A stretch of DNA of 64,000 nt from Lactiplantibacillus pingfangensis (lineage in GTDB: Bacteria > Bacillota > Bacilli > Lactobacillales > Lactobacillaceae): contig NZ_BJDG01000011.1 in assembly GCF_005404945.1 (NCBI RefSeq), positions 1 to 64,000 on the forward strand, written 5' to 3'. The translations under genes and the position numbers were made by a program. This document shows positions 1 to 64,000 of this stretch, in pieces (position 1 is the first letter of the stretch; every line of letters begins with the position of its first letter). Under the pieces are notes generated by a model. That model saw only the letters and a list, made by a program, of their open reading frames with translations, was not told the DNA's origin and did no database searches.

Positions 1-132
1 TATAAAAAGCACATAAAAAATCCGTTGCCAGTAATCAAGATTGGTCTTGATTACCAACAACAGATATTATAGAGCCACTTATTCGAGCAACGGTTAACAG
101 CTTTTGAAGCACTAATCAAAGCGTAGACCATA

Positions 133-170
133 AAAAAATCACCCACACAATTGCTGTGTGGGTGATTTTA
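133..170 (-). terminator. Rho-independent terminator of the spxH-like gene
   Basis: A GC-rich stem of about 14 bp (arms near 135-148 and 155-168) is flanked by A-runs on the left and T's on the right, so it can work in both directions. It lies just downstream of the minus-strand gene starting at 826. The stretch 1-132 holds only a small palindrome (about 32-53) and no gene I can support. Confidence 0.8.
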
Positions 171-196
171 GCGTTTGAATAATTGCAATACCTGAA

Positions 197-826
197 TTAT
201 AAAACGTGGAGTTGGCTACCATCGAGGGCAGCGCAGTTGGTACGGTGGGAAAGTTCTTGGAATGGGTTCAATTGACCGTTAACTAAGTCAAATAAAGTCG
301 TATAGTTAAAATGTTCTAATAAGACCCCATAATCGTACTGGTCACAGTCGAAGACGACAGCTGACGACGCTTCAGTAATGGCCATTTCCGAAGCCAGTCG
401 TTGATCAGCATGAAAGGCTTGTTTAGCCAGTTTACTATTGCGATCTTCCATAAACATATCCAAATCAATGTGACAACCCGTGGCAACCGATTTGACCAAA
501 TCTTCTGAATAATGCTGGCCAGTTTTTAACATGGCATCTTGTAAGGCAATCAGAAAATTGCGGCCACGCTTTTTACCTTGAAATAGGGCAGCTTTATAAT
601 CGAGAATCACGCGGTATAAAGTTTGTGATTGTTGATTTTGTGCCTGCCAGTCAGAAGCTTTGATACCTTGGCTTTTAAGGGCTTTTTGCACCACATTAAT
701 GTTTAATAAGGGTACGAATTGGAATTGAATTTGCTTATCCGAATCATTGGCCAGCCGCAACACATTTTGTTCATCGCGCACACATTGTGTCGCCAATGGA
801 TTTACAAATAAATACACTTCTAACAC
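197..826 (-). CDS. spxH: SpxH/YjbH-like DsbA-fold adaptor protein
   Basis: The 209-residue protein resembles the DsbA-family adaptor SpxH (YjbH), which in Bacillus delivers the regulator Spx to ClpXP for degradation. The N-terminal strand MLEVYLFVNPLATQC matches the thioredoxin-fold start of that family. The CxxC-type site is reduced: Ala12 stands where the first Cys would be and only Cys15 remains. Context supports the call, because in Bacillus yjbH lies next to yjbM (relQ), nadK and an RluD-like gene, and the same three genes diverge from it here. No signal peptide is visible, so it should be cytoplasmic. The function is inferred from family and context. A generic DsbA-family oxidoreductase is less likely given the lost Cys. 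Confidence 0.72.
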   Translation of the reverse strand: MLEVYLFVNPLATQCVRDEQNVLRLANDSDKQIQFQFVPLLNINVVQKALKSQGIKASDWQAQNQQSQTLYRVILDYKAALFQGKKRGRNFLIALQDAMLKTGQHYSEDLVKSVATGCHIDLDMFMEDRNSKLAKQAFHADQRLASEMAITEASSAVVFDCDQYDYGVLLEHFNYTTLFDLVNGQLNPFQELSHRTNCAALDGSQLHVL

Positions 827-865
827 GTCATAATTCCTCCACTTTCTCTTTTCGCGTCATAGTGC

Positions 866-895
866 AGAATACCAAATGAACCTAGGTATTTGCAA
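866..895 (-). promoter_or_regulatory. Promoter of the spxH-like gene
   Basis: On the minus strand TTGCAA (890-895) is followed after 18 bp by TATTCT (866-871), preceded by TGG, an extended -10. It points into the gene starting at 826. The rest of the 827-1121 divergent gap shows only the opposing relQ promoter. Confidence 0.5.
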
Positions 896-1055
896 GTTTT
901 TAATTCCATTACAGTTTTTATTTTACGATCAGGTCGTAACTTTAAATAAACCTTCGACTGTCATCATGCACCGAATTCCTGGTTTCGTAAAGTAATCTGC
1001 TTCACGTCTTTCAGTTTGTAAGGTTGTTAATGTCAATTGTTAAACTAGGAAGCGA

Positions 1056-1087
1056 TTGCTTTTTATTCTGTCAAAATATGGTAAAAT
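1056..1087 (+). promoter_or_regulatory. Promoter of the relQ-nadK operon
   Basis: TAAAAT (1082-1087) preceded by TGG forms an extended -10 element. TTGCTT (1056-1061) is a possible -35 but with a long spacer of 20 bp. The relQ start is about 35 bp downstream. Confidence 0.45.
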
Positions 1088-1121
1088 TTTAAAGGTATGG
1101 ATTTGAAACGGAGGTGTCTTG

Positions 1122-1784
1122 ATGGAAGATTGGAATCATTTTTTGTTACCTTATCAGCAGGCGGTGGACGAGCTGAAAATCAAATTGCGGGGCATGCGCA
1201 AACAGTTTCGGGATTTGAGTCAGCACGAACCGATTGAATTTGTAACGGGGCGCGTCAAACCAGTTGATAGCATCAAGGAAAAAATGGTGCGGCGTAAGGT
1301 TCAAGAAGATCGATTAGAACAAGATATGCAAGACATTGCCGGACTACGCATTATGTGCCAATTTGTTGAAGATATTTATCAAGTTGTCGATTTGTTGCGT
1401 AAACGGACCGATTTGACCATTTTGGAAGAACGCGATTATATTAGCAACGAGAAGCCATCCGGGTACCGTTCTTATCACATTGTGATCGAATACCCAGTTC
1501 AAATGGTTGATGGTGAGAAAAAGATTTTAGCCGAGATTCAAGTTCGGACTTTAGCGATGAATTTTTGGGCAACGATTGAACATTCACTGAACTACAAATA
1601 CCAAGGCGACTTTCCAGAAAATTTAAGTCAGCGGCTACAACGAGCTGCGGAAGCTGCGTTTAGCTTAGATAAAGAAATGTCCGAAATCCGCGAAGAAATT
1701 CAAGAAGCTCAGAGCCTCTTTTCCTATGGCAAAGGGTCTCAAAACGACTCAAAAACGGTGACGAAGGAAGATCAAGAGCCATGA
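1122..1784 (+). CDS. relQ: Small alarmone synthetase RelQ (GTP pyrophosphokinase, YjbM family)
   Basis: The enzyme makes (p)ppGpp by transferring pyrophosphate from ATP to GDP/GTP, feeding the stringent response. The 220-residue protein is a stand-alone synthetase domain without the hydrolase, TGS or ACT parts of Rel, the usual size for YjbM/RelQ. Synthetase motifs are clear: [15 protein letters not shown] (about 41-55), DIAGLRI (71-77), the G-loop region around [13 protein letters not shown], and the EIQVRT motif. The ATG at 1122 is chosen over a TTG three bases upstream because GGAGG at 1110-1114 lies 7 bases from it. The stop overlaps the nadK start (ATGA), so translation is probably coupled. 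RelQ works as a tetramer in studied relatives. Confidence 0.93.
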
Positions 1785-2584
1785 AAGTAACCATATTTGC
1801 AAACGCTAATCCTAAAACGAAAAAAGTTGCGGCTGAATTACATACAAAACTTGTGGCCGCAGGGTTTGAAATTGACGATTTTAAGCCAGACGTGGTCCTT
1901 TCCGTTGGTGGGGATGGCACGCTGTTGTCGGCATTTCATCACTATAGTGACATGGTTGATCAATTACGCTTTGTCGGGGTGCATACGGGCCATTTAGGCT
2001 TCTATACGGACTGGCGAGACTACGAGATCGACCAACTTGTTGATGGCTTGTTGCATGATAATGGTCAATCGGTGACCTATCCACTGCTTTCGGTTGAAAT
2101 CACTTACGCGGATACGGGTGAGACCGATCATTATTTGGCGCTGAATGAATCAACGTTGAAAAAGCTAGGGAGCACCATGGTCGCGGATGTTTATATTCAA
2201 GATGAACTCTTTGAACGTTTCCGTGGCGATGGTCTCTGCGTTTCGACGCCAACTGGTTCTACGGCTTATAATAAGTCGGTGGGCGGTGCCGTGATTCATC
2301 CACGTTTGGATGCCTTACAAATGGCCGAAATTGCCTCAATCAATAACCGGGTGTTCCGAACGTTAGGCTCACCGGTGATTGTTGCTCCTTATGAAACGAT
2401 TACGATTAAGCCGCAACAGCAATCACATTTTATCTTTACCGCGGATCAAATGGACACGCAACCACGGCCAATACAGCAAATTTGTTATTCAATTGCTAAT
2501 CGGCGCATTGCTTTTGCCCAACATCGGCATAACCGTTTCTGGAAACGGGTGGGGACGTCCTTCATTGGTTTGGACGAAAAATGA
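1781..2584 (+). CDS. nadK: NAD kinase
   Basis: This enzyme phosphorylates NAD+ to NADP+ in the cytoplasm, the only route to NADP. At 267 residues it has the normal size of the Firmicute enzyme. It carries the GGDGT motif at residues 43-47, the LNES segment that contacts NAD, and the conserved [16 protein letters not shown] segment. It overlaps relQ by four bases at its start and the pseudouridine synthase by four at its end (ATGA both times), so the three form one operon, as in Bacillus yjbM-nadK-yjbO. Pairing with an alarmone synthetase places it among nucleotide-pool genes. Confidence 0.95.
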
Positions 2585-3489
2585 GGTTTACGTGGACCAA
2601 CGCCGCAACCTCACCGATGAAAGTCAAAACGTTGTTATCTGAACATGGTGTCACGCGTAGTTTGTTGAAAAAAGTTAAGTTTCACGGTGGCGCAATTTTA
2701 GTCAATGAGGTGCCTGTATTAGCGATTCACATGCTTACCGGTGGCGAAAAAGTGACCATGGTCACGCCAGATGAGGTCGGAAATGAGCATCTTGGCGTGT
2801 CCAGCTTGCCAATTACGATTTTGTATGAAGATCGTGACTATTTAATTGTCAACAAGCCGGCGGGGGTGGCTTCAGTACCGGCCCATCGGTTACCAGAAAA
2901 CACGCTGGCTAACCGGGTCAAGGGGTACTATCGTCGCCAACATTATCAAAATGAAGTGGTGCACATCACAACCCGTCTCGATCGCGATACGAGCGGGATT
3001 GTGTTGTTTGCTAAACATCATTTTGCCCATTCGATTATTGATCATCAATTGAAAGAACATGCGATGCGGAAAATGTATCTCGCGGTCGTGAGCGGTCAAT
3101 TAACTGATGACCATGGCTGGCTAGATCAGCCAATTGGGCGGGCGGCGGATTCGTTTATCAAACGGACGGTTACGCCGGATGGTCGCGCCTCGTTAACCGA
3201 ATATTGGGTGGTCAAACGGCTCCCCGAGATGACGGTTGTTCGTGTTCGCCTGCACACTGGGCGGACCAATCAAATTCGGGTGCATTTCGCGGCGGCTGGA
3301 CATCCGTTGATTGGCGATGAGTTATACGGTGGACCAGCTAATGTGGCGATTGATCGGCAGGCCTTACACTGTATGCAATTACAATTCTACGATCCATTTA
3401 TTGAGCAAGATTTGACCACTTTCGCGCCACTACCGGCAGATTTGGCAAACTTAATCGACAGTGAGACTGAAGATTTTGGCTCACGATAA
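2581..3489 (+). CDS. RluA-family 23S rRNA pseudouridine synthase
   Basis: The enzyme isomerises uridine to pseudouridine in RNA, most likely large-subunit rRNA. The 302-residue protein has a short S4-like RNA-binding segment at the N-terminus (about 15-70) and then the RluA catalytic domain. The motif [14 protein letters not shown] (near residue 135) contains the catalytic Asp, and [13 protein letters not shown] is the family signature near 220. It is the third gene of the relQ operon with an ATGA overlap. The exact RNA target (RluD-like or another) cannot be told from sequence, so no symbol is given. Confidence 0.9.
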
Positions 3490-3497
3490 AACAGCAA

Positions 3498-3537
3498 AAA
3501 GGCGTTGCAATTACTCAACAGTAATTGCAACGCCTTT
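3498..3537. terminator. Bidirectional terminator between convergent operons
   Basis: A perfect 18 bp stem (3498-3515 with 3520-3537) closes a 4-base loop. It has A's on one side and T's on the other and separates the pseudouridine synthase gene from cutC, which ends at 3548. Confidence 0.88.
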
Positions 3538-3547
3538 AGTTTGGTTA

Positions 3548-4186
3548 TTAATACGCCAAAATTTTCGTGCCGTGTGCTTGTTTGAGATTTAGTGCAGTGG
3601 TGATTTCATCGACATTGTCGGCGGTAATGCCACCACCTGGCAAGATTTGAATTCGTCCATCGGCGAGTTGAATCGTGGCCTTTAATTGCGGCACACAATC
3701 GGTGATTGCGGTTGTTAAGGGACCACCATGGGTTAAAATACGTTCTACCTGATGGTCAACTAACCAATCGATCGCCAGCGCTTGTTGTTCAGTGGTCATG
3801 GCGTCAAACGCCATGTGAAAGACCACGCTCATGCCACCAGCGGCCCCCACGAGTAATGACATCGCTTCAGTGTCTAGGTCGCCGGCTGCGGTCAAAGCGC
3901 CAAAGGTAACGGCATCTACCCCTAAGGCTTGGGCTTGCAACAAATCGGCTTCCATGATTTTGAGCTCGGTATCATTATAAACGAAGTTGCCACCACGAGG
4001 ACGAATCATGGCGACCAGACTGACGCCGTGTTCTTGAGTGTATTTAGCAGCTTCAGCCATGACGCCACGGCTAACGGTCGTCCCACCAACGGCTAAATTA
4101 TCGTTCAATTCAATCCGTTTAGCACCGGCCGCTACGGCAGCGGGAATGTTCGTATAGTTTTCAAGTGCAACTTCTTTTAGCAACAT
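3548..4186 (-). CDS. cutC: CutC family protein
   Basis: The 212-residue protein belongs to the CutC family of single TIM-barrel proteins, historically linked to copper homeostasis with the biochemical role unsettled. Typical segments are GAKRIELNDNLAVGGTTVS near the N-terminus and MIRPRGGNFVYND around residue 75. The start at 4186 is chosen over an in-frame ATG at 4222 because an AGGAT ribosome site sits about 8 bases before it, overlapping the stop of the preceding pgl gene at 4201. The 14-base spacing suggests co-transcription with pgl. No copper-repressor site was recognised upstream of the pair. Confidence 0.88.
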   Translation of the reverse strand: MLLKEVALENYTNIPAAVAAGAKRIELNDNLAVGGTTVSRGVMAEAAKYTQEHGVSLVAMIRPRGGNFVYNDTELKIMEADLLQAQALGVDAVTFGALTAAGDLDTEAMSLLVGAAGGMSVVFHMAFDAMTTEQQALAIDWLVDHQVERILTHGGPLTTAITDCVPQLKATIQLADGRIQILPGGGITADNVDEITTALNLKQAHGTKILAY

Positions 4187-4200
4187 GTTTGAGTCATCCT

Positions 4201-5226
4201 TTATTTTGAGAATAAGACGCAAACGCCTTCTGGCACAATGACGTCTTTTTGCAATAAACTCAGTTTACCAGTTTTAAGGTCGCGCGCATATAAAGTCGCG
4301 TTGTCAGTATTTTGATTGACGACGACCACAAAGCCCTCGGTTGAATCTAAGTCAAAGTCACGCGGAAAATCGCCTTCAGTACTAATTTGTTGAATTAAGG
4401 TTAAGCTAGCGTCAGCCGCGACGGCGAAGACCGCTAAGCTGTTGTAGCCCCGGTTAGAAACGTAAAGGAATTTGCCATCATGACTGAGACGGATGGCAGC
4501 GGCACCGTTATGGTCAGTGTAATCAGCAGGAATAGTGCCAATCACGGCCGTTTGGGTGAAACTGCCGGTTGCTGAGTCGTAGGCCAGGGTGGCAACTTTA
4601 CTGGAAAGTTCACCTGCCAGTAACGCGTGTTTGCCGTCCGGCGTGAAGACCAGGTGCCGAGGACCAAAGCCAGCTGATAGCGTTAACACAGACTGTTCAG
4701 TTAATTTGCCGCTATCACTGACGTTATAAACATAGACCTTGTCACTCCCTAAATCAATGGCAACTAAGCGGTTGTCGGGGGTGAGATCGGTGTAGTGAAT
4801 ATGTGACCCGTCTTGTTCCGGACGAGGGCCTTTGCCAGAGTGGGTGACCTGATCGACTAGTTCAAGTTCGCCATTAGCGGCAATTTTTAAGACACTGGCC
4901 GTGCCTTTATGATAGTTGGCGCTATAAACGAGTTGGCGGCCTTCATCGACAGCCACGTATGCGGGTGGTGTTCCGGGCGCAATCACCGCGTTTAGCTTGT
5001 TGGCGTGGTCACCGTCCAGTTGCCAAGCTGCAACGCCGCCTTCATCGTTTTCTTTGTCGACGCTGTAAAGGCGATTTTTAGCCGATAAAGCCAGGTAGGT
5101 CGGGTTAGACGTCTTTGCGAGTAACCCATCATTAGTTAATGTTTTTTCAGTGGTATCCAAGGTTCCTTGATAGATGCCTTGGCTTGTTTTTTTGGTATAA
5201 GTGCCAAATAGAATTTTTTCTTGCAT
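4201..5226 (-). CDS. pgl: 6-phosphogluconolactonase-type lactonase (beta-propeller)
   Basis: The 341-residue protein is of the seven-bladed propeller lactonase family (YkgB/Pgl type). It is expected to hydrolyse 6-phosphoglucono-lactone in the oxidative pentose phosphate pathway. Repeated blade motifs such as NPTYLALS, PPAYVAVDEG, GPRHLVFTPDGKH and IRLSHDGKFLYVSNRGYNS are visible along the chain. There is no signal peptide, so it is cytoplasmic. A strong AAGGAGG site precedes the ATG at 5226. It is the first gene of a pgl-cutC pair. The family also contains other lactonases, so the exact substrate is inferred. Confidence 0.85.
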   Translation of the reverse strand: MQEKILFGTYTKKTSQGIYQGTLDTTEKTLTNDGLLAKTSNPTYLALSAKNRLYSVDKENDEGGVAAWQLDGDHANKLNAVIAPGTPPAYVAVDEGRQLVYSANYHKGTASVLKIAANGELELVDQVTHSGKGPRPEQDGSHIHYTDLTPDNRLVAIDLGSDKVYVYNVSDSGKLTEQSVLTLSAGFGPRHLVFTPDGKHALLAGELSSKVATLAYDSATGSFTQTAVIGTIPADYTDHNGAAAIRLSHDGKFLYVSNRGYNSLAVFAVAADASLTLIQQISTEGDFPRDFDLDSTEGFVVVVNQNTDNATLYARDLKTGKLSLLQKDVIVPEGVCVLFSK

Positions 5227-5255
5227 GCAAAAAAGCCTCCTTAGTTAATGAGTTT

Positions 5256-5264
5256 AGTATAGCA
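5256..5264 (-). promoter_or_regulatory. Extended -10 promoter of pgl-cutC
   Basis: On the minus strand TGC directly precedes TATACT, an extended -10 element about 30 bases upstream of the pgl start. No good -35 hexamer is evident at the ideal distance. Confidence 0.45.
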
Positions 5265-5293
5265 TAATTTGAGATTCTGTAAGCGATGACAAA

Positions 5294-5324
5294 TTGACAC
5301 CCGGCCTACTCGCTATGCTACAAT
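5294..5324 (+). promoter_or_regulatory. Promoter of the EIIA-Gut-like gene
   Basis: TTGACA (5294-5299) and TACAAT (5319-5324) are separated by 19 bp, and TGC directly precedes the -10. The start codon is at 5359. The promoter is back-to-back with the pgl promoter. Confidence 0.6.
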
Positions 5325-5358
5325 TAGGCTATTAACTAATAGAATGGAGTTCTCAACT

Positions 5359-5718
5359 ATGGCAACGACCGCAACTGTAAAAGCCATTGGGCCACAAGCA
5401 ATGTCGCCCGATGAGCCAATCTTAATTTTGTTTGATGAAACCGCCACGGAGTCGCTACAACAGATTGCAGTGATTCAACAGTTTCAAGAATCACTGACCC
5501 ATTTGGACTTAAAAGCGGGCAGTACGCTAAAGATTGATGAGCAGGCCTATACGGTTGCCTATGCTGGGCCGCTGGTTGACTCAAACCTGACAACGATCGG
5601 TCACGCCACCTTGTATTTTACGGCGGTACCGGCCAAGCCTTTGGCAAATGGGATTTACTTAACCCCAGCTCAGCTTCCAAAATTGAAAGTCGGGAGTATT
5701 TTGACCTACGAACCATGA
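5359..5718 (+). CDS. Orphan PTS EIIA-Gut-like protein, probably not phosphorylatable
   Basis: The 119-residue protein has the fold signature of the glucitol/sorbitol-specific EIIA family, including the C-terminal pattern NLTTIGHATLYF that matches NLRELGHVTLRF of E. coli SrlB. No EIIB or EIIC gene is nearby; the next gene is an AI-2E family permease. By my alignment the phosphorylated His of SrlB (His43, in FIHCH) is replaced by Gln in VIQQF here, so a normal PTS phosphotransfer role is doubtful. The ATG at 5359 is chosen over 5344 because an ATGGAG site precedes it at proper spacing. Its role is unknown; a regulatory or small-molecule-binding job is a guess. Confidence 0.8.
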   Translation: MATTATVKAIGPQAMSPDEPILILFDETATESLQQIAVIQQFQESLTHLDLKAGSTLKIDEQAYTVAYAGPLVDSNLTTIGHATLYFTAVPAKPLANGIYLTPAQLPKLKVGSILTYEP

Positions 5719-5737
5719 CAAGAGGGGGTGCTGCTGA

Positions 5738-6871
5738 TTGAAAAATAAACCAGTTAGCGCAGGATTACTGAATTCACGTACGATTCGAAACTTAGTCATT
5801 ATTTTACTCGTTCTCGCGGTTTTCTTTCTCGGCAAACAGGTCGATTGGTTATTGACGCCGGTCCGCCAATTTTTTAGTATTGTTGGTTTTCCCGTGATCT
5901 TGGCTGGTGTCCTGTATTACTTGATGAATCCGTTAGTAGACCGGTTAGAACGCAAGTATCATGTCCATCGTAGTTTGACGATTACGGCGCTGTTCGTGAT
6001 CATTTTTGGGCTGTTAATCTGGGGCGTGGTGGCGCTGATTCCAACGCTACGCACGCAGACGTTAGCGATTATTAATGACTGGCCAAAGTATTGGCAAAAT
6101 GCTAGTCATGAGATTAATCAGTGGCTCAATGATCCGAACTTGTCTGGCATCCGGGATCAGCTGGAGCAATGGAATACGGATGCTAGCAAAGTGTTAAGCA
6201 GTCGTGTTACCAAATACCTCACGAGTACCGTATCGTCGATCACCACCGTGGTCAGCACAGTGACTACCATCGTCATTGGCTTGATTACGATGCCGTTCAT
6301 TTTATTTTATTTACTCAAGGACGGTCACCGGTTACCGGCTTATTTAGCAAAATTTGTACCAACCAAAGGCCGGGCGAGTTTCTTACAAGTGTTAACGGAG
6401 ATTAATACGCAAGTGAGCAATTACATTCGTGGTCAGTTAACCGTGGCGTTCTTCGTGGCAGTAATGTTTGCCATTGGCTATGGTCTGATTGGGTTGAAAT
6501 TTGCATTAACGTTAGGGATTGCTGCCGGAATATTGAACTTGATTCCGTATTTGGGCTCTTTCTTAGCAATGGTGCCTTCCGTCGTGATTGCGATGGTCAT
6601 TTCGCCCTGGATGCTCGTTAAAGTTTTGATTGTCTTCGTGATTGAACAGACGATTGAGGGACGCGTGATTTCACCATTAGTTTTAGGGAGCAGTTTGGCG
6701 ATTCATCCGGTGACGATTTTGATTGTGTTGCTAGCGGCGGGGAAGATTTTTGGCTTAATGGGCGTTATTTTTGGTATTCCTGGCTATGCCATTTTAAAAG
6801 TCTTAATCACGCATTTATTTGCTTGGTATCAAGAACAATCTGGCCTGTATGATACCGGTCCAGATGACTAG
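5738..6871 (+). CDS. AI-2E family transporter (PerM/UPF0118 membrane protein)
   Basis: The 377-residue protein has about eight membrane segments: two or three near the N-terminus, a soluble stretch at about 105-165, and a hydrophobic C-terminal half. Typical features are MPFILFYLLKDG (near 190) and the NLIPYLGSFLAMVP segment (near 265). Members have been linked to AI-2 export or cation/proton exchange, so the substrate is open. The TTG start at 5738 follows a strong AGAGGGGG site. The gene begins 19 bases after the EIIA-Gut-like gene and probably shares its transcript. Confidence 0.87.
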   Translation: MKNKPVSAGLLNSRTIRNLVIILLVLAVFFLGKQVDWLLTPVRQFFSIVGFPVILAGVLYYLMNPLVDRLERKYHVHRSLTITALFVIIFGLLIWGVVALIPTLRTQTLAIINDWPKYWQNASHEINQWLNDPNLSGIRDQLEQWNTDASKVLSSRVTKYLTSTVSSITTVVSTVTTIVIGLITMPFILFYLLKDGHRLPAYLAKFVPTKGRASFLQVLTEINTQVSNYIRGQLTVAFFVAVMFAIGYGLIGLKFALTLGIAAGILNLIPYLGSFLAMVPSVVIAMVISPWMLVKVLIVFVIEQTIEGRVISPLVLGSSLAIHPVTILIVLLAAGKIFGLMGVIFGIPGYAILKVLITHLFAWYQEQSGLYDTGPDD

Positions 6872-6906
6872 GCATTGGCAATTTCAATTGATCGTGCTGA
6901 TTTCTG

Positions 6907-6948
6907 CACACAAAAAGCGCTCGGATTTTTCCAAGCGCTTTTTGTGTG
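6907..6948. terminator. Bidirectional terminator
   Basis: An 18 bp stem with one wobble pair (6907-6924 with 6931-6948) separates the convergent permease and rpsN genes. A/T runs lie inside the stem on both sides. Confidence 0.85.
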
Positions 6949-6952
6949 GCGG

Positions 6953-7222
6953 TTACCAGCTAGCTTTTTTAACCCCAGGAATCTGACCCTGATGGGCTAA
7001 CCGACGGAAATTTAACCGGGACATCCCGAATTTTCGTAGGTAAGCGTGTGGCCGACCGTCAAGCGAGTCACGACGATGAATCCGGACAGGCGACGCATTG
7101 CGTGGCAAGGTTGCCAGACCAGCATAATCACCGGTAGCCTTCATTTCAGCACGCTTAGCGGCATAACGGGCAACGGTTGCTTCAATCCGGCGTTCTTTAG
7201 CAATTTTTGACTTCTTAGCCAT
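6953..7222 (-). CDS. rpsN: 30S ribosomal protein S14, zinc-independent form
   Basis: The 89-residue protein is uS14, which binds 16S rRNA in the head of the small subunit. It is the longer form without the two CxxC zinc-ribbon pairs: there is no cysteine at all. Conserved residues are in [20 protein letters not shown] and the C-terminal PGVKKASW. In Firmicutes this form is often a spare copy used when zinc is scarce, the main zinc-binding copy lying in the large ribosomal operon outside this window. It stands alone with its own AAGGAG site. I could not make a convincing full Zur or AdcR palindrome upstream, so zinc regulation is only expected from the family. Confidence 0.95.
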
Positions 7223-7370
7223 AATTACGGTACTCCTTTCGTATTTTTTCTAGTTGCAATTCGTAATTAATTTTTTGAAATAACTTTAATTGTTTTTTAG
7301 AACGATATTTAAGATAGCATAGCGTTAGTGCAATTGCGACTATTTTGCTTGTCGCGCGGATTTATCAGTA

Positions 7371-7379
7371 TGGTATGAT
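7371..7379 (+). promoter_or_regulatory. Extended -10 promoter of rlmA
   Basis: TGGTATGAT is a good extended -10 element about 30 bases before the GTG start at 7411. The same nine bases recur before trmL at 11141. Confidence 0.5.
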
Positions 7380-7410
7380 TAACCTAATTAAGTTAGAGAG
7401 TGTGAAAACA

Positions 7411-8268
7411 GTGAAGAAAATCGATCAAGGCGTTGCATTTGTGCGGGCCAATTTAGGCTTATTTCGTTGCCTAGTTTGTGATCAGCCATATGACGCCATC
7501 AACGGGCATAGCCTCAGCTGTCCCAACGGTCATCAGCTAGACTTTTCTAAAAAAGGCAGCTTATATTTTTTAACGCATCAAGTGCAAAGTGAGTATGACG
7601 CACCGATGTTAGCTGCCCGTCGTCGTATTTTACAGGCGGGGTTCTTTCGCCCAATTGTGATGGCAATTAACGACCAGCTGCCTGACAAACCGCAACGCAT
7701 CTTGGATATTGGTAGCGGGGAAGGCACACCATTGGCCGAATTATTGGCCTTACATCAGCAATCTAAAGATATTGGCATTGGCTTTGATATTAGCAAGGCG
7801 GGGGTCAATTTGGCGACACAGCTCACAACCCCAGCATATTTTTGTGTGGCAGATTTAGCTCAACTACCATTTACGGCAGATGCGTTTACTGCCATCATGG
7901 ATGTCTTTTCGCCATCAGCCTATCGTGAATTTGAGCGGGTCTTGGCGCCAGGTGGTCAACTCTTAAAAGTCGTCCCCAATTCAGACTATCTGATTGAGTT
8001 GCGTCAGTTGCTGTTTGACCCAACGGATCGTCAATATACTTACGATAATGACCGCGTCATTGACTTGTTCAAACAGCACTATCCCCAAGCTGGCCAGCAA
8101 CGGATTCACTATGAGTTTGATCTAAGTACGGTGGACTTTGCTGATTTAATGGTCATGACGCCGTTACATTGGGGCGCGTCGGCCGCTAATTTGGCGGCGG
8201 CGAAAGTGACCGGGCTGCCTAAAATCACTGTCGATGTCAGCTTGCTGACGATGACCAAGGAAAAATAA
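7411..8268 (+). CDS. rlmA: 23S rRNA (guanine-N1)-methyltransferase, RlmA/TlrB family
   Basis: The 285-residue protein starts with a zinc-finger (FRCLVC ... SCPNGH, about residues 19-40) followed by a class I SAM-dependent methyltransferase domain. Its motif I is ILDIGSGEGTPL near residue 95. It methylates N1 of a guanine in the loop of 23S rRNA helix 35 (G745 or G748), which affects macrolide and tylosin binding in relatives. The GTG at 7411 is chosen because AGAGAG lies about 10 bases upstream; an earlier in-frame ATG at 7345 would precede the promoter. It is a single gene ending in a convergent terminator region with brnQ. Confidence 0.88.
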   Translation: MKKIDQGVAFVRANLGLFRCLVCDQPYDAINGHSLSCPNGHQLDFSKKGSLYFLTHQVQSEYDAPMLAARRRILQAGFFRPIVMAINDQLPDKPQRILDIGSGEGTPLAELLALHQQSKDIGIGFDISKAGVNLATQLTTPAYFCVADLAQLPFTADAFTAIMDVFSPSAYREFERVLAPGGQLLKVVPNSDYLIELRQLLFDPTDRQYTYDNDRVIDLFKQHYPQAGQQRIHYEFDLSTVDFADLMVMTPLHWGASAANLAAAKVTGLPKITVDVSLLTMTKEK

Positions 8269-8429
8269 GCAGGTCAGCTTGCATGATTGTTTACTGGGTG
8301 TTAAGATAACCTTTGAGAAATCGTTTGGTAGCTAACATCGATTTAGATCGTTGGTGACTGCCGAGTTGTACTTCATTAACGTAGCTTTTCGCCGTGCCCA
8401 CACCGAAATACTACGTTTTTTATTTTGCC

Positions 8430-8480
8430 AAAAATAACGCCAATCGAGACCTGTCATGTCAGGTACCGGTTGGCGTTTTT
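8430..8480. terminator. Convergent terminator between rlmA and brnQ
   Basis: An imperfect long hairpin (arms about 8432-8453 and 8460-8480) has A's on the left and T's on the right. The remaining part of the 8269-8514 gap shows no gene or clear signal. Confidence 0.65.
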
Positions 8481-8514
8481 AGCTGAGTTGAAAACAGTCG
8501 TATTTTTATGAAAA

Positions 8515-9858
8515 TTAACGTTTTTTGCGTGCGGACCAGTGCTGACCCAGCCAGCCAAAAATGAAACCAATTAAGGCTGGTAGGGTCCAACCTAACCCGA
8601 GACGAGCTAATGGTAACAGGTTGTTGAGTTGTTGCAACCATTGTCCCCAGGGTTGTTGTAAGACTGATTGTGGCAATGCGACAATCCCAGCTAGGGCGGC
8701 GGGAATCAACGTCCAAACCGTGGTCATGACAAACAACCAGCGTGATTTTCCTAACCATGGCGATAAAACCGCCAGTAGAATCAAAATAATGGCGAGTGGA
8801 TATAAAAACATGAGGACCGGCGTGGAATAGTTAATCAATTGCGTGAGTCCGACATTCGCTAAGATTGCTGGGAGCAGGCAGGCAAAGCTGATTAACGCGA
8901 GATAAGGTAATTTTGGAAACATGCCATGAAGCGTATCGCCAAAGGCAGTTGTCAGTCCGATGGCCGTTTTAAGGCAGGCAATGATGACAATTAGGGCTAA
9001 TAAGGCATTACCAAATGGGCCAAAATAGTAATTTGCCAGTTGTGCCAACGTGATGCCACCATTCGTTGCAGCTTGAAATTTACCGAGACTGAGCGTGCCA
9101 ATAATGGCCAGCAACGTATAAATGACGGCCATCAGTGACATGCTGATCAGGCCCGCCTTAATGGTATCTGTCGCGATTTGGTTTGGATCAGTGACACCGA
9201 GTTCGCGAATGGCGTCAACTACCACGATGCCAAAAGCGAGTGATGCGAGGGCGTCCATGGTGTTATACCCTTCGGTGAAACCGGCCAAGCTTGGATTGAT
9301 GGCGTAGGCGCCTTGAGCCGCAACGTGAAAATTTCCGAGTGGTCGGATGAGGGCCACGAGTATTAAGGCACCCAATAAGATGAGAAAAATAGGCGTTAAC
9401 CACTTGCCAATATACGTCATCAATTTACCGGGATTGCGCGCTAGCAACCAAGTAATCAAAAAGAAGCCAATTGAAAAGGCAAGCAAACTGAATGATTGCT
9501 GCGATTTGGTTAAAAAGGGCACTAAGCCAATTTGAAATGCCGTGGTTGCTAAACGGGGCATGGCAAAGAGCGGCCCTAGCGTCAAATACAAAACGACGGT
9601 AAAAATGGTGGCATAAGGTCGGCTCACATTGGCTGCCAATTCAAACACGCCGGCGCTACGCGTGAGTCCAATCCCAATCACCCCAAGCAGCGGTAAGCCG
9701 ATACCAGTAATCAGCAGACCAAACACGGCTTGCCAAATATTTTGACCAGCCTGTTGACCAAGAAAAACTGGAAAAATTAAATTACCCGCGCCAAAGAAGA
9801 GCCCAAAGAGCATGCTACCAATAAAAAATAAATTACGCCCAGATAAGCGTGTTTTCAT
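8515..9858 (-). CDS. brnQ: Branched-chain amino acid carrier BrnQ (LIVCS family)
   Basis: The 447-residue protein is a twelve-segment membrane symporter for leucine, isoleucine and valine. The N-terminal FFIGSMLFGLFFGAGNLIFP is the hallmark of the family, and EGYNTMDALASLAFG lies mid-protein (about 193-207). It is a single gene read on the minus strand, ending in a short basic tail. Upstream of its ATG lies a 312 bp element with terminal inverted repeats whose left end is about 80 bases from the start codon. The native upstream region may therefore have been altered. No T-box or leucine-responsive site was recognised. Confidence 0.93.
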   Translation of the reverse strand: MKTRLSGRNLFFIGSMLFGLFFGAGNLIFPVFLGQQAGQNIWQAVFGLLITGIGLPLLGVIGIGLTRSAGVFELAANVSRPYATIFTVVLYLTLGPLFAMPRLATTAFQIGLVPFLTKSQQSFSLLAFSIGFFLITWLLARNPGKLMTYIGKWLTPIFLILLGALILVALIRPLGNFHVAAQGAYAINPSLAGFTEGYNTMDALASLAFGIVVVDAIRELGVTDPNQIATDTIKAGLISMSLMAVIYTLLAIIGTLSLGKFQAATNGGITLAQLANYYFGPFGNALLALIVIIACLKTAIGLTTAFGDTLHGMFPKLPYLALISFACLLPAILANVGLTQLINYSTPVLMFLYPLAIILILLAVLSPWLGKSRWLFVMTTVWTLIPAALAGIVALPQSVLQQPWGQWLQQLNNLLPLARLGLGWTLPALIGFIFGWLGQHWSARKKR

Positions 9859-9938
9859 TCGATCACTACTTTCGCAACTAAATTAAGATGTGTCCTAGCT
9901 TATCATGGTTTGGTTAGGGACAGATTAAAAATTGGTGA

Positions 9939-10250
9939 TCTAAAGGTTGAAAGATCAAAATTGCTAGTAACTACTGCCATGTCAATGATTAGGTCATGAA
10001 GATTAGTTGCTATGACCGCTTCCAGTCGCCACTGATAACATGCGGCCGTGGGACCGGATCAAGCCTGAGAAACGTCTTGGCCCTCGCCTGGAACCCTTGC
10101 ACAAATCGCAAATGTCCCAGACCGTCCGTGGCGTAACGCCGGCAAGAAGCATGCCGACCCAACGCCACCTTTGCGACCGATGGGATCAGCGTCGACGGCC
10201 AGCTAATTTGGAGGTGCCTATATGATCCTTTTGATCTTTCAACCTTCAGA
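9939..10250. mobile_element. 312 bp MITE-like unit with 22 bp terminal inverted repeats
   Basis: The ends 9939-9960 and 10229-10250 are inverted repeats matching at 21 of 22 positions (left end starts TCTAAAGGTTGAAAGATC). Immediately outside, TGGTGA occurs on both sides (9933-9938 and 10251-10256), a likely target duplication. Inside lies repeat copy A of the structured family and no credible transposase gene, so it would be non-autonomous. A 12-base piece of the same terminal sequence, GAAGGTTGAAAG, recurs at about 14591-14602. Confidence 0.7.
10015..10208 (+). repeat. Structured intergenic repeat, copy A
   Basis: GC-rich element beginning GCTTCC and ending CCAGCTA. It has an outer stem pairing about 10030-10050 with about 10173-10195. 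Hairpin P2 pairs around CAAG (10060-10063) and CTTG (10076-10079) with a CCTGAGAAACGT loop. Hairpin P4 is GTGGCGT (10128-10134) with ACGCCAC (10162-10168). It is clearly homologous to copies at 14278 and 14735 (reverse) and more distantly to 63011 and 41741. The ORFs that cross it in both directions are by-products of GC content and are not annotated. Confidence 0.85.
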
Positions 10251-10281
10251 TGGTGATTCATGAAAATGGGCTGAAGCGACG

Positions 10282-10317
10282 AAAAAAAACACCAGCACAA
10301 TTGTCTGTGCCAGTGTC
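10282..10317 (-). terminator. Terminator of the NAD(P)-binding protein gene
   Basis: The hairpin (arms about 10290-10300 and 10305-10315, two internal mismatches) is followed on the minus strand by eight T's. It lies about 50 bases after the stop at 10367. Confidence 0.75.
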
Positions 10318-10366
10318 CGATTTAAAATGATGAGTGTTGCCAGTCAGCCAAACCCAATTAACTTAA

Positions 10367-11014
10367 TTATTGATTGGCAACCGTAAAACGTTCGTTGTGA
10401 TGCTTGGGTTGTTCAATTTCGTCCAAGACGGCTGCGGCCATGGTTCCGGAGTTGGTGACCGATGAGCCTTCAGCAGTTGCTAATAACTTGTCGGTCCCTA
10501 GCATGGCAGGAACTGCCGGGCCAGCATGAAAGTCAGCGGCAGGTGAAATCCCAACCCAGTTGACATTCGTCACAGTTTGCAAAAACTGTAATTCACTCAG
10601 TTGATTTTGGGGAATCGCCACAAAAGCGGCTGCTTCAGGCGATTTTTCAATGTCGTGGACAAATAAGTGGTTGTCATCACCAGTTTTGAGACTGCCAGCG
10701 CCTAAAATAAAGACGAGGCGTGGTTGCGTGCTGTCACGCAGTTCAGCGACTAGCTTAGTAGCCAAATCGACATGCAAGTAGGCCTTTGTGGGTGGTGTCG
10801 CCATCGCGTCAATCACGATGTCAAAGTGAGCTAACTCTGATTGGGTTAAGCTAAAAGCATCTTTGGCCAAGGTTTTTAAATGGGCATTTGGGGTTAGTTG
10901 CGCCAATTTTTCTGCGGAACGTCCCAAGGCAGTGACTTCGTGCCCGCGTGACAATGCGGTGGTCGTGAGTGCTGAGCCGGCCATGCCGGTGGCACCAATA
11001 ATCAATAATTTCAT
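10367..11014 (-). CDS. NAD(P)-binding Rossmann-fold protein (NmrA/atypical SDR type)
   Basis: The 215-residue protein starts with the dinucleotide-binding motif IIGATGMAGSALTTTAL (about 4-20). It continues as a single Rossmann domain of the atypical short-chain dehydrogenase kind, with FILGAGSLKTGDD near 105 and the end segment TNSGTMAAAVLDE near 190. Such proteins are NAD(P)H-binding sensors or reductases; no classical YxxxK active site is obvious. It stands alone on the minus strand with a GGGAG ribosome site, and its terminator separates it from the MITE-like unit. The substrate is unknown. Confidence 0.8.
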   Translation of the reverse strand: MKLLIIGATGMAGSALTTTALSRGHEVTALGRSAEKLAQLTPNAHLKTLAKDAFSLTQSELAHFDIVIDAMATPPTKAYLHVDLATKLVAELRDSTQPRLVFILGAGSLKTGDDNHLFVHDIEKSPEAAAFVAIPQNQLSELQFLQTVTNVNWVGISPAADFHAGPAVPAMLGTDKLLATAEGSSVTNSGTMAAAVLDEIEQPKHHNERFTVANQ

Positions 11015-11140
11015 TTATTCCAACTCCCTATCTAATTTAACTTATTAATTGTAAGCCGTTGATCAGTATAAATGACCTAGTTTAATTTGGCTAATAATTC
11101 GCTTTCCATATAGAATTGTTAGGCTTTCACCGCACAATCA

Positions 11141-11149
11141 TGGTATGAT
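11141..11149 (+). promoter_or_regulatory. Extended -10 promoter of trmL
   Basis: TGGTATGAT, identical to the element before rlmA, lies about 93 bases before the TTG start of trmL. This leaves a moderately long leader. Confidence 0.45.
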
Positions 11150-11241
11150 AACTAGGATAATTTGCGCGACTAGACCGCGATTAATTGGACAGCATTATCC
11201 AGCTTAAACTGCTAAAAACTTAAACAAAAAGGAAGATTATT

Positions 11242-11754
11242 TTGACGAATCATATTGCCTTATTTGAACCATTAATGCCCGCAAACACCGGGAATATTGC
11301 CCGGACTTGTGCTGGGACTGATACTGCACTTCATCTCATTGAACCGTTGGGCTTTAAAATTGATGATAAACATTTAAAGCGGGCCGGACTAGACTATTGG
11401 GATAGTGTGGACATCACGACTCATGCTGATTTACAAGACTTTTTGGCTAGTATTCCAGATTTAGCTAATCTTTACTTGGTCTCAAAGTTCGCCGATCACG
11501 ATTATTCGGATGTTGATTACAGTGACACGACTAAAGATCATTACTTCTTGTTCGGAAAAGAGACCACCGGATTGCCTGAGCCGTTTATGCGGCAATATCC
11601 TGAAAAAGCGATTCGAATTCCACAAGATGATTCCCATATTCGGGCGTTGAATTTGTCGAATTCGGCCGCAATTGTGATTTATGAAGCCTTACGCCAACAA
11701 AACTTTTTAAGTTTGGAACGCTCACATCATTATGAAAATGATAAATTAAAATAA
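11242..11754 (+). CDS. trmL: tRNA (cytidine(34)-2'-O)-methyltransferase
   Basis: The 170-residue SPOUT-class enzyme methylates the 2'-OH of the wobble base of leucine tRNAs, using SAM bound in a trefoil knot. All three family motifs are present: the N-terminal PANTGNIARTC, the central FGKETTGLPE (around 110) and the C-terminal IRALNLSNSAAIVIYEAL. Length is typical of TrmL (about 155-170). The start is TTG at 11242, supported by AAAAGGAAG 8 bases upstream. It is a single gene with its own promoter and terminator. Confidence 0.93.
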   Translation: MTNHIALFEPLMPANTGNIARTCAGTDTALHLIEPLGFKIDDKHLKRAGLDYWDSVDITTHADLQDFLASIPDLANLYLVSKFADHDYSDVDYSDTTKDHYFLFGKETTGLPEPFMRQYPEKAIRIPQDDSHIRALNLSNSAAIVIYEALRQQNFLSLERSHHYENDKLK

Positions 11755-11768
11755 CCTGGTGCCAGCCA

Positions 11769-11814
11769 GACGTACGTTAACGGCTCAGCGAGCTTTGGTT
11801 AGCGTGCGTTTTTA
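11769..11814 (+). terminator. Terminator of trmL
   Basis: A 12 bp stem with several G-T pairs (about 11770-11781 and 11798-11809) is followed by T's, directly after the trmL stop. Confidence 0.7.
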
Positions 11815-11852
11815 GTTTGATTTGGGAAAATATTCATTAACGAACATCGGTT

Positions 11853-11861
11853 TGGTACAAT
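11853..11861 (+). promoter_or_regulatory. Extended -10 promoter of ftsK
   Basis: TGG directly precedes TACAAT (11856-11861), with TTCATT 17 bp upstream as a weak -35. The GTG start is at 11898. Confidence 0.5.
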
Positions 11862-11897
11862 AGAACTAAGTTAAAAAATGGGAAGGACGATAGCAGC

Positions 11898-14243
11898 GTG
11901 GCGCGAAAGCAACGAACAACTAAAAAGCGACGCACGACGGGGACAAAGCGGCCGACCAAAGCCGCAACGCAACGTCAAATGACCGGGAATATTATTGGCT
12001 TGGTTGGGGTGCTGATTACTGGTTTTGCACTTTTTAAATTAGGATTAGTGGGGATCTTCTTTGCTGAATGCTTCCGCTTGGTTGCGGGGGATGCCTACGA
12101 GATTTTAGCGGTACTGACCTTAGTTTTGATGGGCTATGTGATGATTTTTGGCAAATTGCCTAAGATTGGTTGGCGCTGGTGGACTGGCGGCAATCTAGTC
12201 CTTTATAGTTACTTGTTATTATTAGAAATTCCAATGTTTAATCGTCTAAATCGACATACCGATTTTTGGTCGATTACTTGGCATTTGATTAAAAATGATT
12301 TTGCGACGGGTGGGGTTTCAGTTAATCTTGGTGGTGGCTTAGCCGGTGCGGCTGGTTACAGCTTGACTTACCCCTTGATCGCTAATCTGGGTACCGTGTT
12401 AGTGGCGGTGGTTTTAATTATCGCCGGAATTTTTATTGCCTTTAAGTTACCTTTTCGCCAGACGATGCTCGTGATTCGTCACGGGTTAGTGGTTGCCGGT
12501 GAACAAGTTAAATCAGCTTATGACGAAGTTGCCCATTATGTTCGTGTTCAGGTGGCGCGACGACGTGCTCAGCGTCAAGTTCGGGCGAATCAGCAAAAAT
12601 CAGCGGCTTCTGAAGCACCAGTACCGGAATCGGCAGCGGCAACGACTGCGCCAACCAGCGCGGCGGCACCAAGCCGGCCGACTAGTTCTACATCGCCAGT
12701 AAAAATTGTCGTGGCAAGTGACCAAGACACGCAGGCCCCAGTACCGACAAAACCTGCTGAAACCGAGCCGTTGCAAGGGACAGAGACGGTTGATGATTCC
12801 GATTATCAGCTGCCAACCTCTGAGTTGCTAACGAAGATACCGAAGACTGATCAGAGTGCTGAGTATGCCACCATTGAAAGCAACTCGAAAAAGTTGAAGA
12901 CAACGCTGGACAGTTTCGGAGTCAAGGTGGAAGTGAAAAATGTCAGTCTTGGCCCGTCGGTGACAAAATATGAACTGCATCCGGCCGTGGGGGTAAAAGT
13001 TAGCAAGGTGGTTAATCTTGCGGATGATCTGGCCCTCGCATTGGCGGCAAAGGATTTACGAATTGAGGCGCCAATTCCTGGAAAGTCCTTAATTGGGATT
13101 GAAGTGCCGAACAAGCAAATTTCAACGGTTTCGTTCCGAGATATTGTCGAAGCACAACCTGCTCATCCGACTAAGCCGTTACAAGTGCCGTTAGGGCGAG
13201 ACGTTTCAGGTAACTTGGTGACTGCTGATCTCTCAAAAATGCCGCATTTATTAATTGCCGGTTCAACTGGGAGTGGGAAGTCGGTGGCCATTAATGTGAT
13301 GATCACGGGCTTGTTGATGAATACGAAACCAAATCAAGTCAAATTTATGTTGATTGATCCGAAAAAAGTCGAATTAGGTGTTTATAATGGTATTCCGCAT
13401 CTATTAACGCCGGTCGTGACAGAACCGAAAAAGGCTGCTCGGGCCTTGCACAAGGTTGTGGCTGAGATGGAGCGACGTTACGAACTATTTGCCGATTCTA
13501 AACAACGTAATATGCAAGGATACAATCAATTTATTCGCCAACAAAACGTGGCGGATGGACAAAATCGGCCGGTATTACCATACATTGTCGTGATTGTGGA
13601 TGAATTAGCAGATTTGATGATGGTGACCTCAAGTGAGGTTGAAGATGCCATTATTCGCTTGGGACAAATGGCCCGTGCGGCTGGGATTCATATGATTTTG
13701 GCCACGCAACGACCTTCCGTTGATGTCATCACCGGATTGATTAAAGCGAACGTGCCGTCACGAATGGCTTTCGCGGTGTCAAGTGGGACCGATTCACGAA
13801 CAATCATTGACAGCAATGGGGCCGAAAAGTTGCTTGGACGCGGGGACATGCTCTATCAACCGATGGGGATGAATAAGCCGTTACGTGTTCAAGGCGCCTA
13901 CATTTCTGACCATGATGTTGAAGAAGTGGTGAACTTTATCAAGCAACAGCAAACGGCGGACTACGACGAAAGCATGCTCGTTAAAGATGATGAGTCGACG
14001 GACGGCGAAGATCCGCGTGATGGTGAAGATGAGTACTATGCGGATGCGGTTGAATTTGTGACGGAACAGCAATCAGCGAGTGTGTCAATGTTGCAACGCC
14101 GTTTCCGGATTGGTTATAATCGCGCTGCACGAATTGTGGATGAGATGGAAGAACGCGGCGTGGTTGGACCATCTGAGGGGAGCAAGGCCCGTAAGGTTTA
14201 TCGGCAACCAAAACCAGATGAGACGCCAACTTCGGATGCCTAA
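11898..14243 (+). CDS. ftsK: DNA translocase FtsK/SpoIIIE
   Basis: The 781-residue septal DNA pump moves chromosome ends out of the closing septum. It has a basic N-terminus, four membrane segments (about 25-190), and a low-complexity Ala/Pro/Ser/Thr linker (about 230-295). The RecA-like motor follows, with Walker A GSTGSGKS near residue 456 and Walker [14 protein letters not shown] near 565. A winged-helix gamma domain lies at the C-terminus (about 710-770) and reads polar DNA motifs. Size matches SpoIIIE/SftA-type proteins with membrane segments. The GTG start has GGAAGGA 10 bases upstream. No plausible terminator follows directly; repeat copy B begins 35 bases after the stop. Confidence 0.96.
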
Positions 14244-14277
14244 GCGAACAATAGATAAAAGACAGTCGCATCGTTAT

Positions 14278-14468
14278 GCCTGCTTCCGGTTGGGACTGAT
14301 AACATGCGGTCGTGGGACCGGTCCAAGCCAAAGAACGTCTTGGACCTCGCCCGGAACCCTTGCAAAAAATCGCAAGTGTCCCGGACCGTCCGTGGGGTAA
14401 CGTCGGCAAAAACCAGCCGATGTAACGCCACCATCACGACCGATGTTATCAGTCCCAACCTGCAGCTA
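14278..14468 (+). repeat. Structured intergenic repeat, copy B
   Basis: The outer stem has 18 perfect base pairs (14288-14305 with 14443-14460) and continues to 14314/14435 with one bulge. P2 is GGTCCAAG (14320-14327) with CTTGGACC (14339-14346) around a CCAAAGAACGT loop. P3 is CTTGC with GCAAG (about 14359-14375). P4 is GTGGGGT (14392-14398) with ACGCCAC (14425-14431). It starts GCTTCCGG and ends CCTGCAGCTA. It lies just downstream of ftsK and may replace or act as its transcript end. Confidence 0.88.
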
Positions 14469-14734
14469 TTAAGCTTAGTCAAGCCAGTCAGAAACGGTGT
14501 GCCGTGTCGAAGCTTCAGATCGCAGTTTGACTGGGAATAGCACAACGATTCTGCCTGATGGCTTGCTCACCTCGAATCTAGTTTAAAATTGAAGGTTGAA
14601 AGGTGAATAGTGGCTATTATTCACAGACAGTCGATGAAAATAGCAAGAAAGTTCAAAACATTGTCAACTGGCACCATCTATTTAAGACTCAAATCAACTG
14701 TTTTTAAGTCTTTTATCTTGATAACCGCTAACTT
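14469..14734. other. Spacer between two opposed repeat copies
   Basis: No gene is supported here. It holds a 12-base match to the terminal repeat of the 9939-10250 unit (14591-14602) directly followed by a small hairpin, GTGAATA (14603-14609) with TATTCAC (14618-14624). It may be a relic of an inserted unit. Confidence 0.4.
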
Positions 14735-14920
14735 AGCTGGAGGGCGGCACTGATTGCATCGGGCGTGAATGTCCCGTTTGAGCGGCGTTTCTTGCCGGTC
14801 TTACGGGACGGACGGCCCGGGATAGTTGCGGTTTTTGCAACCATTCCGGGCGAAGGCCAAGACCGTTCCTCAGGCTTGGCCTGGTCCCTCGCCCGCATGT
14901 AATCAGCGACGCCCGGAAGC
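14735..14920 (-). repeat. Structured intergenic repeat, copy C (reverse orientation)
   Basis: Read on the minus strand it starts GCTTCCGG at 14920 and ends CCAGCTAA near 14735. P2 is GGCCAAG with CTTGGCC (14855-14861 and 14875-14881) around a CCTGAGGAACGGT loop. P4 is GTCCCGT with ACGGGAC (14771-14777 and 14803-14809), against GTGGCGT/ACGCCAC in copy A, so pairing is kept while bases change. It points toward copy B from the other side of the convergent gap. Confidence 0.86.
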
Positions 14921-15000
14921 GACAACATTGACCTCTTTTGTCACTAATGTACTGGTATAACTGCATTTATCAATGGTTTTCGTCTTTAAACTGCTGCTTC

Positions 15001-15049
15001 AAAACAAAAAAACTCCGGAGATTAATTTCTCCGAAGTTTTTTTGTTTTG
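15001..15049 (-). terminator. Terminator after the DUF4044 gene
   Basis: A long stem with long A and T runs (arms about 15001-15020 and 15027-15047, one mismatch in the GC core) lies 7 bases after the minus-strand stop at 15056. It could work in both directions. Confidence 0.85.
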
Positions 15050-15055
15050 AGTTGA

Positions 15056-15217
15056 TTAGCCAAAACTGAGCAACCCTAAACCAGATAACGCGGTTAAGAC
15101 TAGTGAGCCGACCATGGAAATGATCATGACCCACACAATGACCATGGTAATTTTTTGAAACGTCGATTTCTTTTTCATTAGGTTAATTTGCACCACACTT
15201 TTCAGTAATTCTTTCAT
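15056..15217 (-). CDS. DUF4044-like small membrane protein
   Basis: A 53-codon reading frame encodes a short protein with a basic, polar start and one hydrophobic helix (about residues 23-50, rich in Val, Ile, Met and Leu). The segment KKKSTFQKITMVIVW and the Gly-rich end LSGLGLLSFG resemble the DUF4044 family of tiny single-pass proteins in lactic acid bacteria. The true start may be the inner ATG at 15178, giving 40 residues, which is closer to the family length. Neither ATG has a strong ribosome site. It begins 37 bases after corA and ends at a good terminator, so it is probably the second gene of the corA transcript. Function unknown. Confidence 0.65.
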   Translation of the reverse strand: MKELLKSVVQINLMKKKSTFQKITMVIVWVMIISMVGSLVLTALSGLGLLSFG

Positions 15218-15253
15218 AGTTTAACGTGGATTCATAGTTTTTTCAATTGCCAA

Positions 15254-16210
15254 TTAGAAATAGTCGTGATTTCGTAAGTATTCCATACTAATGACACACA
15301 AAATAATGGTCCCAAGCATGATCCAACTAAAGGCATGAACAACGCTTGCACCAGGTAATCGGACGTTCATCCCGTAGATTCCACCGATAATCGTTGGAAT
15401 GGTTAAGATGATGGTCAGTGAAGTGAGCACTTTCATCACATCATTTAAATTATTCGAAATTACGGCACTCACGAGTTGGCTATACTGTTGCAAAATCTGA
15501 TTGGTCGTATTAGTCATGTCGGCGGCCTGTTGGGTTTCAATCATAATATCTGCCGTCAGTGCTTGATGGTGACTGCCGTTGAAGTGGGTCGCAGAATTTT
15601 CAACAGCGGTGAGAATCGGCGCGTTTTGGGTTAGTGCGGCCTTGAAGCGAATCAATGATTTTTGATAAGCCATGATCCGAAAGATTTCTTCATTGCGCGT
15701 TGCGCGGGTGAGGTGACGTTCCAACACGGTTGTTTTATGATTGATGGCTTTTAGTGCCGTCACGTAAGCGTGCGAAATATACCACATGATTGCGAGTACA
15801 AAATTTTCATGATTATCTAGGCTGAGTCGCGATGACGCCGGGTCCATGATAAAATCTTGAATGAAACTAGCGGGGTAATTGCTAACAGTCAACACGGCGT
15901 TAGGCGTCAAAATCAACGCAAATGGATAAACTTGATACTCCAAGTAGCCGAGATCACTCGTCGTTAACTTTGGAAATTGCATAATGATCAATGCGGCGTG
16001 ATCGGTGGTCTGTTGATCCAATTGTTCAGTCCGTGAAATTTCTGCATCGTCAAGGACTGCTGTGAGATAATCCTTAGGAAAGTTAAATTCACGAACTAAT
16101 TGATTGATTTCATCGATGGTTGGCCGTTCAATATTGATCCAGTATGGTTGGTCGTGGGGCTGACCAATGGCAAGCTGGCCCTCAGAATTGGTCGTGAAAT
16201 ATTGCAACAT
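15254..16210 (-). CDS. corA: CorA family divalent cation (Mg2+) transporter
   Basis: The 318-residue protein has a large cytoplasmic N-terminal domain and two C-terminal membrane helices. The signature GMN motif (YGMNVRLPG) sits in the loop after the first helix. CorA proteins form pentameric channels, mainly for magnesium. The ATG at 16210 is chosen because GGAGG lies 8 bases upstream; the alternative TTG at 16225 falls within that ribosome site. It is transcribed with the small DUF4044-like gene downstream and away from the DUF3397 gene. The 162-base divergent gap has no riboswitch-like fold that I could recognise. Confidence 0.92.
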   Translation of the reverse strand: MLQYFTTNSEGQLAIGQPHDQPYWINIERPTIDEINQLVREFNFPKDYLTAVLDDAEISRTEQLDQQTTDHAALIIMQFPKLTTSDLGYLEYQVYPFALILTPNAVLTVSNYPASFIQDFIMDPASSRLSLDNHENFVLAIMWYISHAYVTALKAINHKTTVLERHLTRATRNEEIFRIMAYQKSLIRFKAALTQNAPILTAVENSATHFNGSHHQALTADIMIETQQAADMTNTTNQILQQYSQLVSAVISNNLNDVMKVLTSLTIILTIPTIIGGIYGMNVRLPGASVVHAFSWIMLGTIILCVISMEYLRNHDYF

Positions 16211-16372
16211 ATCAGGCGCCTCCAAGTGTGACTTGGGTTCTATTATAGGACTGGCGGTGATGATTGAAAAGTCTTCAGAGAATCCTTATAATAAAAACGA
16301 CCCGTATCCGGTTTTTGCCGGCAATGTGGGTGGCTCAAGTGAGTCGTAAAAAAAGACTGAGAGGAAAGCGTC

Positions 16373-16738
16373 ATGAACGACCTGTTCACTAATTGGCTGG
16401 GACAAATCAGTTTAATCGCGGCGGTTTCCGTCGTCGTTTTAGGCCTAAAACGTGTGTTGCGGCGCTTTTGGCCGACACATTTATTGCTGATTGATTTTTG
16501 GCCACCATTTTTGATTGTTTTTACCCATTTCTTAACCTTACAGACAACTGATAGTTCAATCGTGCCCTATGAAGTCATCTCACTGATGATCTTAGGCATT
16601 GGATTGACAATTTTGTCGGTGATTCAGCAAGGTGAAATCCTATACGGTCGCTTTTTTAAGCTGTTTTGGAGAGTAACTGACCTGCTAACTATTGTGGTGT
16701 ATTTGTTGGCACTGGTTATTTATTTGATCACAGCCTAG
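16373..16738 (+). CDS. DUF3397 family membrane protein
   Basis: The 121-residue protein has four predicted membrane helices (about 10-25, 38-55, 65-85 and 100-119) and few charged residues, matching the DUF3397 family. In lactobacilli this family commonly sits directly before mraZ, as here, but no function is known. The ATG at 16373 has an AGAGGAAAG site. A strong terminator after it separates it from the mraZ promoter. Confidence 0.85.
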   Translation: MNDLFTNWLGQISLIAAVSVVVLGLKRVLRRFWPTHLLLIDFWPPFLIVFTHFLTLQTTDSSIVPYEVISLMILGIGLTILSVIQQGEILYGRFFKLFWRVTDLLTIVVYLLALVIYLITA

Positions 16739-16766
16739 CGTTACTAAAGGAAAACAAGCCCCACTA

Positions 16767-16806
16767 GTCCCCACCTAACGAATTAGCGTTAGGTGGGGAC
16801 TTTTTT
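16767..16806 (+). terminator. Terminator before mraZ
   Basis: A perfect 14 bp GC-rich stem (16767-16780 with 16787-16800) is followed by six T's. Confidence 0.92.
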
Positions 16807-16844
16807 GACATTTTGTTAACATTTTCGAAAAGTCACAAATCATT

Positions 16845-16874
16845 GTGGTAGGAAGTGGGGGGGTGTGGTAGACT
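16845..16874 (+). promoter_or_regulatory. MraZ operator: three GTGG direct repeats 10 bp apart
   Basis: GTGG occurs at 16845, 16855 and 16865, exactly one helical turn apart, within 60 bases of the mraZ start. MraZ is known to bind such TGGG/GTGG direct repeats with 10 bp periodicity upstream of its own operon. A possible extended -10, TGG followed by TAGACT (16869-16874), overlaps the third repeat, which would suit autorepression. Confidence 0.72.
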
Positions 16875-16906
16875 TAGAATTGTTTAATGAAAGGGGTTGA
16901 TTGACT

Positions 16907-17344
16907 GTGGCATCCAAGATGTTTTTTGGTGAGTTTGAACACGCGCTGGATGCTAAAGGTCGATTAATCATCCCCGCAAAATTTCGAGAATTACTTGGGA
17001 CGACGTTTATGATTACCCGCGGGATGGATGGCTGTATTTTTGGTTATCCGGCTGAACGTTGGGCGACCTTGCAAGATCAGCTGGATCATTTGTCGATTAC
17101 AAAAAAAGATGCGCGTAACTTTACGCGGTTCTTCTATGGCGCAGCGGCTGAATGTGAGTTAGACAAGCAAGGCCGAATCATGATCCCCGCAAAGTTACGG
17201 CAATTTGCTGATTTAGAAAAACAATGTGTGATTGTTGGCGTTTCTGATCGTTTTGAAATTTGGAGTGCCAGCAAGTGGGACACATTGGAAGCAAGTACTG
17301 CCGAAGACTTTGATGATTTAGCAGAGAATTTAATTGATTTTTAA
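16907..17344 (+). CDS. mraZ: Transcriptional regulator MraZ
   Basis: First gene of the division and cell wall cluster. The protein has two AbrB-like swapped-hairpin repeats, each with a DxKGR-type motif: [15 protein letters not shown] near the N-terminus and [15 protein letters not shown] about 70 residues later. It forms a ring and binds direct repeats upstream of its own gene. The start is uncertain: GTG at 16907 suits the AAAGGGG site (10 bases), but the family usually begins at the MFFGEFEH segment (ATG 16919). A TTG at 16901 is too close to the site. It is transcribed with rsmH. Confidence 0.95.
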
Positions 17345-17375
17345 AATAGTGTGACTGACAAGGAGGCAAAATTGC

Positions 17376-18329
17376 GTGGCAGAATTTGAACATACAACGG
17401 TATTACTTCATGAAGCTGTAGCGGAATTGGCAATTAAGCCGGCCGGTACATATGTGGATTGTACCTTGGGTGGCGGCGGACATTCTCGTCGCATCCTAGA
17501 ACAACTCGGGCCAGACGGTCATTTGTTTAGTTTTGACCAAGATCAAACGGCCATTGACTACAACCAAGATAATTTAGCGGCGTATTTAGCAACGGGTCAG
17601 TTGACCTTTATCAAGAGTAACTTTGCAAATTTGAAATCAGAATTGAACGCCCGTGGTATCACGCAAGTGGACGGCATTGTTTATGATTTGGGGGTTTCTT
17701 CACCACAATTTGATAACGCCGAGCGTGGCTTTTCCTATCAACATGATGCGCCCTTGGATATGCGGATGGATCAGACGGCCGCGTTAACGGCTCAGATTGT
17801 GGTCAACACTTGGGATTATTCAGATCTCGTGCGGATCTTTTATCGTTACGGTGAAGAGAAGTTTTCTAAGCAAGTTGCGCGTGCCATTGAGCGTGAACGC
17901 GAACAAGCCCCAATTGAAACGACTGGCCAGTTGGTGGAAATTATCAAGTCGGCGATTCCAGCGCGAGCGCGTCGGACGGGCGGACATCCTGCCAAACGGG
18001 TTTTTCAAGCGATTCGTATTGCGGTCAATAACGAGTTGGGTGTACTGGAAACGTCTTTGGAACAAGCCATTGACCTCATCAATGTTGGCGGTCGGGTCAG
18101 TGTAATTACCTTCCAATCATTAGAGGATCGATTAGTTAAAACGATTTTTAAAGAACATAGTTCCTTACCCGAGCTGCCACCTGGTTTACCAGTGATTCCC
18201 GATGACATGCAACCGGATTATCGGTTAGTCAATCGCAAGCCGATCGTTCCAAGTGACACTGAAATCACTGAAAATCGCCGTGCCCGTAGCGCCAAGTTAC
18301 GTGTCATCGAACGATTAAAACAAAATTAA
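17376..18329 (+). CDS. rsmH: 16S rRNA (cytosine(1402)-N4)-methyltransferase
   Basis: The 317-residue enzyme methylates N4 of C1402 in the decoding centre of 16S rRNA. The SAM-binding motif is [14 protein letters not shown] (about 28-41). The family hallmarks [15 protein letters not shown] and PLDMRMD follow near residues 107-132, and NGGRV-like [15 protein letters not shown] is near 240. The length is standard. The GTG start has a strong AAGGAGG site. It follows mraZ by about 30 bases, the universal mraZ-rsmH-ftsL order. Confidence 0.97.
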
Positions 18330-18358
18330 GTCCTAAAAAATTTAAGGAGTGAAGAACC

Positions 18359-18739
18359 ATGGCCCAAAATGGATTGGCTCGGGAGTTACCACGTGAGATG
18401 CCCCGTGCCACAAACCCGGTACATAAAACCACTGTTGTTCCAAATCCCGCGATCAAAACACAACGGGTGCCATTCTCAGGTTTTGAGAAAGCCTTGTGCA
18501 TCAGTTTTAGTTTGGTGGTCTTTGCACTTGCAATCGCTTTAGTTTCAGCGAATATCTCAATCGGTAATGCGCAATCGACTTTACAAACCGTGCAAGCAAA
18601 AGTGACGAAGGTTCAAGCAAGTAATACTTCCGCAACGCAACAAATCAGTGAACTTTCAAGCCGCAGCCGTTTAAGCAAAGTCGCTAAAAAGAGTGGCTTA
18701 TCGCTCAACAACGGTAGCATAAGGAATGTTTACAAATGA
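18359..18739 (+). CDS. ftsL: Cell division protein FtsL
   Basis: The 126-residue bitopic protein has a cytoplasmic N-terminal tail of about 45 residues, one membrane helix (about 48-66) and an extracellular coiled-coil stretch (about 70-105). It forms the FtsL-DivIB-DivIC subcomplex that activates septal synthesis. Sequence is weakly conserved, so the call rests on topology, size and position between rsmH and the transpeptidase gene. Its stop overlaps the next start (ATGA). Confidence 0.9.
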   Translation: MAQNGLARELPREMPRATNPVHKTTVVPNPAIKTQRVPFSGFEKALCISFSLVVFALAIALVSANISIGNAQSTLQTVQAKVTKVQASNTSATQQISELSSRSRLSKVAKKSGLSLNNGSIRNVYK

Positions 18740-20877
18740 ATAAGAACAAACAACGAATGACTTCGAAACGGTCACCAAAACAAAATCGACGAATCTTTGG
18801 CCAATGGCTATTTTTTGGAGCGATTGTGATATTTGGTGTTTTGAGCATTCGTTTTTCGTATATCGCAATTGGGAAACATGTGAATGGGGTTAATTTGGCT
18901 GCTGCGACGAAAAAACTTTACACTGTCGATCAAACGGTTACGGCAAAACGTGGGACGATTTACAGTGCAAACGGTGAGCCAATTGCGGAAGACACTAGCA
19001 CATATACCATCTACGCGATCATGTCGAAAAACCAAAAAGACGCGACTGGTCATGATATCTATATCAAAAATGACGAACAGGCCGCCAAAGTGCTCGCTAA
19101 ATATTTACCAATTAGTTATCAGAAAGCCTTAGCGACTTTACAAAAGGGGCGTGGCAAGTTCCAAATTGAATTTGGCACTGCTGGTAAAAATATTGCCTTG
19201 ACAACTAAGAAAAAAATTGACGCGCAAAATGTCACCGGATTGCATTTTATTCAATCTGAAGCGCGGCTTTATCCAAATGGGATGTTTGCGTCACACTTGA
19301 TTGGTCTGACGAGTGCCAAGGATTTAAAAGGCACCGAACGAACGGCGTTAACCGGCTCGATGGGGATGGAATTGGCGTTTAATAAACAGCTTTCGGGGAC
19401 TGATGGCCATCAAACGGTGACGAAGAGTGGCTATCAAGGCACGACTGATCAAAGCCAGAAAGTTAAGAATGGCGACAATATTTATACGACGCTTGATAGC
19501 AAATTGCAGACGTTATTAGAAACCAAAATGTCTGAAGTTGAACAAAAGGTGCATCCTAAAGGCATGACTGCCACCCTAATCAATGCTAAAACTGGGGCAA
19601 TCTTGGCAACGAGTCAACGGCCAACTTTCAATGCCCAGACTAAAACGGGTTTGACGAAGATGTGGCGTAACTTGCTCGTCGAGGATACTTTCGAACCTGG
19701 GTCAACGATGAAAGTCTTCACCATGGGGGCGGCCATTGACAGTGGCAACTATAATGCCAATGTCACGGTGCCTACTGGTGAATACAAGATTGGTGGCAAA
19801 ACGGTCCCTGACTGGAATACCGCTGGTTGGGGGAATATTACGTATGCCAAAGGGTTTGCACTGTCTAGTAACGTTGCCATGGCGCACTTGGAACAAACGA
19901 TGGGCGCCAAGACTTGGTTGAAATACATTAATCGGTTCGGGTTGCGGACGAGTACGAACAGTAAAATTCCCAATGAGCAAACTGGTTCGATTCAGTATAC
20001 TTATCCGATTGAACAGGCCGACACGTCGTTTGGCCAAGGGATTCAAGTTTCCGCAATGCAAATGTTGCGTGGCTTCACGGCTATTGCAAATAATGGTAAG
20101 ATGTTACAGCCGTACTATGTTTCAAAAATCACGAATCCGAACACGAAAAAGACCGTCTACACGAGTAAGACGAAGGTCGTTGGTCAGCCGGTGACGGCGA
20201 AAACGGCTGCGGCAGTGTTGAAACATATGGAAGATGTCGTTTACAAGTCATATGGGACTGGGGCAGCCTTTAAGATTGATGGTTATCGGATTGCAGCGAA
20301 GACCGGGACGGCCCAAGTCAGCAATGGCTCAACTTATGAAGTCGGCGATAATACGTATCTTTACTCGGTTGTCGGCATGGCACCGGCAAAAAATCCAAAA
20401 TATATTATGTATATTACGATGAAGCAACCGACCTTAAACGGGACGTCAGCTTCCGACGATATGGCGGATATTTTTAAACCGGTGATGCAACGGGCACTGG
20501 ATGAGCAAAAAGCCAGTGAAACCAAAACGACCACGATTAAGATGACTGATTTAACGGGTCAAGCCACCACCGCGGCGACCACTGCCGCAAAAAAGATTGG
20601 TGTCACACCGGTTGTGGTTGGTAAAGGGTCTCGGATCGTGAAACAATCCGTGTCATCTGGGACCATTTTGACGAGCAAACAGCGCGTGACTTTGGTGACA
20701 AATGGCCAAATGACCATGCCAAATGTTGTCGGTTGGTCGGCGAGCGATGTCGCGGACTTCGCCGACTTAACTGGACTGAAATTAACGACCAGTGGTACCG
20801 GCTACGTGGCTGCACAAAGTATCTCAGCTGGTAACCCGATTGAAGCAAAGGAAGCGTTGACGGTAAGTCTGAAATAA
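18736..20877 (+). CDS. pbpB: Septal penicillin-binding protein (class B, PASTA domains)
   Basis: The 713-residue transpeptidase cross-links septal peptidoglycan outside the membrane. Order: cytoplasmic basic tail, one membrane helix (about 24-46), a dimerisation domain, then the transpeptidase domain. The active-site triad is GSTMK (Ser near 322), SSN (near 377) and KTGT (near 522). Two C-terminal PASTA repeats span about 600-713. The Firmicute counterparts are PBP2B/PBP2X. The first codons overlap ftsL (ATGA). Confidence 0.95.
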   Translation: MNKNKQRMTSKRSPKQNRRIFGQWLFFGAIVIFGVLSIRFSYIAIGKHVNGVNLAAATKKLYTVDQTVTAKRGTIYSANGEPIAEDTSTYTIYAIMSKNQKDATGHDIYIKNDEQAAKVLAKYLPISYQKALATLQKGRGKFQIEFGTAGKNIALTTKKKIDAQNVTGLHFIQSEARLYPNGMFASHLIGLTSAKDLKGTERTALTGSMGMELAFNKQLSGTDGHQTVTKSGYQGTTDQSQKVKNGDNIYTTLDSKLQTLLETKMSEVEQKVHPKGMTATLINAKTGAILATSQRPTFNAQTKTGLTKMWRNLLVEDTFEPGSTMKVFTMGAAIDSGNYNANVTVPTGEYKIGGKTVPDWNTAGWGNITYAKGFALSSNVAMAHLEQTMGAKTWLKYINRFGLRTSTNSKIPNEQTGSIQYTYPIEQADTSFGQGIQVSAMQMLRGFTAIANNGKMLQPYYVSKITNPNTKKTVYTSKTKVVGQPVTAKTAAAVLKHMEDVVYKSYGTGAAFKIDGYRIAAKTGTAQVSNGSTYEVGDNTYLYSVVGMAPAKNPKYIMYITMKQPTLNGTSASDDMADIFKPVMQRALDEQKASETKTTTIKMTDLTGQATTAATTAAKKIGVTPVVVGKGSRIVKQSVSSGTILTSKQRVTLVTNGQMTMPNVVGWSASDVADFADLTGLKLTTSGTGYVAAQSISAGNPIEAKEALTVSLK

Positions 20878-20907
20878 GTAATTAAGAAGTAGAATGGAGA
20901 ATTTGTT

Positions 20908-21873
20908 GTGAGTTTAATTGAATGGGTAGCAACGTTATTTAGTGGATTTATCATTGTTTTTGCCTTGATGCCGTCCTTGATTCGGTATTTCCGAGCACGT
21001 AAAGAGGGGCAAATGATTCGAGAGGTCGGTCCCAAGTGGCACGAAAAGAAATCTGGTACACCGACGATGGGCGGGTTACTGTTCATCATTGCGATCTTGA
21101 TCACGACGATCTGGGTTGGCTTCTGGCAAGGCCAATTACGGCCAACCACTTGGATTTTGATGTTTATCCTCGTCTTGTATGGTGCACTTGGCTTTTGGGA
21201 TGACAGTATCAAACTTTGGCGGAAACAAAACGAAGGCTTGAAAGCTTGGCAGAAAATGTTGGGCCAGATTGTCGGTGCAGTGGTGTTCACCTTAGTTTAT
21301 CAACACGAACATTTACCAATGGGCTTACACTTACCCGGAATGGGTGACTGGTCAATGGGACTTTGGTACATCTTGTTTGTGATCATCTGGTTAGTTGGCT
21401 TCTCAAATGCCGTTAATTTGACGGATGGGTTAGATGGCTTAGTGGCAGGTCAAGCAACGATCGCATTTGGCGCTTATGCCATTATTGCCATTCACCAACA
21501 TCAATTTGATGTGGCACTGTTTTGTGTGGCAGTCGTCGGATCATTACTCGGCTTCTTTATTTTCAACCACAAACCAGCTAAGATTTTCATGGGTGATATG
21601 GGGTCTTTAGCTTTAGGTGGTGCCTTAGCGGCGGTTTCAATTTTAGTCCATCATGAATTGTCCTTGTTGATCATTGGGATTATCTTTGTCATCGAAACGG
21701 CTTCAGTCATTTTACAAGTAGGGTCATTTAAATTGACTGGTAAGCGGATTTTCTTAATGAGTCCAATTCATCATCACTTTGAAATGAAGGGCTGGAGTGA
21801 ATGGAAAATTGACATCGTGTTCTGGTCAGTTGGTTTAGTGGCAGCTGCCATTAGTGTAGCCACGATTATCTAA
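20908..21873 (+). CDS. mraY: Phospho-N-acetylmuramoyl-pentapeptide-transferase
   Basis: The 321-residue integral membrane enzyme joins UDP-MurNAc-pentapeptide to undecaprenyl phosphate, making lipid I. Ten membrane helices are expected. Conserved sites are GTPTMGG near residue 50, [10 protein letters not shown] near 97, the [12 protein letters not shown] motif near 173, DMGSLALGG near 230 and the HHHFEMKG segment near 290. The GTG start lies about 10 bases after GGAG. It follows the PBP gene by 30 bases. Confidence 0.97.
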
Positions 21874-21952
21874 CAACTGAGAAACGGTTTTAATTGGATT
21901 AAAAATAACAACTAGTTACAAGTTAATAAACAAATTTAGGGAGTCTTGGATG

Positions 21953-23332
21953 ATGAAGTCGGTTGAACAGTATCGTAATCAAAAGGTATTGGTATTAGGA
22001 TTAGCCAAAAGTGGGATGAATGCTGCCAGATTGTTGCATAAACTGGGCGCATTTGTGACCGTGAATGATAAAAAGGATTTTGACGATAACCCAGATGCAC
22101 AAGAGTTATTAAGTGATGGCATCAAAGTCATTACGGGTGGTCATCCACTATCATTATTAGATGAAGATTTCAAAGTGGTGGTCAAGAATCCAGGCATTCC
22201 TTATACGAATCCGATTGTCGCGGGAGCGCTTAAAAAGCACATTCCAGTGATTACGGAAGTTGAATTGGCCTCACAAATTTTAACCGGTGAGTTGATTGGC
22301 GTGACCGGGACAAACGGTAAAACGACGACAACCACGTTGATTACGTTGATGTTGAATCAACGTCAAAATGCTGGGAAAGCCTACGTTGCCGGTAATATCG
22401 GTGTGCCAGCTTCGGCGGTCGCGCAAAAGGCAAAACCTGAAGATACCATGGTCACCGAATTATCAAGCTTCATGTTATGTGGGATTCAGACCTTACACCC
22501 ACACATTGCGGTTTTGACGAATATTTACTCCACCCATTTGGACTACCATGGCTCTCGTGAAAATTATGTCAAAGCTAAAATGCGGATTACGATGAATCAA
22601 ACGGCCGACGATTATTTTGTCGTCAACTGGGACAGTGCCGAATGGCGTGGGTTAAGTCAGCAATCAAAGGCGACCATCGTTCCATTTTCACGTCAAGGCA
22701 ACTCTGAAGCTGGCGCGTACGAAAAAGATGGTCAATTGTATTTTAAAGATGAACTAATCATGGCAGCCAAGGACATTAAAATTCCTGGTGATCATAACGT
22801 TGAAAATGCGTTAGCAGCCATTGCTGTGGCTAAAATTCAACAAGTGCCGACTGCTGGCATCCGCCAAGTGCTCAAGACTTTTTCAGGGGTACGGCATCGG
22901 ACACAGTATGTCGAAACTTATGAAGGCCGAGTCTTTTATAACGATTCCAAGGCAACCAATATTGTTGCGACCGAAATGGCCTTAAAAGGGTTCAGTCAAC
23001 CGGTAGTGTTATTAGCCGGTGGCTTAGATCGTGGGAACACCTTTGAAAAATTAGCACCCGCGTTGAAAGATCACGTGAAGGCTATGATTGTCTTTGGCGA
23101 AACGGCTCAAAAAGTCGCGGATGCCGGGAAACTTGCCGGTGTCACTGAGATTGAATTTAGTAAGAATTGTGAAACCGCGGTTCCAGCAGCTTGGAAGTTG
23201 AGTGCCCCTGGTGATGTCATCATGCTCTCACCAGCTTGTGCAAGCTGGGATCAGTATCCAAACTTTGAGATCCGTGGCGATCGTTACATTAAAGCAATTG
23301 AAAAGGTCACTGGAAAGGCGGAAGAAAACTAA
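21953..23332 (+). CDS. murD: UDP-N-acetylmuramoylalanine-D-glutamate ligase
   Basis: The 459-residue cytoplasmic ligase adds D-glutamate to UDP-MurNAc-L-Ala using ATP. The P-loop [14 protein letters not shown] is at about 112-125, and the C-terminal ligase domain carries [17 protein letters not shown] near 320. Two consecutive ATGs (21950 and 21953) are possible; the second has better spacing to AGGGAG. The gene ends one base into the start of murG (TAATG). Confidence 0.96.
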
Positions 23333-24429
23333 TGCGACTAATGATTTCTGGCGGTGGGACTGGTGGTCACATCTATCCAGCACTCGCCTTGATTGAAGCG
23401 TTGAAGGCGAAAGACCCGCAGGCCGAAGTTTTGTACGTTGGGACGCACCGGGGTCTCGAAAGTCGGATTGTGCCGGAACGCGGCATTGAATTTAAAACGA
23501 TTAAGATCCAAGGGTTCAAACGGTCCTTATCCTTGCAAAACTTTAAAACGGTCTGGCTATTTTTGAAGAGTGTCGGCACGGCGCGTAAGTATATTAAAGC
23601 GTTCAAACCAGATGTCGTCGTGGGGACTGGTGGTTATGTCAGCGGCGCCGTCGTCTTCGCAGCGAGTCAGATGCATATTCCAACGGTGATTCACGAACAG
23701 AATTCCGTGGTTGGTGTCACCAATAAATTCTTGAGTCACTTTGTAGATAAGATTGGGATTTCATTCGAGAGTGCTCGTTCACAATTTCCTGAGAAAAAGG
23801 TTGTGATGACGGGCAATCCACGGGCACAGCAAGTGGTCAATATTGAAAAAACGGCCGCACTTCAAGCCTTAGGGTTACAAGATGACCGACCAACAGTGTT
23901 GATATTTGGTGGGAGCCGTGGCGCGGCGAAAATCAATCAAGCCACGGTTGAGGCGATTCCTGAATTAAATCAGCGTGACTACCAGACGTTATTCGTGACT
24001 GGTCAAGTGCACTATGACAAAATTAAAGATGGTCTAGGAAAGACAGCGTTAGCACCAAATGTTAAAATCAAACCGTATATCAAAAATATGCCAGCAATTC
24101 TGCCAGAGATTGCAGCGATTTTAGGCCGAGCTGGTGCGACGAGTATTGCCGAAATTACCGCCTTGGGAATTCCATCAATTCTCGTGCCAAGTCCGTATGT
24201 CACTAATGACCATCAAACAAAGAACGCCCAGAGTTTAGTCGCTGCAGGGGCGGCCGAACTAATTAAAGAAGCGGATTTGGACGGCAAGAGCTTAGTCAAG
24301 GCCGTTGACAGCTTGATGTTGGATACGGCTGGCCGTGAAAAGATGGCGGCCAATGCTAAAAAGCTTGGGATGCCCGATGCGGCCGATCAGTTGCTGAAAG
24401 TTTTGGAAACGGCGATTGACGCACATTAG
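23332..24429 (+). CDS. murG: Undecaprenyldiphospho-muramoylpentapeptide beta-N-acetylglucosaminyltransferase
   Basis: The 365-residue peripheral membrane enzyme adds GlcNAc to lipid I, giving lipid II. The glycine-rich loop [15 protein letters not shown] opens the protein, a second loop [12 protein letters not shown] is near 191, and the donor-binding [20 protein letters not shown] segment is near 264. It overlaps murD by one base. Confidence 0.97.
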
Positions 24430-24457
24430 ACCGTTTTTAAATTGAAAGGGTGGTTGT

Positions 24458-25333
24458 ATGGCCATATTTAAACAGCGGCCGAAAAAGAAAGCTAAGCCTG
24501 ACCAACTGACCCCCTGGGAAAAATTTCAACAGCAGGCTGATGAGAATCAAAGAGCTGAACAGAAACGCCATTTTAAGTGGTCTGGCAAACGGATTCGAAT
24601 TGGTGATAAGTTGCCGAAACTGAAGACACAGCGACGGAGACTAGCAACCAGACGGGCTGGATTATTAATCGGCCTGTTTTTGTTGGGAATTGTGGGGGCA
24701 AGTTACTTTATCTCGCCTTTGAGTCACATTGCACAAGTCAAAGTAACCGGAACTGAAAAGCTCACGGCGGCGCAAGTCCAATCGGCAACCCAGATTAAAA
24801 CTGGTAAGTCGGTTTGGGCCGTCATCGGTCAAGACAAGACAACTAGTCGGCTGGCACGTCAAGCTAATCCACAAGTTGGTCAAGTTAAGACAACTTTAAG
24901 CAATTGGAACCATGTCACCCTGAAGGTCAGCGAAATTCGGCTGGCTGGTTATCTGGTGACGGGTGGCAATTATCAGCGGGTACTAGAAAATGGCTTGATT
25001 ATGAAACAGTCGGCGTCACAGCCCGGCGGTGGTTATCCCATTTATGCGAGCTTCAAGAGTGGGCAACGGCTACAGACGATGATTGCGCAATATGCAAAAT
25101 TACCGGCCGCGGTGAAACACAATATTTCTGAAATCAAGTTTGACCCGAATAAGGCTAACCCAGAACGCGTGCATCTCTATATGAACGATGGCAACGAAGT
25201 GTACGCAACGATTTCAACGTTTGCTAGCAAGATGCAGTATTACACTGGTATCGCTGCCAAGATGAAAACGAACGGAATTATTAACTTGGAAGTCGGTGCT
25301 TATTCATATTCCTTTAAAAAGTCTTCGAAATGA
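24458..25333 (+). CDS. divIB: Cell division protein DivIB (FtsQ)
   Basis: The 291-residue bitopic protein has a long basic cytoplasmic tail (about 1-68), a membrane helix (about 69-88), then an extracellular POTRA domain starting at [20 protein letters not shown], followed by the FtsQ/DivIB beta domain. It links the FtsL/DivIC pair to the septal synthase. Position after murG is typical of Firmicutes. The ATG has GAAAGGG upstream. Confidence 0.92.
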
Positions 25334-25458
25334 TTTAAAAAGCAAGCGAGAGCCTTTTTAAAAGCACTTCGGATATGGTAAACTAAGGGATAACTGGAAC
25401 TATCACAAGAATTTTGAATATTTATGTATTTATGTCATTACTAGGAGGTTCCTCTATT

Positions 25459-26811
25459 ATGGATAATTCAGGAATTTATGTCGGACTTGATATAGGGACC
25501 ACCTCAATAAAAGTCATTGTTGCTGAACGTGTAAAGGGACAAATGAACGTTATTGGTGTGGGAAGCGAACGTTCTAATGGTCTGAGTCGTGGCGTGATTG
25601 TCGATATTGACAAGGCTGCCACCGCGATTCAATCAGCGGTACGCCAAGCAGAAGAAAAAGCAAGTATCGAAATAAAAAAGGTTATTGCGGGAGTGCCCGC
25701 TAACCTTGTAAAAATTGAGCGTTGCCGTGGCATGATTGCGGTCGCTGATGAGTCAAAAGAAATTAATAATGAAGACGTCCAAAAGGTTGCTGCTGCCGCA
25801 CTAGTGCAAAGCATGCCACCTGAACGGGAAATACTCGATGTGATTCCCGATGAATTTGTCGTCGACGGTTTTGATGGGATCAAGGATCCTCGTGGCATGG
25901 TTGGCGTGCGGCTTGAAATGCACGGTACCTTGTTTACCGGACCTAAAACCATTATTCATAATACCCGTAAAGCCATTGAGAAAGCGGGCTTACAAATTGA
26001 ACAGATCGTGATTGCCCCACTCGCATTAAGCTCATTAGTGTTGAATGATGGCGAACAAGATTTTGGTTCAATCATTGTTGACATGGGTGGCGGTCAAACC
26101 ACAGCTGGAGTCATTCATGATCATCAATTGAAGTATACTTATGTTGACCAAGAGGGCGGCCAATACATCACGAAAGATATTTCCGTGGTGTTGAACACCT
26201 CGATTGAAAATGCTGAAAAATTAAAGCGTGATTACGGTTACGCCGATGCACAACAAGCTTCCGATGATGAAGTCTTTCCAGTTGATGTGGTTGGTCAAAG
26301 CAGTCCCACCCAAATTAGCAGTCAGTACTTGGCAGAAATCATCGAAGCACGATTAGATCAAATTTTTGATAAAATCAAGCAGCATCTGGATGAAATCCGG
26401 GCGCTTGAATTGCCTGGTGGGATTGTTTTAACTGGTGGTGTCGCGGCCTTGCCCGGAATCACTGATTTAGCCAGTGCAGTTTTTGGGACGAACGTGCGGG
26501 TCTTCACACCGAGTCAAATGGGCTTAAGGCATCCGTCATTTGATGAAGCATTAGCGGTTATCAAATATCAAGCGGCCTTAAGTGAAGTTGCCTTGCTGGT
26601 GAAGAGTGCCTTGACTGGTGATACTAGAGCGAGTGTGGCAGTCGAATTTTCAGAGAGTGCCCAAGCTAGTCAGGCATTGCCTGATCAGGCAACCCAATCA
26701 CCAAAACCAGCTCAAAAGACCAGTAAATCAAAACCTGCCAAACAGCAGGATCCAGATCGCGAAAGTGGTTTTGACCGAATGAAGGGCTTCTTCAATCACT
26801 TTTTTGATTAA
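25459..26811 (+). CDS. ftsA: Cell division protein FtsA
   Basis: The 450-residue actin-like ATPase tethers FtsZ to the membrane. Phosphate-1 motif GLDIGTTSIKV is at residues 8-18, the phosphate-2 region DMGGGQTTAGVIH near 203, and the adenosine motif VLTGGVAALPGI near 330. A Gln/Ser/Pro/Lys-rich linker (about 400-435) precedes the amphipathic membrane-targeting helix FDRMKGFFNHFFD at the end. The ATG at 25459 follows AGGAGG; an upstream TTG at 25414 has no ribosome site. Weak promoter-like sequence (TGG followed by TAAACT, about 25375) lies in the gap after divIB. Confidence 0.96.
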   Translation: MDNSGIYVGLDIGTTSIKVIVAERVKGQMNVIGVGSERSNGLSRGVIVDIDKAATAIQSAVRQAEEKASIEIKKVIAGVPANLVKIERCRGMIAVADESKEINNEDVQKVAAAALVQSMPPEREILDVIPDEFVVDGFDGIKDPRGMVGVRLEMHGTLFTGPKTIIHNTRKAIEKAGLQIEQIVIAPLALSSLVLNDGEQDFGSIIVDMGGGQTTAGVIHDHQLKYTYVDQEGGQYITKDISVVLNTSIENAEKLKRDYGYADAQQASDDEVFPVDVVGQSSPTQISSQYLAEIIEARLDQIFDKIKQHLDEIRALELPGGIVLTGGVAALPGITDLASAVFGTNVRVFTPSQMGLRHPSFDEALAVIKYQAALSEVALLVKSALTGDTRASVAVEFSESAQASQALPDQATQSPKPAQKTSKSKPAKQQDPDRESGFDRMKGFFNHFFD

Positions 26812-26839
26812 TTAGGATAGGAATGACGGAGGAAAAATT

Positions 26840-28123
26840 ATGGAATTTTCTTTAGATGCAACCCAGAACTCAGGGGCTAATATTAAAGTCATCGGTGTTG
26901 GTGGCGGTGGTGGCAACGCGGTTAACCGGATGATTGCTGAAGACGTCCAAGGCGTTGAATTTATTGTCGCTAACACGGATGTCCAAGCATTACAAAGCTC
27001 AAATGCGGAAACAAAAATTCAATTAGGACCGAAGTTAACTCGCGGTTTGGGCGCTGGTTCTAATCCAGATGTCGGCTCAAAAGCGGCGCAAGAAAGTGAA
27101 GAAGCGATTACCGAAGCCTTAACTGGCGCCGATATGGTCTTCGTCACTGCCGGCATGGGTGGGGGTACCGGGAACGGTGCTGCACCAGTTGTGGCCAAAA
27201 TTGCGAAAGATTCTGGTGCCTTAACGGTCGGTGTTGTGACGCGACCATTTACATTTGAAGGACCTAAGCGGGCACGTAACGCTGCTGAAGGTATCGCGCA
27301 GATGAAAGACAATGTGGATACATTGATTATCATTGCCAACAACCGTTTGTTAGAAATCGTTGACAAGAAGACGCCAATGATGGAAGCCTTCCAAGAAGCC
27401 GACAATGTGTTACGTCAAGGGGTTCAAGGGATTTCTGACTTGATTACGTCACCAGGTTACGTCAACTTGGACTTCGCTGATGTGAAGACTGTCATGCAAA
27501 ATCAAGGGTCTGCACTGATGGGAATTGGGTCAGCAAGTGGCGAAAACCGTACTGCTGATGCAACGAAGCAAGCGATCTCTTCACCATTGTTGGAAGTTTC
27601 AATCGATGGTGCCGAACAAGTCTTACTCAACATTACCGGTGGTCCCGACATGTCCTTGTACGAAGCCCAAGCAGCTTCAGACATTGTGTCACAAGCAGCG
27701 ACCACTGACGTTAACATTATCTTTGGGACGTCAATTGATGAAAGTTTAGGCGATGAAGTTCGTGTGACGGTCATTGCAACTGGGATTGACCAGAAACAAA
27801 AAGAGCTTAAGAGTGGGACTGGCTTGTCACGGACAGAACAGTCAAAGCAGCGCGGTGGTGATGGCTTGTTTAACACGCCAGCTGATCAAAAACCAGCGGA
27901 TCACCCTGTCAACATGACGACTCAAACGAACAATGATCCATTTAGCAATTGGGATATTCGACGGGAAGCCAATTCTTCACGTCCTGCAGCTAATTCTGAG
28001 GATAAGAAGATTGAGAAAACTGACTTTGACGTGTTTAACGACAACAGTCAAACCGAAGAAACCCCAGATAGTACTGGTGACTCATTAGATACGCCGCCAT
28101 TTTTCAAACGGCGCCGTAAATAG
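26840..28123 (+). CDS. ftsZ: Cell division protein FtsZ
   Basis: The 427-residue tubulin-like GTPase forms the Z-ring. The tubulin signature [12 protein letters not shown] lies near residue 105-116, and the first glycine loop [12 protein letters not shown] near 20-31. A long, Asn/Asp/Gln-rich disordered linker (about 320-415) leads to the conserved C-terminal peptide [10 protein letters not shown], which binds FtsA and SepF. GGAGG precedes the ATG at correct spacing. Confidence 0.98.
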
Positions 28124-28148
28124 TTTCGTTGAAGGGAAGCGATGACGA

Positions 28149-28583
28149 ATGGCCGGACGTTTTAGTTTAAGTAATTTCTTTGGCGTAGGTGATGAGGAAG
28201 AAGCGTATGATGACCCAACGACTCCCACTCAACCTGACCGGACTGCTCCCACGACGAATACGGCAACTAACGGTGCGACACGCAAAGTGGTGCCGATGCA
28301 AGGTGGTAAATCGGTGAATAGCAAGATTGCCTTGTTTGAACCCCGAATCTATTCGGATGTGAAGGAAATCGCTGCCCAATTGCTCAAAAATCAAGCGGTC
28401 ATTATTAATTTTGACCACGTGGATGATGCAATGGCGCGGCGGATTGTCGATTTCCTGACAGGAACGGTTTATGCCATTAATGGCGAGATTGAACGAATTG
28501 GTGATGAGATTTTTCTTTGTATTCCTGAAAACTATGAAGTTTCCGGGAGCACGACCGCCCAGACCAATCCCAACAGTCTATAA
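28149..28583 (+). CDS. sepF: Cell division protein SepF
   Basis: The 144-residue protein forms rings that bundle FtsZ filaments and bind the membrane with an N-terminal amphipathic helix (RFSLSNFFGV). A polar linker (about 18-55) is followed by the SepF core (about 60-140) with IALFEPRIYSDVKEIA. In Bacillus the ylmE gene comes before it, but here ftsZ is followed directly by sepF. Confidence 0.95.
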   Translation: MAGRFSLSNFFGVGDEEEAYDDPTTPTQPDRTAPTTNTATNGATRKVVPMQGGKSVNSKIALFEPRIYSDVKEIAAQLLKNQAVIINFDHVDDAMARRIVDFLTGTVYAINGEIERIGDEIFLCIPENYEVSGSTTAQTNPNSL

Positions 28584-28593
28584 GTAAGGAGTG

Positions 28594-28860
28594 ATGACAC
28601 TGATATATACGATTATCAATGGTTTGTTCCAACTGTATACGTTGGCGATTATTGTCTTTATTTTAATGTCCTGGTTCCCAGGCGCTTATAATACGGGCCT
28701 TGGTCGATTTTTAGGGCAAATCTGTGATCCATTTTTAGGCTTTTTTCGGCGGTTCATTCCGTCGATTGCCGGGCTAGACTTCTCACCAATTGTGGCACTG
28801 TTAGTGTTACAGTTTGCTGAACGTGGCCTAGTTTACGTCTTATCGATTTTTAGCTTTTAA
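28594..28860 (+). CDS. YggT/YlmG family membrane protein
   Basis: The 88-residue protein has two hydrophobic segments (about 5-25 and 60-85) flanking a loop with SWFPGAYNTGLGRFLGQICDPFL, the mark of the YggT/YlmG family. It is linked to division and membrane function by neighbourhood only. The AAGGAG site is only 2-3 bases before the ATG, unusually close; a GTG at 28591 overlaps the site itself. The start is therefore less sure than the gene. Confidence 0.88.
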   Translation: MTLIYTIINGLFQLYTLAIIVFILMSWFPGAYNTGLGRFLGQICDPFLGFFRRFIPSIAGLDFSPIVALLVLQFAERGLVYVLSIFSF

Positions 28861-28886
28861 TTTTAAAAATAACGAGGAATAGTATC

Positions 28887-29672
28887 GTGAATGATAATTT
28901 AAAACAACATTTTCGCGATAGTGAAGCCCCATTTATTGAACAGGTGACTGGTTGGCTGCGAGAAGCGGCTGACCAGTACCGACCAATTTTGACCGCGTTT
29001 TTAAATCCGCGGCAAGTCTACATTGCTCAAACTTTAGTCAATCAACTCGATGAAGTCCATATGCGGGCTTCAGGCGGGTATCCGGGGGCCGAATTACAAC
29101 GGATTTTATTTTATCCGGATTATTATGACCCGCAACCGAGTGATTTTCAAATTACCTTATTCAATGTTGTCTATCCGATTAAGTTTGCCACGTTAAAACA
29201 TGGCCAGATTTTAGGCACACTGGCTAATTCTGGTGTTGAACGGGATGTCTTCGGTGATATTGTTTCCGATGGTGAGTCTTGGCAGTTTTATTGTGAAAGT
29301 GAAATGAGTACTTATTTCACGGATCAAATTGATCATTTTGGCAAGACCAAGGTGCATCTCACGGATGTGCCATTGGCCAATGCGATTGATCCACAAAACG
29401 ACTGGGAAACCATCACGACGACGGTGAGTTCATTACGCGCAGATAGTGTGATTAAGGCGGCATTTAACCTATCACGACATCATGCAAAAGAATTAGTCGA
29501 AGGCGCGCATGTTCGTTTGAATTGGGCAGATTTGCCTAAAGCGGACTATGAAATCGCCTTATTGGATATGTTGAGTGTGAATCACTATGGTCGTGTTCGA
29601 TTGACCGAAGTGGGCGGTGAGACTAAAAAGTCGCGGTTACGAATTACTTTAAATATTATTCATAGTAAATAG
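28887..29672 (+). CDS. YlmH family S4-domain RNA-binding protein
   Basis: The 261-residue protein has an N-terminal domain with the RASGGYPGAELQRILFYP segment (about 52-70) and a C-terminal S4 RNA-binding domain (about 180-240, LRADSVIKAAFNLSRHHAKE). YlmH homologues bind ribosomes carrying stalled peptidyl-tRNA in ribosome rescue. It lies in the standard sepF-ylmG-ylmH-divIVA order. The start is GTG with a GAGGAA site. Confidence 0.9.
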   Translation: MNDNLKQHFRDSEAPFIEQVTGWLREAADQYRPILTAFLNPRQVYIAQTLVNQLDEVHMRASGGYPGAELQRILFYPDYYDPQPSDFQITLFNVVYPIKFATLKHGQILGTLANSGVERDVFGDIVSDGESWQFYCESEMSTYFTDQIDHFGKTKVHLTDVPLANAIDPQNDWETITTTVSSLRADSVIKAAFNLSRHHAKELVEGAHVRLNWADLPKADYEIALLDMLSVNHYGRVRLTEVGGETKKSRLRITLNIIHSK

Positions 29673-29691
29673 ATATTGGAGGAAATTGAGT

Positions 29692-30393
29692 ATGGTGTTA
29701 AGTCCTGATGACATTCATAACAAAGCGTTTTCCACGAAACTTCGTGGTTACAATATTGACGAGGTAAATGATTTTCTTGAACAAATTATCAAGGATTATC
29801 AAATTACCTTGAAGCAAAATAAGGACCTCCAGGAACGTTTAGACGCAAGTGAAGGTAAGCTCAAATACTTCAACGAACTGAAGGATTCTTTGAACCAGTC
29901 AATCTTAGTGGCCCAAGAAGCTGCGGATAAGGTTAAGACCAATTCAAAGAAAGAAGCCGACATTATTACCCGTGAAGCCCAAAAGCAAGCTTCTGACATT
30001 GTCAGTGAAGCCACGGATAAGTCCAACCAAATGATCGATGAAGCCTCACAAAAGGCTAAGCGGTTATCCGTTGAAACGGATGATTTGAAGAAACAAACGC
30101 GGGTCTTCCGCCAACGTCTCCAAGTGATGCTCGAATCACAATTGGAAGTCGTTAAGAGCAAAGACTGGGATCAACTACTCAGCGAAACAGATACGTCAAC
30201 TTATTCAGAAATTCAACATGTTCTGAAGGATGATCATCTTGACAATGGCGCTAATGCAAGTGTAAACTCAGAAGCAGCCGTTGAAATCACTAATCCGGCA
30301 ACTGGCGAAACGCCGGTTGCGGATGGTGGTGACCAAGCACAAGAACAAACGGTGGTCATTTTCCCTGATGATGATGTTGACTCTGCGAAGTAA
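29692..30393 (+). CDS. divIVA: Cell division/polarity protein DivIVA
   Basis: The 233-residue coiled-coil protein recognises curved membrane at poles and septa. The conserved N-terminal lipid-binding segment LSPDDIHNKAFSTKLRGY is at about residues 3-20. Two long coiled-coil stretches follow (about 30-65 and 75-155), then an acidic tail. ATG 29692 is chosen over TTG 29686 because GGAGG lies 9 bases before it. Confidence 0.95.
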   Translation: MVLSPDDIHNKAFSTKLRGYNIDEVNDFLEQIIKDYQITLKQNKDLQERLDASEGKLKYFNELKDSLNQSILVAQEAADKVKTNSKKEADIITREAQKQASDIVSEATDKSNQMIDEASQKAKRLSVETDDLKKQTRVFRQRLQVMLESQLEVVKSKDWDQLLSETDTSTYSEIQHVLKDDHLDNGANASVNSEAAVEITNPATGETPVADGGDQAQEQTVVIFPDDDVDSAK

Positions 30394-30439
30394 GTCGACT
30401 AGAATCAACGGTATAGTTAAATCTTATTAACATTTTGAG

Positions 30440-30655
30440 GAGAACAGCAAACAACTTAGTGATACGCACAGAGAGCCGGCGTTAGTGTGAACCCGGTCGT
30501 CCCTCACGAAGTTGCAGATCATCTCCGAATGTCGGCCTGAATGAAGTAAGGTCGGCCGGTTCATGACCGTTAACCATGCTATGAGAGAATCTAAACAATT
30601 CTAAAATTGGGTGGTACCACGATAACTTCGTCCCTTGCCGGGCGGAGTTTTTTTG
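30440..30655 (+). promoter_or_regulatory. T-box leader (isoleucine) of ileS
   Basis: The leader shows stem I with AGAGAGCCGG and GTGTGAACCCGGT elements, a specifier region with ATC codons (30518-30523, isoleucine), and the T-box sequence GGGTGGTACCACG (30609-30621). Uncharged tRNA-Ile pairing to GGTGG would favour the antiterminator over the terminator at 30624-30654. It is a riboswitch-like control of ileS. Confidence 0.93.
30624..30654 (+). terminator. Regulated terminator of the ileS T-box
   Basis: A stem pairing AACTTCGTCCC (from 30624) with GGGCGGAGTT is followed by seven T's. It competes with the antiterminator formed by the T-box sequence just upstream. Confidence 0.85.
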
Positions 30656-30771
30656 TACTCAAAATTAATCGTTTGGTTAAGTTAGTCCTGTGGGTGGTTG
30701 CTTGTCATCTCAAACACTGGCGGTCAGCGGCGTTAAATAAGCCTGTCAAAAAAATATTAAGGAGTGGTCAA

Positions 30772-33570
30772 ATGCGTGTTAAAGAAACCTTGAACCTTGG
30801 TAAAACCAAGTTTAAAATGCGTGGGAACTTACCAGTTAAAGAACTTGAACGTGAAAACGTTTGGGCAGAAAATAAAGTTTATGAACAACGGCAAAAATTA
30901 AATGAAGGCAAACCAACCTTTATTTTGCATGATGGCCCCCCATACGCCAATGGTGATATTCATATGGGTCATGCGTTGAACAAAATTACGAAGGATTTCA
31001 TTGTTCGTTACAAATCAATGAATGGCTTCCGGGCGCCTTATGTGCCTGGTTGGGATACCCATGGGCTACCAATTGAACAAAAGTTACAACAAGCCGGTTA
31101 TGATCGCAAAAAAATGAGCACGAATGCGTTCCGTGAACTTTGTCGTGAATATGCGTTGAAGCAAGTGGATCGCCAACGTGATGAATTCAAACGCTTGGGT
31201 GTTGCCGGTGAATGGGATAACCCATACTTAACCTTAAAACCAGAATTCGAAGCAGCTCAAATTCGGGTCTTCGGCGCCTTTGCAAAACGCAACCTGATCT
31301 ATCGTGGGAAGAAACCCGTTTACTGGTCATGGTCATCAGAATCTGCACTTGCAGAAGCTGAAGTTGAATATCATGATGTGACGTCACCATCAGCATTTTA
31401 TGGTGAAAAAGTCATTGATGGTAAGGGTGTCTTAGACGACAACACTTATATGGTTGTCTGGACGACGACGCCTTGGACGATTCCAGCTTCTGAAGGGATT
31501 ACCATTGACGCCAGTTTCGATTATGCAGTCGTGCAACATGATGACGATCCGCGGAACTATGTTTTAGCAGCCGAATTGGTTGATGAAAATGCCAAACGTT
31601 TCGGTTGGGACACAGTTAAGGTTGTTAAGACTGTTAAAGGGGCTGATTTGGATCGCGTACTTTGCGAACATCCATTTGATGCCAGTCGCAAATTAGTGAC
31701 GATGCTTGGCGATTTTGTCACCCTCGATGCTGGGACTGGTTTGGTTCATACGGCGCCAGGTTATGGGGAAGATGATTACCGCATCGGGATGAAGTATGAC
31801 TTGCCAGTCTTTGCCCCAGTTGATAACCAAGGGGTGTTGACAGCGGAAGCCGGCCCAGATTTTGCCGGTGTCTTCTATGATGACGCGAACCAGATTGCGC
31901 TAGACAAATTAAAGGACGCTGGGTTGTTACTTGACTACATGCCATACGAACACAGCTATCCCTTTGACTGGCGTACTAAGAAACCAATCATCTTCCGGGC
32001 AACGCCACAATGGTTTGCTTCGGTTGGCGATATGCGTGACGAAATTTTACACGCCATTGATGACGTCGAATTCTTCCCAGAATGGGGTCAAAAACGGTTG
32101 CATAATATGATTCGTGATCGTGGTGACTGGGTTATTTCACGACAACGGGTCTGGGGCGTGCCATTGCCAATCTTCTATGCGGAAGATGGCACGGCAATCA
32201 TGTCACCGGAAACCATCAATCATGTGGCGGACTTAATCGGTCAATACGGTTCGAACGTTTGGTTTGAACGTGACGCCAAAGACTTGTTACCAGAAGGTTA
32301 TACGAATGAACACTCACCACATGGTCAATTCACTAAAGAAGAAGACATCATGGATGTGTGGTTTGATTCTGGGTCATCACATCAAGGCGTCTTAGCTGAA
32401 CGTGATTACCTCGACTATCCAGCCGATTTGTATTTGGAAGGCTCTGACCAGTATCGTGGCTGGTTCAACTCTAGTTTGATTACGAGTGTGGCAGTTTCAG
32501 GTCATGCCCCATACAAACAAGTCTTGTCACAAGGTTTCACCTTGGATAGCCAAGGCCGTAAGATGAGTAAGTCATTGGGGAATACCATTGCACCCGCCGA
32601 AGTGATCAAACAAATGGGCGCCGAAATCGTCCGTTTATGGGTCTCATCAGTGGATACGAGTGCGGATGTGCGCGTTACCATGGAGGGTTTCAAACAAGTT
32701 GCTGATGGTTACAAGAAGTTCCGGAATACCATGCGTTTCTTATTAGCGAATACGACGGATTACGATCCAAAGGAAAATCGCGTGGCGTTTGAAGATCTCG
32801 CAACGGTTGACCAATACATGGCCGTTCGTCTGAATGACTTTGTGGCAGAAGTGAAAGATCATTACGATCATTATGACTTCTTGGATATTTATAAGAAGTT
32901 GTTGAATTTCTTAACAGTGGACTTGTCGAATTTCTATTTGGATATTGCGAAAGACATCATGTATATTGATGCCGAAGATAGCCATGCTCGGCGCTCAATG
33001 CAAACGGTCTTCTACGACGTCTTAGTTGCGTTGACCAAGTTGTTTACACCAATGTTGCCACATACGACGGAAGAAATTTGGCCATTCTTGAAGGAATCAG
33101 CCGAATTCGTGCAATTAACTGAGATGCCAACCGTGCAAAACTATGCGAACGCTGACGAACTTAATCACAACTGGGGCAAGTTTATGGACTTGCGCAGTAA
33201 CGTTTTAAAGGCGTTGGAAGAAGCTCGGGATGCGAAGTTGATTGGGAAATCATTAGAGGCGCACTTGGACTTATATGTCGATGCTGAAATGCAAGCTTTA
33301 TTGGACAGCTTGAAGACTAATGTTCGTCAAACCTTGATGGTCTCGGCACTTGAGTTACATGATCTTGCCGAGGCGCCAGCGGATGCTGAAACTTTTGATG
33401 CGCATGAAGCCATTAAGGTTAGCCATGCTGAGGGTGAGGTTTGTTCACGTTGTCGGATGACGAAGACGGATGTCGGCAGTGACGCTGCTTATCCAATGCT
33501 CTGTGCAAGTTGTGCTAAAATTGTGCGGGCCAACTATCCAGAATCAATTGAAACTGGCTTAGAAGCTTAA
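30772..33570 (+). CDS. ileS: Isoleucine-tRNA ligase
   Basis: The 932-residue class I synthetase charges tRNA-Ile. HMGH (HIGH motif) is at residues 64-67, KMSKS lies near 598, and the editing domain is between them. A C-terminal zinc site is shown by CSRC and CASC pairs near 890-915. The ATG at 30772 has AAGGAG before it; upstream in-frame codons lie in the T-box leader. The length is typical of the bacterial type 1 enzyme. Confidence 0.98.
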
Positions 33571-33587
33571 TTAAAAATTTTTGCAAA

Positions 33588-33625
33588 AGTCAACCCGCAG
33601 GAAACTGTTGGTTGGCTCTTTTTTT
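33588..33625 (+). terminator. Terminator of ileS
   Basis: Hairpin AGTCAACC (33588-33595) with GGTTGGCT (33610-33617), one wobble pair, is followed by a T-run. Confidence 0.8.
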
Positions 33626-33666
33626 AGAATTGATGACATGGATCGCGACCTTTTGGTTCTTCGTGA

Positions 33667-33695
33667 TTGAAATATTGTTAAAAAGTCAGTATGAT
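33667..33695 (+). promoter_or_regulatory. Promoter of dapF
   Basis: TTGAAA (33667-33672) and TATGAT (33690-33695) are separated by exactly 17 bp, about 45 bases before the dapF start. Confidence 0.72.
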
Positions 33696-33739
33696 AGTGA
33701 AGTAACTAAAACCGAGTTTATTAAATAGATAGGATGCTG

Positions 33740-34738
33740 ATGGCAGTGAAAATGATCAAGGTGCATGGTTCCGGTAATGATTTTTATTTATTGGACCAAA
33801 CGCAATTTCCAGAGCCGCTTACTGATAAGGGCTTGAAGCAGTTGGCAATTAATATTTGTAAGCGCGATGGCGCCGGTTTATTCGAAGGTGCCGATGGGGT
33901 GCTGGTCGTGGATCGGTCTGAACATGCGCACGTTTTAGGTCGGATGCGGGTCATTAACGCTGATGGTACCGAAGCGAGCATGTGTGGGAACGGCTTGCGG
34001 ACCGTCGCCCGTTACTTGGGAACCCAAAACGACAGCACCGATTTTCGGGTAGAAACCATGTACGCGGATCTAAAGGTGCAAGCGGTGGCTGATTTTGCGG
34101 CCCATGTTCCAGCATTCAGTGTTGAGATTTCGCCAGTCTCATTTGAGGCTAAGACGCTTGGCATGCATGCGAATCATGACGCCCAAACAATCATTAATGA
34201 AACAATTCCGGCACTTAAGAGTGATTTTAAATTTTCTGCCGTGTCAGTGCCTAATCCGCATTTGATTGCATTCGTGGATCACGCGACATTGGTCGGCCCA
34301 GAATTAGGTCGAATCGGTAAGTGGATGAATGACGGTCAAAATTCAATTTTCCCAGATGGTGTGAACGTGAGCTTCGTTGAAGTCCTAGGACAGAATTCAA
34401 TTTTTGTTCGGACTTTCGAACGGGGGGTTGGTTTCACCAATGCCTGCGGGACCGCAATGTCGGCTTCTTCCTTGATGTATGTCCTATTACACCAAGAAAG
34501 TACTGATTTCAATCAAGAAATTCATGTCACGAACCCTGGTGGGATGGTTAAGACCATCGTTCATCAAGGCGCGGACGAAGAGTATTGGATGGAATTAATT
34601 GGCAATGCAACGTTTGTCAAAATTGTCAGCTTGCCATTGGAAGAAGCCCTGGCTGCTGATTTCACGCAAGCAACGACCACGGTCACTGGTGAACAGGCGG
34701 CCTATGAAGATTTTGTTGATTCACTAAAAACGGCTTAA
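33740..34738 (+). CDS. dapF: Diaminopimelate epimerase
   Basis: The enzyme converts LL- to meso-diaminopimelate for lysine and the peptidoglycan stem. The two catalytic cysteines are in MCGNGLRT (Cys82) and NACGTAMSA (Cys236). At 332 residues it is longer than the usual 270-280, owing to an extended middle and C-terminal part. It is alone, with its own promoter and terminator, away from other dap genes. The ATG at 33740 has AGG 6 bases upstream; an ATG at 33734 overlaps that site. Confidence 0.94.
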   Translation: MAVKMIKVHGSGNDFYLLDQTQFPEPLTDKGLKQLAINICKRDGAGLFEGADGVLVVDRSEHAHVLGRMRVINADGTEASMCGNGLRTVARYLGTQNDSTDFRVETMYADLKVQAVADFAAHVPAFSVEISPVSFEAKTLGMHANHDAQTIINETIPALKSDFKFSAVSVPNPHLIAFVDHATLVGPELGRIGKWMNDGQNSIFPDGVNVSFVEVLGQNSIFVRTFERGVGFTNACGTAMSASSLMYVLLHQESTDFNQEIHVTNPGGMVKTIVHQGADEEYWMELIGNATFVKIVSLPLEEALAADFTQATTTVTGEQAAYEDFVDSLKTA

Positions 34739-34747
34739 TCTGGTCAG

Positions 34748-34782
34748 CGCTGGGTAGTTTCATTAACTGCTCAGCGTTTTTT
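34748..34782 (+). terminator. Terminator of dapF
   Basis: A 12 bp stem with two G-T pairs (34748-34759 with 34765-34776) is followed by six T's. Confidence 0.82.
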
Positions 34783-34894
34783 CGTGGCTTGCACTCAGCC
34801 CTAAATAATCGTTAAATTAACCGGTCGAAAATTGCATTCAGTCGTAAAAATCGGTATCCTTATTGAGAAAGCAAGTAATCAGGAGGTGTGTGCG

Positions 34895-35455
34895 ATGGAT
34901 TTTGAAGAACACGTCCAGAGCAGCGAAATGGTTTTTAACGGTGGCTTGGTGCAAGTGGAGCGCCAACAAGTGACGTTGCCGGATCACAGCACCGCAACGC
35001 GTGAGATTGTTCATCATCAACCTGCCGTCGCAGTCTTGATGGTAACTGCCGCTCAAAAAATGTGTCTCGTGCAACAATGGCGCTCGGCGGCCAAAGGTGT
35101 CACCTTAGAGATTCCAGCTGGAAAAGTGGAACCAGGGGAAACTGCCACCGCGGCAGCTAAACGAGAATTGAATGAAGAAACCCGCTTAGCTACAGACCAG
35201 CTTGAACCAGTGGCGAGTTTTTATACCTCGCCAGGCTTTACTGATGAGTTCATGACCTTGTACGTGGCAACTGGCTTACATGCGGTGAATCAAGCACTTC
35301 CACAAGATGCGGATGAATTTTTACACTTAGTTGAACTAGACTTACCAACGGCGCTTGCGCAGGTCAAATCCGGCAAGTTAGCCGATGCGAAAACTGTGAT
35401 GGCGGTCTGGTATTGGCAAAGCCATCCCGAGTTAGGAGTGACGACCAATGGCTGA
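34895..35455 (+). CDS. nudF: NUDIX hydrolase, ADP-ribose pyrophosphatase type
   Basis: The 186-residue protein has the NUDIX box starting GKVEPGETATAAAKREL and continuing NEETRL (about 70-92), with the metal-binding RExxEE glutamates. The upstream LVQQWRSAA segment and SFYTSPGFTDEFMTLYVA after the box match the ADP-ribose pyrophosphatase group. It would split ADP-ribose into AMP and ribose-5-phosphate. The ATG at 34895 has AGGAGG; an earlier TTG (34832) has no site. It overlaps the next gene by 8 bases. Confidence 0.88.
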   Translation: MDFEEHVQSSEMVFNGGLVQVERQQVTLPDHSTATREIVHHQPAVAVLMVTAAQKMCLVQQWRSAAKGVTLEIPAGKVEPGETATAAAKRELNEETRLATDQLEPVASFYTSPGFTDEFMTLYVATGLHAVNQALPQDADEFLHLVELDLPTALAQVKSGKLADAKTVMAVWYWQSHPELGVTTNG

Positions 35456-35726
35456 AGACGATCGGATGACACGGCAACAGTACCGACAACAGCAAACACA
35501 ACCAGAATCAGCAGCTCCGGAAGCTTCCGAGCCGGCGTCATCAGACTATGATGAACAACCAGCTGATGAACCCACCGATTCATCACGCCGGGCATATGCG
35601 GCTGAGACTAATCGCGCCCTTGAGGATGCGAAGTCAAAGCGCCTAGGTCGCAAGTTGAACTGGGTTATTTTAGGCCTAGTTCTGGCAATTACGATTGTTT
35701 TTTTGATTTTATTTTTAACCCCATAG
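35448..35726 (+). CDS. Small acidic tail-anchored membrane protein, function unknown
   Basis: The 92-residue protein has a polar, Gln/Glu/Ser/Pro-rich N-terminal two thirds, then a basic patch (SKRLGRKLN, about 62-70) and one C-terminal hydrophobic helix (about 71-91). This looks like a tail-anchored cytoplasmic protein. It overlaps the NUDIX gene and is 20 bases before mtnN, so it is part of that operon. I do not recognise a family. Confidence 0.72.
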   Translation: MAEDDRMTRQQYRQQQTQPESAAPEASEPASSDYDEQPADEPTDSSRRAYAAETNRALEDAKSKRLGRKLNWVILGLVLAITIVFLILFLTP

Positions 35727-35746
35727 GAAAGTAGGTTTTTGAACCG

Positions 35747-36439
35747 ATGAAATTTGGAATTATTTGTGCGATGGCAGAGGAACTCAAAACATTACGTGAA
35801 GCACTACAGGATGAAAAAGTGGTCCCAATTAAGGACATTACTTTTTATGATGGCCGCATCAACGATCAAGAAGTGGTCCTAGTTCAATCAGGGATTGGTA
35901 AAGTTCAAGCCGGGATGACCACGGCGTTGATGATTACTAATTTTGACGTTGACGTGGTGATCAATTCTGGATCTGCTGGTGGCATTGGTCAAGGCCTTGC
36001 CGTGGGTGATGTCGTTGTTGCGACGGCCACGGCTTACCATGACGTGGACGCCACGGCCTTTGACTATGCCTACGGTCAATTACCACAACAACCGTTATAT
36101 TATGAAACGGATGCGAACTGGGTCAAACAGATCATGACGGCCGCGGCCGCAACTGGTTTGAATGCCAAGACTGGCTTGATCGTTTCTGGTGATCAATTTA
36201 TCGCGGGAAAGGCTGCAACCGACAAAATTTTAAGCCATTTTCCAGATGCACTTTCTAGCGAAATGGAAGGCGCAGCGATTGGTCAGGCTTGCCATCAATT
36301 TAACACGCCTTACGTCGTTATTCGGGCGATGTCCGATGTTGGTGACGAAGCTGCCGGCGTGAGCTTTGATGAATTTATTTTAGCTGCCGGAAAACAATCA
36401 GCGGCGATGCTATTAGCCTTGTTTAAGGCACAGAAATAA
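35747..36439 (+). CDS. mtnN: 5'-methylthioadenosine/S-adenosylhomocysteine nucleosidase
   Basis: The 230-residue enzyme cleaves adenine from MTA and SAH, recycling by-products of methyl and polyamine metabolism. In LuxS organisms it feeds AI-2 synthesis. Landmarks are GIICAMAEELKTL at the N-terminus, NSGSAGGIGQGLAVGDVVV near 75, GDQFI near 150, and MEGAAIGQACHQF with the catalytic-site Glu near 172. The neighbours (cysteine desulfurase, MnmA) also handle sulfur. Confidence 0.95.
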   Translation: MKFGIICAMAEELKTLREALQDEKVVPIKDITFYDGRINDQEVVLVQSGIGKVQAGMTTALMITNFDVDVVINSGSAGGIGQGLAVGDVVVATATAYHDVDATAFDYAYGQLPQQPLYYETDANWVKQIMTAAAATGLNAKTGLIVSGDQFIAGKAATDKILSHFPDALSSEMEGAAIGQACHQFNTPYVVIRAMSDVGDEAAGVSFDEFILAAGKQSAAMLLALFKAQK

Positions 36440-36477
36440 GAATTTAACACAGTTATTTGTAGAAGGAAGTATTTTTA

Positions 36478-37629
36478 ATGAAGCGAGTGTACCTTGATAA
36501 CGCTGCGACAACGCCAATGGCTGAGTCTGTAGTCAGTGAAATGATGGACAAAATGACGACGACGTTTGGGAATGCCTCGAGCACCCATGCTTATGGTCGG
36601 GCTGCGCGTGAAGTGCTGGATGATAGTCGGCACATCATCGCTCAGAGTATCAATGCCCATGATGATGATATTATCTTTACGAGTGGCGGCACTGAAGGCG
36701 ATAATACGGCGGTATTGCAGACCGCTTTTGCCCGTCAAAAATTAGGCAAGCATATTATCACGACGGCCATCGAGCACCAAGCCATCTTAAAATCGACCGC
36801 CTTCTTGGCGCAACAAGGTTTTGACATTACCTATTTGCCAGTGGACGAACATGGCAATATCAGTCTTGATGATTTCAAGGCAGCATTGCGACCAGATACC
36901 ATCTTGGTTTCAATTATGATGGGCAATAATGAAGTTGGGTCACACATGCCAATTCATGAAATTGGTGAAATTTTGAAAGACCACCAAGCTTGGTTCCACA
37001 CGGATGCCGTTCAAGCCTATGGTCTGTTGGATATTGATGTTGAACGTGATCATATTGACCTGTTGTCGACATCGGCGCATAAAATTAATGGGCCTAAATT
37101 TTTAGGCTTTTTGTACAAGCGTAATGGGATCAACTTTCCAAGCCTCATTAAGGGTGGCGAGCAAGAAGATAAGCGACGTGCGGGTACCGAAAATGTCCCA
37201 GCAATCGCTGGCTTTGCAGCGGCGGTTAAGGAATTAACGACCGCAGAAAAAGCCCATCGGCAAGCGACTTATCATGATTATAAACAGTACATTGTTGATC
37301 AGTTAACCGCCAATGGGGTTGATTTTGAAGTCAACGGTCAGTTGGGTGAAGACAATTTACAACATGTGTTGAATTTATGGATCAAGGGAATTTCAACTTA
37401 TACGTTGCAAACGAATTTGGACCTCGGCGGGGTGGCCGTTTCTGGTGGTTCGGCATGTACGGCCGGCAGCTTGGAACCGTCACATGTCTTGATTGCCATG
37501 TTTGGCGAGCAGTCACCACGAATTAGCGAGTCGATTCGGTTGAGTTTTGGTCGTTATAATACGAAAGCCGATTTGGATCAATTTGTGGCAGTCTTAACCA
37601 AGACGGTTAATCGACTATTAAAAAAATAA
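36478..37629 (+). CDS. Cysteine desulfurase (NifS/IscS class)
   Basis: The 383-residue PLP enzyme takes sulfur from cysteine. The PLP lysine is in STSAHKINGPKFLG (near 201), the N-terminal YLDNAATTPM and VSIMMGNNEVG are hallmarks, and the catalytic Cys is in SGGSACTAGSLEPSH (near 324). Its neighbours are a DUF1831 protein and mnmA, so it is probably the dedicated sulfur donor for tRNA 2-thiolation rather than Fe-S cluster assembly; that role is inferred from context. Confidence 0.92.
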   Translation: MKRVYLDNAATTPMAESVVSEMMDKMTTTFGNASSTHAYGRAAREVLDDSRHIIAQSINAHDDDIIFTSGGTEGDNTAVLQTAFARQKLGKHIITTAIEHQAILKSTAFLAQQGFDITYLPVDEHGNISLDDFKAALRPDTILVSIMMGNNEVGSHMPIHEIGEILKDHQAWFHTDAVQAYGLLDIDVERDHIDLLSTSAHKINGPKFLGFLYKRNGINFPSLIKGGEQEDKRRAGTENVPAIAGFAAAVKELTTAEKAHRQATYHDYKQYIVDQLTANGVDFEVNGQLGEDNLQHVLNLWIKGISTYTLQTNLDLGGVAVSGGSACTAGSLEPSHVLIAMFGEQSPRISESIRLSFGRYNTKADLDQFVAVLTKTVNRLLKK

Positions 37630-37644
37630 GAGGAGGGATTCGTC

Positions 37645-37986
37645 ATGGCTTACACAGCTAGTGTGAAACTTGAAGGCGATTCACAGACTTATCAACTTAG
37701 TCCGGAGATTAAAAAGTATACGTTAATGGATTTAGGCTTTACTAAAGGCAAATCGGGGGCCTTCATGTTTGAACGGTCATTAGATCCGACCACGCCCTAT
37801 AATGCGGCCTACAAAGTTAAAATGACCGTCAACGCTGACTTGACCGGTTTTAAACTCTCAACCGTCACCGGGAACGGCATGCAACGGGCCAACATCTTTA
37901 AAAATGAGGCTCATCCGGAAGCAGTTGAACAATTACGGTTCATTTTAAAGAGTTTTATTGATCGCGGTGTCTTAGTTGACGCTTAA
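37645..37986 (+). CDS. DUF1831 family protein
   Basis: The 113-residue protein belongs to DUF1831, found next to cysteine desulfurase genes in lactic acid bacteria, here 15 bases downstream. It has no cysteine, so it is not a direct sulfur carrier; an accessory or scaffold role is a guess. The GAGGAGGG site precedes the ATG. Confidence 0.82.
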   Translation: MAYTASVKLEGDSQTYQLSPEIKKYTLMDLGFTKGKSGAFMFERSLDPTTPYNAAYKVKMTVNADLTGFKLSTVTGNGMQRANIFKNEAHPEAVEQLRFILKSFIDRGVLVDA

Positions 37987-37990
37987 TGAT

Positions 37991-38019
37991 GAAACGCCTG
38001 GCTTGCAGCCGGCGTTTTC
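37991..38019 (+). terminator. Terminator after the desulfurase operon
   Basis: AAACGCC (37992-37998) pairs with GGCGTTT (38011-38017), followed by a short T-rich tail. The hairpin overlaps the -35 of the mnmA promoter. Confidence 0.6.
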
Positions 38020-38030
38020 TTTGTTATAAT
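38003..38030 (+). promoter_or_regulatory. Promoter of mnmA
   Basis: TTGCAG (38003-38008) and TATAAT (38025-38030) are separated by 16 bp, 74 bases before the start of mnmA. Confidence 0.65.
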
Positions 38031-38097
38031 GGGTATTACTGGACTTGTACGACCTTCAAATCGTGGATTCTCCAGAATCTTTTGGAAATGATGGTGA

Positions 38098-39228
<1,131 letters not shown>

Positions 39229-39243
39229 GCTTAGCTGTTAAGT

Positions 39244-39280
39244 CGCCAGCAATTCATCAGTAATTGTTGGTGGCTTTTTT
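39244..39280 (+). terminator. Terminator of mnmA
   Basis: A hairpin with arms GCCAGCAATT and AATTGTTGGTGGC (a bulge on the right arm) is followed by six T's, 16 bases after the stop. Confidence 0.78.
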
Positions 39281-39363
39281 GCGTTAAAACACAAATCAAG
39301 CTTGCTTTTCGATAAGGGGTTGCTTAAGCTAAGAAGAAAGACTGGATTTGGGACTGGGAGTTT

Positions 39364-40716
39364 ATGCAGAAATTAAAACAGTTAAAATTTTTTGATACAT
39401 TATCTAAAAAAATGGTCGCCGGTTTCGTGATTTTAATTGTCATCGGGACGATCTTATTAAGTTTGCCGATTGCGACCGCGCCAGGAATACATAGTTCGTT
39501 TATCAATCGACTATTTACCGCAGCTTCGGCAACTTGTATTACCGGGTTGACGGTTGTGAATACCGCCACGCACTGGTCCATTTTTGGTCAGGTCGTGATC
39601 TTAGGCTTGTCAGAAGTCGGTGCCTTGGGCTATATGACGTTTGCGGTGCTCTTATTTAACATTATGCGGCGTAACATTGGTTTATCCACGCAACTGATGG
39701 TTAAAGAGTCCTTGAATTTAGAAAATCTGAGCGATACTAAAAGTGTGATGCGCTATGTAATTGGCTTGTCATTGTTATTCCAATTAGGTGGACTCGGCTT
39801 GTTGGCGATTGACTTTGTGCCGCGCTTCGGCTGGACGCGCGGGTTGTACCTGTCGCTGTACCATTCAGTGATGTCGTTTTGTAACGCGGGATTTGACGTT
39901 TTTGGCGACAGTTTGATGGGATTTCGGAGTGACTCGTATGTCCTCATTGTTACGATGATCTTAATCATTGCTGGTGGGCTTGGTTTCTTAGTTTGGCGGG
40001 ATCTACTGCTTTTTCATGAACGTAAACGCCTGTCATTGAACTCGAAATTAACGTTGCTCACCACAATCAGTTTGTTCGTCCTCGGTTTTGTCTTGTTATT
40101 AATTACAGAGCGAGATTTAAAGCTCTTACCGACGGGCACGTCTTGGTTCAATCGAACGATTAATACGTTATTTTTAAGTGTAACGCCGCGGACGGCCGGA
40201 TTGATTACGATGCCAACTGGGAAACTACAGGCAGGGAGCTTGTTCATCATCATGGTGCTGATGTTTGTCGGTGGGACGCCTGGTTCAACGGCTGGTGGGA
40301 TTAAGACCACGACGTTTGGCGTCTTGATGTTTCAAAGTATTGCCCAATTGCGCGGCAGACAGGACGTGGAATTCAGTCATCGGCGCTTTAGTCAAGCCAA
40401 TATTAGTCGAGCTTTGTTGCTAGTCTTCTTGGCCAGCATCGTCATCTCCGTTGCCACTTTGATTCTGACGCAAACGGAAAAAATTCCCCAAGGGTTCGGG
40501 TTGGAATATGTCGTCTTTGAAGTGTTATCGGCCTTTGGAACGGTCGGATTAAGCTTGGGATTGACGCCGCATCTAACGGTCGTTGGAAAAATTGTGATTA
40601 TGTTGCTGATGTTCATCGGACGGGTCGGCATTTTCACGTCATTATATGCCCTTTCTAAACGGCAAGCGAAAGTCAGCCTAATTCGTTATCCAGCCGAAAA
40701 TATTTTGATTGGTTAA
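39364..40716 (+). CDS. ktrB: Potassium channel subunit KtrB/TrkH family
   Basis: The 450-residue membrane protein is built from four M1-P-M2 units. Pore-loop glycines are visible in SATCITGLTVVNT (near 53), CNAGFDVFG (near 178), TPRTAGLIT (near 277) and FGTVGLSLGLTP (near 393). It works with the cytoplasmic gating ring KtrA, encoded 12 bases downstream, for potassium uptake linked to osmotic and pH stress. No c-di-AMP riboswitch-like structure was recognised in the short leader. Confidence 0.93.
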   Translation: MQKLKQLKFFDTLSKKMVAGFVILIVIGTILLSLPIATAPGIHSSFINRLFTAASATCITGLTVVNTATHWSIFGQVVILGLSEVGALGYMTFAVLLFNIMRRNIGLSTQLMVKESLNLENLSDTKSVMRYVIGLSLLFQLGGLGLLAIDFVPRFGWTRGLYLSLYHSVMSFCNAGFDVFGDSLMGFRSDSYVLIVTMILIIAGGLGFLVWRDLLLFHERKRLSLNSKLTLLTTISLFVLGFVLLLITERDLKLLPTGTSWFNRTINTLFLSVTPRTAGLITMPTGKLQAGSLFIIMVLMFVGGTPGSTAGGIKTTTFGVLMFQSIAQLRGRQDVEFSHRRFSQANISRALLLVFLASIVISVATLILTQTEKIPQGFGLEYVVFEVLSAFGTVGLSLGLTPHLTVVGKIVIMLLMFIGRVGIFTSLYALSKRQAKVSLIRYPAENILIG

Positions 40717-40728
40717 GGAGCAAAAAAA

Positions 40729-41391
40729 ATGAAGAAGAGTTTTGCAGTATTTGGCCTAGGACGGTTCGGTCAGAGCGTGGTTCGAACATTAGTTGATGCC
40801 CATCAAGACGTTTTAGCCGTGGATATTAATGAAGAACCAGTGAACGAGTTGATGGAAGTGGCCACTCAAACCTTAATTGCCGATACAAGAGACGAGGCCG
40901 TCCTGCGGGAGTTGAATATTGATACGTTTGATTATGTCATTATTGGTATTGGGAATAATATGGAAGCCAGCATCCTAACCACGATGTTAAGCAAGGAACA
41001 AGGGGCTAAAAAGGTCATTGCCAAGGCCGAAACCAGTGACCAAGGGCGGGTGTTAGAACGTGTCGGCGCTGATCAAGTGATTTTCCCTGAGCGAGACATG
41101 GGACACAGTATTGTCCGAAAACTCTTATCGAATCACATTTTAAGTTTTATTGATTTGAGTGATGAGTATACGTTGGCTGCCATTGAAATTACGGACCCAA
41201 CTTTTGTAGATCAAAACTTGATTGCCCTGAACTTACGTGAACGCTTCGGCTTGACGGTGATTGCCATTAAACACAATGGCAAAATCAATGTCTCACCAGA
41301 ACCGACAGATATGATGGCGTTACACGATGTTTTGACCGTGGTGGGGCCAATTAAGGGTGTCGAGGGTCTGGATGAGGCCTTAAAGAAATAA
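40729..41391 (+). CDS. ktrA: Potassium channel regulatory subunit KtrA/TrkA
   Basis: The 220-residue protein has an N-terminal RCK (Rossmann) domain with FAVFGLGRFGQSVVRTL (about 4-20) and a C-terminal RCK_C domain (about 135-215), which in relatives binds c-di-AMP. It forms the octameric ring that gates KtrB. The two genes form an operon with a terminator after this one. Confidence 0.94.
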   Translation: MKKSFAVFGLGRFGQSVVRTLVDAHQDVLAVDINEEPVNELMEVATQTLIADTRDEAVLRELNIDTFDYVIIGIGNNMEASILTTMLSKEQGAKKVIAKAETSDQGRVLERVGADQVIFPERDMGHSIVRKLLSNHILSFIDLSDEYTLAAIEITDPTFVDQNLIALNLRERFGLTVIAIKHNGKINVSPEPTDMMALHDVLTVVGPIKGVEGLDEALKK

Positions 41392-41399
41392 GTTGTATA

Positions 41400-41431
41400 A
41401 AGGGCTTGGTTGAGGTTGACCGAGCTTTTTT
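41400..41431 (+). terminator. Terminator of ktrBA
   Basis: A short imperfect hairpin (GGGCTTGGT with ACCGAGC) is followed by a T-run directly after ktrA. Confidence 0.65.
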
Positions 41432-41503
41432 GCTGTTCCAGTTAAGGGTAGAAACGCAATCGGCTTTGTCAGCATGTTCATTTTAACAGAGGTCGGTTCT
41501 AAA

Positions 41504-41701
41504 TTAGCCGCGCCGTTGAACAATGCTAAGTCCAACGATACGATGATACTCAGGGTTATTTGGCAGATGAATACCTGAAGCTTCCCAGCCGTAGAAGATA
41601 GTCACTAGCCTCAACATGTATTGTAGCTGGTCTGGGGTTGAGGGATTGAAGCAGCCATTAACAGCTTGATAGCTACATTTTGTTGTCGTTTGATGGCGGC
41701 C
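41504..41701 (-). pseudogene. Possible coding relic, unknown family
   Basis: On the minus strand an open frame of about 65 codons ends at 41504 and encodes a protein-like stretch including TPDQLQYMLRLVTIFYGWEA and GIHLPNNPEYHRIVGL. There is no start codon or ribosome site at its upstream end. The residue mix, with Trp, Tyr and Pro well spaced, looks coding rather than random. It may be the end of a gene whose front was lost, perhaps when repeat copy E arrived 40 bases upstream. I do not recognise the family; chance is a real alternative. Confidence 0.25.
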
Positions 41702-41740
41702 AATTTTTTAGGTGACCGTAATTATAAATAATGCACGTTT

Positions 41741-41900
41741 CTAGCCGTGAGGGGGCTTCGTTTGGGGCTCAGCCGTGGCGTTTGACTTAGCGCGGTGATT
41801 TTTCCACGGTTAGTCAAAAACCAGCTTTTGAGACCGCTCTTTGGCTCAAAACTGGTTCATGGCGTTCCAGCCCCAAACGAAGCTCCCGGTAGGCGGAAAT
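41741..41900 (-). repeat. Structured intergenic repeat, copy E (diverged, reverse orientation)
   Basis: The outer stem has 19 bp with one mismatch (41751-41769 with 41869-41887). Hairpin P2, read on the minus strand, is TTTTGAG/CTCAAAA (41845-41851 and 41826-41832) enclosing CCAAAGAGCGGT, the same loop as copies A-D although the stem bases differ. ACGCCAC is also kept near the end, as in copies A, B and D. It is shorter and more diverged than the others. It lies between the ktrA end and the promoter at 41990. Confidence 0.72.
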
Positions 41901-41989
41901 TCAGGCCCATTCGCGATTCAGTTAGGAATGAAAGCACAACAATAATGAACTTAGGGAAAGCCTTGACATTTACAAGTGATGACCGAATT

Positions 41990-42018
41990 TTGAAAAATAA
42001 GTTAATAACTGGCATAAT
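41990..42018 (+). promoter_or_regulatory. Promoter of the histidine phosphatase - TPR - recD2 operon
   Basis: TTGAAA (41990-41995) and CATAAT (42013-42018) lie 17 bp apart, and TGG directly precedes the -10. Confidence 0.6.
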
Positions 42019-42068
42019 AGAAGTTAAACTGTACGGCCGTTTGGCGGCCAAGATGAGGAAGTAATCTT

Positions 42069-42734
42069 TTGACAAAATTGCTATTTATTCGGCATGGTAA
42101 AACTGAATGGAACTTGGAAGGACGATATCAAGGGTCACAAGGTGATTCACCATTGTTGCCGGCAAGTTATGAAGAAATTCATCAATTGGCGGCGGCGTTA
42201 CGGCCAATTCACTTCAGCCATATTTATGCTAGTCCATTAAAGCGGGCACGCGACACCGCCATGACCTTGCAGCAGGATCTTGATCAGCCTGACTTGACGG
42301 TCTCAATATTGAGTCGATTACGAGAATTTAATCTAGGTAAGATGGAAGGGATGGCCTTTACGGCAGTTCAAGCCGCCTACCCAACAGAATTTGATGCTTT
42401 TCGTAATCATCCTGACCAATATGATCCAACAGCAATTCAAGGAGAGAGTTTTCAACAGTTGGTGAAGCGCATGTTACCAGCAGTTCATCAAATTATTGCG
42501 GCTAATCCACGACGTGAAGATAATGTGTTAATTGTCAGTCATGGGGCCGCGTTGAACGCCTTGATTAATACGATGTTGGGGGCTTCGCTCGCAACTTTGC
42601 GTGATCGCGGTGGCTTGTCTAATACGAGTACGACAATGCTTGAAACTCGCGATCGCGGTAAGAGCTATAAATTATTGTTGTGGAATGATACCTCTTATTT
42701 ATCACGACAACCAGATGCAACCGACACGATTTAG
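42069..42734 (+). CDS. Histidine phosphatase family protein (phosphoglycerate mutase-like)
   Basis: The 221-residue protein has the RHG motif in LLFIRHGKTEWNLEGRYQG near the N-terminus, where the His becomes phosphorylated, and the second catalytic His in VSHGAALNAL near 158. Such proteins in this position are phosphatases of uncertain substrate rather than the glycolytic enzyme. The TTG start is preceded by GAGGAA at 8 bases. It is the first gene of an operon with the TPR protein and recD2. Confidence 0.88.
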   Translation: MTKLLFIRHGKTEWNLEGRYQGSQGDSPLLPASYEEIHQLAAALRPIHFSHIYASPLKRARDTAMTLQQDLDQPDLTVSILSRLREFNLGKMEGMAFTAVQAAYPTEFDAFRNHPDQYDPTAIQGESFQQLVKRMLPAVHQIIAANPRREDNVLIVSHGAALNALINTMLGASLATLRDRGGLSNTSTTMLETRDRGKSYKLLLWNDTSYLSRQPDATDTI

Positions 42735-42752
42735 AAATGAGGCATGATGTTA

Positions 42753-43445
42753 ATGGCAAAGCAAGCAAATCAGCGACCGAGCAAGGCCCAGCAACAAGCC
42801 TTAGTTCATCAGCTCGTTCAAAAGATTGACACCACTCCAGATGACTTCCAAGCCTATTACGAACTTACGGTGTTACTCACGGCCGGGCAAGATTTTGAGC
42901 AGGCCGAAGCGCTCGCAATGAAAGCGTTAGGCTTGTTTGAAAAAGAGTCGCACGCGACTAATTTATTGACCTATGCGCTCGGAAATGTGTACTATCAAGC
43001 CGAAGCTTATGATCAAGCGCTGAAGACTTATCAGAAGATTACGGAACCAAAGTTAACTGCGGACGCCTATCTGATGATGGGGCAAAGCTTGATGGCTAAA
43101 AAAGATTATCAACATGCGTTAGTCTGGGGCCTAACCGCCCAAGAGGCACAACCAGAGTTGGTAGAAACCAATTTGTTAGTTGCAAATATATTGCTTGCAT
43201 TAGGCAATAACGAACAGGCATACGATTATTATCAAAAAGTGATTTTGCTTGATCCCCGTCAAGGCACAGCTTACTTCAATGCTGGTTTGACGGCGATGGT
43301 CATCGGCAAGCCGTATGCGGAATTATTCGCGACTGCGAAAAAGGTCGATTCGGCCTATTTCGAACAGCATCAACAGCAGTTGCAAGATATTGAAAAAATG
43401 CTGGCAGCCCAAAAGGGTTCAGCAGATCAGGCACCCAAAGCATAG
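42753..43445 (+). CDS. TPR-repeat protein
   Basis: The 230-residue cytoplasmic protein is made mainly of tetratricopeptide repeats (about 20-215), helical protein-binding modules with patterns such as YQAEAYDQALKTYQKI and NNEQAYDYYQKVILLDP. In Firmicutes a TPR protein commonly precedes recD2. The ATG at 42753 is chosen because GAGG lies 10 bases away; ATGs at 42744 and 42747 are too near the site. Confidence 0.85.
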   Translation: MAKQANQRPSKAQQQALVHQLVQKIDTTPDDFQAYYELTVLLTAGQDFEQAEALAMKALGLFEKESHATNLLTYALGNVYYQAEAYDQALKTYQKITEPKLTADAYLMMGQSLMAKKDYQHALVWGLTAQEAQPELVETNLLVANILLALGNNEQAYDYYQKVILLDPRQGTAYFNAGLTAMVIGKPYAELFATAKKVDSAYFEQHQQQLQDIEKMLAAQKGSADQAPKA

Positions 43446-43460
43446 TGAGGAGGAACGTCG

Positions 43461-45962
43461 TTGTCGGCAACAGAACCTAATTTATTTCCGGATGATTTCA
43501 ATGGTCAAACGGTCACGCACTTTATTGTTGGTAAAGTCGCCGCCGTTTTTTTTAGCAGTTCGGACAGCTTTTATAAAGTGTTGTTAGTTAAAGTGAGTGA
43601 GCAGAATATTGATTGGACCGAAGATGAAATGGTCGTGACAGGCAGTTTTGCCGACATCCAAGAAGAAGCGACTTACAAATTTACTGGTAAAACCGTGCGC
43701 CATCCTAAATATGGCACCCAATTTCAAGCGGATAATTATCAAAATGAAACACCGACTTCTCGAAGCGGGCTAATCGCGTATCTCGCCGGCAATGATTTTC
43801 CAGGCTTGGGACGGCGCACCGCCGAACGAATCGTGGATACCTTGGGTGAAAATGCGATTGATGAAATTTTGGCAGATCCGAAAGTATTAAAACCGATTGG
43901 CTTACGGGCTTCGGTCCAAAATACTTTATTAGACACGTTACGGGTGAACAATGGGTTAGAACAAACGATTATTGGGTTGAACGCTTATGGCTTTGGGAGT
44001 CGACTTGCTGCGGCGATTTACGCTAAGTATCAAGGCGACACCTTGCATGTGATTCAAGAAGATCCTTATCGGCTCGTAGAGGATATCAAAGGTGTCGGCT
44101 TCAAGAAAGCGGATCAGATTGCGGCACAATTGCAAGTCGATCCGCAAGCAGATAGTCGGTTGCGAGCAGCCCTCCTGACACAGATTAATGAAAATTGTGC
44201 GCAGAATGGGGATACTTATACGACGGCCAAGCCACTGATCACCGCGACGTTACAATTGCTTGAGAGCTCGCGGCATACGCCGATTGCGCCACAGAAACTG
44301 GCTGATCAATTAGTAACGCTCGCTAAAGAGAATAAGGTCGTCGGTGAAGAAAATCGCATTTATTTACGGCATTTGTACGAGGCTGAGTGGGGCATCGCTG
44401 AACATTTGAAGCGACTGCACGATGCGGACAATAATGGGAATTTAACTGAAAAAAAGGTGACGCGGGCAATTGCCCACGTTGCGAAAGCCAGTAACTTAAC
44501 GTACGACGCGTCGCAAACGCAGGCATTGAAAGCCGCCATCACGTCGCATTTGTTTCTGTTAACTGGTGGTCCCGGGACTGGTAAAACGACGATAATTCGT
44601 GGTCTGGTCGCACTTTTTGCCGAATTACACGATGTGTCATTAGATTTAAACGAGTATAAGGACAAAACTTTCCCCATTTTGTTAGCCGCGCCCACCGGTC
44701 GGGCGGCTAAGCGGATGGCAGAAACAACGGGTTTACCAGCCGGCACCATTCATCGATTATTGGGCCTGACTGGCCGAGATGACGATCCAGAAATGCCAAC
44801 CAAAGATTTGGAAGGCGGTATCTTGATTATTGATGAAATGTCGATGGTGGATACCAATTTATTCCGACTGCTGCTCAAAGCAGTGCCTAGTCACATGCAA
44901 GTCATTCTTGTCGGTGATAAGGATCAACTGCCTTCGGTTGGTGCCGGTCAAGTGTTTCATGACTTATTGCAGAGCCCAGAAATACCACAAATTGAGTTGA
45001 CTACGATCTATCGACAAGACGATGATTCCAGTATCATTCCGCTTGCGCACGCAATCAAAAATGGGCATTTGCCAGCTGATTTTAGACAAAATCAACCGGA
45101 TCGCTCCTTCATTGCTTGTAACGCGTTTCAAGTCAATCATATAATTGAGCAAGTGGTTTCAAAAGCGAAACAAAAGGGCTTTACGGCCGACGATGTCCAG
45201 ATTTTAGCCCCGATGTATCGGGGGGCAGCCGGAATTGATCAGTTGAATACGACCGTTCAAAATATTTTCAATCCATTAAAGTCGGCGCGTCAAAAGAAAC
45301 TCAGCTATAATAATCAAGAATTTCGGGTCGGCGACAAAGTGTTGCAATTAGTGAATGCCCCCGAAGATAACGTTTTTAATGGCGATATTGGTAAAATTGT
45401 TGGGATTGATTTAGCTAACGATCCACACAATAAATCCAAGAAAGACCAGATCACCATCGCGTTTGAACAGAATGAAGTGACTTATCAAAAGTCTGATTGG
45501 AATCGGCTGACATTAGCTTATAGCATGTCGATTCACAAGTCTCAAGGGAGTCAGTTTAAGATGGTGGTGCTGCCGCTAGTCCCACAGTTTTCACGAATGT
45601 TGCAGCGCAATTTGCTCTACACCGCGGTGACGCGGGCCGAACAGATGTTAATTCTGTTAGGGGATGAACAGTCGTTTGAACGAAGTGTCACTAATGAATC
45701 CGTCAATCGACTCACAACTTTGACGAAACGGCTACAACAAGTCTTTACTGGCGACAATACTCCGGCAGAAGCAGCCGCGGTTTCTGACGATCAGGCCACT
45801 GAGACCCAGACGACGGTGGCCGACGCTCCCGCTCCGGCTGAGGCGCCAACTGGTCCAACGCGATTAACACCGGTATTAGTCCAAAGTGGACAGATTGATC
45901 CAATGATTGGGATGACTGGCGTTAAGCCGAGTGATTTCATGACCCAAACTTCGGCATCTTAG
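43461..45962 (+). CDS. recD2: ATP-dependent DNA helicase RecD2
   Basis: The 833-residue superfamily 1B helicase moves 5' to 3' on DNA and acts in repair independently of RecBC. An N-terminal OB-like and helix-hairpin-helix region (about 1-300) distinguishes RecD2 from RecD. The motor follows with Walker A LTGGPGTGKTTIIRG (near 366), Walker B IIDEMSMVDTNLF (near 457), and SMSIHKSQGSQF (near 690). The last 70 residues form a disordered Ala/Thr/Pro/Gln tail. It starts with TTG after AGGAGG. Confidence 0.94.
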   Translation: MSATEPNLFPDDFNGQTVTHFIVGKVAAVFFSSSDSFYKVLLVKVSEQNIDWTEDEMVVTGSFADIQEEATYKFTGKTVRHPKYGTQFQADNYQNETPTSRSGLIAYLAGNDFPGLGRRTAERIVDTLGENAIDEILADPKVLKPIGLRASVQNTLLDTLRVNNGLEQTIIGLNAYGFGSRLAAAIYAKYQGDTLHVIQEDPYRLVEDIKGVGFKKADQIAAQLQVDPQADSRLRAALLTQINENCAQNGDTYTTAKPLITATLQLLESSRHTPIAPQKLADQLVTLAKENKVVGEENRIYLRHLYEAEWGIAEHLKRLHDADNNGNLTEKKVTRAIAHVAKASNLTYDASQTQALKAAITSHLFLLTGGPGTGKTTIIRGLVALFAELHDVSLDLNEYKDKTFPILLAAPTGRAAKRMAETTGLPAGTIHRLLGLTGRDDDPEMPTKDLEGGILIIDEMSMVDTNLFRLLLKAVPSHMQVILVGDKDQLPSVGAGQVFHDLLQSPEIPQIELTTIYRQDDDSSIIPLAHAIKNGHLPADFRQNQPDRSFIACNAFQVNHIIEQVVSKAKQKGFTADDVQILAPMYRGAAGIDQLNTTVQNIFNPLKSARQKKLSYNNQEFRVGDKVLQLVNAPEDNVFNGDIGKIVGIDLANDPHNKSKKDQITIAFEQNEVTYQKSDWNRLTLAYSMSIHKSQGSQFKMVVLPLVPQFSRMLQRNLLYTAVTRAEQMLILLGDEQSFERSVTNESVNRLTTLTKRLQQVFTGDNTPAEAAAVSDDQATETQTTVADAPAPAEAPTGPTRLTPVLVQSGQIDPMIGMTGVKPSDFMTQTSAS

Positions 45963-45981
45963 TTAGTTGTACCTAGCAATT

Positions 45982-46020
45982 AAAAACCAGCCTTAAATTG
46001 CGTGTTTAGGCTGGTTTTTA
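45982..46020 (+). terminator. Terminator of recD2
   Basis: A perfect stem AAAAACCAGCCT with its complement closes a 14-base loop and ends in T's; it could act in both directions. Confidence 0.88.
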
Positions 46021-46041
46021 TCTGTCAATCAAGCCGGATAC

Positions 46042-46050
46042 TGCTATAAT
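46042..46050 (+). promoter_or_regulatory. Extended -10 promoter of prs
   Basis: TGC directly precedes a perfect TATAAT (46045-46050), 42 bases before the prs start; the -35 is poor. Confidence 0.6.
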
Positions 46051-46092
46051 TGAGAACAGATATGTCATGAAAACTATTTTTTGGAGGTTGTT

Positions 46093-47058
46093 ATGTCAGT
46101 AGATGAATCAAGTGCCAAACTTAAATTGTTTGCCTTAAATTCTAATTTACCGTTAGCGAAGAAAATTTCAGAACGGGTTGGAATTCCGCTAGGTCAAAGT
46201 TCTGTGAAACGATTTAGCGATGGTGAAATTCAAATTAATATTGAAGAAAGTATTCGTGGCGCCGAAGTTTTCGTCGTTCAATCGATCTCTGAACCGGTTA
46301 ACGATACGATTCTTGAACTTTTGATTATGATTGATGCACTGCGTCGTGCCAGTGCGAGTGAGATTAACGTGGTGATTCCTTACTATGGTTATTCCCGTCA
46401 GGATCGCAAGGCCCGTTCACGTGAACCAATTACTGCCAAATTAATTGCAACTTTGTTGGAAAAAGATCGCGCGACGCGGATTTTGACCATTGATTTACAT
46501 GCGGCGCAAATTCAAGGTTTCTTTGATATTCCAGTCGATCATTTATTGGCGGCGCCGATTTTAGCCGGCTACTTCAAAGATCGTGGGATTACGGATAATT
46601 TAGTGGTCGTGTCACCGGATCATGCTGGCGTTTCACGGGCGCGAAAGATGGCGGAATTATTAGGCGCGCCGATTGCAATCATTGATAATCGGCATCCAGA
46701 TGATGACAATATCGTCCCAAGCAGCATTATTGGTGACGTGAGTGGCCGCATTGCGATTGTGATTGATGACATGATTGATACTGGCACGCGTTTTGACGTT
46801 TCAGCCACGGCGTTGAAGCAAGCTGGTGCTGCCAAGATATATGGTTGTGCGACCCATGCAATTTTTTCACAGGACGCCACTGAAAAATTGCAAGCTTCTG
46901 ATTTGGAAAAAGTCATTGTGACAGATACGATTCAGATTCCAGCCGCTAAACAATTTGGTAAACTTGTGCAACTTTCGGTTGGACCACTCTTGGGTGATGC
47001 AATCAAGTTAGTTCATGAACAACAACCAGTTGATAGTTTATTTGATCCAAAACTTTAA
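46093..47058 (+). CDS. prs: Ribose-phosphate pyrophosphokinase
   Basis: The 321-residue enzyme makes PRPP from ribose 5-phosphate and ATP for nucleotide, His and Trp synthesis. Landmarks are [16 protein letters not shown] (near 40), the flexible loop [18 protein letters not shown] (near 97), and the PRPP-binding loop [11 protein letters not shown] (near 220). The ATG at 46093 has TTGGAGG before it. L. plantarum-type genomes carry more than one prs; which copy this is cannot be told here. Confidence 0.95.
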
Positions 47059-47070
47059 ATTGCGTTAAAG

Positions 47071-47102
47071 ACAAGCCCCGATAACTGGCGGCTTGTTTTT
47101 TT
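47071..47102 (+). terminator. Terminator of prs
   Basis: ACAAGCC pairs with GGCTTGT (47071-47096), followed by a run of T's. Confidence 0.85.
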
Positions 47103-47308
47103 GTCTTAATTTTTATTAAAATTGGTTAAGCTGAATTGGGGGATTACTGGTAACGTTTTCGTTAGACTTGTTGAAAGTTGCCCTACCAAAATGTTGCTGA
47201 AGGACAATACACTTAAACCTTGATATGACGGGAGGTTAGCCCGCCTTGGTCATGACAAGTAATTTTCAAACTAAACGGACAGTTTTATAAAAAAATAAGT
47301 GATTCTAG
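47103..47308. other. Gene-free stretch with an inverted repeat
   Basis: No reading frame is supported. An inverted repeat pairs CTTGATATGAC (47219-47229) with GTCATGACAAG (47249-47259, two mismatches), and its core adds GGG with CCC. It is not followed by T's, so it may be an operator or a stem in an RNA rather than a terminator. Confidence 0.35.
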
Positions 47309-47336
47309 TTTGCATTTTCGTAAGATGTGCTACAAT
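47309..47336 (+). promoter_or_regulatory. Promoter of the LysM-NlpC/P60 hydrolase
   Basis: TTTGCA (47309-47314) and TACAAT (47331-47336) are 16 bp apart and TGC precedes the -10. A leader of about 100 bases follows, containing the palindrome TTAAGAATTTCTTAA around 47360-47374. Confidence 0.62.
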
Positions 47337-47446
47337 GAAGTTATGATTTAACTAAGGTATTAAGAATTTCTTAAGAAGTCTGTATACCACAGGTAGTTAT
47401 CACATTACTGTAAGAGAGTTTCAATTTTGCTAAAGGAGTGAACTTA

Positions 47447-48775
47447 ATGTCACAAGCACATACAACGGGCAAGGTTCTGGCCGGTACGGTTGGTGCCGTT
47501 GGTTTATTGCTTGCCACAGGACAAGCTGCCAATGCTGCTTCAGTTACCGTTAAACAAAATGATACGGTCTGGGGCCTTGCACAGCAACATGGTGTTTCCA
47601 TTAAGAGTGTTGAGAAGTTAAATGCAAAAGCACTCAATGGTAATTCCAACTTAATCTTTGTCGGTCAACAATTACAAATTAGTGGGGAATCCTCATCGTC
47701 ATCAGCAGAAAAAGGTACATATACTGTTAAGGCTGGCGATACTTTATGGGATTTAGCAGCTAAGCATCAAATGTCAGTTCAGTCATTACAAAAGCTTAAT
47801 GGCTTGTCGAGTGATTTAATTGTTGTTGGTCAAAGTCTTCAAGTTTCAGGGACTAAGGCTGCGACAACCACAGCAACGACCCAATCAACGACAACTAGCG
47901 CCGCAGCGACAACTGAAAAAGCTGCCAGTGCGGCAAGTTCGACAACGAGTGCCAGTACGGAAGTTCAGGATTCCGTCAACACCACGTCGTCTTCAACTAG
48001 CACGGCAACTAGTGCCAGTTCAGTTGCAAGCACGAACAGTGTTGCAACTAATGAAAGCTCATCAACGTTGCAAACGGCTTATGCCCCAGCTGCATCAAGT
48101 CACGTAACGTCTAGTGCGAGCGAAACTAGTTCAGCTGCGTCATCACAAGCCACGAGTGACTCAAGCACCCAAGTTTCATCTGCTGCAAGCCAAGAAGAAA
48201 GCACGACTGCCACTCAGACTAACTCAACGGCGTCACAAAGTAATACGAACAACAATGTGAGTCAAAGTAGCACTAGTACTGCGTCACAAGCCAATTCTTC
48301 TGCTGCCACGAGTAGCACGACTTCGGCTGCAACGTCGTCTGCCTCACAAGCTAGTTCGACTGCCACGACTAATAACAGTAGTAGTGCCTCAACTAGCAAT
48401 AATGCTAATTTAACTTCTGGCTCAGTGACTGGCTTAGCACTGCAATTAGCCAGCGCTAATATTCCTTACGTTTGGGGCGGCAACTCATTATCTGGGATGG
48501 ATTGTTCTGGATTAGTTGCTTATGTTTACCTACATGCTGCTGGGATTAATTTGCCACACAATACGGTTCAGCAAGAAGCTTACGTGACGAAACATTCTGT
48601 TGCCGATGCGCAACCTGGTGATATTTTATTCTGGGGTGCTGCCGGTGCCACGTATCACGATGCCATCTATCTTGGTAACAATCAATTTGTGGCTGCACCA
48701 ACTGAACGTCAAAACGTTAAGGTAGAATCAATTACTTCTGATTTCATGCCAAGTTTTGCTGGGACAGTTAAGTAA
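47447..48775 (+). CDS. Secreted LysM and NlpC/P60 peptidoglycan endopeptidase
   Basis: The 442-residue secreted hydrolase has a signal peptide (residues 1-30, cleavage after ANA) and two LysM domains (about 32-79 and 91-134) that hold it to the wall. A Ser/Thr/Ala linker of about 190 residues follows, then an NlpC/P60 domain (about 326-442) with catalytic Cys353 in GMDCSGL and His404 in YHDAIYLG. It should cut the D-Glu to meso-DAP bond. In L. plantarum the corresponding protein (Lp_2162) is a known O-glycosylated muropeptidase; the linker here fits that. The ATG at 47447 follows AAAGGAG at 8 bases. Confidence 0.93.
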   Translation: MSQAHTTGKVLAGTVGAVGLLLATGQAANAASVTVKQNDTVWGLAQQHGVSIKSVEKLNAKALNGNSNLIFVGQQLQISGESSSSSAEKGTYTVKAGDTLWDLAAKHQMSVQSLQKLNGLSSDLIVVGQSLQVSGTKAATTTATTQSTTTSAAATTEKAASAASSTTSASTEVQDSVNTTSSSTSTATSASSVASTNSVATNESSSTLQTAYAPAASSHVTSSASETSSAASSQATSDSSTQVSSAASQEESTTATQTNSTASQSNTNNNVSQSSTSTASQANSSAATSSTTSAATSSASQASSTATTNNSSSASTSNNANLTSGSVTGLALQLASANIPYVWGGNSLSGMDCSGLVAYVYLHAAGINLPHNTVQQEAYVTKHSVADAQPGDILFWGAAGATYHDAIYLGNNQFVAAPTERQNVKVESITSDFMPSFAGTVK

Positions 48776-48796
48776 TTTAGATTAAAGTCAAGTGTA

Positions 48797-48840
48797 ACAG
48801 CCAGCTTCCTGCAGTCAGTGGGTGAGTTTGGCTGTTTTTT
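48797..48840 (+). terminator. Terminator of the LysM hydrolase
   Basis: ACAGCCA (48797-48803) pairs with TGGCTGT (48829-48835) and is followed by six T's. Confidence 0.78.
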
Positions 48841-48938
48841 GGCTTTTATGATTTATTAATTTTTAAAATTGTGTTATATTAATTCTGCTGTTTTTTTATT
48901 AATAAATCACAGATAATTGTTTTGAAGGAGTGTTTTAA

Positions 48939-49142
48939 GTGAGTAACAGATTTGAGATCCTGGAAGAATACCGACAAGCGAATACGGAATTAGATCGTTT
49001 GAAGGGGTTGGCGATGCGTCAACGGGATCGCTCACGGGTGATTACGATTTATCCGCACTTACAAGAGCGGGTCAGTCATCTTTCCCAAAAATGTGAACAG
49101 CTTGATATGCTGCTCGAAGCAATTAATGCTTCTGAAGACTAA
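48939..49142 (+). CDS. Small helical protein, function unknown
   Basis: The 67-residue protein is highly charged and probably one or two coiled-coil helices (heptad-like ILEEYRQANTELDRLKGL, then RVSHLSQKCEQLDMLLEAI). The GTG start has a strong AAGGAG at proper spacing, and a terminator follows. AT-rich promoter-like sequence lies in the 48841-48938 gap. I do not recognise a family. Confidence 0.75.
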   Translation: MSNRFEILEEYRQANTELDRLKGLAMRQRDRSRVITIYPHLQERVSHLSQKCEQLDMLLEAINASED

Positions 49143-49150
49143 AGCCAGTT

Positions 49151-49199
49151 AAAAAGGCGTTCCAAATCGTAACCGAAGTTGCGATTTGGGACGCCTTTA
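49151..49199. terminator. Bidirectional terminator
   Basis: A 17 bp stem (about 49152-49168 with 49181-49197) lies between the small helical protein and the lipid kinase gene, which ends at 49205. Confidence 0.88.
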
Positions 49200-49204
49200 T
49201 GTGC

Positions 49205-50167
49205 TTAATGATGATCGTGAATGCTAGTATCAATCCAAAAGGGATAAGGCTGCGTGGATAAATACAGATCGTAATTACGGTTACCGATCGTTTGCCCATC
49301 CATTTGCCCAATTTCAACGGAATTGACGAGTAGATGTAACTTAGCGTTCCGGTAATGATGAACGAAACGCGAGTTTAAATGGCGACCACCCATTAGCAGC
49401 AAGAGGAACAACCACAGAATGGTCCACCAGTGTGGTTCTTCAACCACAATTAGTTCTAGTTGGTCATCGTGAATGTTCGCTTGTGGTAAAATCTTTACGC
49501 CACCACCAAAGTAGGGGTGGTTGGAAACTGTACAGAGAAACGCATGGCGATACTGGTCACGTTGACGGCCAACATGTACGGTTAATGGATAACTTTCTTG
49601 TTGCGAGTACGCTTTTAAGGCATTACTCAAATAAGCCCAGTGCCCGAGTTTGCCTTTTTTCTTACTACGATTGGTATCATCAACAATTTGGGCATCAAAT
49701 CCTAAACCGACATTGTTGACAAAATAACGGTGGTCATTTTTTAACGTTTCATGGTAGTAACCAATGTTCAATGGTCGGGCGCGCATATTATTAAGAACTT
49801 GCGCCAGGGCGATTGATGGCTCAGTTGCCATCCCCAAGCCGCGTGCAAAATCATTGCCAGAACCGCCGGGAATATAGGCGAGTGGCATGGGGTTATCCGT
49901 TGGCACTTGCATTAACCCATTCAGGGCTTCATTTAAGGTGCCATCGCCACCAATGACTAATAACACGGTTGTGACGTTTTTTGTCGACAGTCGCCGTTTT
50001 TCGGCGAATTCGGTTGCCAGGCGAATGGTGTGCCCCGCATATTCCGATACCCGATACTCAAAAACGATTTGGCGTTGTTCGAGCATGGGCTTGACGATGT
50101 CCCAAACCGTCTGGCCGTGGCCAGATCCAGCCAACTCATTAATAATAATGTCGTATTCAGTCGTCAA
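49205..50167 (-). CDS. Diacylglycerol kinase family lipid kinase
   Basis: The 320-residue protein has the DAGK catalytic signature VIGGDGTLNEALNGL (about 72-86) and IPGGSGNDFARGLGM (near 99), followed by the C-terminal beta-sandwich domain. It phosphorylates diacylglycerol or a related lipid with ATP; in Gram-positives DgkB recycles diacylglycerol from lipoteichoic acid synthesis. Substrate assignment is by family. It is read on the minus strand after rnjA, separated by a terminator. Confidence 0.87.
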   Translation of the reverse strand: MTTEYDIIINELAGSGHGQTVWDIVKPMLEQRQIVFEYRVSEYAGHTIRLATEFAEKRRLSTKNVTTVLLVIGGDGTLNEALNGLMQVPTDNPMPLAYIPGGSGNDFARGLGMATEPSIALAQVLNNMRARPLNIGYYHETLKNDHRYFVNNVGLGFDAQIVDDTNRSKKKGKLGHWAYLSNALKAYSQQESYPLTVHVGRQRDQYRHAFLCTVSNHPYFGGGVKILPQANIHDDQLELIVVEEPHWWTILWLFLLLLMGGRHLNSRFVHHYRNAKLHLLVNSVEIGQMDGQTIGNRNYDLYLSTQPYPFWIDTSIHDHH

Positions 50168-50215
50168 ATTTACACCTCACTAAGATCGAGTCAGCGCGAA
50201 CTGACCCTTACACCA

Positions 50216-50243
50216 CAAAAAGCCGGAACAGGATCGTTCCGGC
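50216..50243 (-). terminator. Terminator of rpoY-rnjA
   Basis: On the minus strand GCCGGAAC (50243-50236) pairs with GTTCCGGC (50229-50222) and is followed by five T's. Confidence 0.85.
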
Positions 50244-50249
50244 AGGTGA

Positions 50250-51926
50250 TTAATTCATGATTAGCATCGGTAAAATCATTGGATGCCGCTCAGTCTTGTC
50301 AAACAAGAAACTTTGTAAGTCATCGATAATCGCATTACGAATCGTTGCTTCGCTAGCCTTGTCACTCTTCATCTTACGACGAATGGTGCGGAAGACATGA
50401 CGACGGGCTTCATTGATTAAGTCACCAGATTCCCGCATGTAGACAAAACCACGCGATAGAATATCTGGACCGGCTTGAATTTCTTTTTTCTTAAGATCAA
50501 TCGTCGCTACGACGACAACCAAGCCTTCTTCTGAAAGCACTTGGCGATCCCGCAAGACCACGTTACCAATGTCGCCAATCCCAGAACCGTCAACGTAAAC
50601 GTCGCCAGCCCCGAAATGTCCGGCAACCCGGGCGGAATCTTTAGTCAAAGCTAAGACGTCACCATTTTCGAGAATGAAACTATGGTCTAATGGCACGCCA
50701 CACTGTTCAGCCAATTCGGTATGAATCTTCAACATTCGATATTCCCCATGAATCGGCATAAAGAACTTGGGCTTCATCAAACGAAGCATTAGCTTTTGTT
50801 CTTCTTGACCACCATGACCAGAAGTATGAATGTTATTAACTTTACCATGAATGACGTGGGCGCCAGCTTCTTCAAGTTCATTAATTACGTGGTTCACGCT
50901 GAGCGTGTTCCCAGGAATTGGTGAACTGGAGAAGATAACGGTATCACCCGGTTGGACAGATATTTGACGGTGAGTCCCATTGGCAATCCGTGAAAGGGCC
51001 GCCATTGGTTCACCTTGAGAACCGGTACATAAGATCATCACTTTGTTAGCTGGCAATGATTTGATATCATTGGCGTCAACGATTGCTTCATCTGGAATGT
51101 TTAAGTATCCGAGTTCACGACCATTGACGATGGCAGCTTCCATACTACGACCAAAGACTGCAATTTTGCGATGGTGCTCCAAAGCGACTTGAGCGGCTTC
51201 TTGAATCCGAGAAATATTGGAGGCGAAAGTCGCAAAGATAATGCGGCCCTCAACGCCTTCAAAAATATGACGGATTGATTGTGCCACCCAGCGTTCAGAC
51301 TTCGTAAAAATTGGTCGTTCAGCGTTAGTACTATCAGAAAGCAACGCTAGGACACCTCGTTCACCGAGATGTGCCATACGTTGCAAGTTCGGTGGCTGAT
51401 TCGTAATTGGTGTCAGATCGAACTTGTAATCACCGGTTTCCACAATGGTGCCAGGTGGTGTTTGGACGGCAATCCCTAGTGTGTCAGGAATAGAGTGGGT
51501 GGTTCTAAAGAAGGAAACCCGCGTCTTACGGAACTTCAGCACCGTATCCTCGTTGATTTCGTGTAACTCGGTCGTCTTTAGGAGCCCGTGTTCTTCCAAC
51601 TTGCCTTTGATTAAAGCCAAGGCTAGGGGACCGGCATAAATTGGCACGTTGATTTGTTGGAGGAGAAATGGAATCCCACCAATGTGATCTTCATGTCCGT
51701 GCGTAATCACCAATGCTTTTATTTTTTGCTGATTTGCAACTAGATAGGAATAGTCTGGGATGACATAATCAATTCCGAGAAGTTCGTCTTCCGGAAATTT
51801 GATCCCTGCATCGATCAGAATAATCTCATCCTGAAATTGGACACCATAAGTGTTTTTCCCAATTTCTCCCAAACCGCCGACTGCAAAAACGGCGGTTTCG
51901 TTATTTTTAACGTTTAAGCGTTTCAT
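50250..51926 (-). CDS. rnjA: Ribonuclease J1
   Basis: The 558-residue metallo-beta-lactamase/beta-CASP nuclease has endo- and 5'-3' exonuclease activity in mRNA decay and rRNA processing. The HxHxDH zinc motif [13 protein letters not shown] is near residue 76. The beta-CASP motifs include STNAERP and the later [10 protein letters not shown]. The start overlaps the rpoY stop (ATGA). Size and opening residues match RNase J1 rather than J2. Confidence 0.94.
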
Positions 51927-52141
51927 TTATTAAACTCCGTTAGTTGATACTCTGGATTTTCTTGTTCGTAATCCAAGAAGTGTCCTTCTAACGGTTCGAT
52001 AAATTCAATGTTGAATTCAGTGTTATCTTCGACCAGAGCGCGAGCGTCAACTTCTGTCTCAGCTTCGAGATAGAGTGATTGCGTGGTTTCGCGTTGTGGG
52101 TTCCGTTTTTTGGTTTCTTGGTAGTAAACTTTGTAAATCAT
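51923..52141 (-). CDS. rpoY: RNA polymerase epsilon subunit
   Basis: The 72-residue protein is the Firmicute-specific small subunit (YkzG/RpoY) of RNA polymerase, with the family pattern [10 protein letters not shown] at the start and [14 protein letters not shown] near 50. The gene always precedes rnjA in Firmicutes, as here with an ATGA overlap. The ATG at 52141 is chosen because AAGGAG lies 8 bases away; a TTG at 52147 is too near. Confidence 0.93.
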
Positions 52142-52413
52142 TAACAAAACTCCTTATAAAAATATTTACTTAGCTCTGAAAGACTAAGTAGTAGCAAAAA
52201 TAAAAGTTTGATCCGTACACCAGGTTGTGTAAACACAACAATTATCTTTCATTTTAGCATAATTCGGCTGAGGTGTATACAATGTTAACTTTCTTCAAAA
52301 ACGAGGGATTAAGGCGTAATTTTTTTTATTAAACATGCTATGCTAAGAATAGATTCTGATGGGTCAATATCGTGATTTTGTGAAAAAAGTACAATAAATG
52401 TGAGGGATGCCCA

Positions 52414-52908
52414 ATGAGTAAATGGCTAATTATACTAGTTGGCTTGATCCTAGCTGTCAGTATTTATGAAGTGTTGCGACGTCAGATTTTGAAGCGGGCG
52501 GCTTTAAAAATCAGACAAGCTGGGCAACGGACTGTTGACCAGGCGATGGTTGCCAGCTTAGCGCAACTCAGCAGTGTGGCGAAGGCACAACAAGTTGGCG
52601 GCATGTTACACTCGGTGCCAGTGGCGGCAGTCTGGGGGCGCGGTGTCATGGCTTTTGAGTATGTGATCGCGACTCCTGGAATGGTGGCGGCGGATCTCCC
52701 AGAGGTTCGCCGGCTGTTAAATAATCAGTTGCAAGTTTACGCTCAAGCTAAAAAGATCACTGCCTATCAATCGGCGGGGCCAGCCTTACGCGTGACCGAT
52801 ACTTGGTTACGAGATGGTCAATTGCACCTCGATGTGGCCTACTTGATGAATGAAGCCACCTTGGAATATCTAGAGGATTTACGCCGTCTCAATCACGAGG
52901 CAAACTAA
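52414..52908 (+). CDS. Membrane-anchored protein of unknown function
   Basis: The 164-residue protein starts with one hydrophobic helix (about 3-20), then a basic stretch (RRQILKRAALKIRQAGQR) and a soluble alpha/beta domain of about 110 residues ending DLRRLNHEAN. No family is recognised. The ATG follows GTGAGGG at good spacing, and codon use is like the neighbours. It is a single gene between the divergent rpoY-rnjA and the convergent def. Confidence 0.75.
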   Translation: MSKWLIILVGLILAVSIYEVLRRQILKRAALKIRQAGQRTVDQAMVASLAQLSSVAKAQQVGGMLHSVPVAAVWGRGVMAFEYVIATPGMVAADLPEVRRLLNNQLQVYAQAKKITAYQSAGPALRVTDTWLRDGQLHLDVAYLMNEATLEYLEDLRRLNHEAN

Positions 52909-52944
52909 AAAAGGTTCAGGCCATTGCGGTCTGAACCTTTTTTT
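52907..52944. terminator. Bidirectional terminator
   Basis: A 13 bp stem (52907-52919 with 52931-52943) has A and T runs at its base, between the unknown protein gene and def. Confidence 0.9.
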
Positions 52945-52950
52945 CACAAC

Positions 52951-53511
52951 TTAAGAAATTAAAACTAAATCATCTTCTGCTGCAAATGGGTTGTGCGTAT
53001 TGATGTGATCATAAAACAGAATGCCGTGTAAATGATCAATTTCGTGCTGACAAACAATGGCGGGATAATTTTTGAGCCGAATTTTCTTTTGCTCGCCAGC
53101 CATATTATAGTAGCGTAATGTAATTCGATCATGGCGAATGACGTAGCCAGAGATGTCCCGATCAACGGATAGACAGCCTTCGCCTTCAGTCAGTGCGCCA
53201 GTTTGAACTGAGTGACTGATGATGACCGGATTAATAATGACATCTTTAAAAATGGGTTCGGCACTGTCGTCTTCGGCGGGGACTAAGACGGCGGCCATTT
53301 GCTCTGAAACGTCTACTTGTGGTGCCGCTAAGCCGACTCCGGCACGTAAGCCATATTTCTTGGCCAATTCAGGATCTTGGCTATTTTCCAAGTAAGCCAT
53401 CATATCATGTGCTAACGTTTGATCAGCATCACTCAATGGAAATTTAACTGGCTTGGCTTCCGCGCGTAATGTGTCATTACCTTCACGGATGATATCTCTC
53501 ATCTTAATCAA
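52951..53511 (-). CDS. def: Peptide deformylase
   Basis: The 186-residue metalloenzyme removes the formyl group from new proteins. All three motifs are there: GVGLAAPQ (about 58-65), EGCLSV (near 113, metal-binding Cys), and QHEIDHLHG (near 157, two metal His and the catalytic Glu). The TTG start at 53511 is supported by GGAGG 8 bases upstream; ATG at 53502 would be 17 bases away. It is of the longer type 2 form typical of Gram-positives. Confidence 0.95.
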
Positions 53512-53705
53512 CCTAAATTACCTCCAAAACAAATTCTACGATGCGAACTGACAAGCAGTTCAATCCTCCAAATAAGTTTAGCATAACTAAAAATGAAAAT
53601 GTAGAATGATTCTCGAAAAAGTCATGAAAGTCAAGCCACGTTACAAATGAAAATGTTCACAATCAATTTTGACGGAAAAGCTGATATTTAGCGATTTGAA
53701 AGGGC

Positions 53706-53734
53706 TTGCAAAAATTGAAAACCAATGGTAAATT
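53706..53734 (+). promoter_or_regulatory. Promoter of pdhABCD
   Basis: TTGCAA (53706-53711) and TAAATT (53729-53734) lie 17 bp apart with TGG before the -10. The stretch 53512-53705 has no gene; it holds a cre-like site TGAAAATGTTCACA (53648-53661) in which the central CG is TG. Confidence 0.65.
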
Positions 53735-53747
53735 AGACTTGTGATTA

Positions 53748-53761
53748 TGAAAACGATTACG
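53748..53761 (+). promoter_or_regulatory. Catabolite-responsive element (cre) in the pdhA leader
   Basis: TGAAAACGATTACG matches the CcpA consensus TGWAANCGNTNWCA except for the last base. It lies 14 bases downstream of the -10, where bound CcpA would block elongation or initiation. Sugar repression of pdh is inferred. Confidence 0.6.
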
Positions 53762-53814
53762 GACCAATGGTTAAGCCGTCGAGTCTGTACGTTCATGAAA
53801 GGGATGTGTCATTT

Positions 53815-54927
53815 ATGGACAACGAAAAACCAATTGTTGATTTTGGTGCGATCCGGGATGCACTTGGAAAAGATTTTAAACCAGTACAAGTGATCGATGG
53901 TCAAGCTAATGTCGTCAACCAAGCAATTGTCTCTAAATATTCAAATGATCAATTAGTCGATTTTCTGAAGCTAATGATCTGGGAACGGACTTTACATCAG
54001 CGTTCTAACGCGCTGACGCGTCAAGGCCGTCTCGGTTTCTACGCACCAACAGAAGGTCAAGAAGCTAGTGAAATGGGGAGCAACTCTGCGATGAAGTCAA
54101 CCGACGTTTTGATGCCGGCTTATCGTGATATTCCTCAATTAATTCAACATGGACTGCCTGTTTATAAAGCTTTCTTATGGTCACGTGGTCACGTCTTAGG
54201 TAATGAATATCCAGAAGACTTGCACGCAATGCCACCACAAATTATTATCGGTGCCCAATACATTCAAGCTGCCGGGGTTGCTCTCGGGATTAAGAAGAAT
54301 GGGACCGAAGATAAAGTTGCTTATAGTTACACCGGTGATGGTGGGACATCGCAAGGGGACTTCTATGAAGGTATGAACTTTGCTGGTGCCTTCCAAGCAC
54401 CCGCAGTATTCATTGTTCAAAACAATGGCTATGCGATTTCTGTCCCACGTCGCAAACAAACTGCTGCCAAGACTTTGGCTCAAAAAGCCGTGGCTGCCGG
54501 AATTCCTAGTGTACAAGTTGATGGGATGGACTTCTTAGCTGTTCATGAAGTCACTAAGGCTGCTCGGGAATATGCCGCTGCTGGCAATGGTCCAGTGATG
54601 ATCGAAACCTTGACTTATCGGTTTGGGCCTCATACTAACGCGGGTGATGATCCTAAGCGTTATCGGACCAAGGAAGAAGAACAACCATGGTTTGACAATG
54701 ATCCATTGATTCGCTATCGCAAGTATTTGACGGATCAAGGCGTTTGGTCTGAAGATCTTGAAAACGAGTACGTCGAACAAGTTAAAGCTGACATTAAAGC
54801 CGCAGTTAAACAAGCGGATGAAGCACCTAAGCAAAAAATGACCGAATTTTTGGAGAATGTCTTTGAAGAAAAACCACAAAACATTCAACAACAAATTACG
54901 GAATACCAAGCAAAGGAGTCGAAGTAA
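53815..54927 (+). CDS. pdhA: Pyruvate dehydrogenase E1 alpha subunit
   Basis: The 370-residue subunit binds thiamine diphosphate and decarboxylates pyruvate with PdhB. The ThDP motif GDG...NN is seen in [20 protein letters not shown] and VQNNGYAIS (near 175-210). The phosphorylation-loop region [15 protein letters not shown] is near 265. The ATG at 53815 follows AAAGGGA; codons from 53767 lie in the leader. First gene of the operon pdhABCD. Confidence 0.96.
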
Positions 54928-54928
54928 C

Positions 54929-55906
54929 ATGTCAAAGAAAACATATATTCAAGCGATTACCGATGCACTTCGATTAGAATTAGGGTCTGACGAAAAGACG
55001 TTAATTTTTGGTGAAGACGTTGGTAAAAACGGTGGGGTTTTCCGGGCAACTGATGGTCTCCAGGCCGAATTTGGTGAAGACCGAGTCTTCGATACACCTT
55101 TAGCTGAATCTGGTATTGGTGGTTTGTCGATTGGTTTAGCTTTGGAAGGATTCCGTCCAGTACCAGAAATTCAATTCTTGGGATTCATTTTTGAAACGAT
55201 GGATTCAATTGCTGGTCAAATGTCTCGTGAACGTTTCAGAACTGGTGGTACCCGTCATATGCCAATCACCATTCGGTCACCTTATGGTGGTGGGACACAT
55301 ACGCCAGAAATGCATGCCGATTCATTGGAAGGTTACTTAGCACAAATTCCTGGATTACGTGTTGTGACACCATCGAACCCATATGATGCCAAAGGGTTAC
55401 TCATTTCATCAATTCGGAATAACGATCCCGTATTCTTCTTGGAAAACTTGAAGCTATACCGGTCAATGAAGGCCGATATTCCTGATGAAGCTTATACTGT
55501 GCCGTTGGATAAAGCGAATGTGGTCCGTGAAGGGACTGACATTACGTTGATCGCCTATAGTGCACAAGTCAACCAATCCTTAAAGGTTGCTGAAAAGCTT
55601 GAAAAGGAAGGCATTTCAGTTGAAGTTGTTGACTTACGGACGTTATCACCACTCGACGAAGACACAATTCTGAAATCCGTTGAAAAAACGGGTCGCGCAG
55701 TTGCGATTCAAGAAGCCCAACGTCAAGCTGGGATTGCAGCCAATGTTGCATCCTTGATTGCTGAAAAAGGTGCTTTGTACTTGAGTGCACCAGTTGGCCG
55801 GGTTTCAGCCCCAGATACGGTTTATCCATTTGGGTTGGCTGAAGACGACTGGCTGCCTGCTGAAGATGAAATTGAAGCAAAAACCCGCGAAATTTTAAAC
55901 TACTAA
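54929..55906 (+). CDS. pdhB: Pyruvate dehydrogenase E1 beta subunit
   Basis: The 325-residue subunit completes the E1 heterotetramer. Conserved stretches are [15 protein letters not shown] near 28, [17 protein letters not shown] near 55 and [17 protein letters not shown] near 117. The gene starts one base after the pdhA stop region with AAAGGAG inside the end of pdhA. Confidence 0.96.
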
Positions 55907-55963
55907 TTAATTTCGCGCATCGAAAACAACCAATTGTTGGTTGCAATGAAAGGAAGTTATCCA

Positions 55964-57250
55964 ATGGCTTACGAGTTTAAATTACCAGAGCTTGGCGAAG
56001 GCCTAGAAGAAGGCGAAATTGCCACTTGGCTCGTTAAACCTGGCGATCAAGTCAAGGAAGACGATTCTCTAGTTGAGATTCAAAACGATAAATCTGTTGA
56101 AGAATTACCATCACCAGTTGATGGGACAATTGTAAAAATTTTGGTACCAGAAGGTGAAACTGCCAAAATTGGTGATGTCATCGTTGAAATTGATGATGGT
56201 TCCGGTGCAAGTGCGACACCAGCTGCCGCACCGGCTGAAAATGCAACCGCTGACAAACCGGCAGCGCCTGCACCAGCAGCTACTGATGCTGCCCCAGCGA
56301 CATCCGCACCAGTTGCGCCTGCTGATCCTAACAAACGGATTTTGGCAATGCCATCTGTCCGTCAATACGCTCGCGACAAAGATATTGATATCTCGCAAGT
56401 GGCTGCGACAGGTGCCCATGGTCAGATTACGAAACAAGATATTGATAATTATACGGGTGCTCCCGCCGCAACTGGCGCACAAGCCGCCGCACCAGAAGCA
56501 GCGCCAGCGCCAACTCCTGTAAAGCCATACGTTTCGGATACTCCTGAATTGGAAACTCGTGAAAAGATGAGCCCAATTCGGAAGGCTATTTCGAAAGCCA
56601 TGGTTAACAGCAAGCATACGTCACCACACGTCACCTTATTTGATGAAGTTGAAGTGACTGCTTTGATGGACCATCGGAAGAAGTACAAGACGATTGCTGC
56701 CGATCGCGACATTCATTTAACGTTCTTGCCATACTTTGTCAAGGCCTTGGTTGCTGTCTTGCAACAATTCCCAGAATTCAACGCCTCAATTGATGACGCT
56801 AATAAGGAAATTGTCTACAAACACTATTACAACATCGGTGTCGCAACCGATACTGACCGTGGTTTGTTAGTACCAAATATCAAGCATGCTGAAGGTAAGG
56901 GCTTGTTTGCTATTGCCAAGGAAATTACTGATAACACACAAAAAGCTTACGATGGCAAATTGAAGGCTAATGAAATGAGTGGCGCTTCAATTACGATCAG
57001 TAACATTGGGTCAATTGGTGGCGGCTGGTTTACACCAGTTATCAATCAACCTGAAGTTGCCATCTTAGGTGTTGGTCGGATTGGTAAGGAACCATATGTC
57101 AACGAAGATGGCGAAATCGTCGTTGGTAAGATGCAAAAATTGTCCTTGAGTTTTGATCACCGTTTGATTGACGGTGCGACTGCCCAAAAAGCAATGAACT
57201 TATTGAAACAATTGTTGCATGATCCAGAATTACTTTTGATGGAAGGATGA
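55964..57250 (+). CDS. pdhC: Pyruvate dehydrogenase E2, dihydrolipoyl acetyltransferase
   Basis: The 428-residue core protein has one lipoyl domain (about 1-80, lipoylated Lys in QNDKSVEE near 43) and an Ala/Pro-rich linker (about 85-125). A peripheral subunit-binding domain follows (about 130-165, [18 protein letters not shown]), then a second linker and the catalytic domain ending with the [10 protein letters not shown] motif near 400. Only one lipoyl domain is present, as in many Firmicutes. Confidence 0.96.
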
Positions 57251-57257
57251 GGTCAGA

Positions 57258-58670
57258 ATGGTTGTAGGAGATTTTGCTGAAGAACGCGATACAATGATCA
57301 TTGGTGCGGGTCCTGGTGGCTATGTTGCTGCAATTCGGGCCGCTGAACTTGGTCAAAAAGTGACTGTGATTGAAAAAGAATACGTTGGTGGGGTTTGCTT
57401 GAACGTGGGCTGTATTCCATCAAAAGCCTTGATTAGTGCCGGTCACCGGCTCCAAGAAGTCAAAGATAGTAAAATCTTTGGGATCAAGAACATTCAAGAC
57501 CCAGTCTTAGATTTTAAAACGACACAAGATTGGAAAGATCATCAAGTCGTTGACCGCTTAACTGGCGGGGTTAAAATGTTATTAAAGAAGCATAAAGTTG
57601 AAGTCGTTGAAGGGGAGGCCTACATGCACGATAATCACACGTTACGTGTGATGAATGGCGACCATACCGGCCAAACTTATAAATTCAAACATTTGATTAT
57701 TGCCTCAGGTTCTCGTCCCGTTGAAATTCCTGGCTTTAAGTTTAATGGTCGCGTGGTTGACTCGACCGGTGGCTTGAATTTACCAGAAGTCCCAAAGGAA
57801 TTAGTTGTTATCGGTGGCGGTTACATCGGCTCTGAATTAGCTGGTGCCTATGCTAACCTCGGCGCCCATGTGACGATTCTTGAAGGTACACCACAAATCT
57901 TGCCAAACTTTGAAAAAGACATGGTCAAATTGGTCTTGAAGAGTTTCAAAGATAAAGGTGTGACGATCGTAACCAATGCCATGGCTAAAAACTCTGAACA
58001 AGATGATAGCGGTGTCACGGTGACTTATGAAGTCGACGGTAAAGAAGAATCAGTCCGTGCAGATTATTGTATGGTTACCGTTGGTCGGCGGCCAAATACC
58101 GATGACATGGGTCTGGAATACACGGATGTCAAATTGACAGACCGTGGCTTGATTGAAGTTGATCAACAAGGTCGGACTGCTGCACAAGATATCTTTGCAA
58201 TCGGTGATATTGTTGCTGGACCAGCATTGGCACACAAGGCCTTCGCAGAAGGTAAAGTTGCGGCTGGTGCCATCAGCGGCAAAAAGACGGCTAATGATTA
58301 TGTCTCAGTTCCAGCGGTCTGCTTTACAGATCCTGAATTGGCAACGGTTGGTATGACGAAGGCTGAGGCCGAAAAGACTGGCTTGAGTGTAACCGCATCG
58401 AAGTTCCCATTTGCCGGGAATGGTCGTGCGATTTCATTGAACTCGATGGAAGGCTTCTTCCGTTTGGTTTCAACGAAGGATGAAGGCACGATTGTCGGGG
58501 CTCAAATTGCTGGTCCTGGTGCCAGTGACTTGATTTCTGAATTGAGTGTTGCCGTTAATGGCAGCTTGAACGTTGAAGATTTAGCTTTGACGATTCATCC
58601 ACATCCAACCTTGGGCGAAGTTGTCCAAGAAGCTGCTGATGTTGCGATGGGTTATCCAACGCATATCTAA
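57258..58670 (+). CDS. pdhD: Dihydrolipoyl dehydrogenase (E3)
   Basis: The 470-residue flavoprotein reoxidises lipoamide with NAD+. FAD loop [15 protein letters not shown] is near 14, the redox disulfide [15 protein letters not shown] near 45, the NAD loop [16 protein letters not shown] near 184, and the C-terminal HPHPTLGE holds the active-site His near 450. GGATGAGG precedes the ATG 7 bases after pdhC. Confidence 0.97.
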
Positions 58671-58697
58671 GCGTGATTAATTAAAGAGTATCTTCAG

Positions 58698-58728
58698 AAG
58701 TTTGAGGCTTAACGGTCTCAAACTTTTG
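58698..58728 (+). terminator. Terminator of pdhABCD
   Basis: AAGTTTGAG (58698-58706) pairs with CTCAAACTT (58717-58725), followed by T's. Downstream, a perfect 9 bp inverted repeat (58734-58742 with 58761-58769, 18-base loop) has no T-run and no known role. Confidence 0.8.
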
Positions 58729-58849
58729 TTTTGCACATGGTCAGTCACACTAGTCGGGACGACCATGTGTCTACATAAACCGGAGACTTTCATCAGCCAA
58801 TTGCCGAGGAAAACGGTCAGCAAAAACTCAAGATTTACTTAAACTTTAC

Positions 58850-58877
58850 TTGAATAAGTTGACAGCTCGGGTACAAT
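58850..58877 (+). promoter_or_regulatory. Promoter of the LDH-like gene
   Basis: TTGAAT (58850-58855) and TACAAT (58872-58877) lie 16 bp apart. A TTGACA at 58859 is better as a hexamer but too close to the -10. Confidence 0.5.
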
Positions 58878-58903
58878 TATTAGCGAAAGTGGGGAGAAAT
58901 TTC

Positions 58904-59842
58904 ATGAACAATACAGTTATTATTCGTGGCTTATTTGAATTCGTACAACAACTCATTTTAATTGCAATGGCGCAAGATTTGCCATTGAACTTGATCGTTG
59001 CCACTGAGGCCGACGAAACACCGCGTTATCAATCATTGATCACTGCGAGTTCTGCCTGTCGTCATTTCACCATCCAGACGCCAGCAAAACCCGATTATTC
59101 TCAAGCCGATACTCTGATTATCGGTAATTTAGTGCCGTTAGCGGCTGACAGAGACGTTGCCGCCGATTTGCGGGCCACCTTACCACTGTTTCGGCAGTTT
59201 ATTAATGCCGCGATGGCAGCCGGCTTTAACGGCAAATTAGTCTTGACTGGCAGCAATGATGCCGTGTTAAGCGTTTTAGCTGCCCGTTTTAGCGGTGTCG
59301 ATCATCAACGCGTGCTCGGATTGGGGACTTTGCCACAAAGTCGCCTGCTTGAGCGACTCTTACAAGACCAATTGAGTGTCGGTGCCAATGATGTGCACGC
59401 CTTTGTCGTTGGTACGGCGCGTGAACATTTGATTTCGTGGAGTCGCTCTTATATCGGTCCGGCACCGGTTTTGACCTATTTGGCGAATCAAGATATTAGT
59501 TTTGGTGCCAATGAAATGGGCGCAGATCAAGAACGGATTGACGAACCCGCAATCGTTACCAATCAAACGTTGAGTGTGTTAGCATTAGTACAAGTCTTAC
59601 GGGCCTTTTATGACCAAGCGCCATTTATTGGAACGGTGACTAATGTGCAAGCGACGACCGAAGATCAGTTGGTCGGATTATCTTCGCCAGTCTTGATTAG
59701 TGCCAATGGGATCAAGCGCTTGGCTGACATGGTTTTATCGGATGAGGAACAAAAAGAATACGCGGAAATTGCTGGTGAGGTTCGCCACGATTTAGATCGC
59801 GTTGAAGCAGGGGAGTTTGAGCAAAATGACGATGAACAGGCC
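58904..59842 (+). CDS. Degenerate lactate/malate dehydrogenase-like protein
   Basis: The 313-residue protein has LDH length and a recognisable LDH core (FSGVDHQRVLGLGTLPQSR and NDVHAFVVGTAREH, near 125-185). However, the N-terminal glycine loop GxGxxG is absent (IIRGLFEFVQQ instead). The GEHGD motif with the catalytic His is replaced by GTAREH, and the LD before the substrate Arg is missing. It is therefore probably not an active NAD-dependent LDH. An acidic tail ends the protein. It starts a transcript with the UPF0223 and inositol monophosphatase family genes. ATG at 58904 follows GGGGAGA. Regulatory or structural role is a guess. Confidence 0.78.
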
Positions 59843-60116
59843 TGAAAATTATCAATATCCACTGAATGACGCGTGGACCACGGCTGAAATTATTACGGTC
59901 AGCAGCTTTTATGAAAAAATTGAGGCGGCCAATGATAGCAGTGTGCCAACGGCCGACTTATTAGCGGCCTATCGTGACTTCAAAACGATTGTCACCGCAA
60001 AATCGGAAGAGAAACAACTTGGCCGGGCGTTTGAAGCTGCCTCTGGCTTAAGCATTTATAAAACGATGCAGGCGGCGCAAACAACTAACAAACAACGTTT
60101 TCAATATCGAAGCTAG
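59826..60116 (+). CDS. UPF0223 family protein
   Basis: The 96-residue protein matches UPF0223 (YktA type) of Firmicutes, with YQYPLNDAWTTAEIITVSSF at the start and an all-helical remainder. Structure-solved relatives exist but no function is set. The ATG at 59826 lies 8 bases after GGGGAG and overlaps the end of the LDH-like gene, so the two are coupled. Confidence 0.88.
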   Translation: MTMNRPENYQYPLNDAWTTAEIITVSSFYEKIEAANDSSVPTADLLAAYRDFKTIVTAKSEEKQLGRAFEAASGLSIYKTMQAAQTTNKQRFQYRS

Positions 60117-60902
60117 GTGAAGATTGTGGGGAACAAAGCATTACAACAATTAAATGACGCCGTACAAGTGGTCCTCCAGCGGGCACGACAACAAGTCTTG
60201 GCGCAAATGGGCACCCAATTAACGGTGGCTGAAAAAACGAGCCGCAAAGACTTAGTTACCAATGTTGATAAGAGCAACGAGCATTTTTTAGTTCATGAAC
60301 TTAGACGGTTGGACTCGCAAGCCAAGATTCTCGGTGAAGAGGGTTTAGGTGATACGGTGACGTCAATGAGCGGGCATGTCTGGATCGTTGACCCAATTGA
60401 CGGCACGATGAATTTCGTGCATCAGCGTAATCATTTTGCCATGATGATTGGGTACTACATTGACGGTGTGCCAACGCTTGGTTACATTTATGATGTGATG
60501 GCTGATCGGCTATTTGCCGGCGGTCCTGACTTAGGGGTGACGGTTAATGGTAACCCATTACCGGCACCAGCGGATCTTGATCTGACCGATGGGTTGTTTG
60601 GGGCCAGCGGGCCACTGTTGATTCACGACCGTTATCAGATGCAAGCCATTGCACATGCGAGTTTAGGCCCGCGCATCATGGGCAGCGCTGGGATTCAAAT
60701 CAGTCAAGTCTTGGCTGGTGAACTGGTCGGTTACTTGTCTTATTTACGCCCATGGGATTTTGCCGCCGGGCGAGTGTTGGCTGAAACGTTAGGGTTGGCC
60801 GTTTCACAAGTTGACGGCGAGCCCGTAAATATGTTATCATCTGGTGCTGTACTAATAGCGACTAAAAGTGCGCAACGTGCTATTTTGACAATCGTCAGAT
60901 GA
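60117..60902 (+). CDS. Inositol monophosphatase family protein
   Basis: The 261-residue Mg2+-dependent phosphatase carries the family motifs: GEEG near 79, the metal site VDPIDGTMNFVH (near 91-102) and the C-terminal WDFAAGRVL near 219. Relatives act on inositol phosphate, PAP or fructose bisphosphate; which applies is unclear. In Firmicutes UPF0223 and this gene are commonly adjacent (yktA-yktC in Bacillus). Start is uncertain: GTG at 60117 directly follows the previous stop, while GTG at 60126 has AGGTGA just before it. Confidence 0.9.
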   Translation: MKIVGNKALQQLNDAVQVVLQRARQQVLAQMGTQLTVAEKTSRKDLVTNVDKSNEHFLVHELRRLDSQAKILGEEGLGDTVTSMSGHVWIVDPIDGTMNFVHQRNHFAMMIGYYIDGVPTLGYIYDVMADRLFAGGPDLGVTVNGNPLPAPADLDLTDGLFGASGPLLIHDRYQMQAIAHASLGPRIMGSAGIQISQVLAGELVGYLSYLRPWDFAAGRVLAETLGLAVSQVDGEPVNMLSSGAVLIATKSAQRAILTIVR

Positions 60903-60910
60903 ACGGTGTG

Positions 60911-60938
60911 ACTGTGACCCATCCGTCACAGTTTTTTT
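60911..60938 (+). terminator. Terminator of the LDH-like operon
   Basis: A perfect 8 bp stem (60911-60918 with 60925-60932) is followed by seven T's counting the last base of the arm. Confidence 0.88.
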
Positions 60939-60999
60939 ATGCCAATTGATGAAAGCCGATGAAAACGGCGTTACGCGTCAGTCAAGGCGCACCTGTCAC

Positions 61000-61028
61000 T
61001 TGATAGTAATGCCAGATTGTATTAATAT
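61000..61028 (+). promoter_or_regulatory. Promoter of typA
   Basis: TTGATA (61000-61005) and TAATAT (61023-61028) are separated by 17 bp, about 64 bases before the TTG start. Confidence 0.6.
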
Positions 61029-61091
61029 ATGTAAGATTTCTGCTATCAATTGGATAGTTAGAATTTTTGAAGGATGAAAGGAAGATCAATT

Positions 61092-62930
61092 TTGAAATTT
61101 AGAGATGATATCCGCAACATTGCCATTATTGCCCACGTTGACCACGGTAAAACAACCTTAGTTAACGAAATGCTTAAACAATCGGATACCTTAGATGAAC
61201 ACGTCCAGATTGATGATCGGGCGATGGACACTAATGCCATTGAAAAGGAACGCGGTATCACGATCCTTTCTAAGAATACGGCCGTACGTTATGGCGACAA
61301 ACAAATTAACATTTTGGATACACCAGGACATGCTGACTTCGGTGGCGAAGTTGAACGAATCATGCGCATGGTCGATGGGGTCTTGTTAGTTGTTGATGCT
61401 TTTGAAGGAACGATGCCCCAAACCCGTTTCGTTTTGAAAAAGGCTTTGGAACAACATTTGACACCAATCGTTGTGATCAACAAAATTGACCGCCCAGGTG
61501 CTCGTCCTGAAGAAGTCGTTGACGAAGTCTTGGACCTATTCATTGAATTAGGTGCGGATGAATCTCAATTAGACTTCCCAGTTGTCTATGTATCAGCTTT
61601 GAACGGGACTTCAAGTTACGAATCAGACCCTGCTAAGCAAGAACATACGATGAAACCTGTCTTTGATACGATTATCAAGACGATTCCAGCCCCAATTGAC
61701 AACTCTGACGAATCATTACAATTCCAAGTTGCTTTACTTGATTATAATGATTACGTTGGTCGTGTTGGGATTGGCCGGGTCTTCCGTGGAACAATCAAAG
61801 TTGGTGACAGTGTTGCTGTCATGAAGCTTGATGGTAGCAAGAAGAACTTCCGGGTCACTAAGTTGTTTGGGTTCTTCGGTTTACAACGTTTGGAAATCAA
61901 TGAAGCCCATGCCGGTGACTTAGTTGCCGTTTCTGGGATGGAAGATATTAACGTTGGTGAAACGGTTGCTGATTCAAGTAACCCAGAAGCTTTGCCAATC
62001 TTACGGATTGACGAACCAACCTTACAAATGACCTTTGGGACGAACTCATCACCATTTGCCGGTAAAGAAGGTAAATTTGTGACTGCGCGCCAATTGGAAT
62101 TACGTTTGAAGTCAGAATTGGAAACCGATGTGTCATTACGGGTTGAAGATACTGACGAACCCGGATCATGGGTTGTTTCTGGCCGTGGGGAATTGCATTT
62201 GTCAATCTTAATCGAAACGTTACGGCGTGAAGGTTACGAATTACAAGCATCTCGTCCAGAAGTTATTTACCGCGACGTTGAAGGTGTTCGGAGCGAACCA
62301 TTTGAATCTGTTCAGATTGATACGCCTGACGAATATACCGGTGCAATTATTGATACCTTGTCACAACGTAAAGGTGAAATGAAGAACATGGAGAGTACTG
62401 GGAATGGTCAGACTCGTTTGACTTTCTTGGCACCATCACGTGGGTTGATCGGTTATTCGACTGAATTCTTATCATTAACGCGTGGTTATGGGATTATGAA
62501 CCATACCTATGCTAAGTATGCGCCAGTGATCAAGAACTGGAACCCTGGTCGTCGTAACGGTGCTTTAGTTTCAATTAACCAAGGTAAGACAACGACTTAT
62601 GCAACTATGGGTATCGAAGAACGTGGGACGATCTTTGTCGACCCAGGTACCGATGTGTATGAAGGGATGATTGTTGGTCAAAATAGCCGTGAAAATGATA
62701 TTTCAGTTAATATCACTAAAGGTAAGAACATGACCAACGTTCGTTCATCAAACAAGGATTTGACTGCGACAATCAAGACGCCAACCCATTTGACGCTTGA
62801 AGAATCATTGGAATTCTTGAATAGTGATGAATATTGTGAAATTACGCCAGAACACGTCCGTTTACGTAAGACGATTCTGAATACGAGTTCACGTGAAAAA
62901 GAAGCTAAGAAACGCAAGATGGCTAAATAA
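61092..62930 (+). CDS. typA: Ribosome-associated GTPase TypA/BipA
   Basis: The 612-residue translational GTPase aids large-subunit assembly and stress or cold growth. G1 is [10 protein letters not shown] (near 14-23), G3 [11 protein letters not shown] (near 75), and G4 NKID (near 132). Beta-barrel and EF-G-like domains III and V follow, and the C-terminal BipA-specific domain ends in a Lys-rich tail. TTG at 61092 is chosen because AGGA lies about 10 bases upstream and family members begin MKFRDDIRN; an ATG at 61074 precedes the ribosome site. Confidence 0.95.
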
Positions 62931-62951
62931 GCTGCCAATCGTTTCAATGGA

Positions 62952-62985
62952 AGTACGATCTCATGATGAGATCGTGCTTTTTTTA
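62952..62985 (+). terminator. Terminator of typA
   Basis: A 13 bp stem (62952-62964 with 62966-62978, one wobble) is followed by seven T's. Confidence 0.92.
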
Positions 62986-63010
62986 GTTTGGGAGATCACT
63001 CAAATTTGTC

Positions 63011-63192
63011 CGCTTTCGGTGACGAGGCATACCATTAGCTGTGGGGGCCGGCCCCAGCCTGAGGAGCGGTCTGGGACTTCGCTTTCAAGCCTGAAAAGCA
63101 AGTCTTGAAAGACGCCCGTGGTGTAAGCGCCAAGCCCTTGCGCTAACGCCACCGATACAGCAAATGTCCTGCCTCGTCACCTGCAGCTCGAT
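63011..63192 (+). repeat. Structured intergenic repeat, copy D
   Basis: The outer stem opens with 12 perfect pairs (63018-63029 with 63170-63181) and resumes after an internal loop. P2 is CCCAG (63053-63057) with CTGGG (63071-63075) around CCTGAGGAGCGGT. P3 is CTTTCAAG with CTTGAAAG (about 63083-63110). P4 is GTGGTGT (63118-63124) with ACGCCAC (63146-63152). It ends CCTGCAGCT like copy B. It lies between the typA terminator and ftsW. Confidence 0.82.
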
Positions 63193-63207
63193 AGTGAGCC
63201 ACTCAAA

Positions 63208-63238
63208 ATAACGCCAATACAGTTGTACTGACGTTTTT
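63208..63238 (+). terminator. Terminator-like hairpin after repeat copy D
   Basis: AACGCCAATACA pairs through wobbles with TACTGACGTT and is followed by six T's. It could end a transcript of the repeat. Confidence 0.55.
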
Positions 63239-63466
63239 TGCCGGGTTAAATTTTAAATTGTCTTTTTCGAATCAATCACCCCCAAAAATCGGCCTTGGAA
63301 TAAATTTACACAATTAATTCGTCAGAATGATGCTGGCTGAATCATGTTTGATCTGGTCTAACTGAGCGGTGATTGAACCACAGATTAGTTGGCGCAAGTT
63401 TTCGTTAAAAAAGTTTAAAAAGGCCAGACAAATTAACCATTTCACAGGTTGCGGTAATTGCGACTA
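63239..63466. other. Gene-free upstream region of ftsW
   Basis: I see no reading frame, repeat or clear operator in this AT-rich stretch. Confidence 0.4.
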
Positions 63467-63475
63467 TGCTATAAT
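63467..63475 (+). promoter_or_regulatory. Extended -10 promoter of ftsW
   Basis: TGC directly precedes a perfect TATAAT (63470-63475). TTGCGG (63449-63454) is a weak -35 with a 15 bp spacer. The ftsW start is 80 bases downstream. Confidence 0.65.
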
Positions 63476-63555
63476 TACTGCAAGCGAACTTTTATAGAAT
63501 GAGCCAGCGAAAAATGGTTTAATGACTCAGATTAGTTAAGGTGGGATTGACGATC

Positions 63556-64000
63556 ATGTCAAAAAAAATGCACAACATGGACTATGTCCTCTTTGTCCCA
63601 TACCTCATTTTAAGTGGTATTGGGATCGTCATGGTTTATTCTGCAAGTTCGTATGTCGCAGCAGGTAGTGGCTCATCACCAACGAGCTATTTGATTCGCC
63701 AATTTGTGTGGGTCGTTGGGGGTATTGGGATCAGCTTGTTTGTGATGAACTTAAAGATTGATTATTTCAAACGTGCGCGACCGTGGGGCTGGTTAGGCTT
63801 CGCGATGATTGGTGTGCTGATTCTCCTGCGCGTGTTTGGGAAGTCCATCAATGGGGCTGCTGGTTGGATTACCTTAGGACCGATGTCCATTCAGCCGGCC
63901 GAGTTTTGTAAGTTTTACTTGATTGTGTACCTTTCCATGATGATTGCGCAGCGCGAACAGCGCTTGGGTTTCGCTAAGTTACGTGATTTAACCGCGCAAC
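63556..64000 (+). CDS. ftsW: Peptidoglycan polymerase FtsW (SEDS family), partial
   Basis: The reading frame is open to the window end (148 codons seen of roughly 390-400). It encodes several membrane helices with the SEDS hallmarks VMVYSAS near 25, SINGAAGWITLG near 97 and IQPAEFCKFYL near 113. SEDS proteins polymerise lipid II glycan chains; FtsW pairs with the septal PBP encoded at 18.7 kb. FtsW rather than RodA is chosen from its position after typA in lactobacilli and the N-terminal residues; RodA remains possible. The ATG follows AAGGTGGG. Confidence 0.87.
   Translation, partial: MSKKMHNMDYVLFVPYLILSGIGIVMVYSASSYVAAGSGSSPTSYLIRQFVWVVGGIGISLFVMNLKIDYFKRARPWGWLGFAMIGVLILLRVFGKSINGAAGWITLGPMSIQPAEFCKFYLIVYLSMMIAQREQRLGFAKLRDLTAQ

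Follow-up and report, generated by a model that had tools for sequence, protein, structure and literature searches.

A branched hairpin module, possibly acting as folded DNA, carried by small non-autonomous transposons of Lactobacillaceae

The window analysed here, a 64-kb stretch of the Lactiplantibacillus pingfangensis assembly GCF_005404945.1 (contig NZ_BJDG01000011.1, positions 1-64,000 of the forward strand), contains five copies of a structured module, A to E, which a first-pass annotation had picked out from the sequence (Table 1). All five are real, as covariance model R2, built from 55 copies with D excluded, recovers each of them (5/5; copy D at E 1.3e-11), while the best further match of this model in the window has an E-value of only 0.099. 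Fold z-scores lie between -4.8 and -10.8 for copies B-E, and at -1.75 for copy A. The common plan proposed for the five copies needs correction in that copy D is without the middle hairpin, which is deleted relative to the model, and in that the outer stem of copy A has decayed. P4, which had been thought limited to copies A-D, is present in copy E too, where it is formed by GTGGTGTAAGCGC and GCGCTAACGCCAC. Copy A lies within a MITE that has terminal inverted repeats and target duplicates, and its site is empty in the four relatives analysed, in which the interval measures 46, 72, 72 and 130 nt, compared to about 430 in the window.

Table 1 Copies of the module in the window and their associated parts
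Feature	Position	Strand	Basis
Left target-site duplicate TGGTGAT, copy A	9933..9939	.	
Left terminal inverted repeat CTAAAGGTTGAAAGATCAAAA of MITE enclosing copy A	9940..9960	+	
Module A; P2, P3 and P4 intact, outer stem decayed	10017..10204	+	covariance model, fold
Right terminal inverted repeat of MITE enclosing copy A	10229..10249	-	
Right target-site duplicate TGGTGAT, copy A; 1 base past repeat	10251..10257	.	
Module B, type I	14281..14467	+	covariance model; RNA fold z -10.8
Probable remnant of type II (partner) half, element of copy B	14468..14588	.	by eye against complete elements
Terminal-repeat-like sequence, 2 mismatches; probable end of copy C's element	14589..14609	+	
Module C, type I; convergent with B	14735..14921	-	covariance model, fold
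Module D; P3-less form (no middle hairpin)	about 41750..41888	-	covariance model, fold
Module E; short-P3 form, different flanks	63011..63188	+	covariance model, fold

The module is about 185 nt long, and its 62 pairs form an outer stem and three hairpins. Rather than the five members first counted, the L. pingfangensis genome yields at least 150 matches. Out of 1158 first-look candidates, 150 were scored with the covariance model, and every one of these passed the threshold of E 0.01; the lowest-scoring among them, at about 30 bits, may be fragments. The module was found in 108 of 397 sampled Lactobacillaceae genomes, representing 11 of 40 genera, and by covariance model it was absent from all 397 sampled genomes of the class outside this family. 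Among 20 congeners, 8 have no copy by model R1, and four have no match by either model. A search of the whole window against Rfam gave no family that overlaps any copy at its own threshold, and the stretch of copies B and C gave no match up to E 5; a known Rfam family is consequently rejected. A plasmid-borne element was rejected given the lack of a match in PLSDB for copy A, as was a catalogued phage element given the lack of a match for copy B. No published description of the module was found in the literature covered, which was mostly openly accessible, and a term search of PMC10969869 found no lactobacilli.

The suggestion that helices are kept while their bases change is well borne out. 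Double changes occur at 61 of 62 pairs, and 92.4% of 3271 cells are paired, versus 30-42% in controls that shift each partner by 1-3 columns, in an alignment that was fitted to the covariance model and so leans towards structure. On a copy tree examined by parsimony (117 L. pingfangensis rows of short sequence, with one copy entered twice), double and single changes stand at 75:31 on internal branches and at 76:266 on tips (p 3e-19). A tree built from unpaired columns gives 83:29 and 134:277 respectively, and slid-partner controls on internal branches give 6:43 and 3:47. Double changes therefore dominate internal branches and pair-breaking single changes the tips, such that pairing seems to be needed for propagation, with single copies decaying. 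Parsimony thus supports a need for base pairing in the copies that give rise to new copies, and selection on the folded form, as the first-pass annotation had surmised, is supported by both the double changes and the contrast between internal and tip branches. At matching loci, the modules show no consistent excess of identity over their flanks (98.9 v 85.2, 92.0 v 80.4, 95.0 v 88.3, 80.3 v 84.2 and 87.0 v 83.3%), which argues against a function at each site.

A potential alternative explanation for the covariation is that template switching or gene conversion within the hairpin keeps the arms complementary, with no selection on the fold. Block changes in both arms under an unchanged helix, seen by eye between the matching loci L173 and L171, are consistent with such a process, as are the frequent double changes on tips (76/342) and the small number of wobble types. 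However, homogenisation should erase the single mismatches that are conserved across genera inside long helices, namely a C.T mismatch in P2 (119/119 L. pingfangensis rows, and 54/63 in the wide set) and an A.A mismatch in P4 (115/120 and 61/66 respectively), and an enrichment of double changes on internal branches over tips is not expected from a mutational process. We consider this explanation improbable.

Of the two options raised initially, that of a non-coding RNA gains no support from the types of pair observed, as far as the read strand is concerned. The read strand has no excess of G.T over A.C, with counts of 69 v 90 among 3271 cells and of 93 v 123 among 4091 cells of a second alignment, unlike the RNase P control, for which the counts are 263 v 11 of 2426 on the right strand (24:1) and 142 v 74 on the wrong strand (1.9:1). 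Since a pair set taken from the read strand biases the comparison of G.T with A.C, the counts were repeated for the complement, and again for those pairs that both strands are predicted to form. For the latter, read-strand G.T:A.C types present in at least 2 copies number 9:18, 10:17 and 12:18 (17:1 for RNase P), with counter-counts of 13 v 12 types (L. pingfangensis rows, at least 3 copies) and 2 v 1 (A5, at least 5 copies). For the widest set, the fold obtained from a MAFFT alignment was poor, at 21 pairs, and its 57 G.T v 37 A.C run contrary to a DNA reading, and the model-based alignment was relied on instead. The helices consist largely of Watson-Crick pairs, are interrupted by conserved single mismatches and lack RNA-like wobble when the read strand is considered. 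From this we infer that it is DNA that folds, as a hairpin or cruciform, and on these pair types we favour folded DNA over RNA.

Nevertheless, the transposon could carry the module as a structured RNA, which may be read from the other strand than the one considered at first. The complement folds more stably than the read strand in 52/55, 65/72 and 117/122 rows, which weakens the case for an RNA on the latter and favours one from the former. In the complement's own consensus fold, G.U outnumbers A.C by 136 v 53 (A5), 144 v 47 (A6) and 317 v 65 (L. pingfangensis rows, where part of the difference comes from one nearly fixed position, read-strand A.C in 103/118 rows); this excess of 2.6-4.9:1 is above that of RNase P on the wrong strand and below that on the right strand. 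The conserved mismatches would be G.A and U.U on the complement, both of which are stable in RNA. Furthermore, genes read into the element from its 5' side in 100/121 copies, making read-through transcripts likely, though of the other strand than the complement. However, at pairs predicted on both strands the G.U:A.C ratio of the complement is about 2:1 (18:9, 17:10 and 18:12), as opposed to 17:1 for RNase P. A similar skew is found among nearly neutral tip mutations, where G.T:A.C is 83:108, resembling the internal 8:14, which points to mutation bias, and, unlike in RNase P, the unpaired positions of one strand are rich in C and those of the other in G. An RNA is accordingly the weaker reading when set against DNA, and we regard it as unlikely, if still deserving some weight.

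In the L. pingfangensis genome and in that of a congener (G020), modules are carried by MITEs, frequently two together in convergent orientation, and these MITEs have the ends of an IS4-family element. The complete element, which is about 540 bp at several L. pingfangensis loci, consists in both genomes of terminal inverted repeats (CTAAAGGTTGAAAG...) enclosing two modules, type I on the top strand followed after 22-26 nt by type II on the bottom strand. Complete elements aligned from 14 loci have ends common to most, and the type II half has been lost in many L. pingfangensis copies. Both terminal repeats are present in 52 of 122 copies of this genome (with at most 4 mismatches at each end), and target repeats of at least 5 nt flank 22 of the 52, reaching 7-8 nt in 14, counts made without a permutation control. 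The L. pingfangensis genome also contains an IS4-type element with MITE-like ends (L275:497-1956; NCBIfam NF049925), the transposase gene of which is in two pieces, while the IS4 element of G020 (L382) has an uninterrupted transposase frame, ends that match the MITEs, and a duplicated ATAGGAG. Elements in G020 are largely near-identical, and four have exact target duplicates of at least 8 nt (by eye). The MITEs of these two genomes thus share terminal repeats with an IS4-family element and possess target-site duplications.

Linkage to one transposase family, raised at the outset as a mark of a mobile element, is supported for these MITEs, but modules also occur in elements that have different ends or none that could be recognised. 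Among 23 stretches with modules (15 from other genera and 8 from congeners), the ends of one are IS4-like (L154:5523) and of another partly so (L065), whereas the others show chance-level repeats. Homology stops at the module edge in 9 copies from Levilactobacillus. A set of 43 copies (25 at Levilactobacillus and other loci, and 18 in further genomes of the same family) showed no target duplicates. Candidate empty sites for five copies in other genomes are too diverged to read. Of the 13 genomes of the genus that carry modules by model R1, only four (G000, G008, G017, G020) gave matches to the IS4 transposase, as did one without modules (G019), in a search that used one of the two pieces of the L. 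pingfangensis gene as query and in drafts that may miss IS copies. Moreover, the L. pingfangensis IS4 element has no module, as 0/150 of the matches in this genome fall within it, indicating that the module is not needed by the IS4 transposase as such, and the idea that the hairpins are a transposase recognition site finds no support here.

Compared to other IS4-family MITEs, with which they share high copy number, 7-8 nt duplicates and terminal inverted repeats that match an IS4-family element, the elements described here differ in carrying one or two large, branched, strongly covarying modules, and in that the module also occurs between other or unrecognised ends. BOX and RUP elements have a modular build. 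Both are dispersed intergenic repeats of Streptococcus pneumoniae, a Lactobacillales species (passages of PMC2267715, in which Lac-1 is a genic repeat of L. johnsonii); the likeness is one of description, and the module model has no match in the 397 other genomes of the class. The Rfam candidate structured RNAs of Lactobacillales, L17DE, Lacto-rpoB and Lacto-usp (sections of PMC2864571, a table of which also lists Lacto-int, known here from that listing alone), differ from the module in that it has no Rfam match and no G.U preference on the read strand.

A likeness in apparent working, though in nothing else, exists with the REP, BIME and REPIN sequences associated with RAYT (TnpA-REP), which are high-copy, intergenic, imperfect palindromes with conserved mismatches and inverted pairs (passages of PMC8266576 and PMC2817692). 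An alternating orientation is found for the module too: close pairs in G020 are convergent in 18/18 cases, and 21/25 neighbours within 700 nt form inverted pairs at the loci of the 4091-cell alignment. It might be argued from such pairs of imperfect hairpins that a Y1 (HUH) transposase, cleaving single-stranded hairpins, moves the module as a REP/BIME-like element. However, REPs, which bear a GTAG or CGTC tag, are small palindromes of 20-40 bp (part of PMC3733652) and single hairpins, whereas the module, with 62 pairs, is branched and about 185 nt long. In addition, the ends and target duplicates fit a DDE element, Y1_Tnp is missing from 6 of the 13 carriers in the genus, including G020 with its recent copies, and it is present in the four congeners where neither model matches. 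Within the limits of draft assemblies, this distribution largely refutes a Y1/RAYT mechanism in the genus, leaving it a very slight probability.

The position of the elements after genes might instead suggest usefulness to the host, for example in insulating gene ends or in terminating transcription from both directions there. Upstream and downstream genes are oriented ++ at 56, +- at 41, -- at 12 and -+ at 9 of 122 copies (one side being unknown at four), and a sense terminator lies at most 60 nt to the left of 13/32 clean L. pingfangensis elements. However, such adjacency is found for only 1/12 in G020 and so is not general, and the decay of single copies at tips, the congeners that lack a copy and the empty site of copy A in the relatives analysed all count against this idea, which we find very unlikely. 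A replication-strand bias was rejected for 62 solo copies in G020 (p 0.80, with 18+/15- in one half and 14+/15- in the other); for type I copies the counts are 7:2 and 2:4, too few to judge.

Taking the shared ends, target duplicates, recent near-identical copies and empty site together, we suggest that an IS4-family DDE transposase, from an element with matching ends, moves the MITEs in trans. Paired modules would be required in the source copies that make new copies, and single insertions would decay afterwards. As to what uses the fold, our guess would be a factor of the host or of transposition that targets hairpins, whether extruded or single-stranded, and helps the element to spread. The reading as a whole, in which a module of some 185 nt with branched hairpins spreads in small non-autonomous transposons of Lactobacillaceae, is moved by IS4 in L. 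pingfangensis and G020, and has a fold that acts as DNA, is one to which we give close to an even chance. More tentative, and in our view open to greater doubt, is the broader proposal of family-wide mobile branched DNA hairpins, in which a 62-pair fold with fixed mismatches would be read as folded DNA by a putative factor, would be selected for its own spread, and may have been adopted, as a help to their own spread, by mini-transposons of several unrelated kinds.

Covariation comparable to that observed here would normally be filed as evidence of a new RNA. The G.U and internal-versus-tip tests suggest that pairing is kept for spreading, probably as DNA, and consequently urge caution in equating covariation with RNA. 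The near-identical copies of G020, together with an IS4 element that has an uninterrupted transposase frame, provide a system for testing what a large DNA fold contributes to transposition.

The five modules in the window (copies A to E) fold individually as the first-pass annotation had described, and the two covariance models, R1 (trained on 20 copies) and R2 (trained on 55), recover all of them, including copy D, which lies outside both training sets (E 1.3e-11 with R2). The common plan of hairpins is present in all five folds, with the exception of the middle hairpin, which is missing from D, and P4 is not limited to copies A to D as had been supposed, given that E carries all three hairpins. 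The element around copy A is also matched, left end included, by elements of another sampled genome (G009), and the flank spacing of this copy is 46 nt in G009, 72 nt in G001 and G002 and 130 nt in G020 (a congener with many near-identical copies), as compared with approximately 430 nt in the window.

Coordinates of the modules, elements and other features in the window and at loci elsewhere
Feature	Location	Remarks
Window		contig C11 of the 2.9 Mb genome
Copy A	10017-10204	
Copy B	14281-14467	
Copy C	14735-14921	
Copy D	~41750-41888	
Copy E	63011-63188	
Copy A MITE	9940-10249	310 nt; target duplicates TGGTGAT; without type II half
T-box leader	30426-30638	Rfam match, ordinary
23S-methyl RNA motif	8322-8422	Rfam match, ordinary
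Inverted repeat	3469-3566	47 nt, 4-nt loop, 74% complementary; no relation to module family seen
IS4-type element	L275:497-1956	1460 bp
Module array (G010)	L083:1504-2878	three (+) and two (-) modules without P2
Module in IMG/VR contig	L145:221-402	95.7 bits
Modules at same insertion sites	L173:6245-6852	compared with L171
Complementary flanks, Levilactobacillus and other loci	L185:225-418; L224:5529-5714; L203:5955-6138	examples

A complete element is visible in most of the 14 aligned loci that possess close type I (+) and type II (-) modules, and consists of a terminal repeat (CTAAAGGTTGAAAG...), approximately 60 nt, type I, 26 nt, type II reversed, approximately 90 nt and a terminal repeat, several elements measuring 541 nt between matched repeat ends. 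Close pairs in G020 are convergent in 18 of 18 cases, with a spacing of 22 nt in 14, and in a set of 39 loci neighbours within 700 nt are convergent in 21 of 25 cases and divergent in none. The array at L083 adjoins a sequence resembling an IS3-type transposase (by eye).

Both terminal repeats (at most 4 mismatches each) were found in 52 of 122 copies from the source genome, with target repeats of at least 5 nt in 22 of these and of 7-8 nt in 14. A pattern search for the terminal repeats (at most 2 mismatches) gave 95 matches in the same genome and 0 for the reversed control, and two of the 95 bound the element at L275, which encodes an IS4-family transposase in two overlapping frames (NCBIfam NF049925, 1.8e-75 and 1.9e-45). 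A similar IS4-type element in G020 possesses a 466-aa open frame and the duplicates ATAGGAG, and the module MITEs of that genome are largely near-identical, four of them flanked, as judged by eye, by exact duplicates no shorter than 8 nt. IS4 transposase matches were found in only 5 of 21 genomes of the genus, which limits the claim of mobility. A second module family in G020 has other ends (CTAGTGYATNGTAGC..., by eye in 12 of its copies), and in nine Levilactobacillus copies homology covers the module alone; consequently, the module is common to different carriers. As far as the assemblies go, RAYT was excluded by a Y1 test for 6 of 13 carriers.

In the source genome, blastn with copy B detected at least 40 copies, complete or almost so, with identities of 89-100% (159 candidates, of which 40 were scored), and R1 at least 150 matches at E <= 2.5e-5 (150 of 1158 candidates scored, all of which matched). 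Among 60 relatives, the source genome included, R1 identified 14 carriers, 12 of them among the 20 other congeners, to which R2 adds four congeners (one by a single match). R2 places the module in 108 of 397 Lactobacillaceae genomes (again including the source) and 11 of 40 genera. Among 398 genomes of the class, of which at least two others belong to the same family, the source genome was the sole carrier. Among the matches listed, named carriers outside the genus are mostly Levilactobacillus, together with Lactobacillus sp. HBUAS51381 and uncultured Lactobacillus MAGs, and two candidate matches fall in other phyla. The single module of the one matching IMG/VR contig lies some 400 nt upstream of ORFs resembling a terminase small subunit, then a terminase large subunit and a portal protein (named by eye).

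No source-genome copies lie within genes by simple ORF calling. On the 5' side of type I, the neighbouring gene points into the module in 100 of 121 cases; on the 3' side, 65 of 119 genes share the strand of the module, and divergent contexts number only 9. Solos elsewhere lean likewise (n = 28: ++ 12, +- 7, -+ 5, -- 3, one without a downstream gene), and 14 of 25 pairs in other genomes lie between convergent genes. Across 44 copies taken from other family members' genomes, the two flanks of each copy tend to be more complementary to one another than permuted flanks (mean score 13.4 versus 9.3, sd of permuted means 0.41), more weakly so by exact words (5.60 versus 5.01, sd 0.17; 43 of the 44), while direct repeats show no excess (5.00 versus 5.09 permuted; 43 copies). 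The pattern hints at an outer stem that is longer and specific to each locus. The complementarity of single-module flanks is copy by copy, with no common flank sequence between copies, and would reflect either insertion into palindromes or creation of a palindrome on insertion.

As first annotated, the helices are kept while their bases change: across 55 copies from several genera, double changes occur at 61 of 62 pairs, and 92.4% of cells pair, versus 30-42% with slid partners. On the tree of the source genome's copies (117 rows, one copy entered twice), double Watson-Crick changes versus single breaks number 75:31 on internal branches and 76:266 at tips. The contrast is kept in a tree from unpaired columns only (83:29 internally, 134:277 at tips) and likewise holds for the multi-genus set (179:26 and 210:134); with slid partners, double changes almost disappear. 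The trees are weak, and changes were counted by parsimony. Mismatches conserved across genera (C.T in P2 and P3, A.A in P4) argue against mere homogenisation of the arms. Between L173 and L171, from two lactobacillus assemblies, inner hairpins differ blockwise on both arms, and the feet and flanks of the modules agree (by eye).

Wobble pairs bear on whether RNA or DNA is folded. On the read strand, G.T versus A.C cells number 69 versus 90 of 3271, and for the widest set 93 versus 123 of 4091, whereas the corresponding counts for RNase P RNA, drawn from 30 genomes of Lactobacillaceae, are G.U 263 versus A.C 11 of 2426. Processed like RNase P, two sets of module copies give 48 versus 77 of 2353 (A5) and 57 versus 37 of 1427 (A6, which aligns poorly that way). 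Because the pair set came from the read strand, the complement was also counted, yielding G.U:A.C of 136:53 (A5), 144:47 (A6) and 317:65 (source-genome rows); RNase P on the wrong strand gives 142:74. For pairs predicted from both strands, with types in at least two copies, read-strand ratios are 9:18, 10:17 and 12:18, against 17:1 for RNase P. The same skew is seen among tip changes (83:108), which are close to neutral, and the lean towards the complement may therefore be mutational in origin. The complement is the more stable fold in most copies, yet in A5 the gap drops from 12.45 to 4.07 kcal/mol, losing about two thirds, when conserved pairs alone are scored. With DNA parameters, conserved-pair recovery in A5 is 0.927 for the complement versus 0.856 for the read strand; with RNA parameters the advantage is little or none (A5, 0.914 versus 0.892; A6, 0.888 versus 0.889).

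Folded DNA is therefore favoured, and we consider a structured RNA, one of the possibilities raised at first pass, rather improbable. The accompanying proposal of selection on the folded form is supported by the contrast between internal branches and tips, the plain reading of which is that lineages leaving copies retain pairing and single insertions lose it, in other words selection for propagation.
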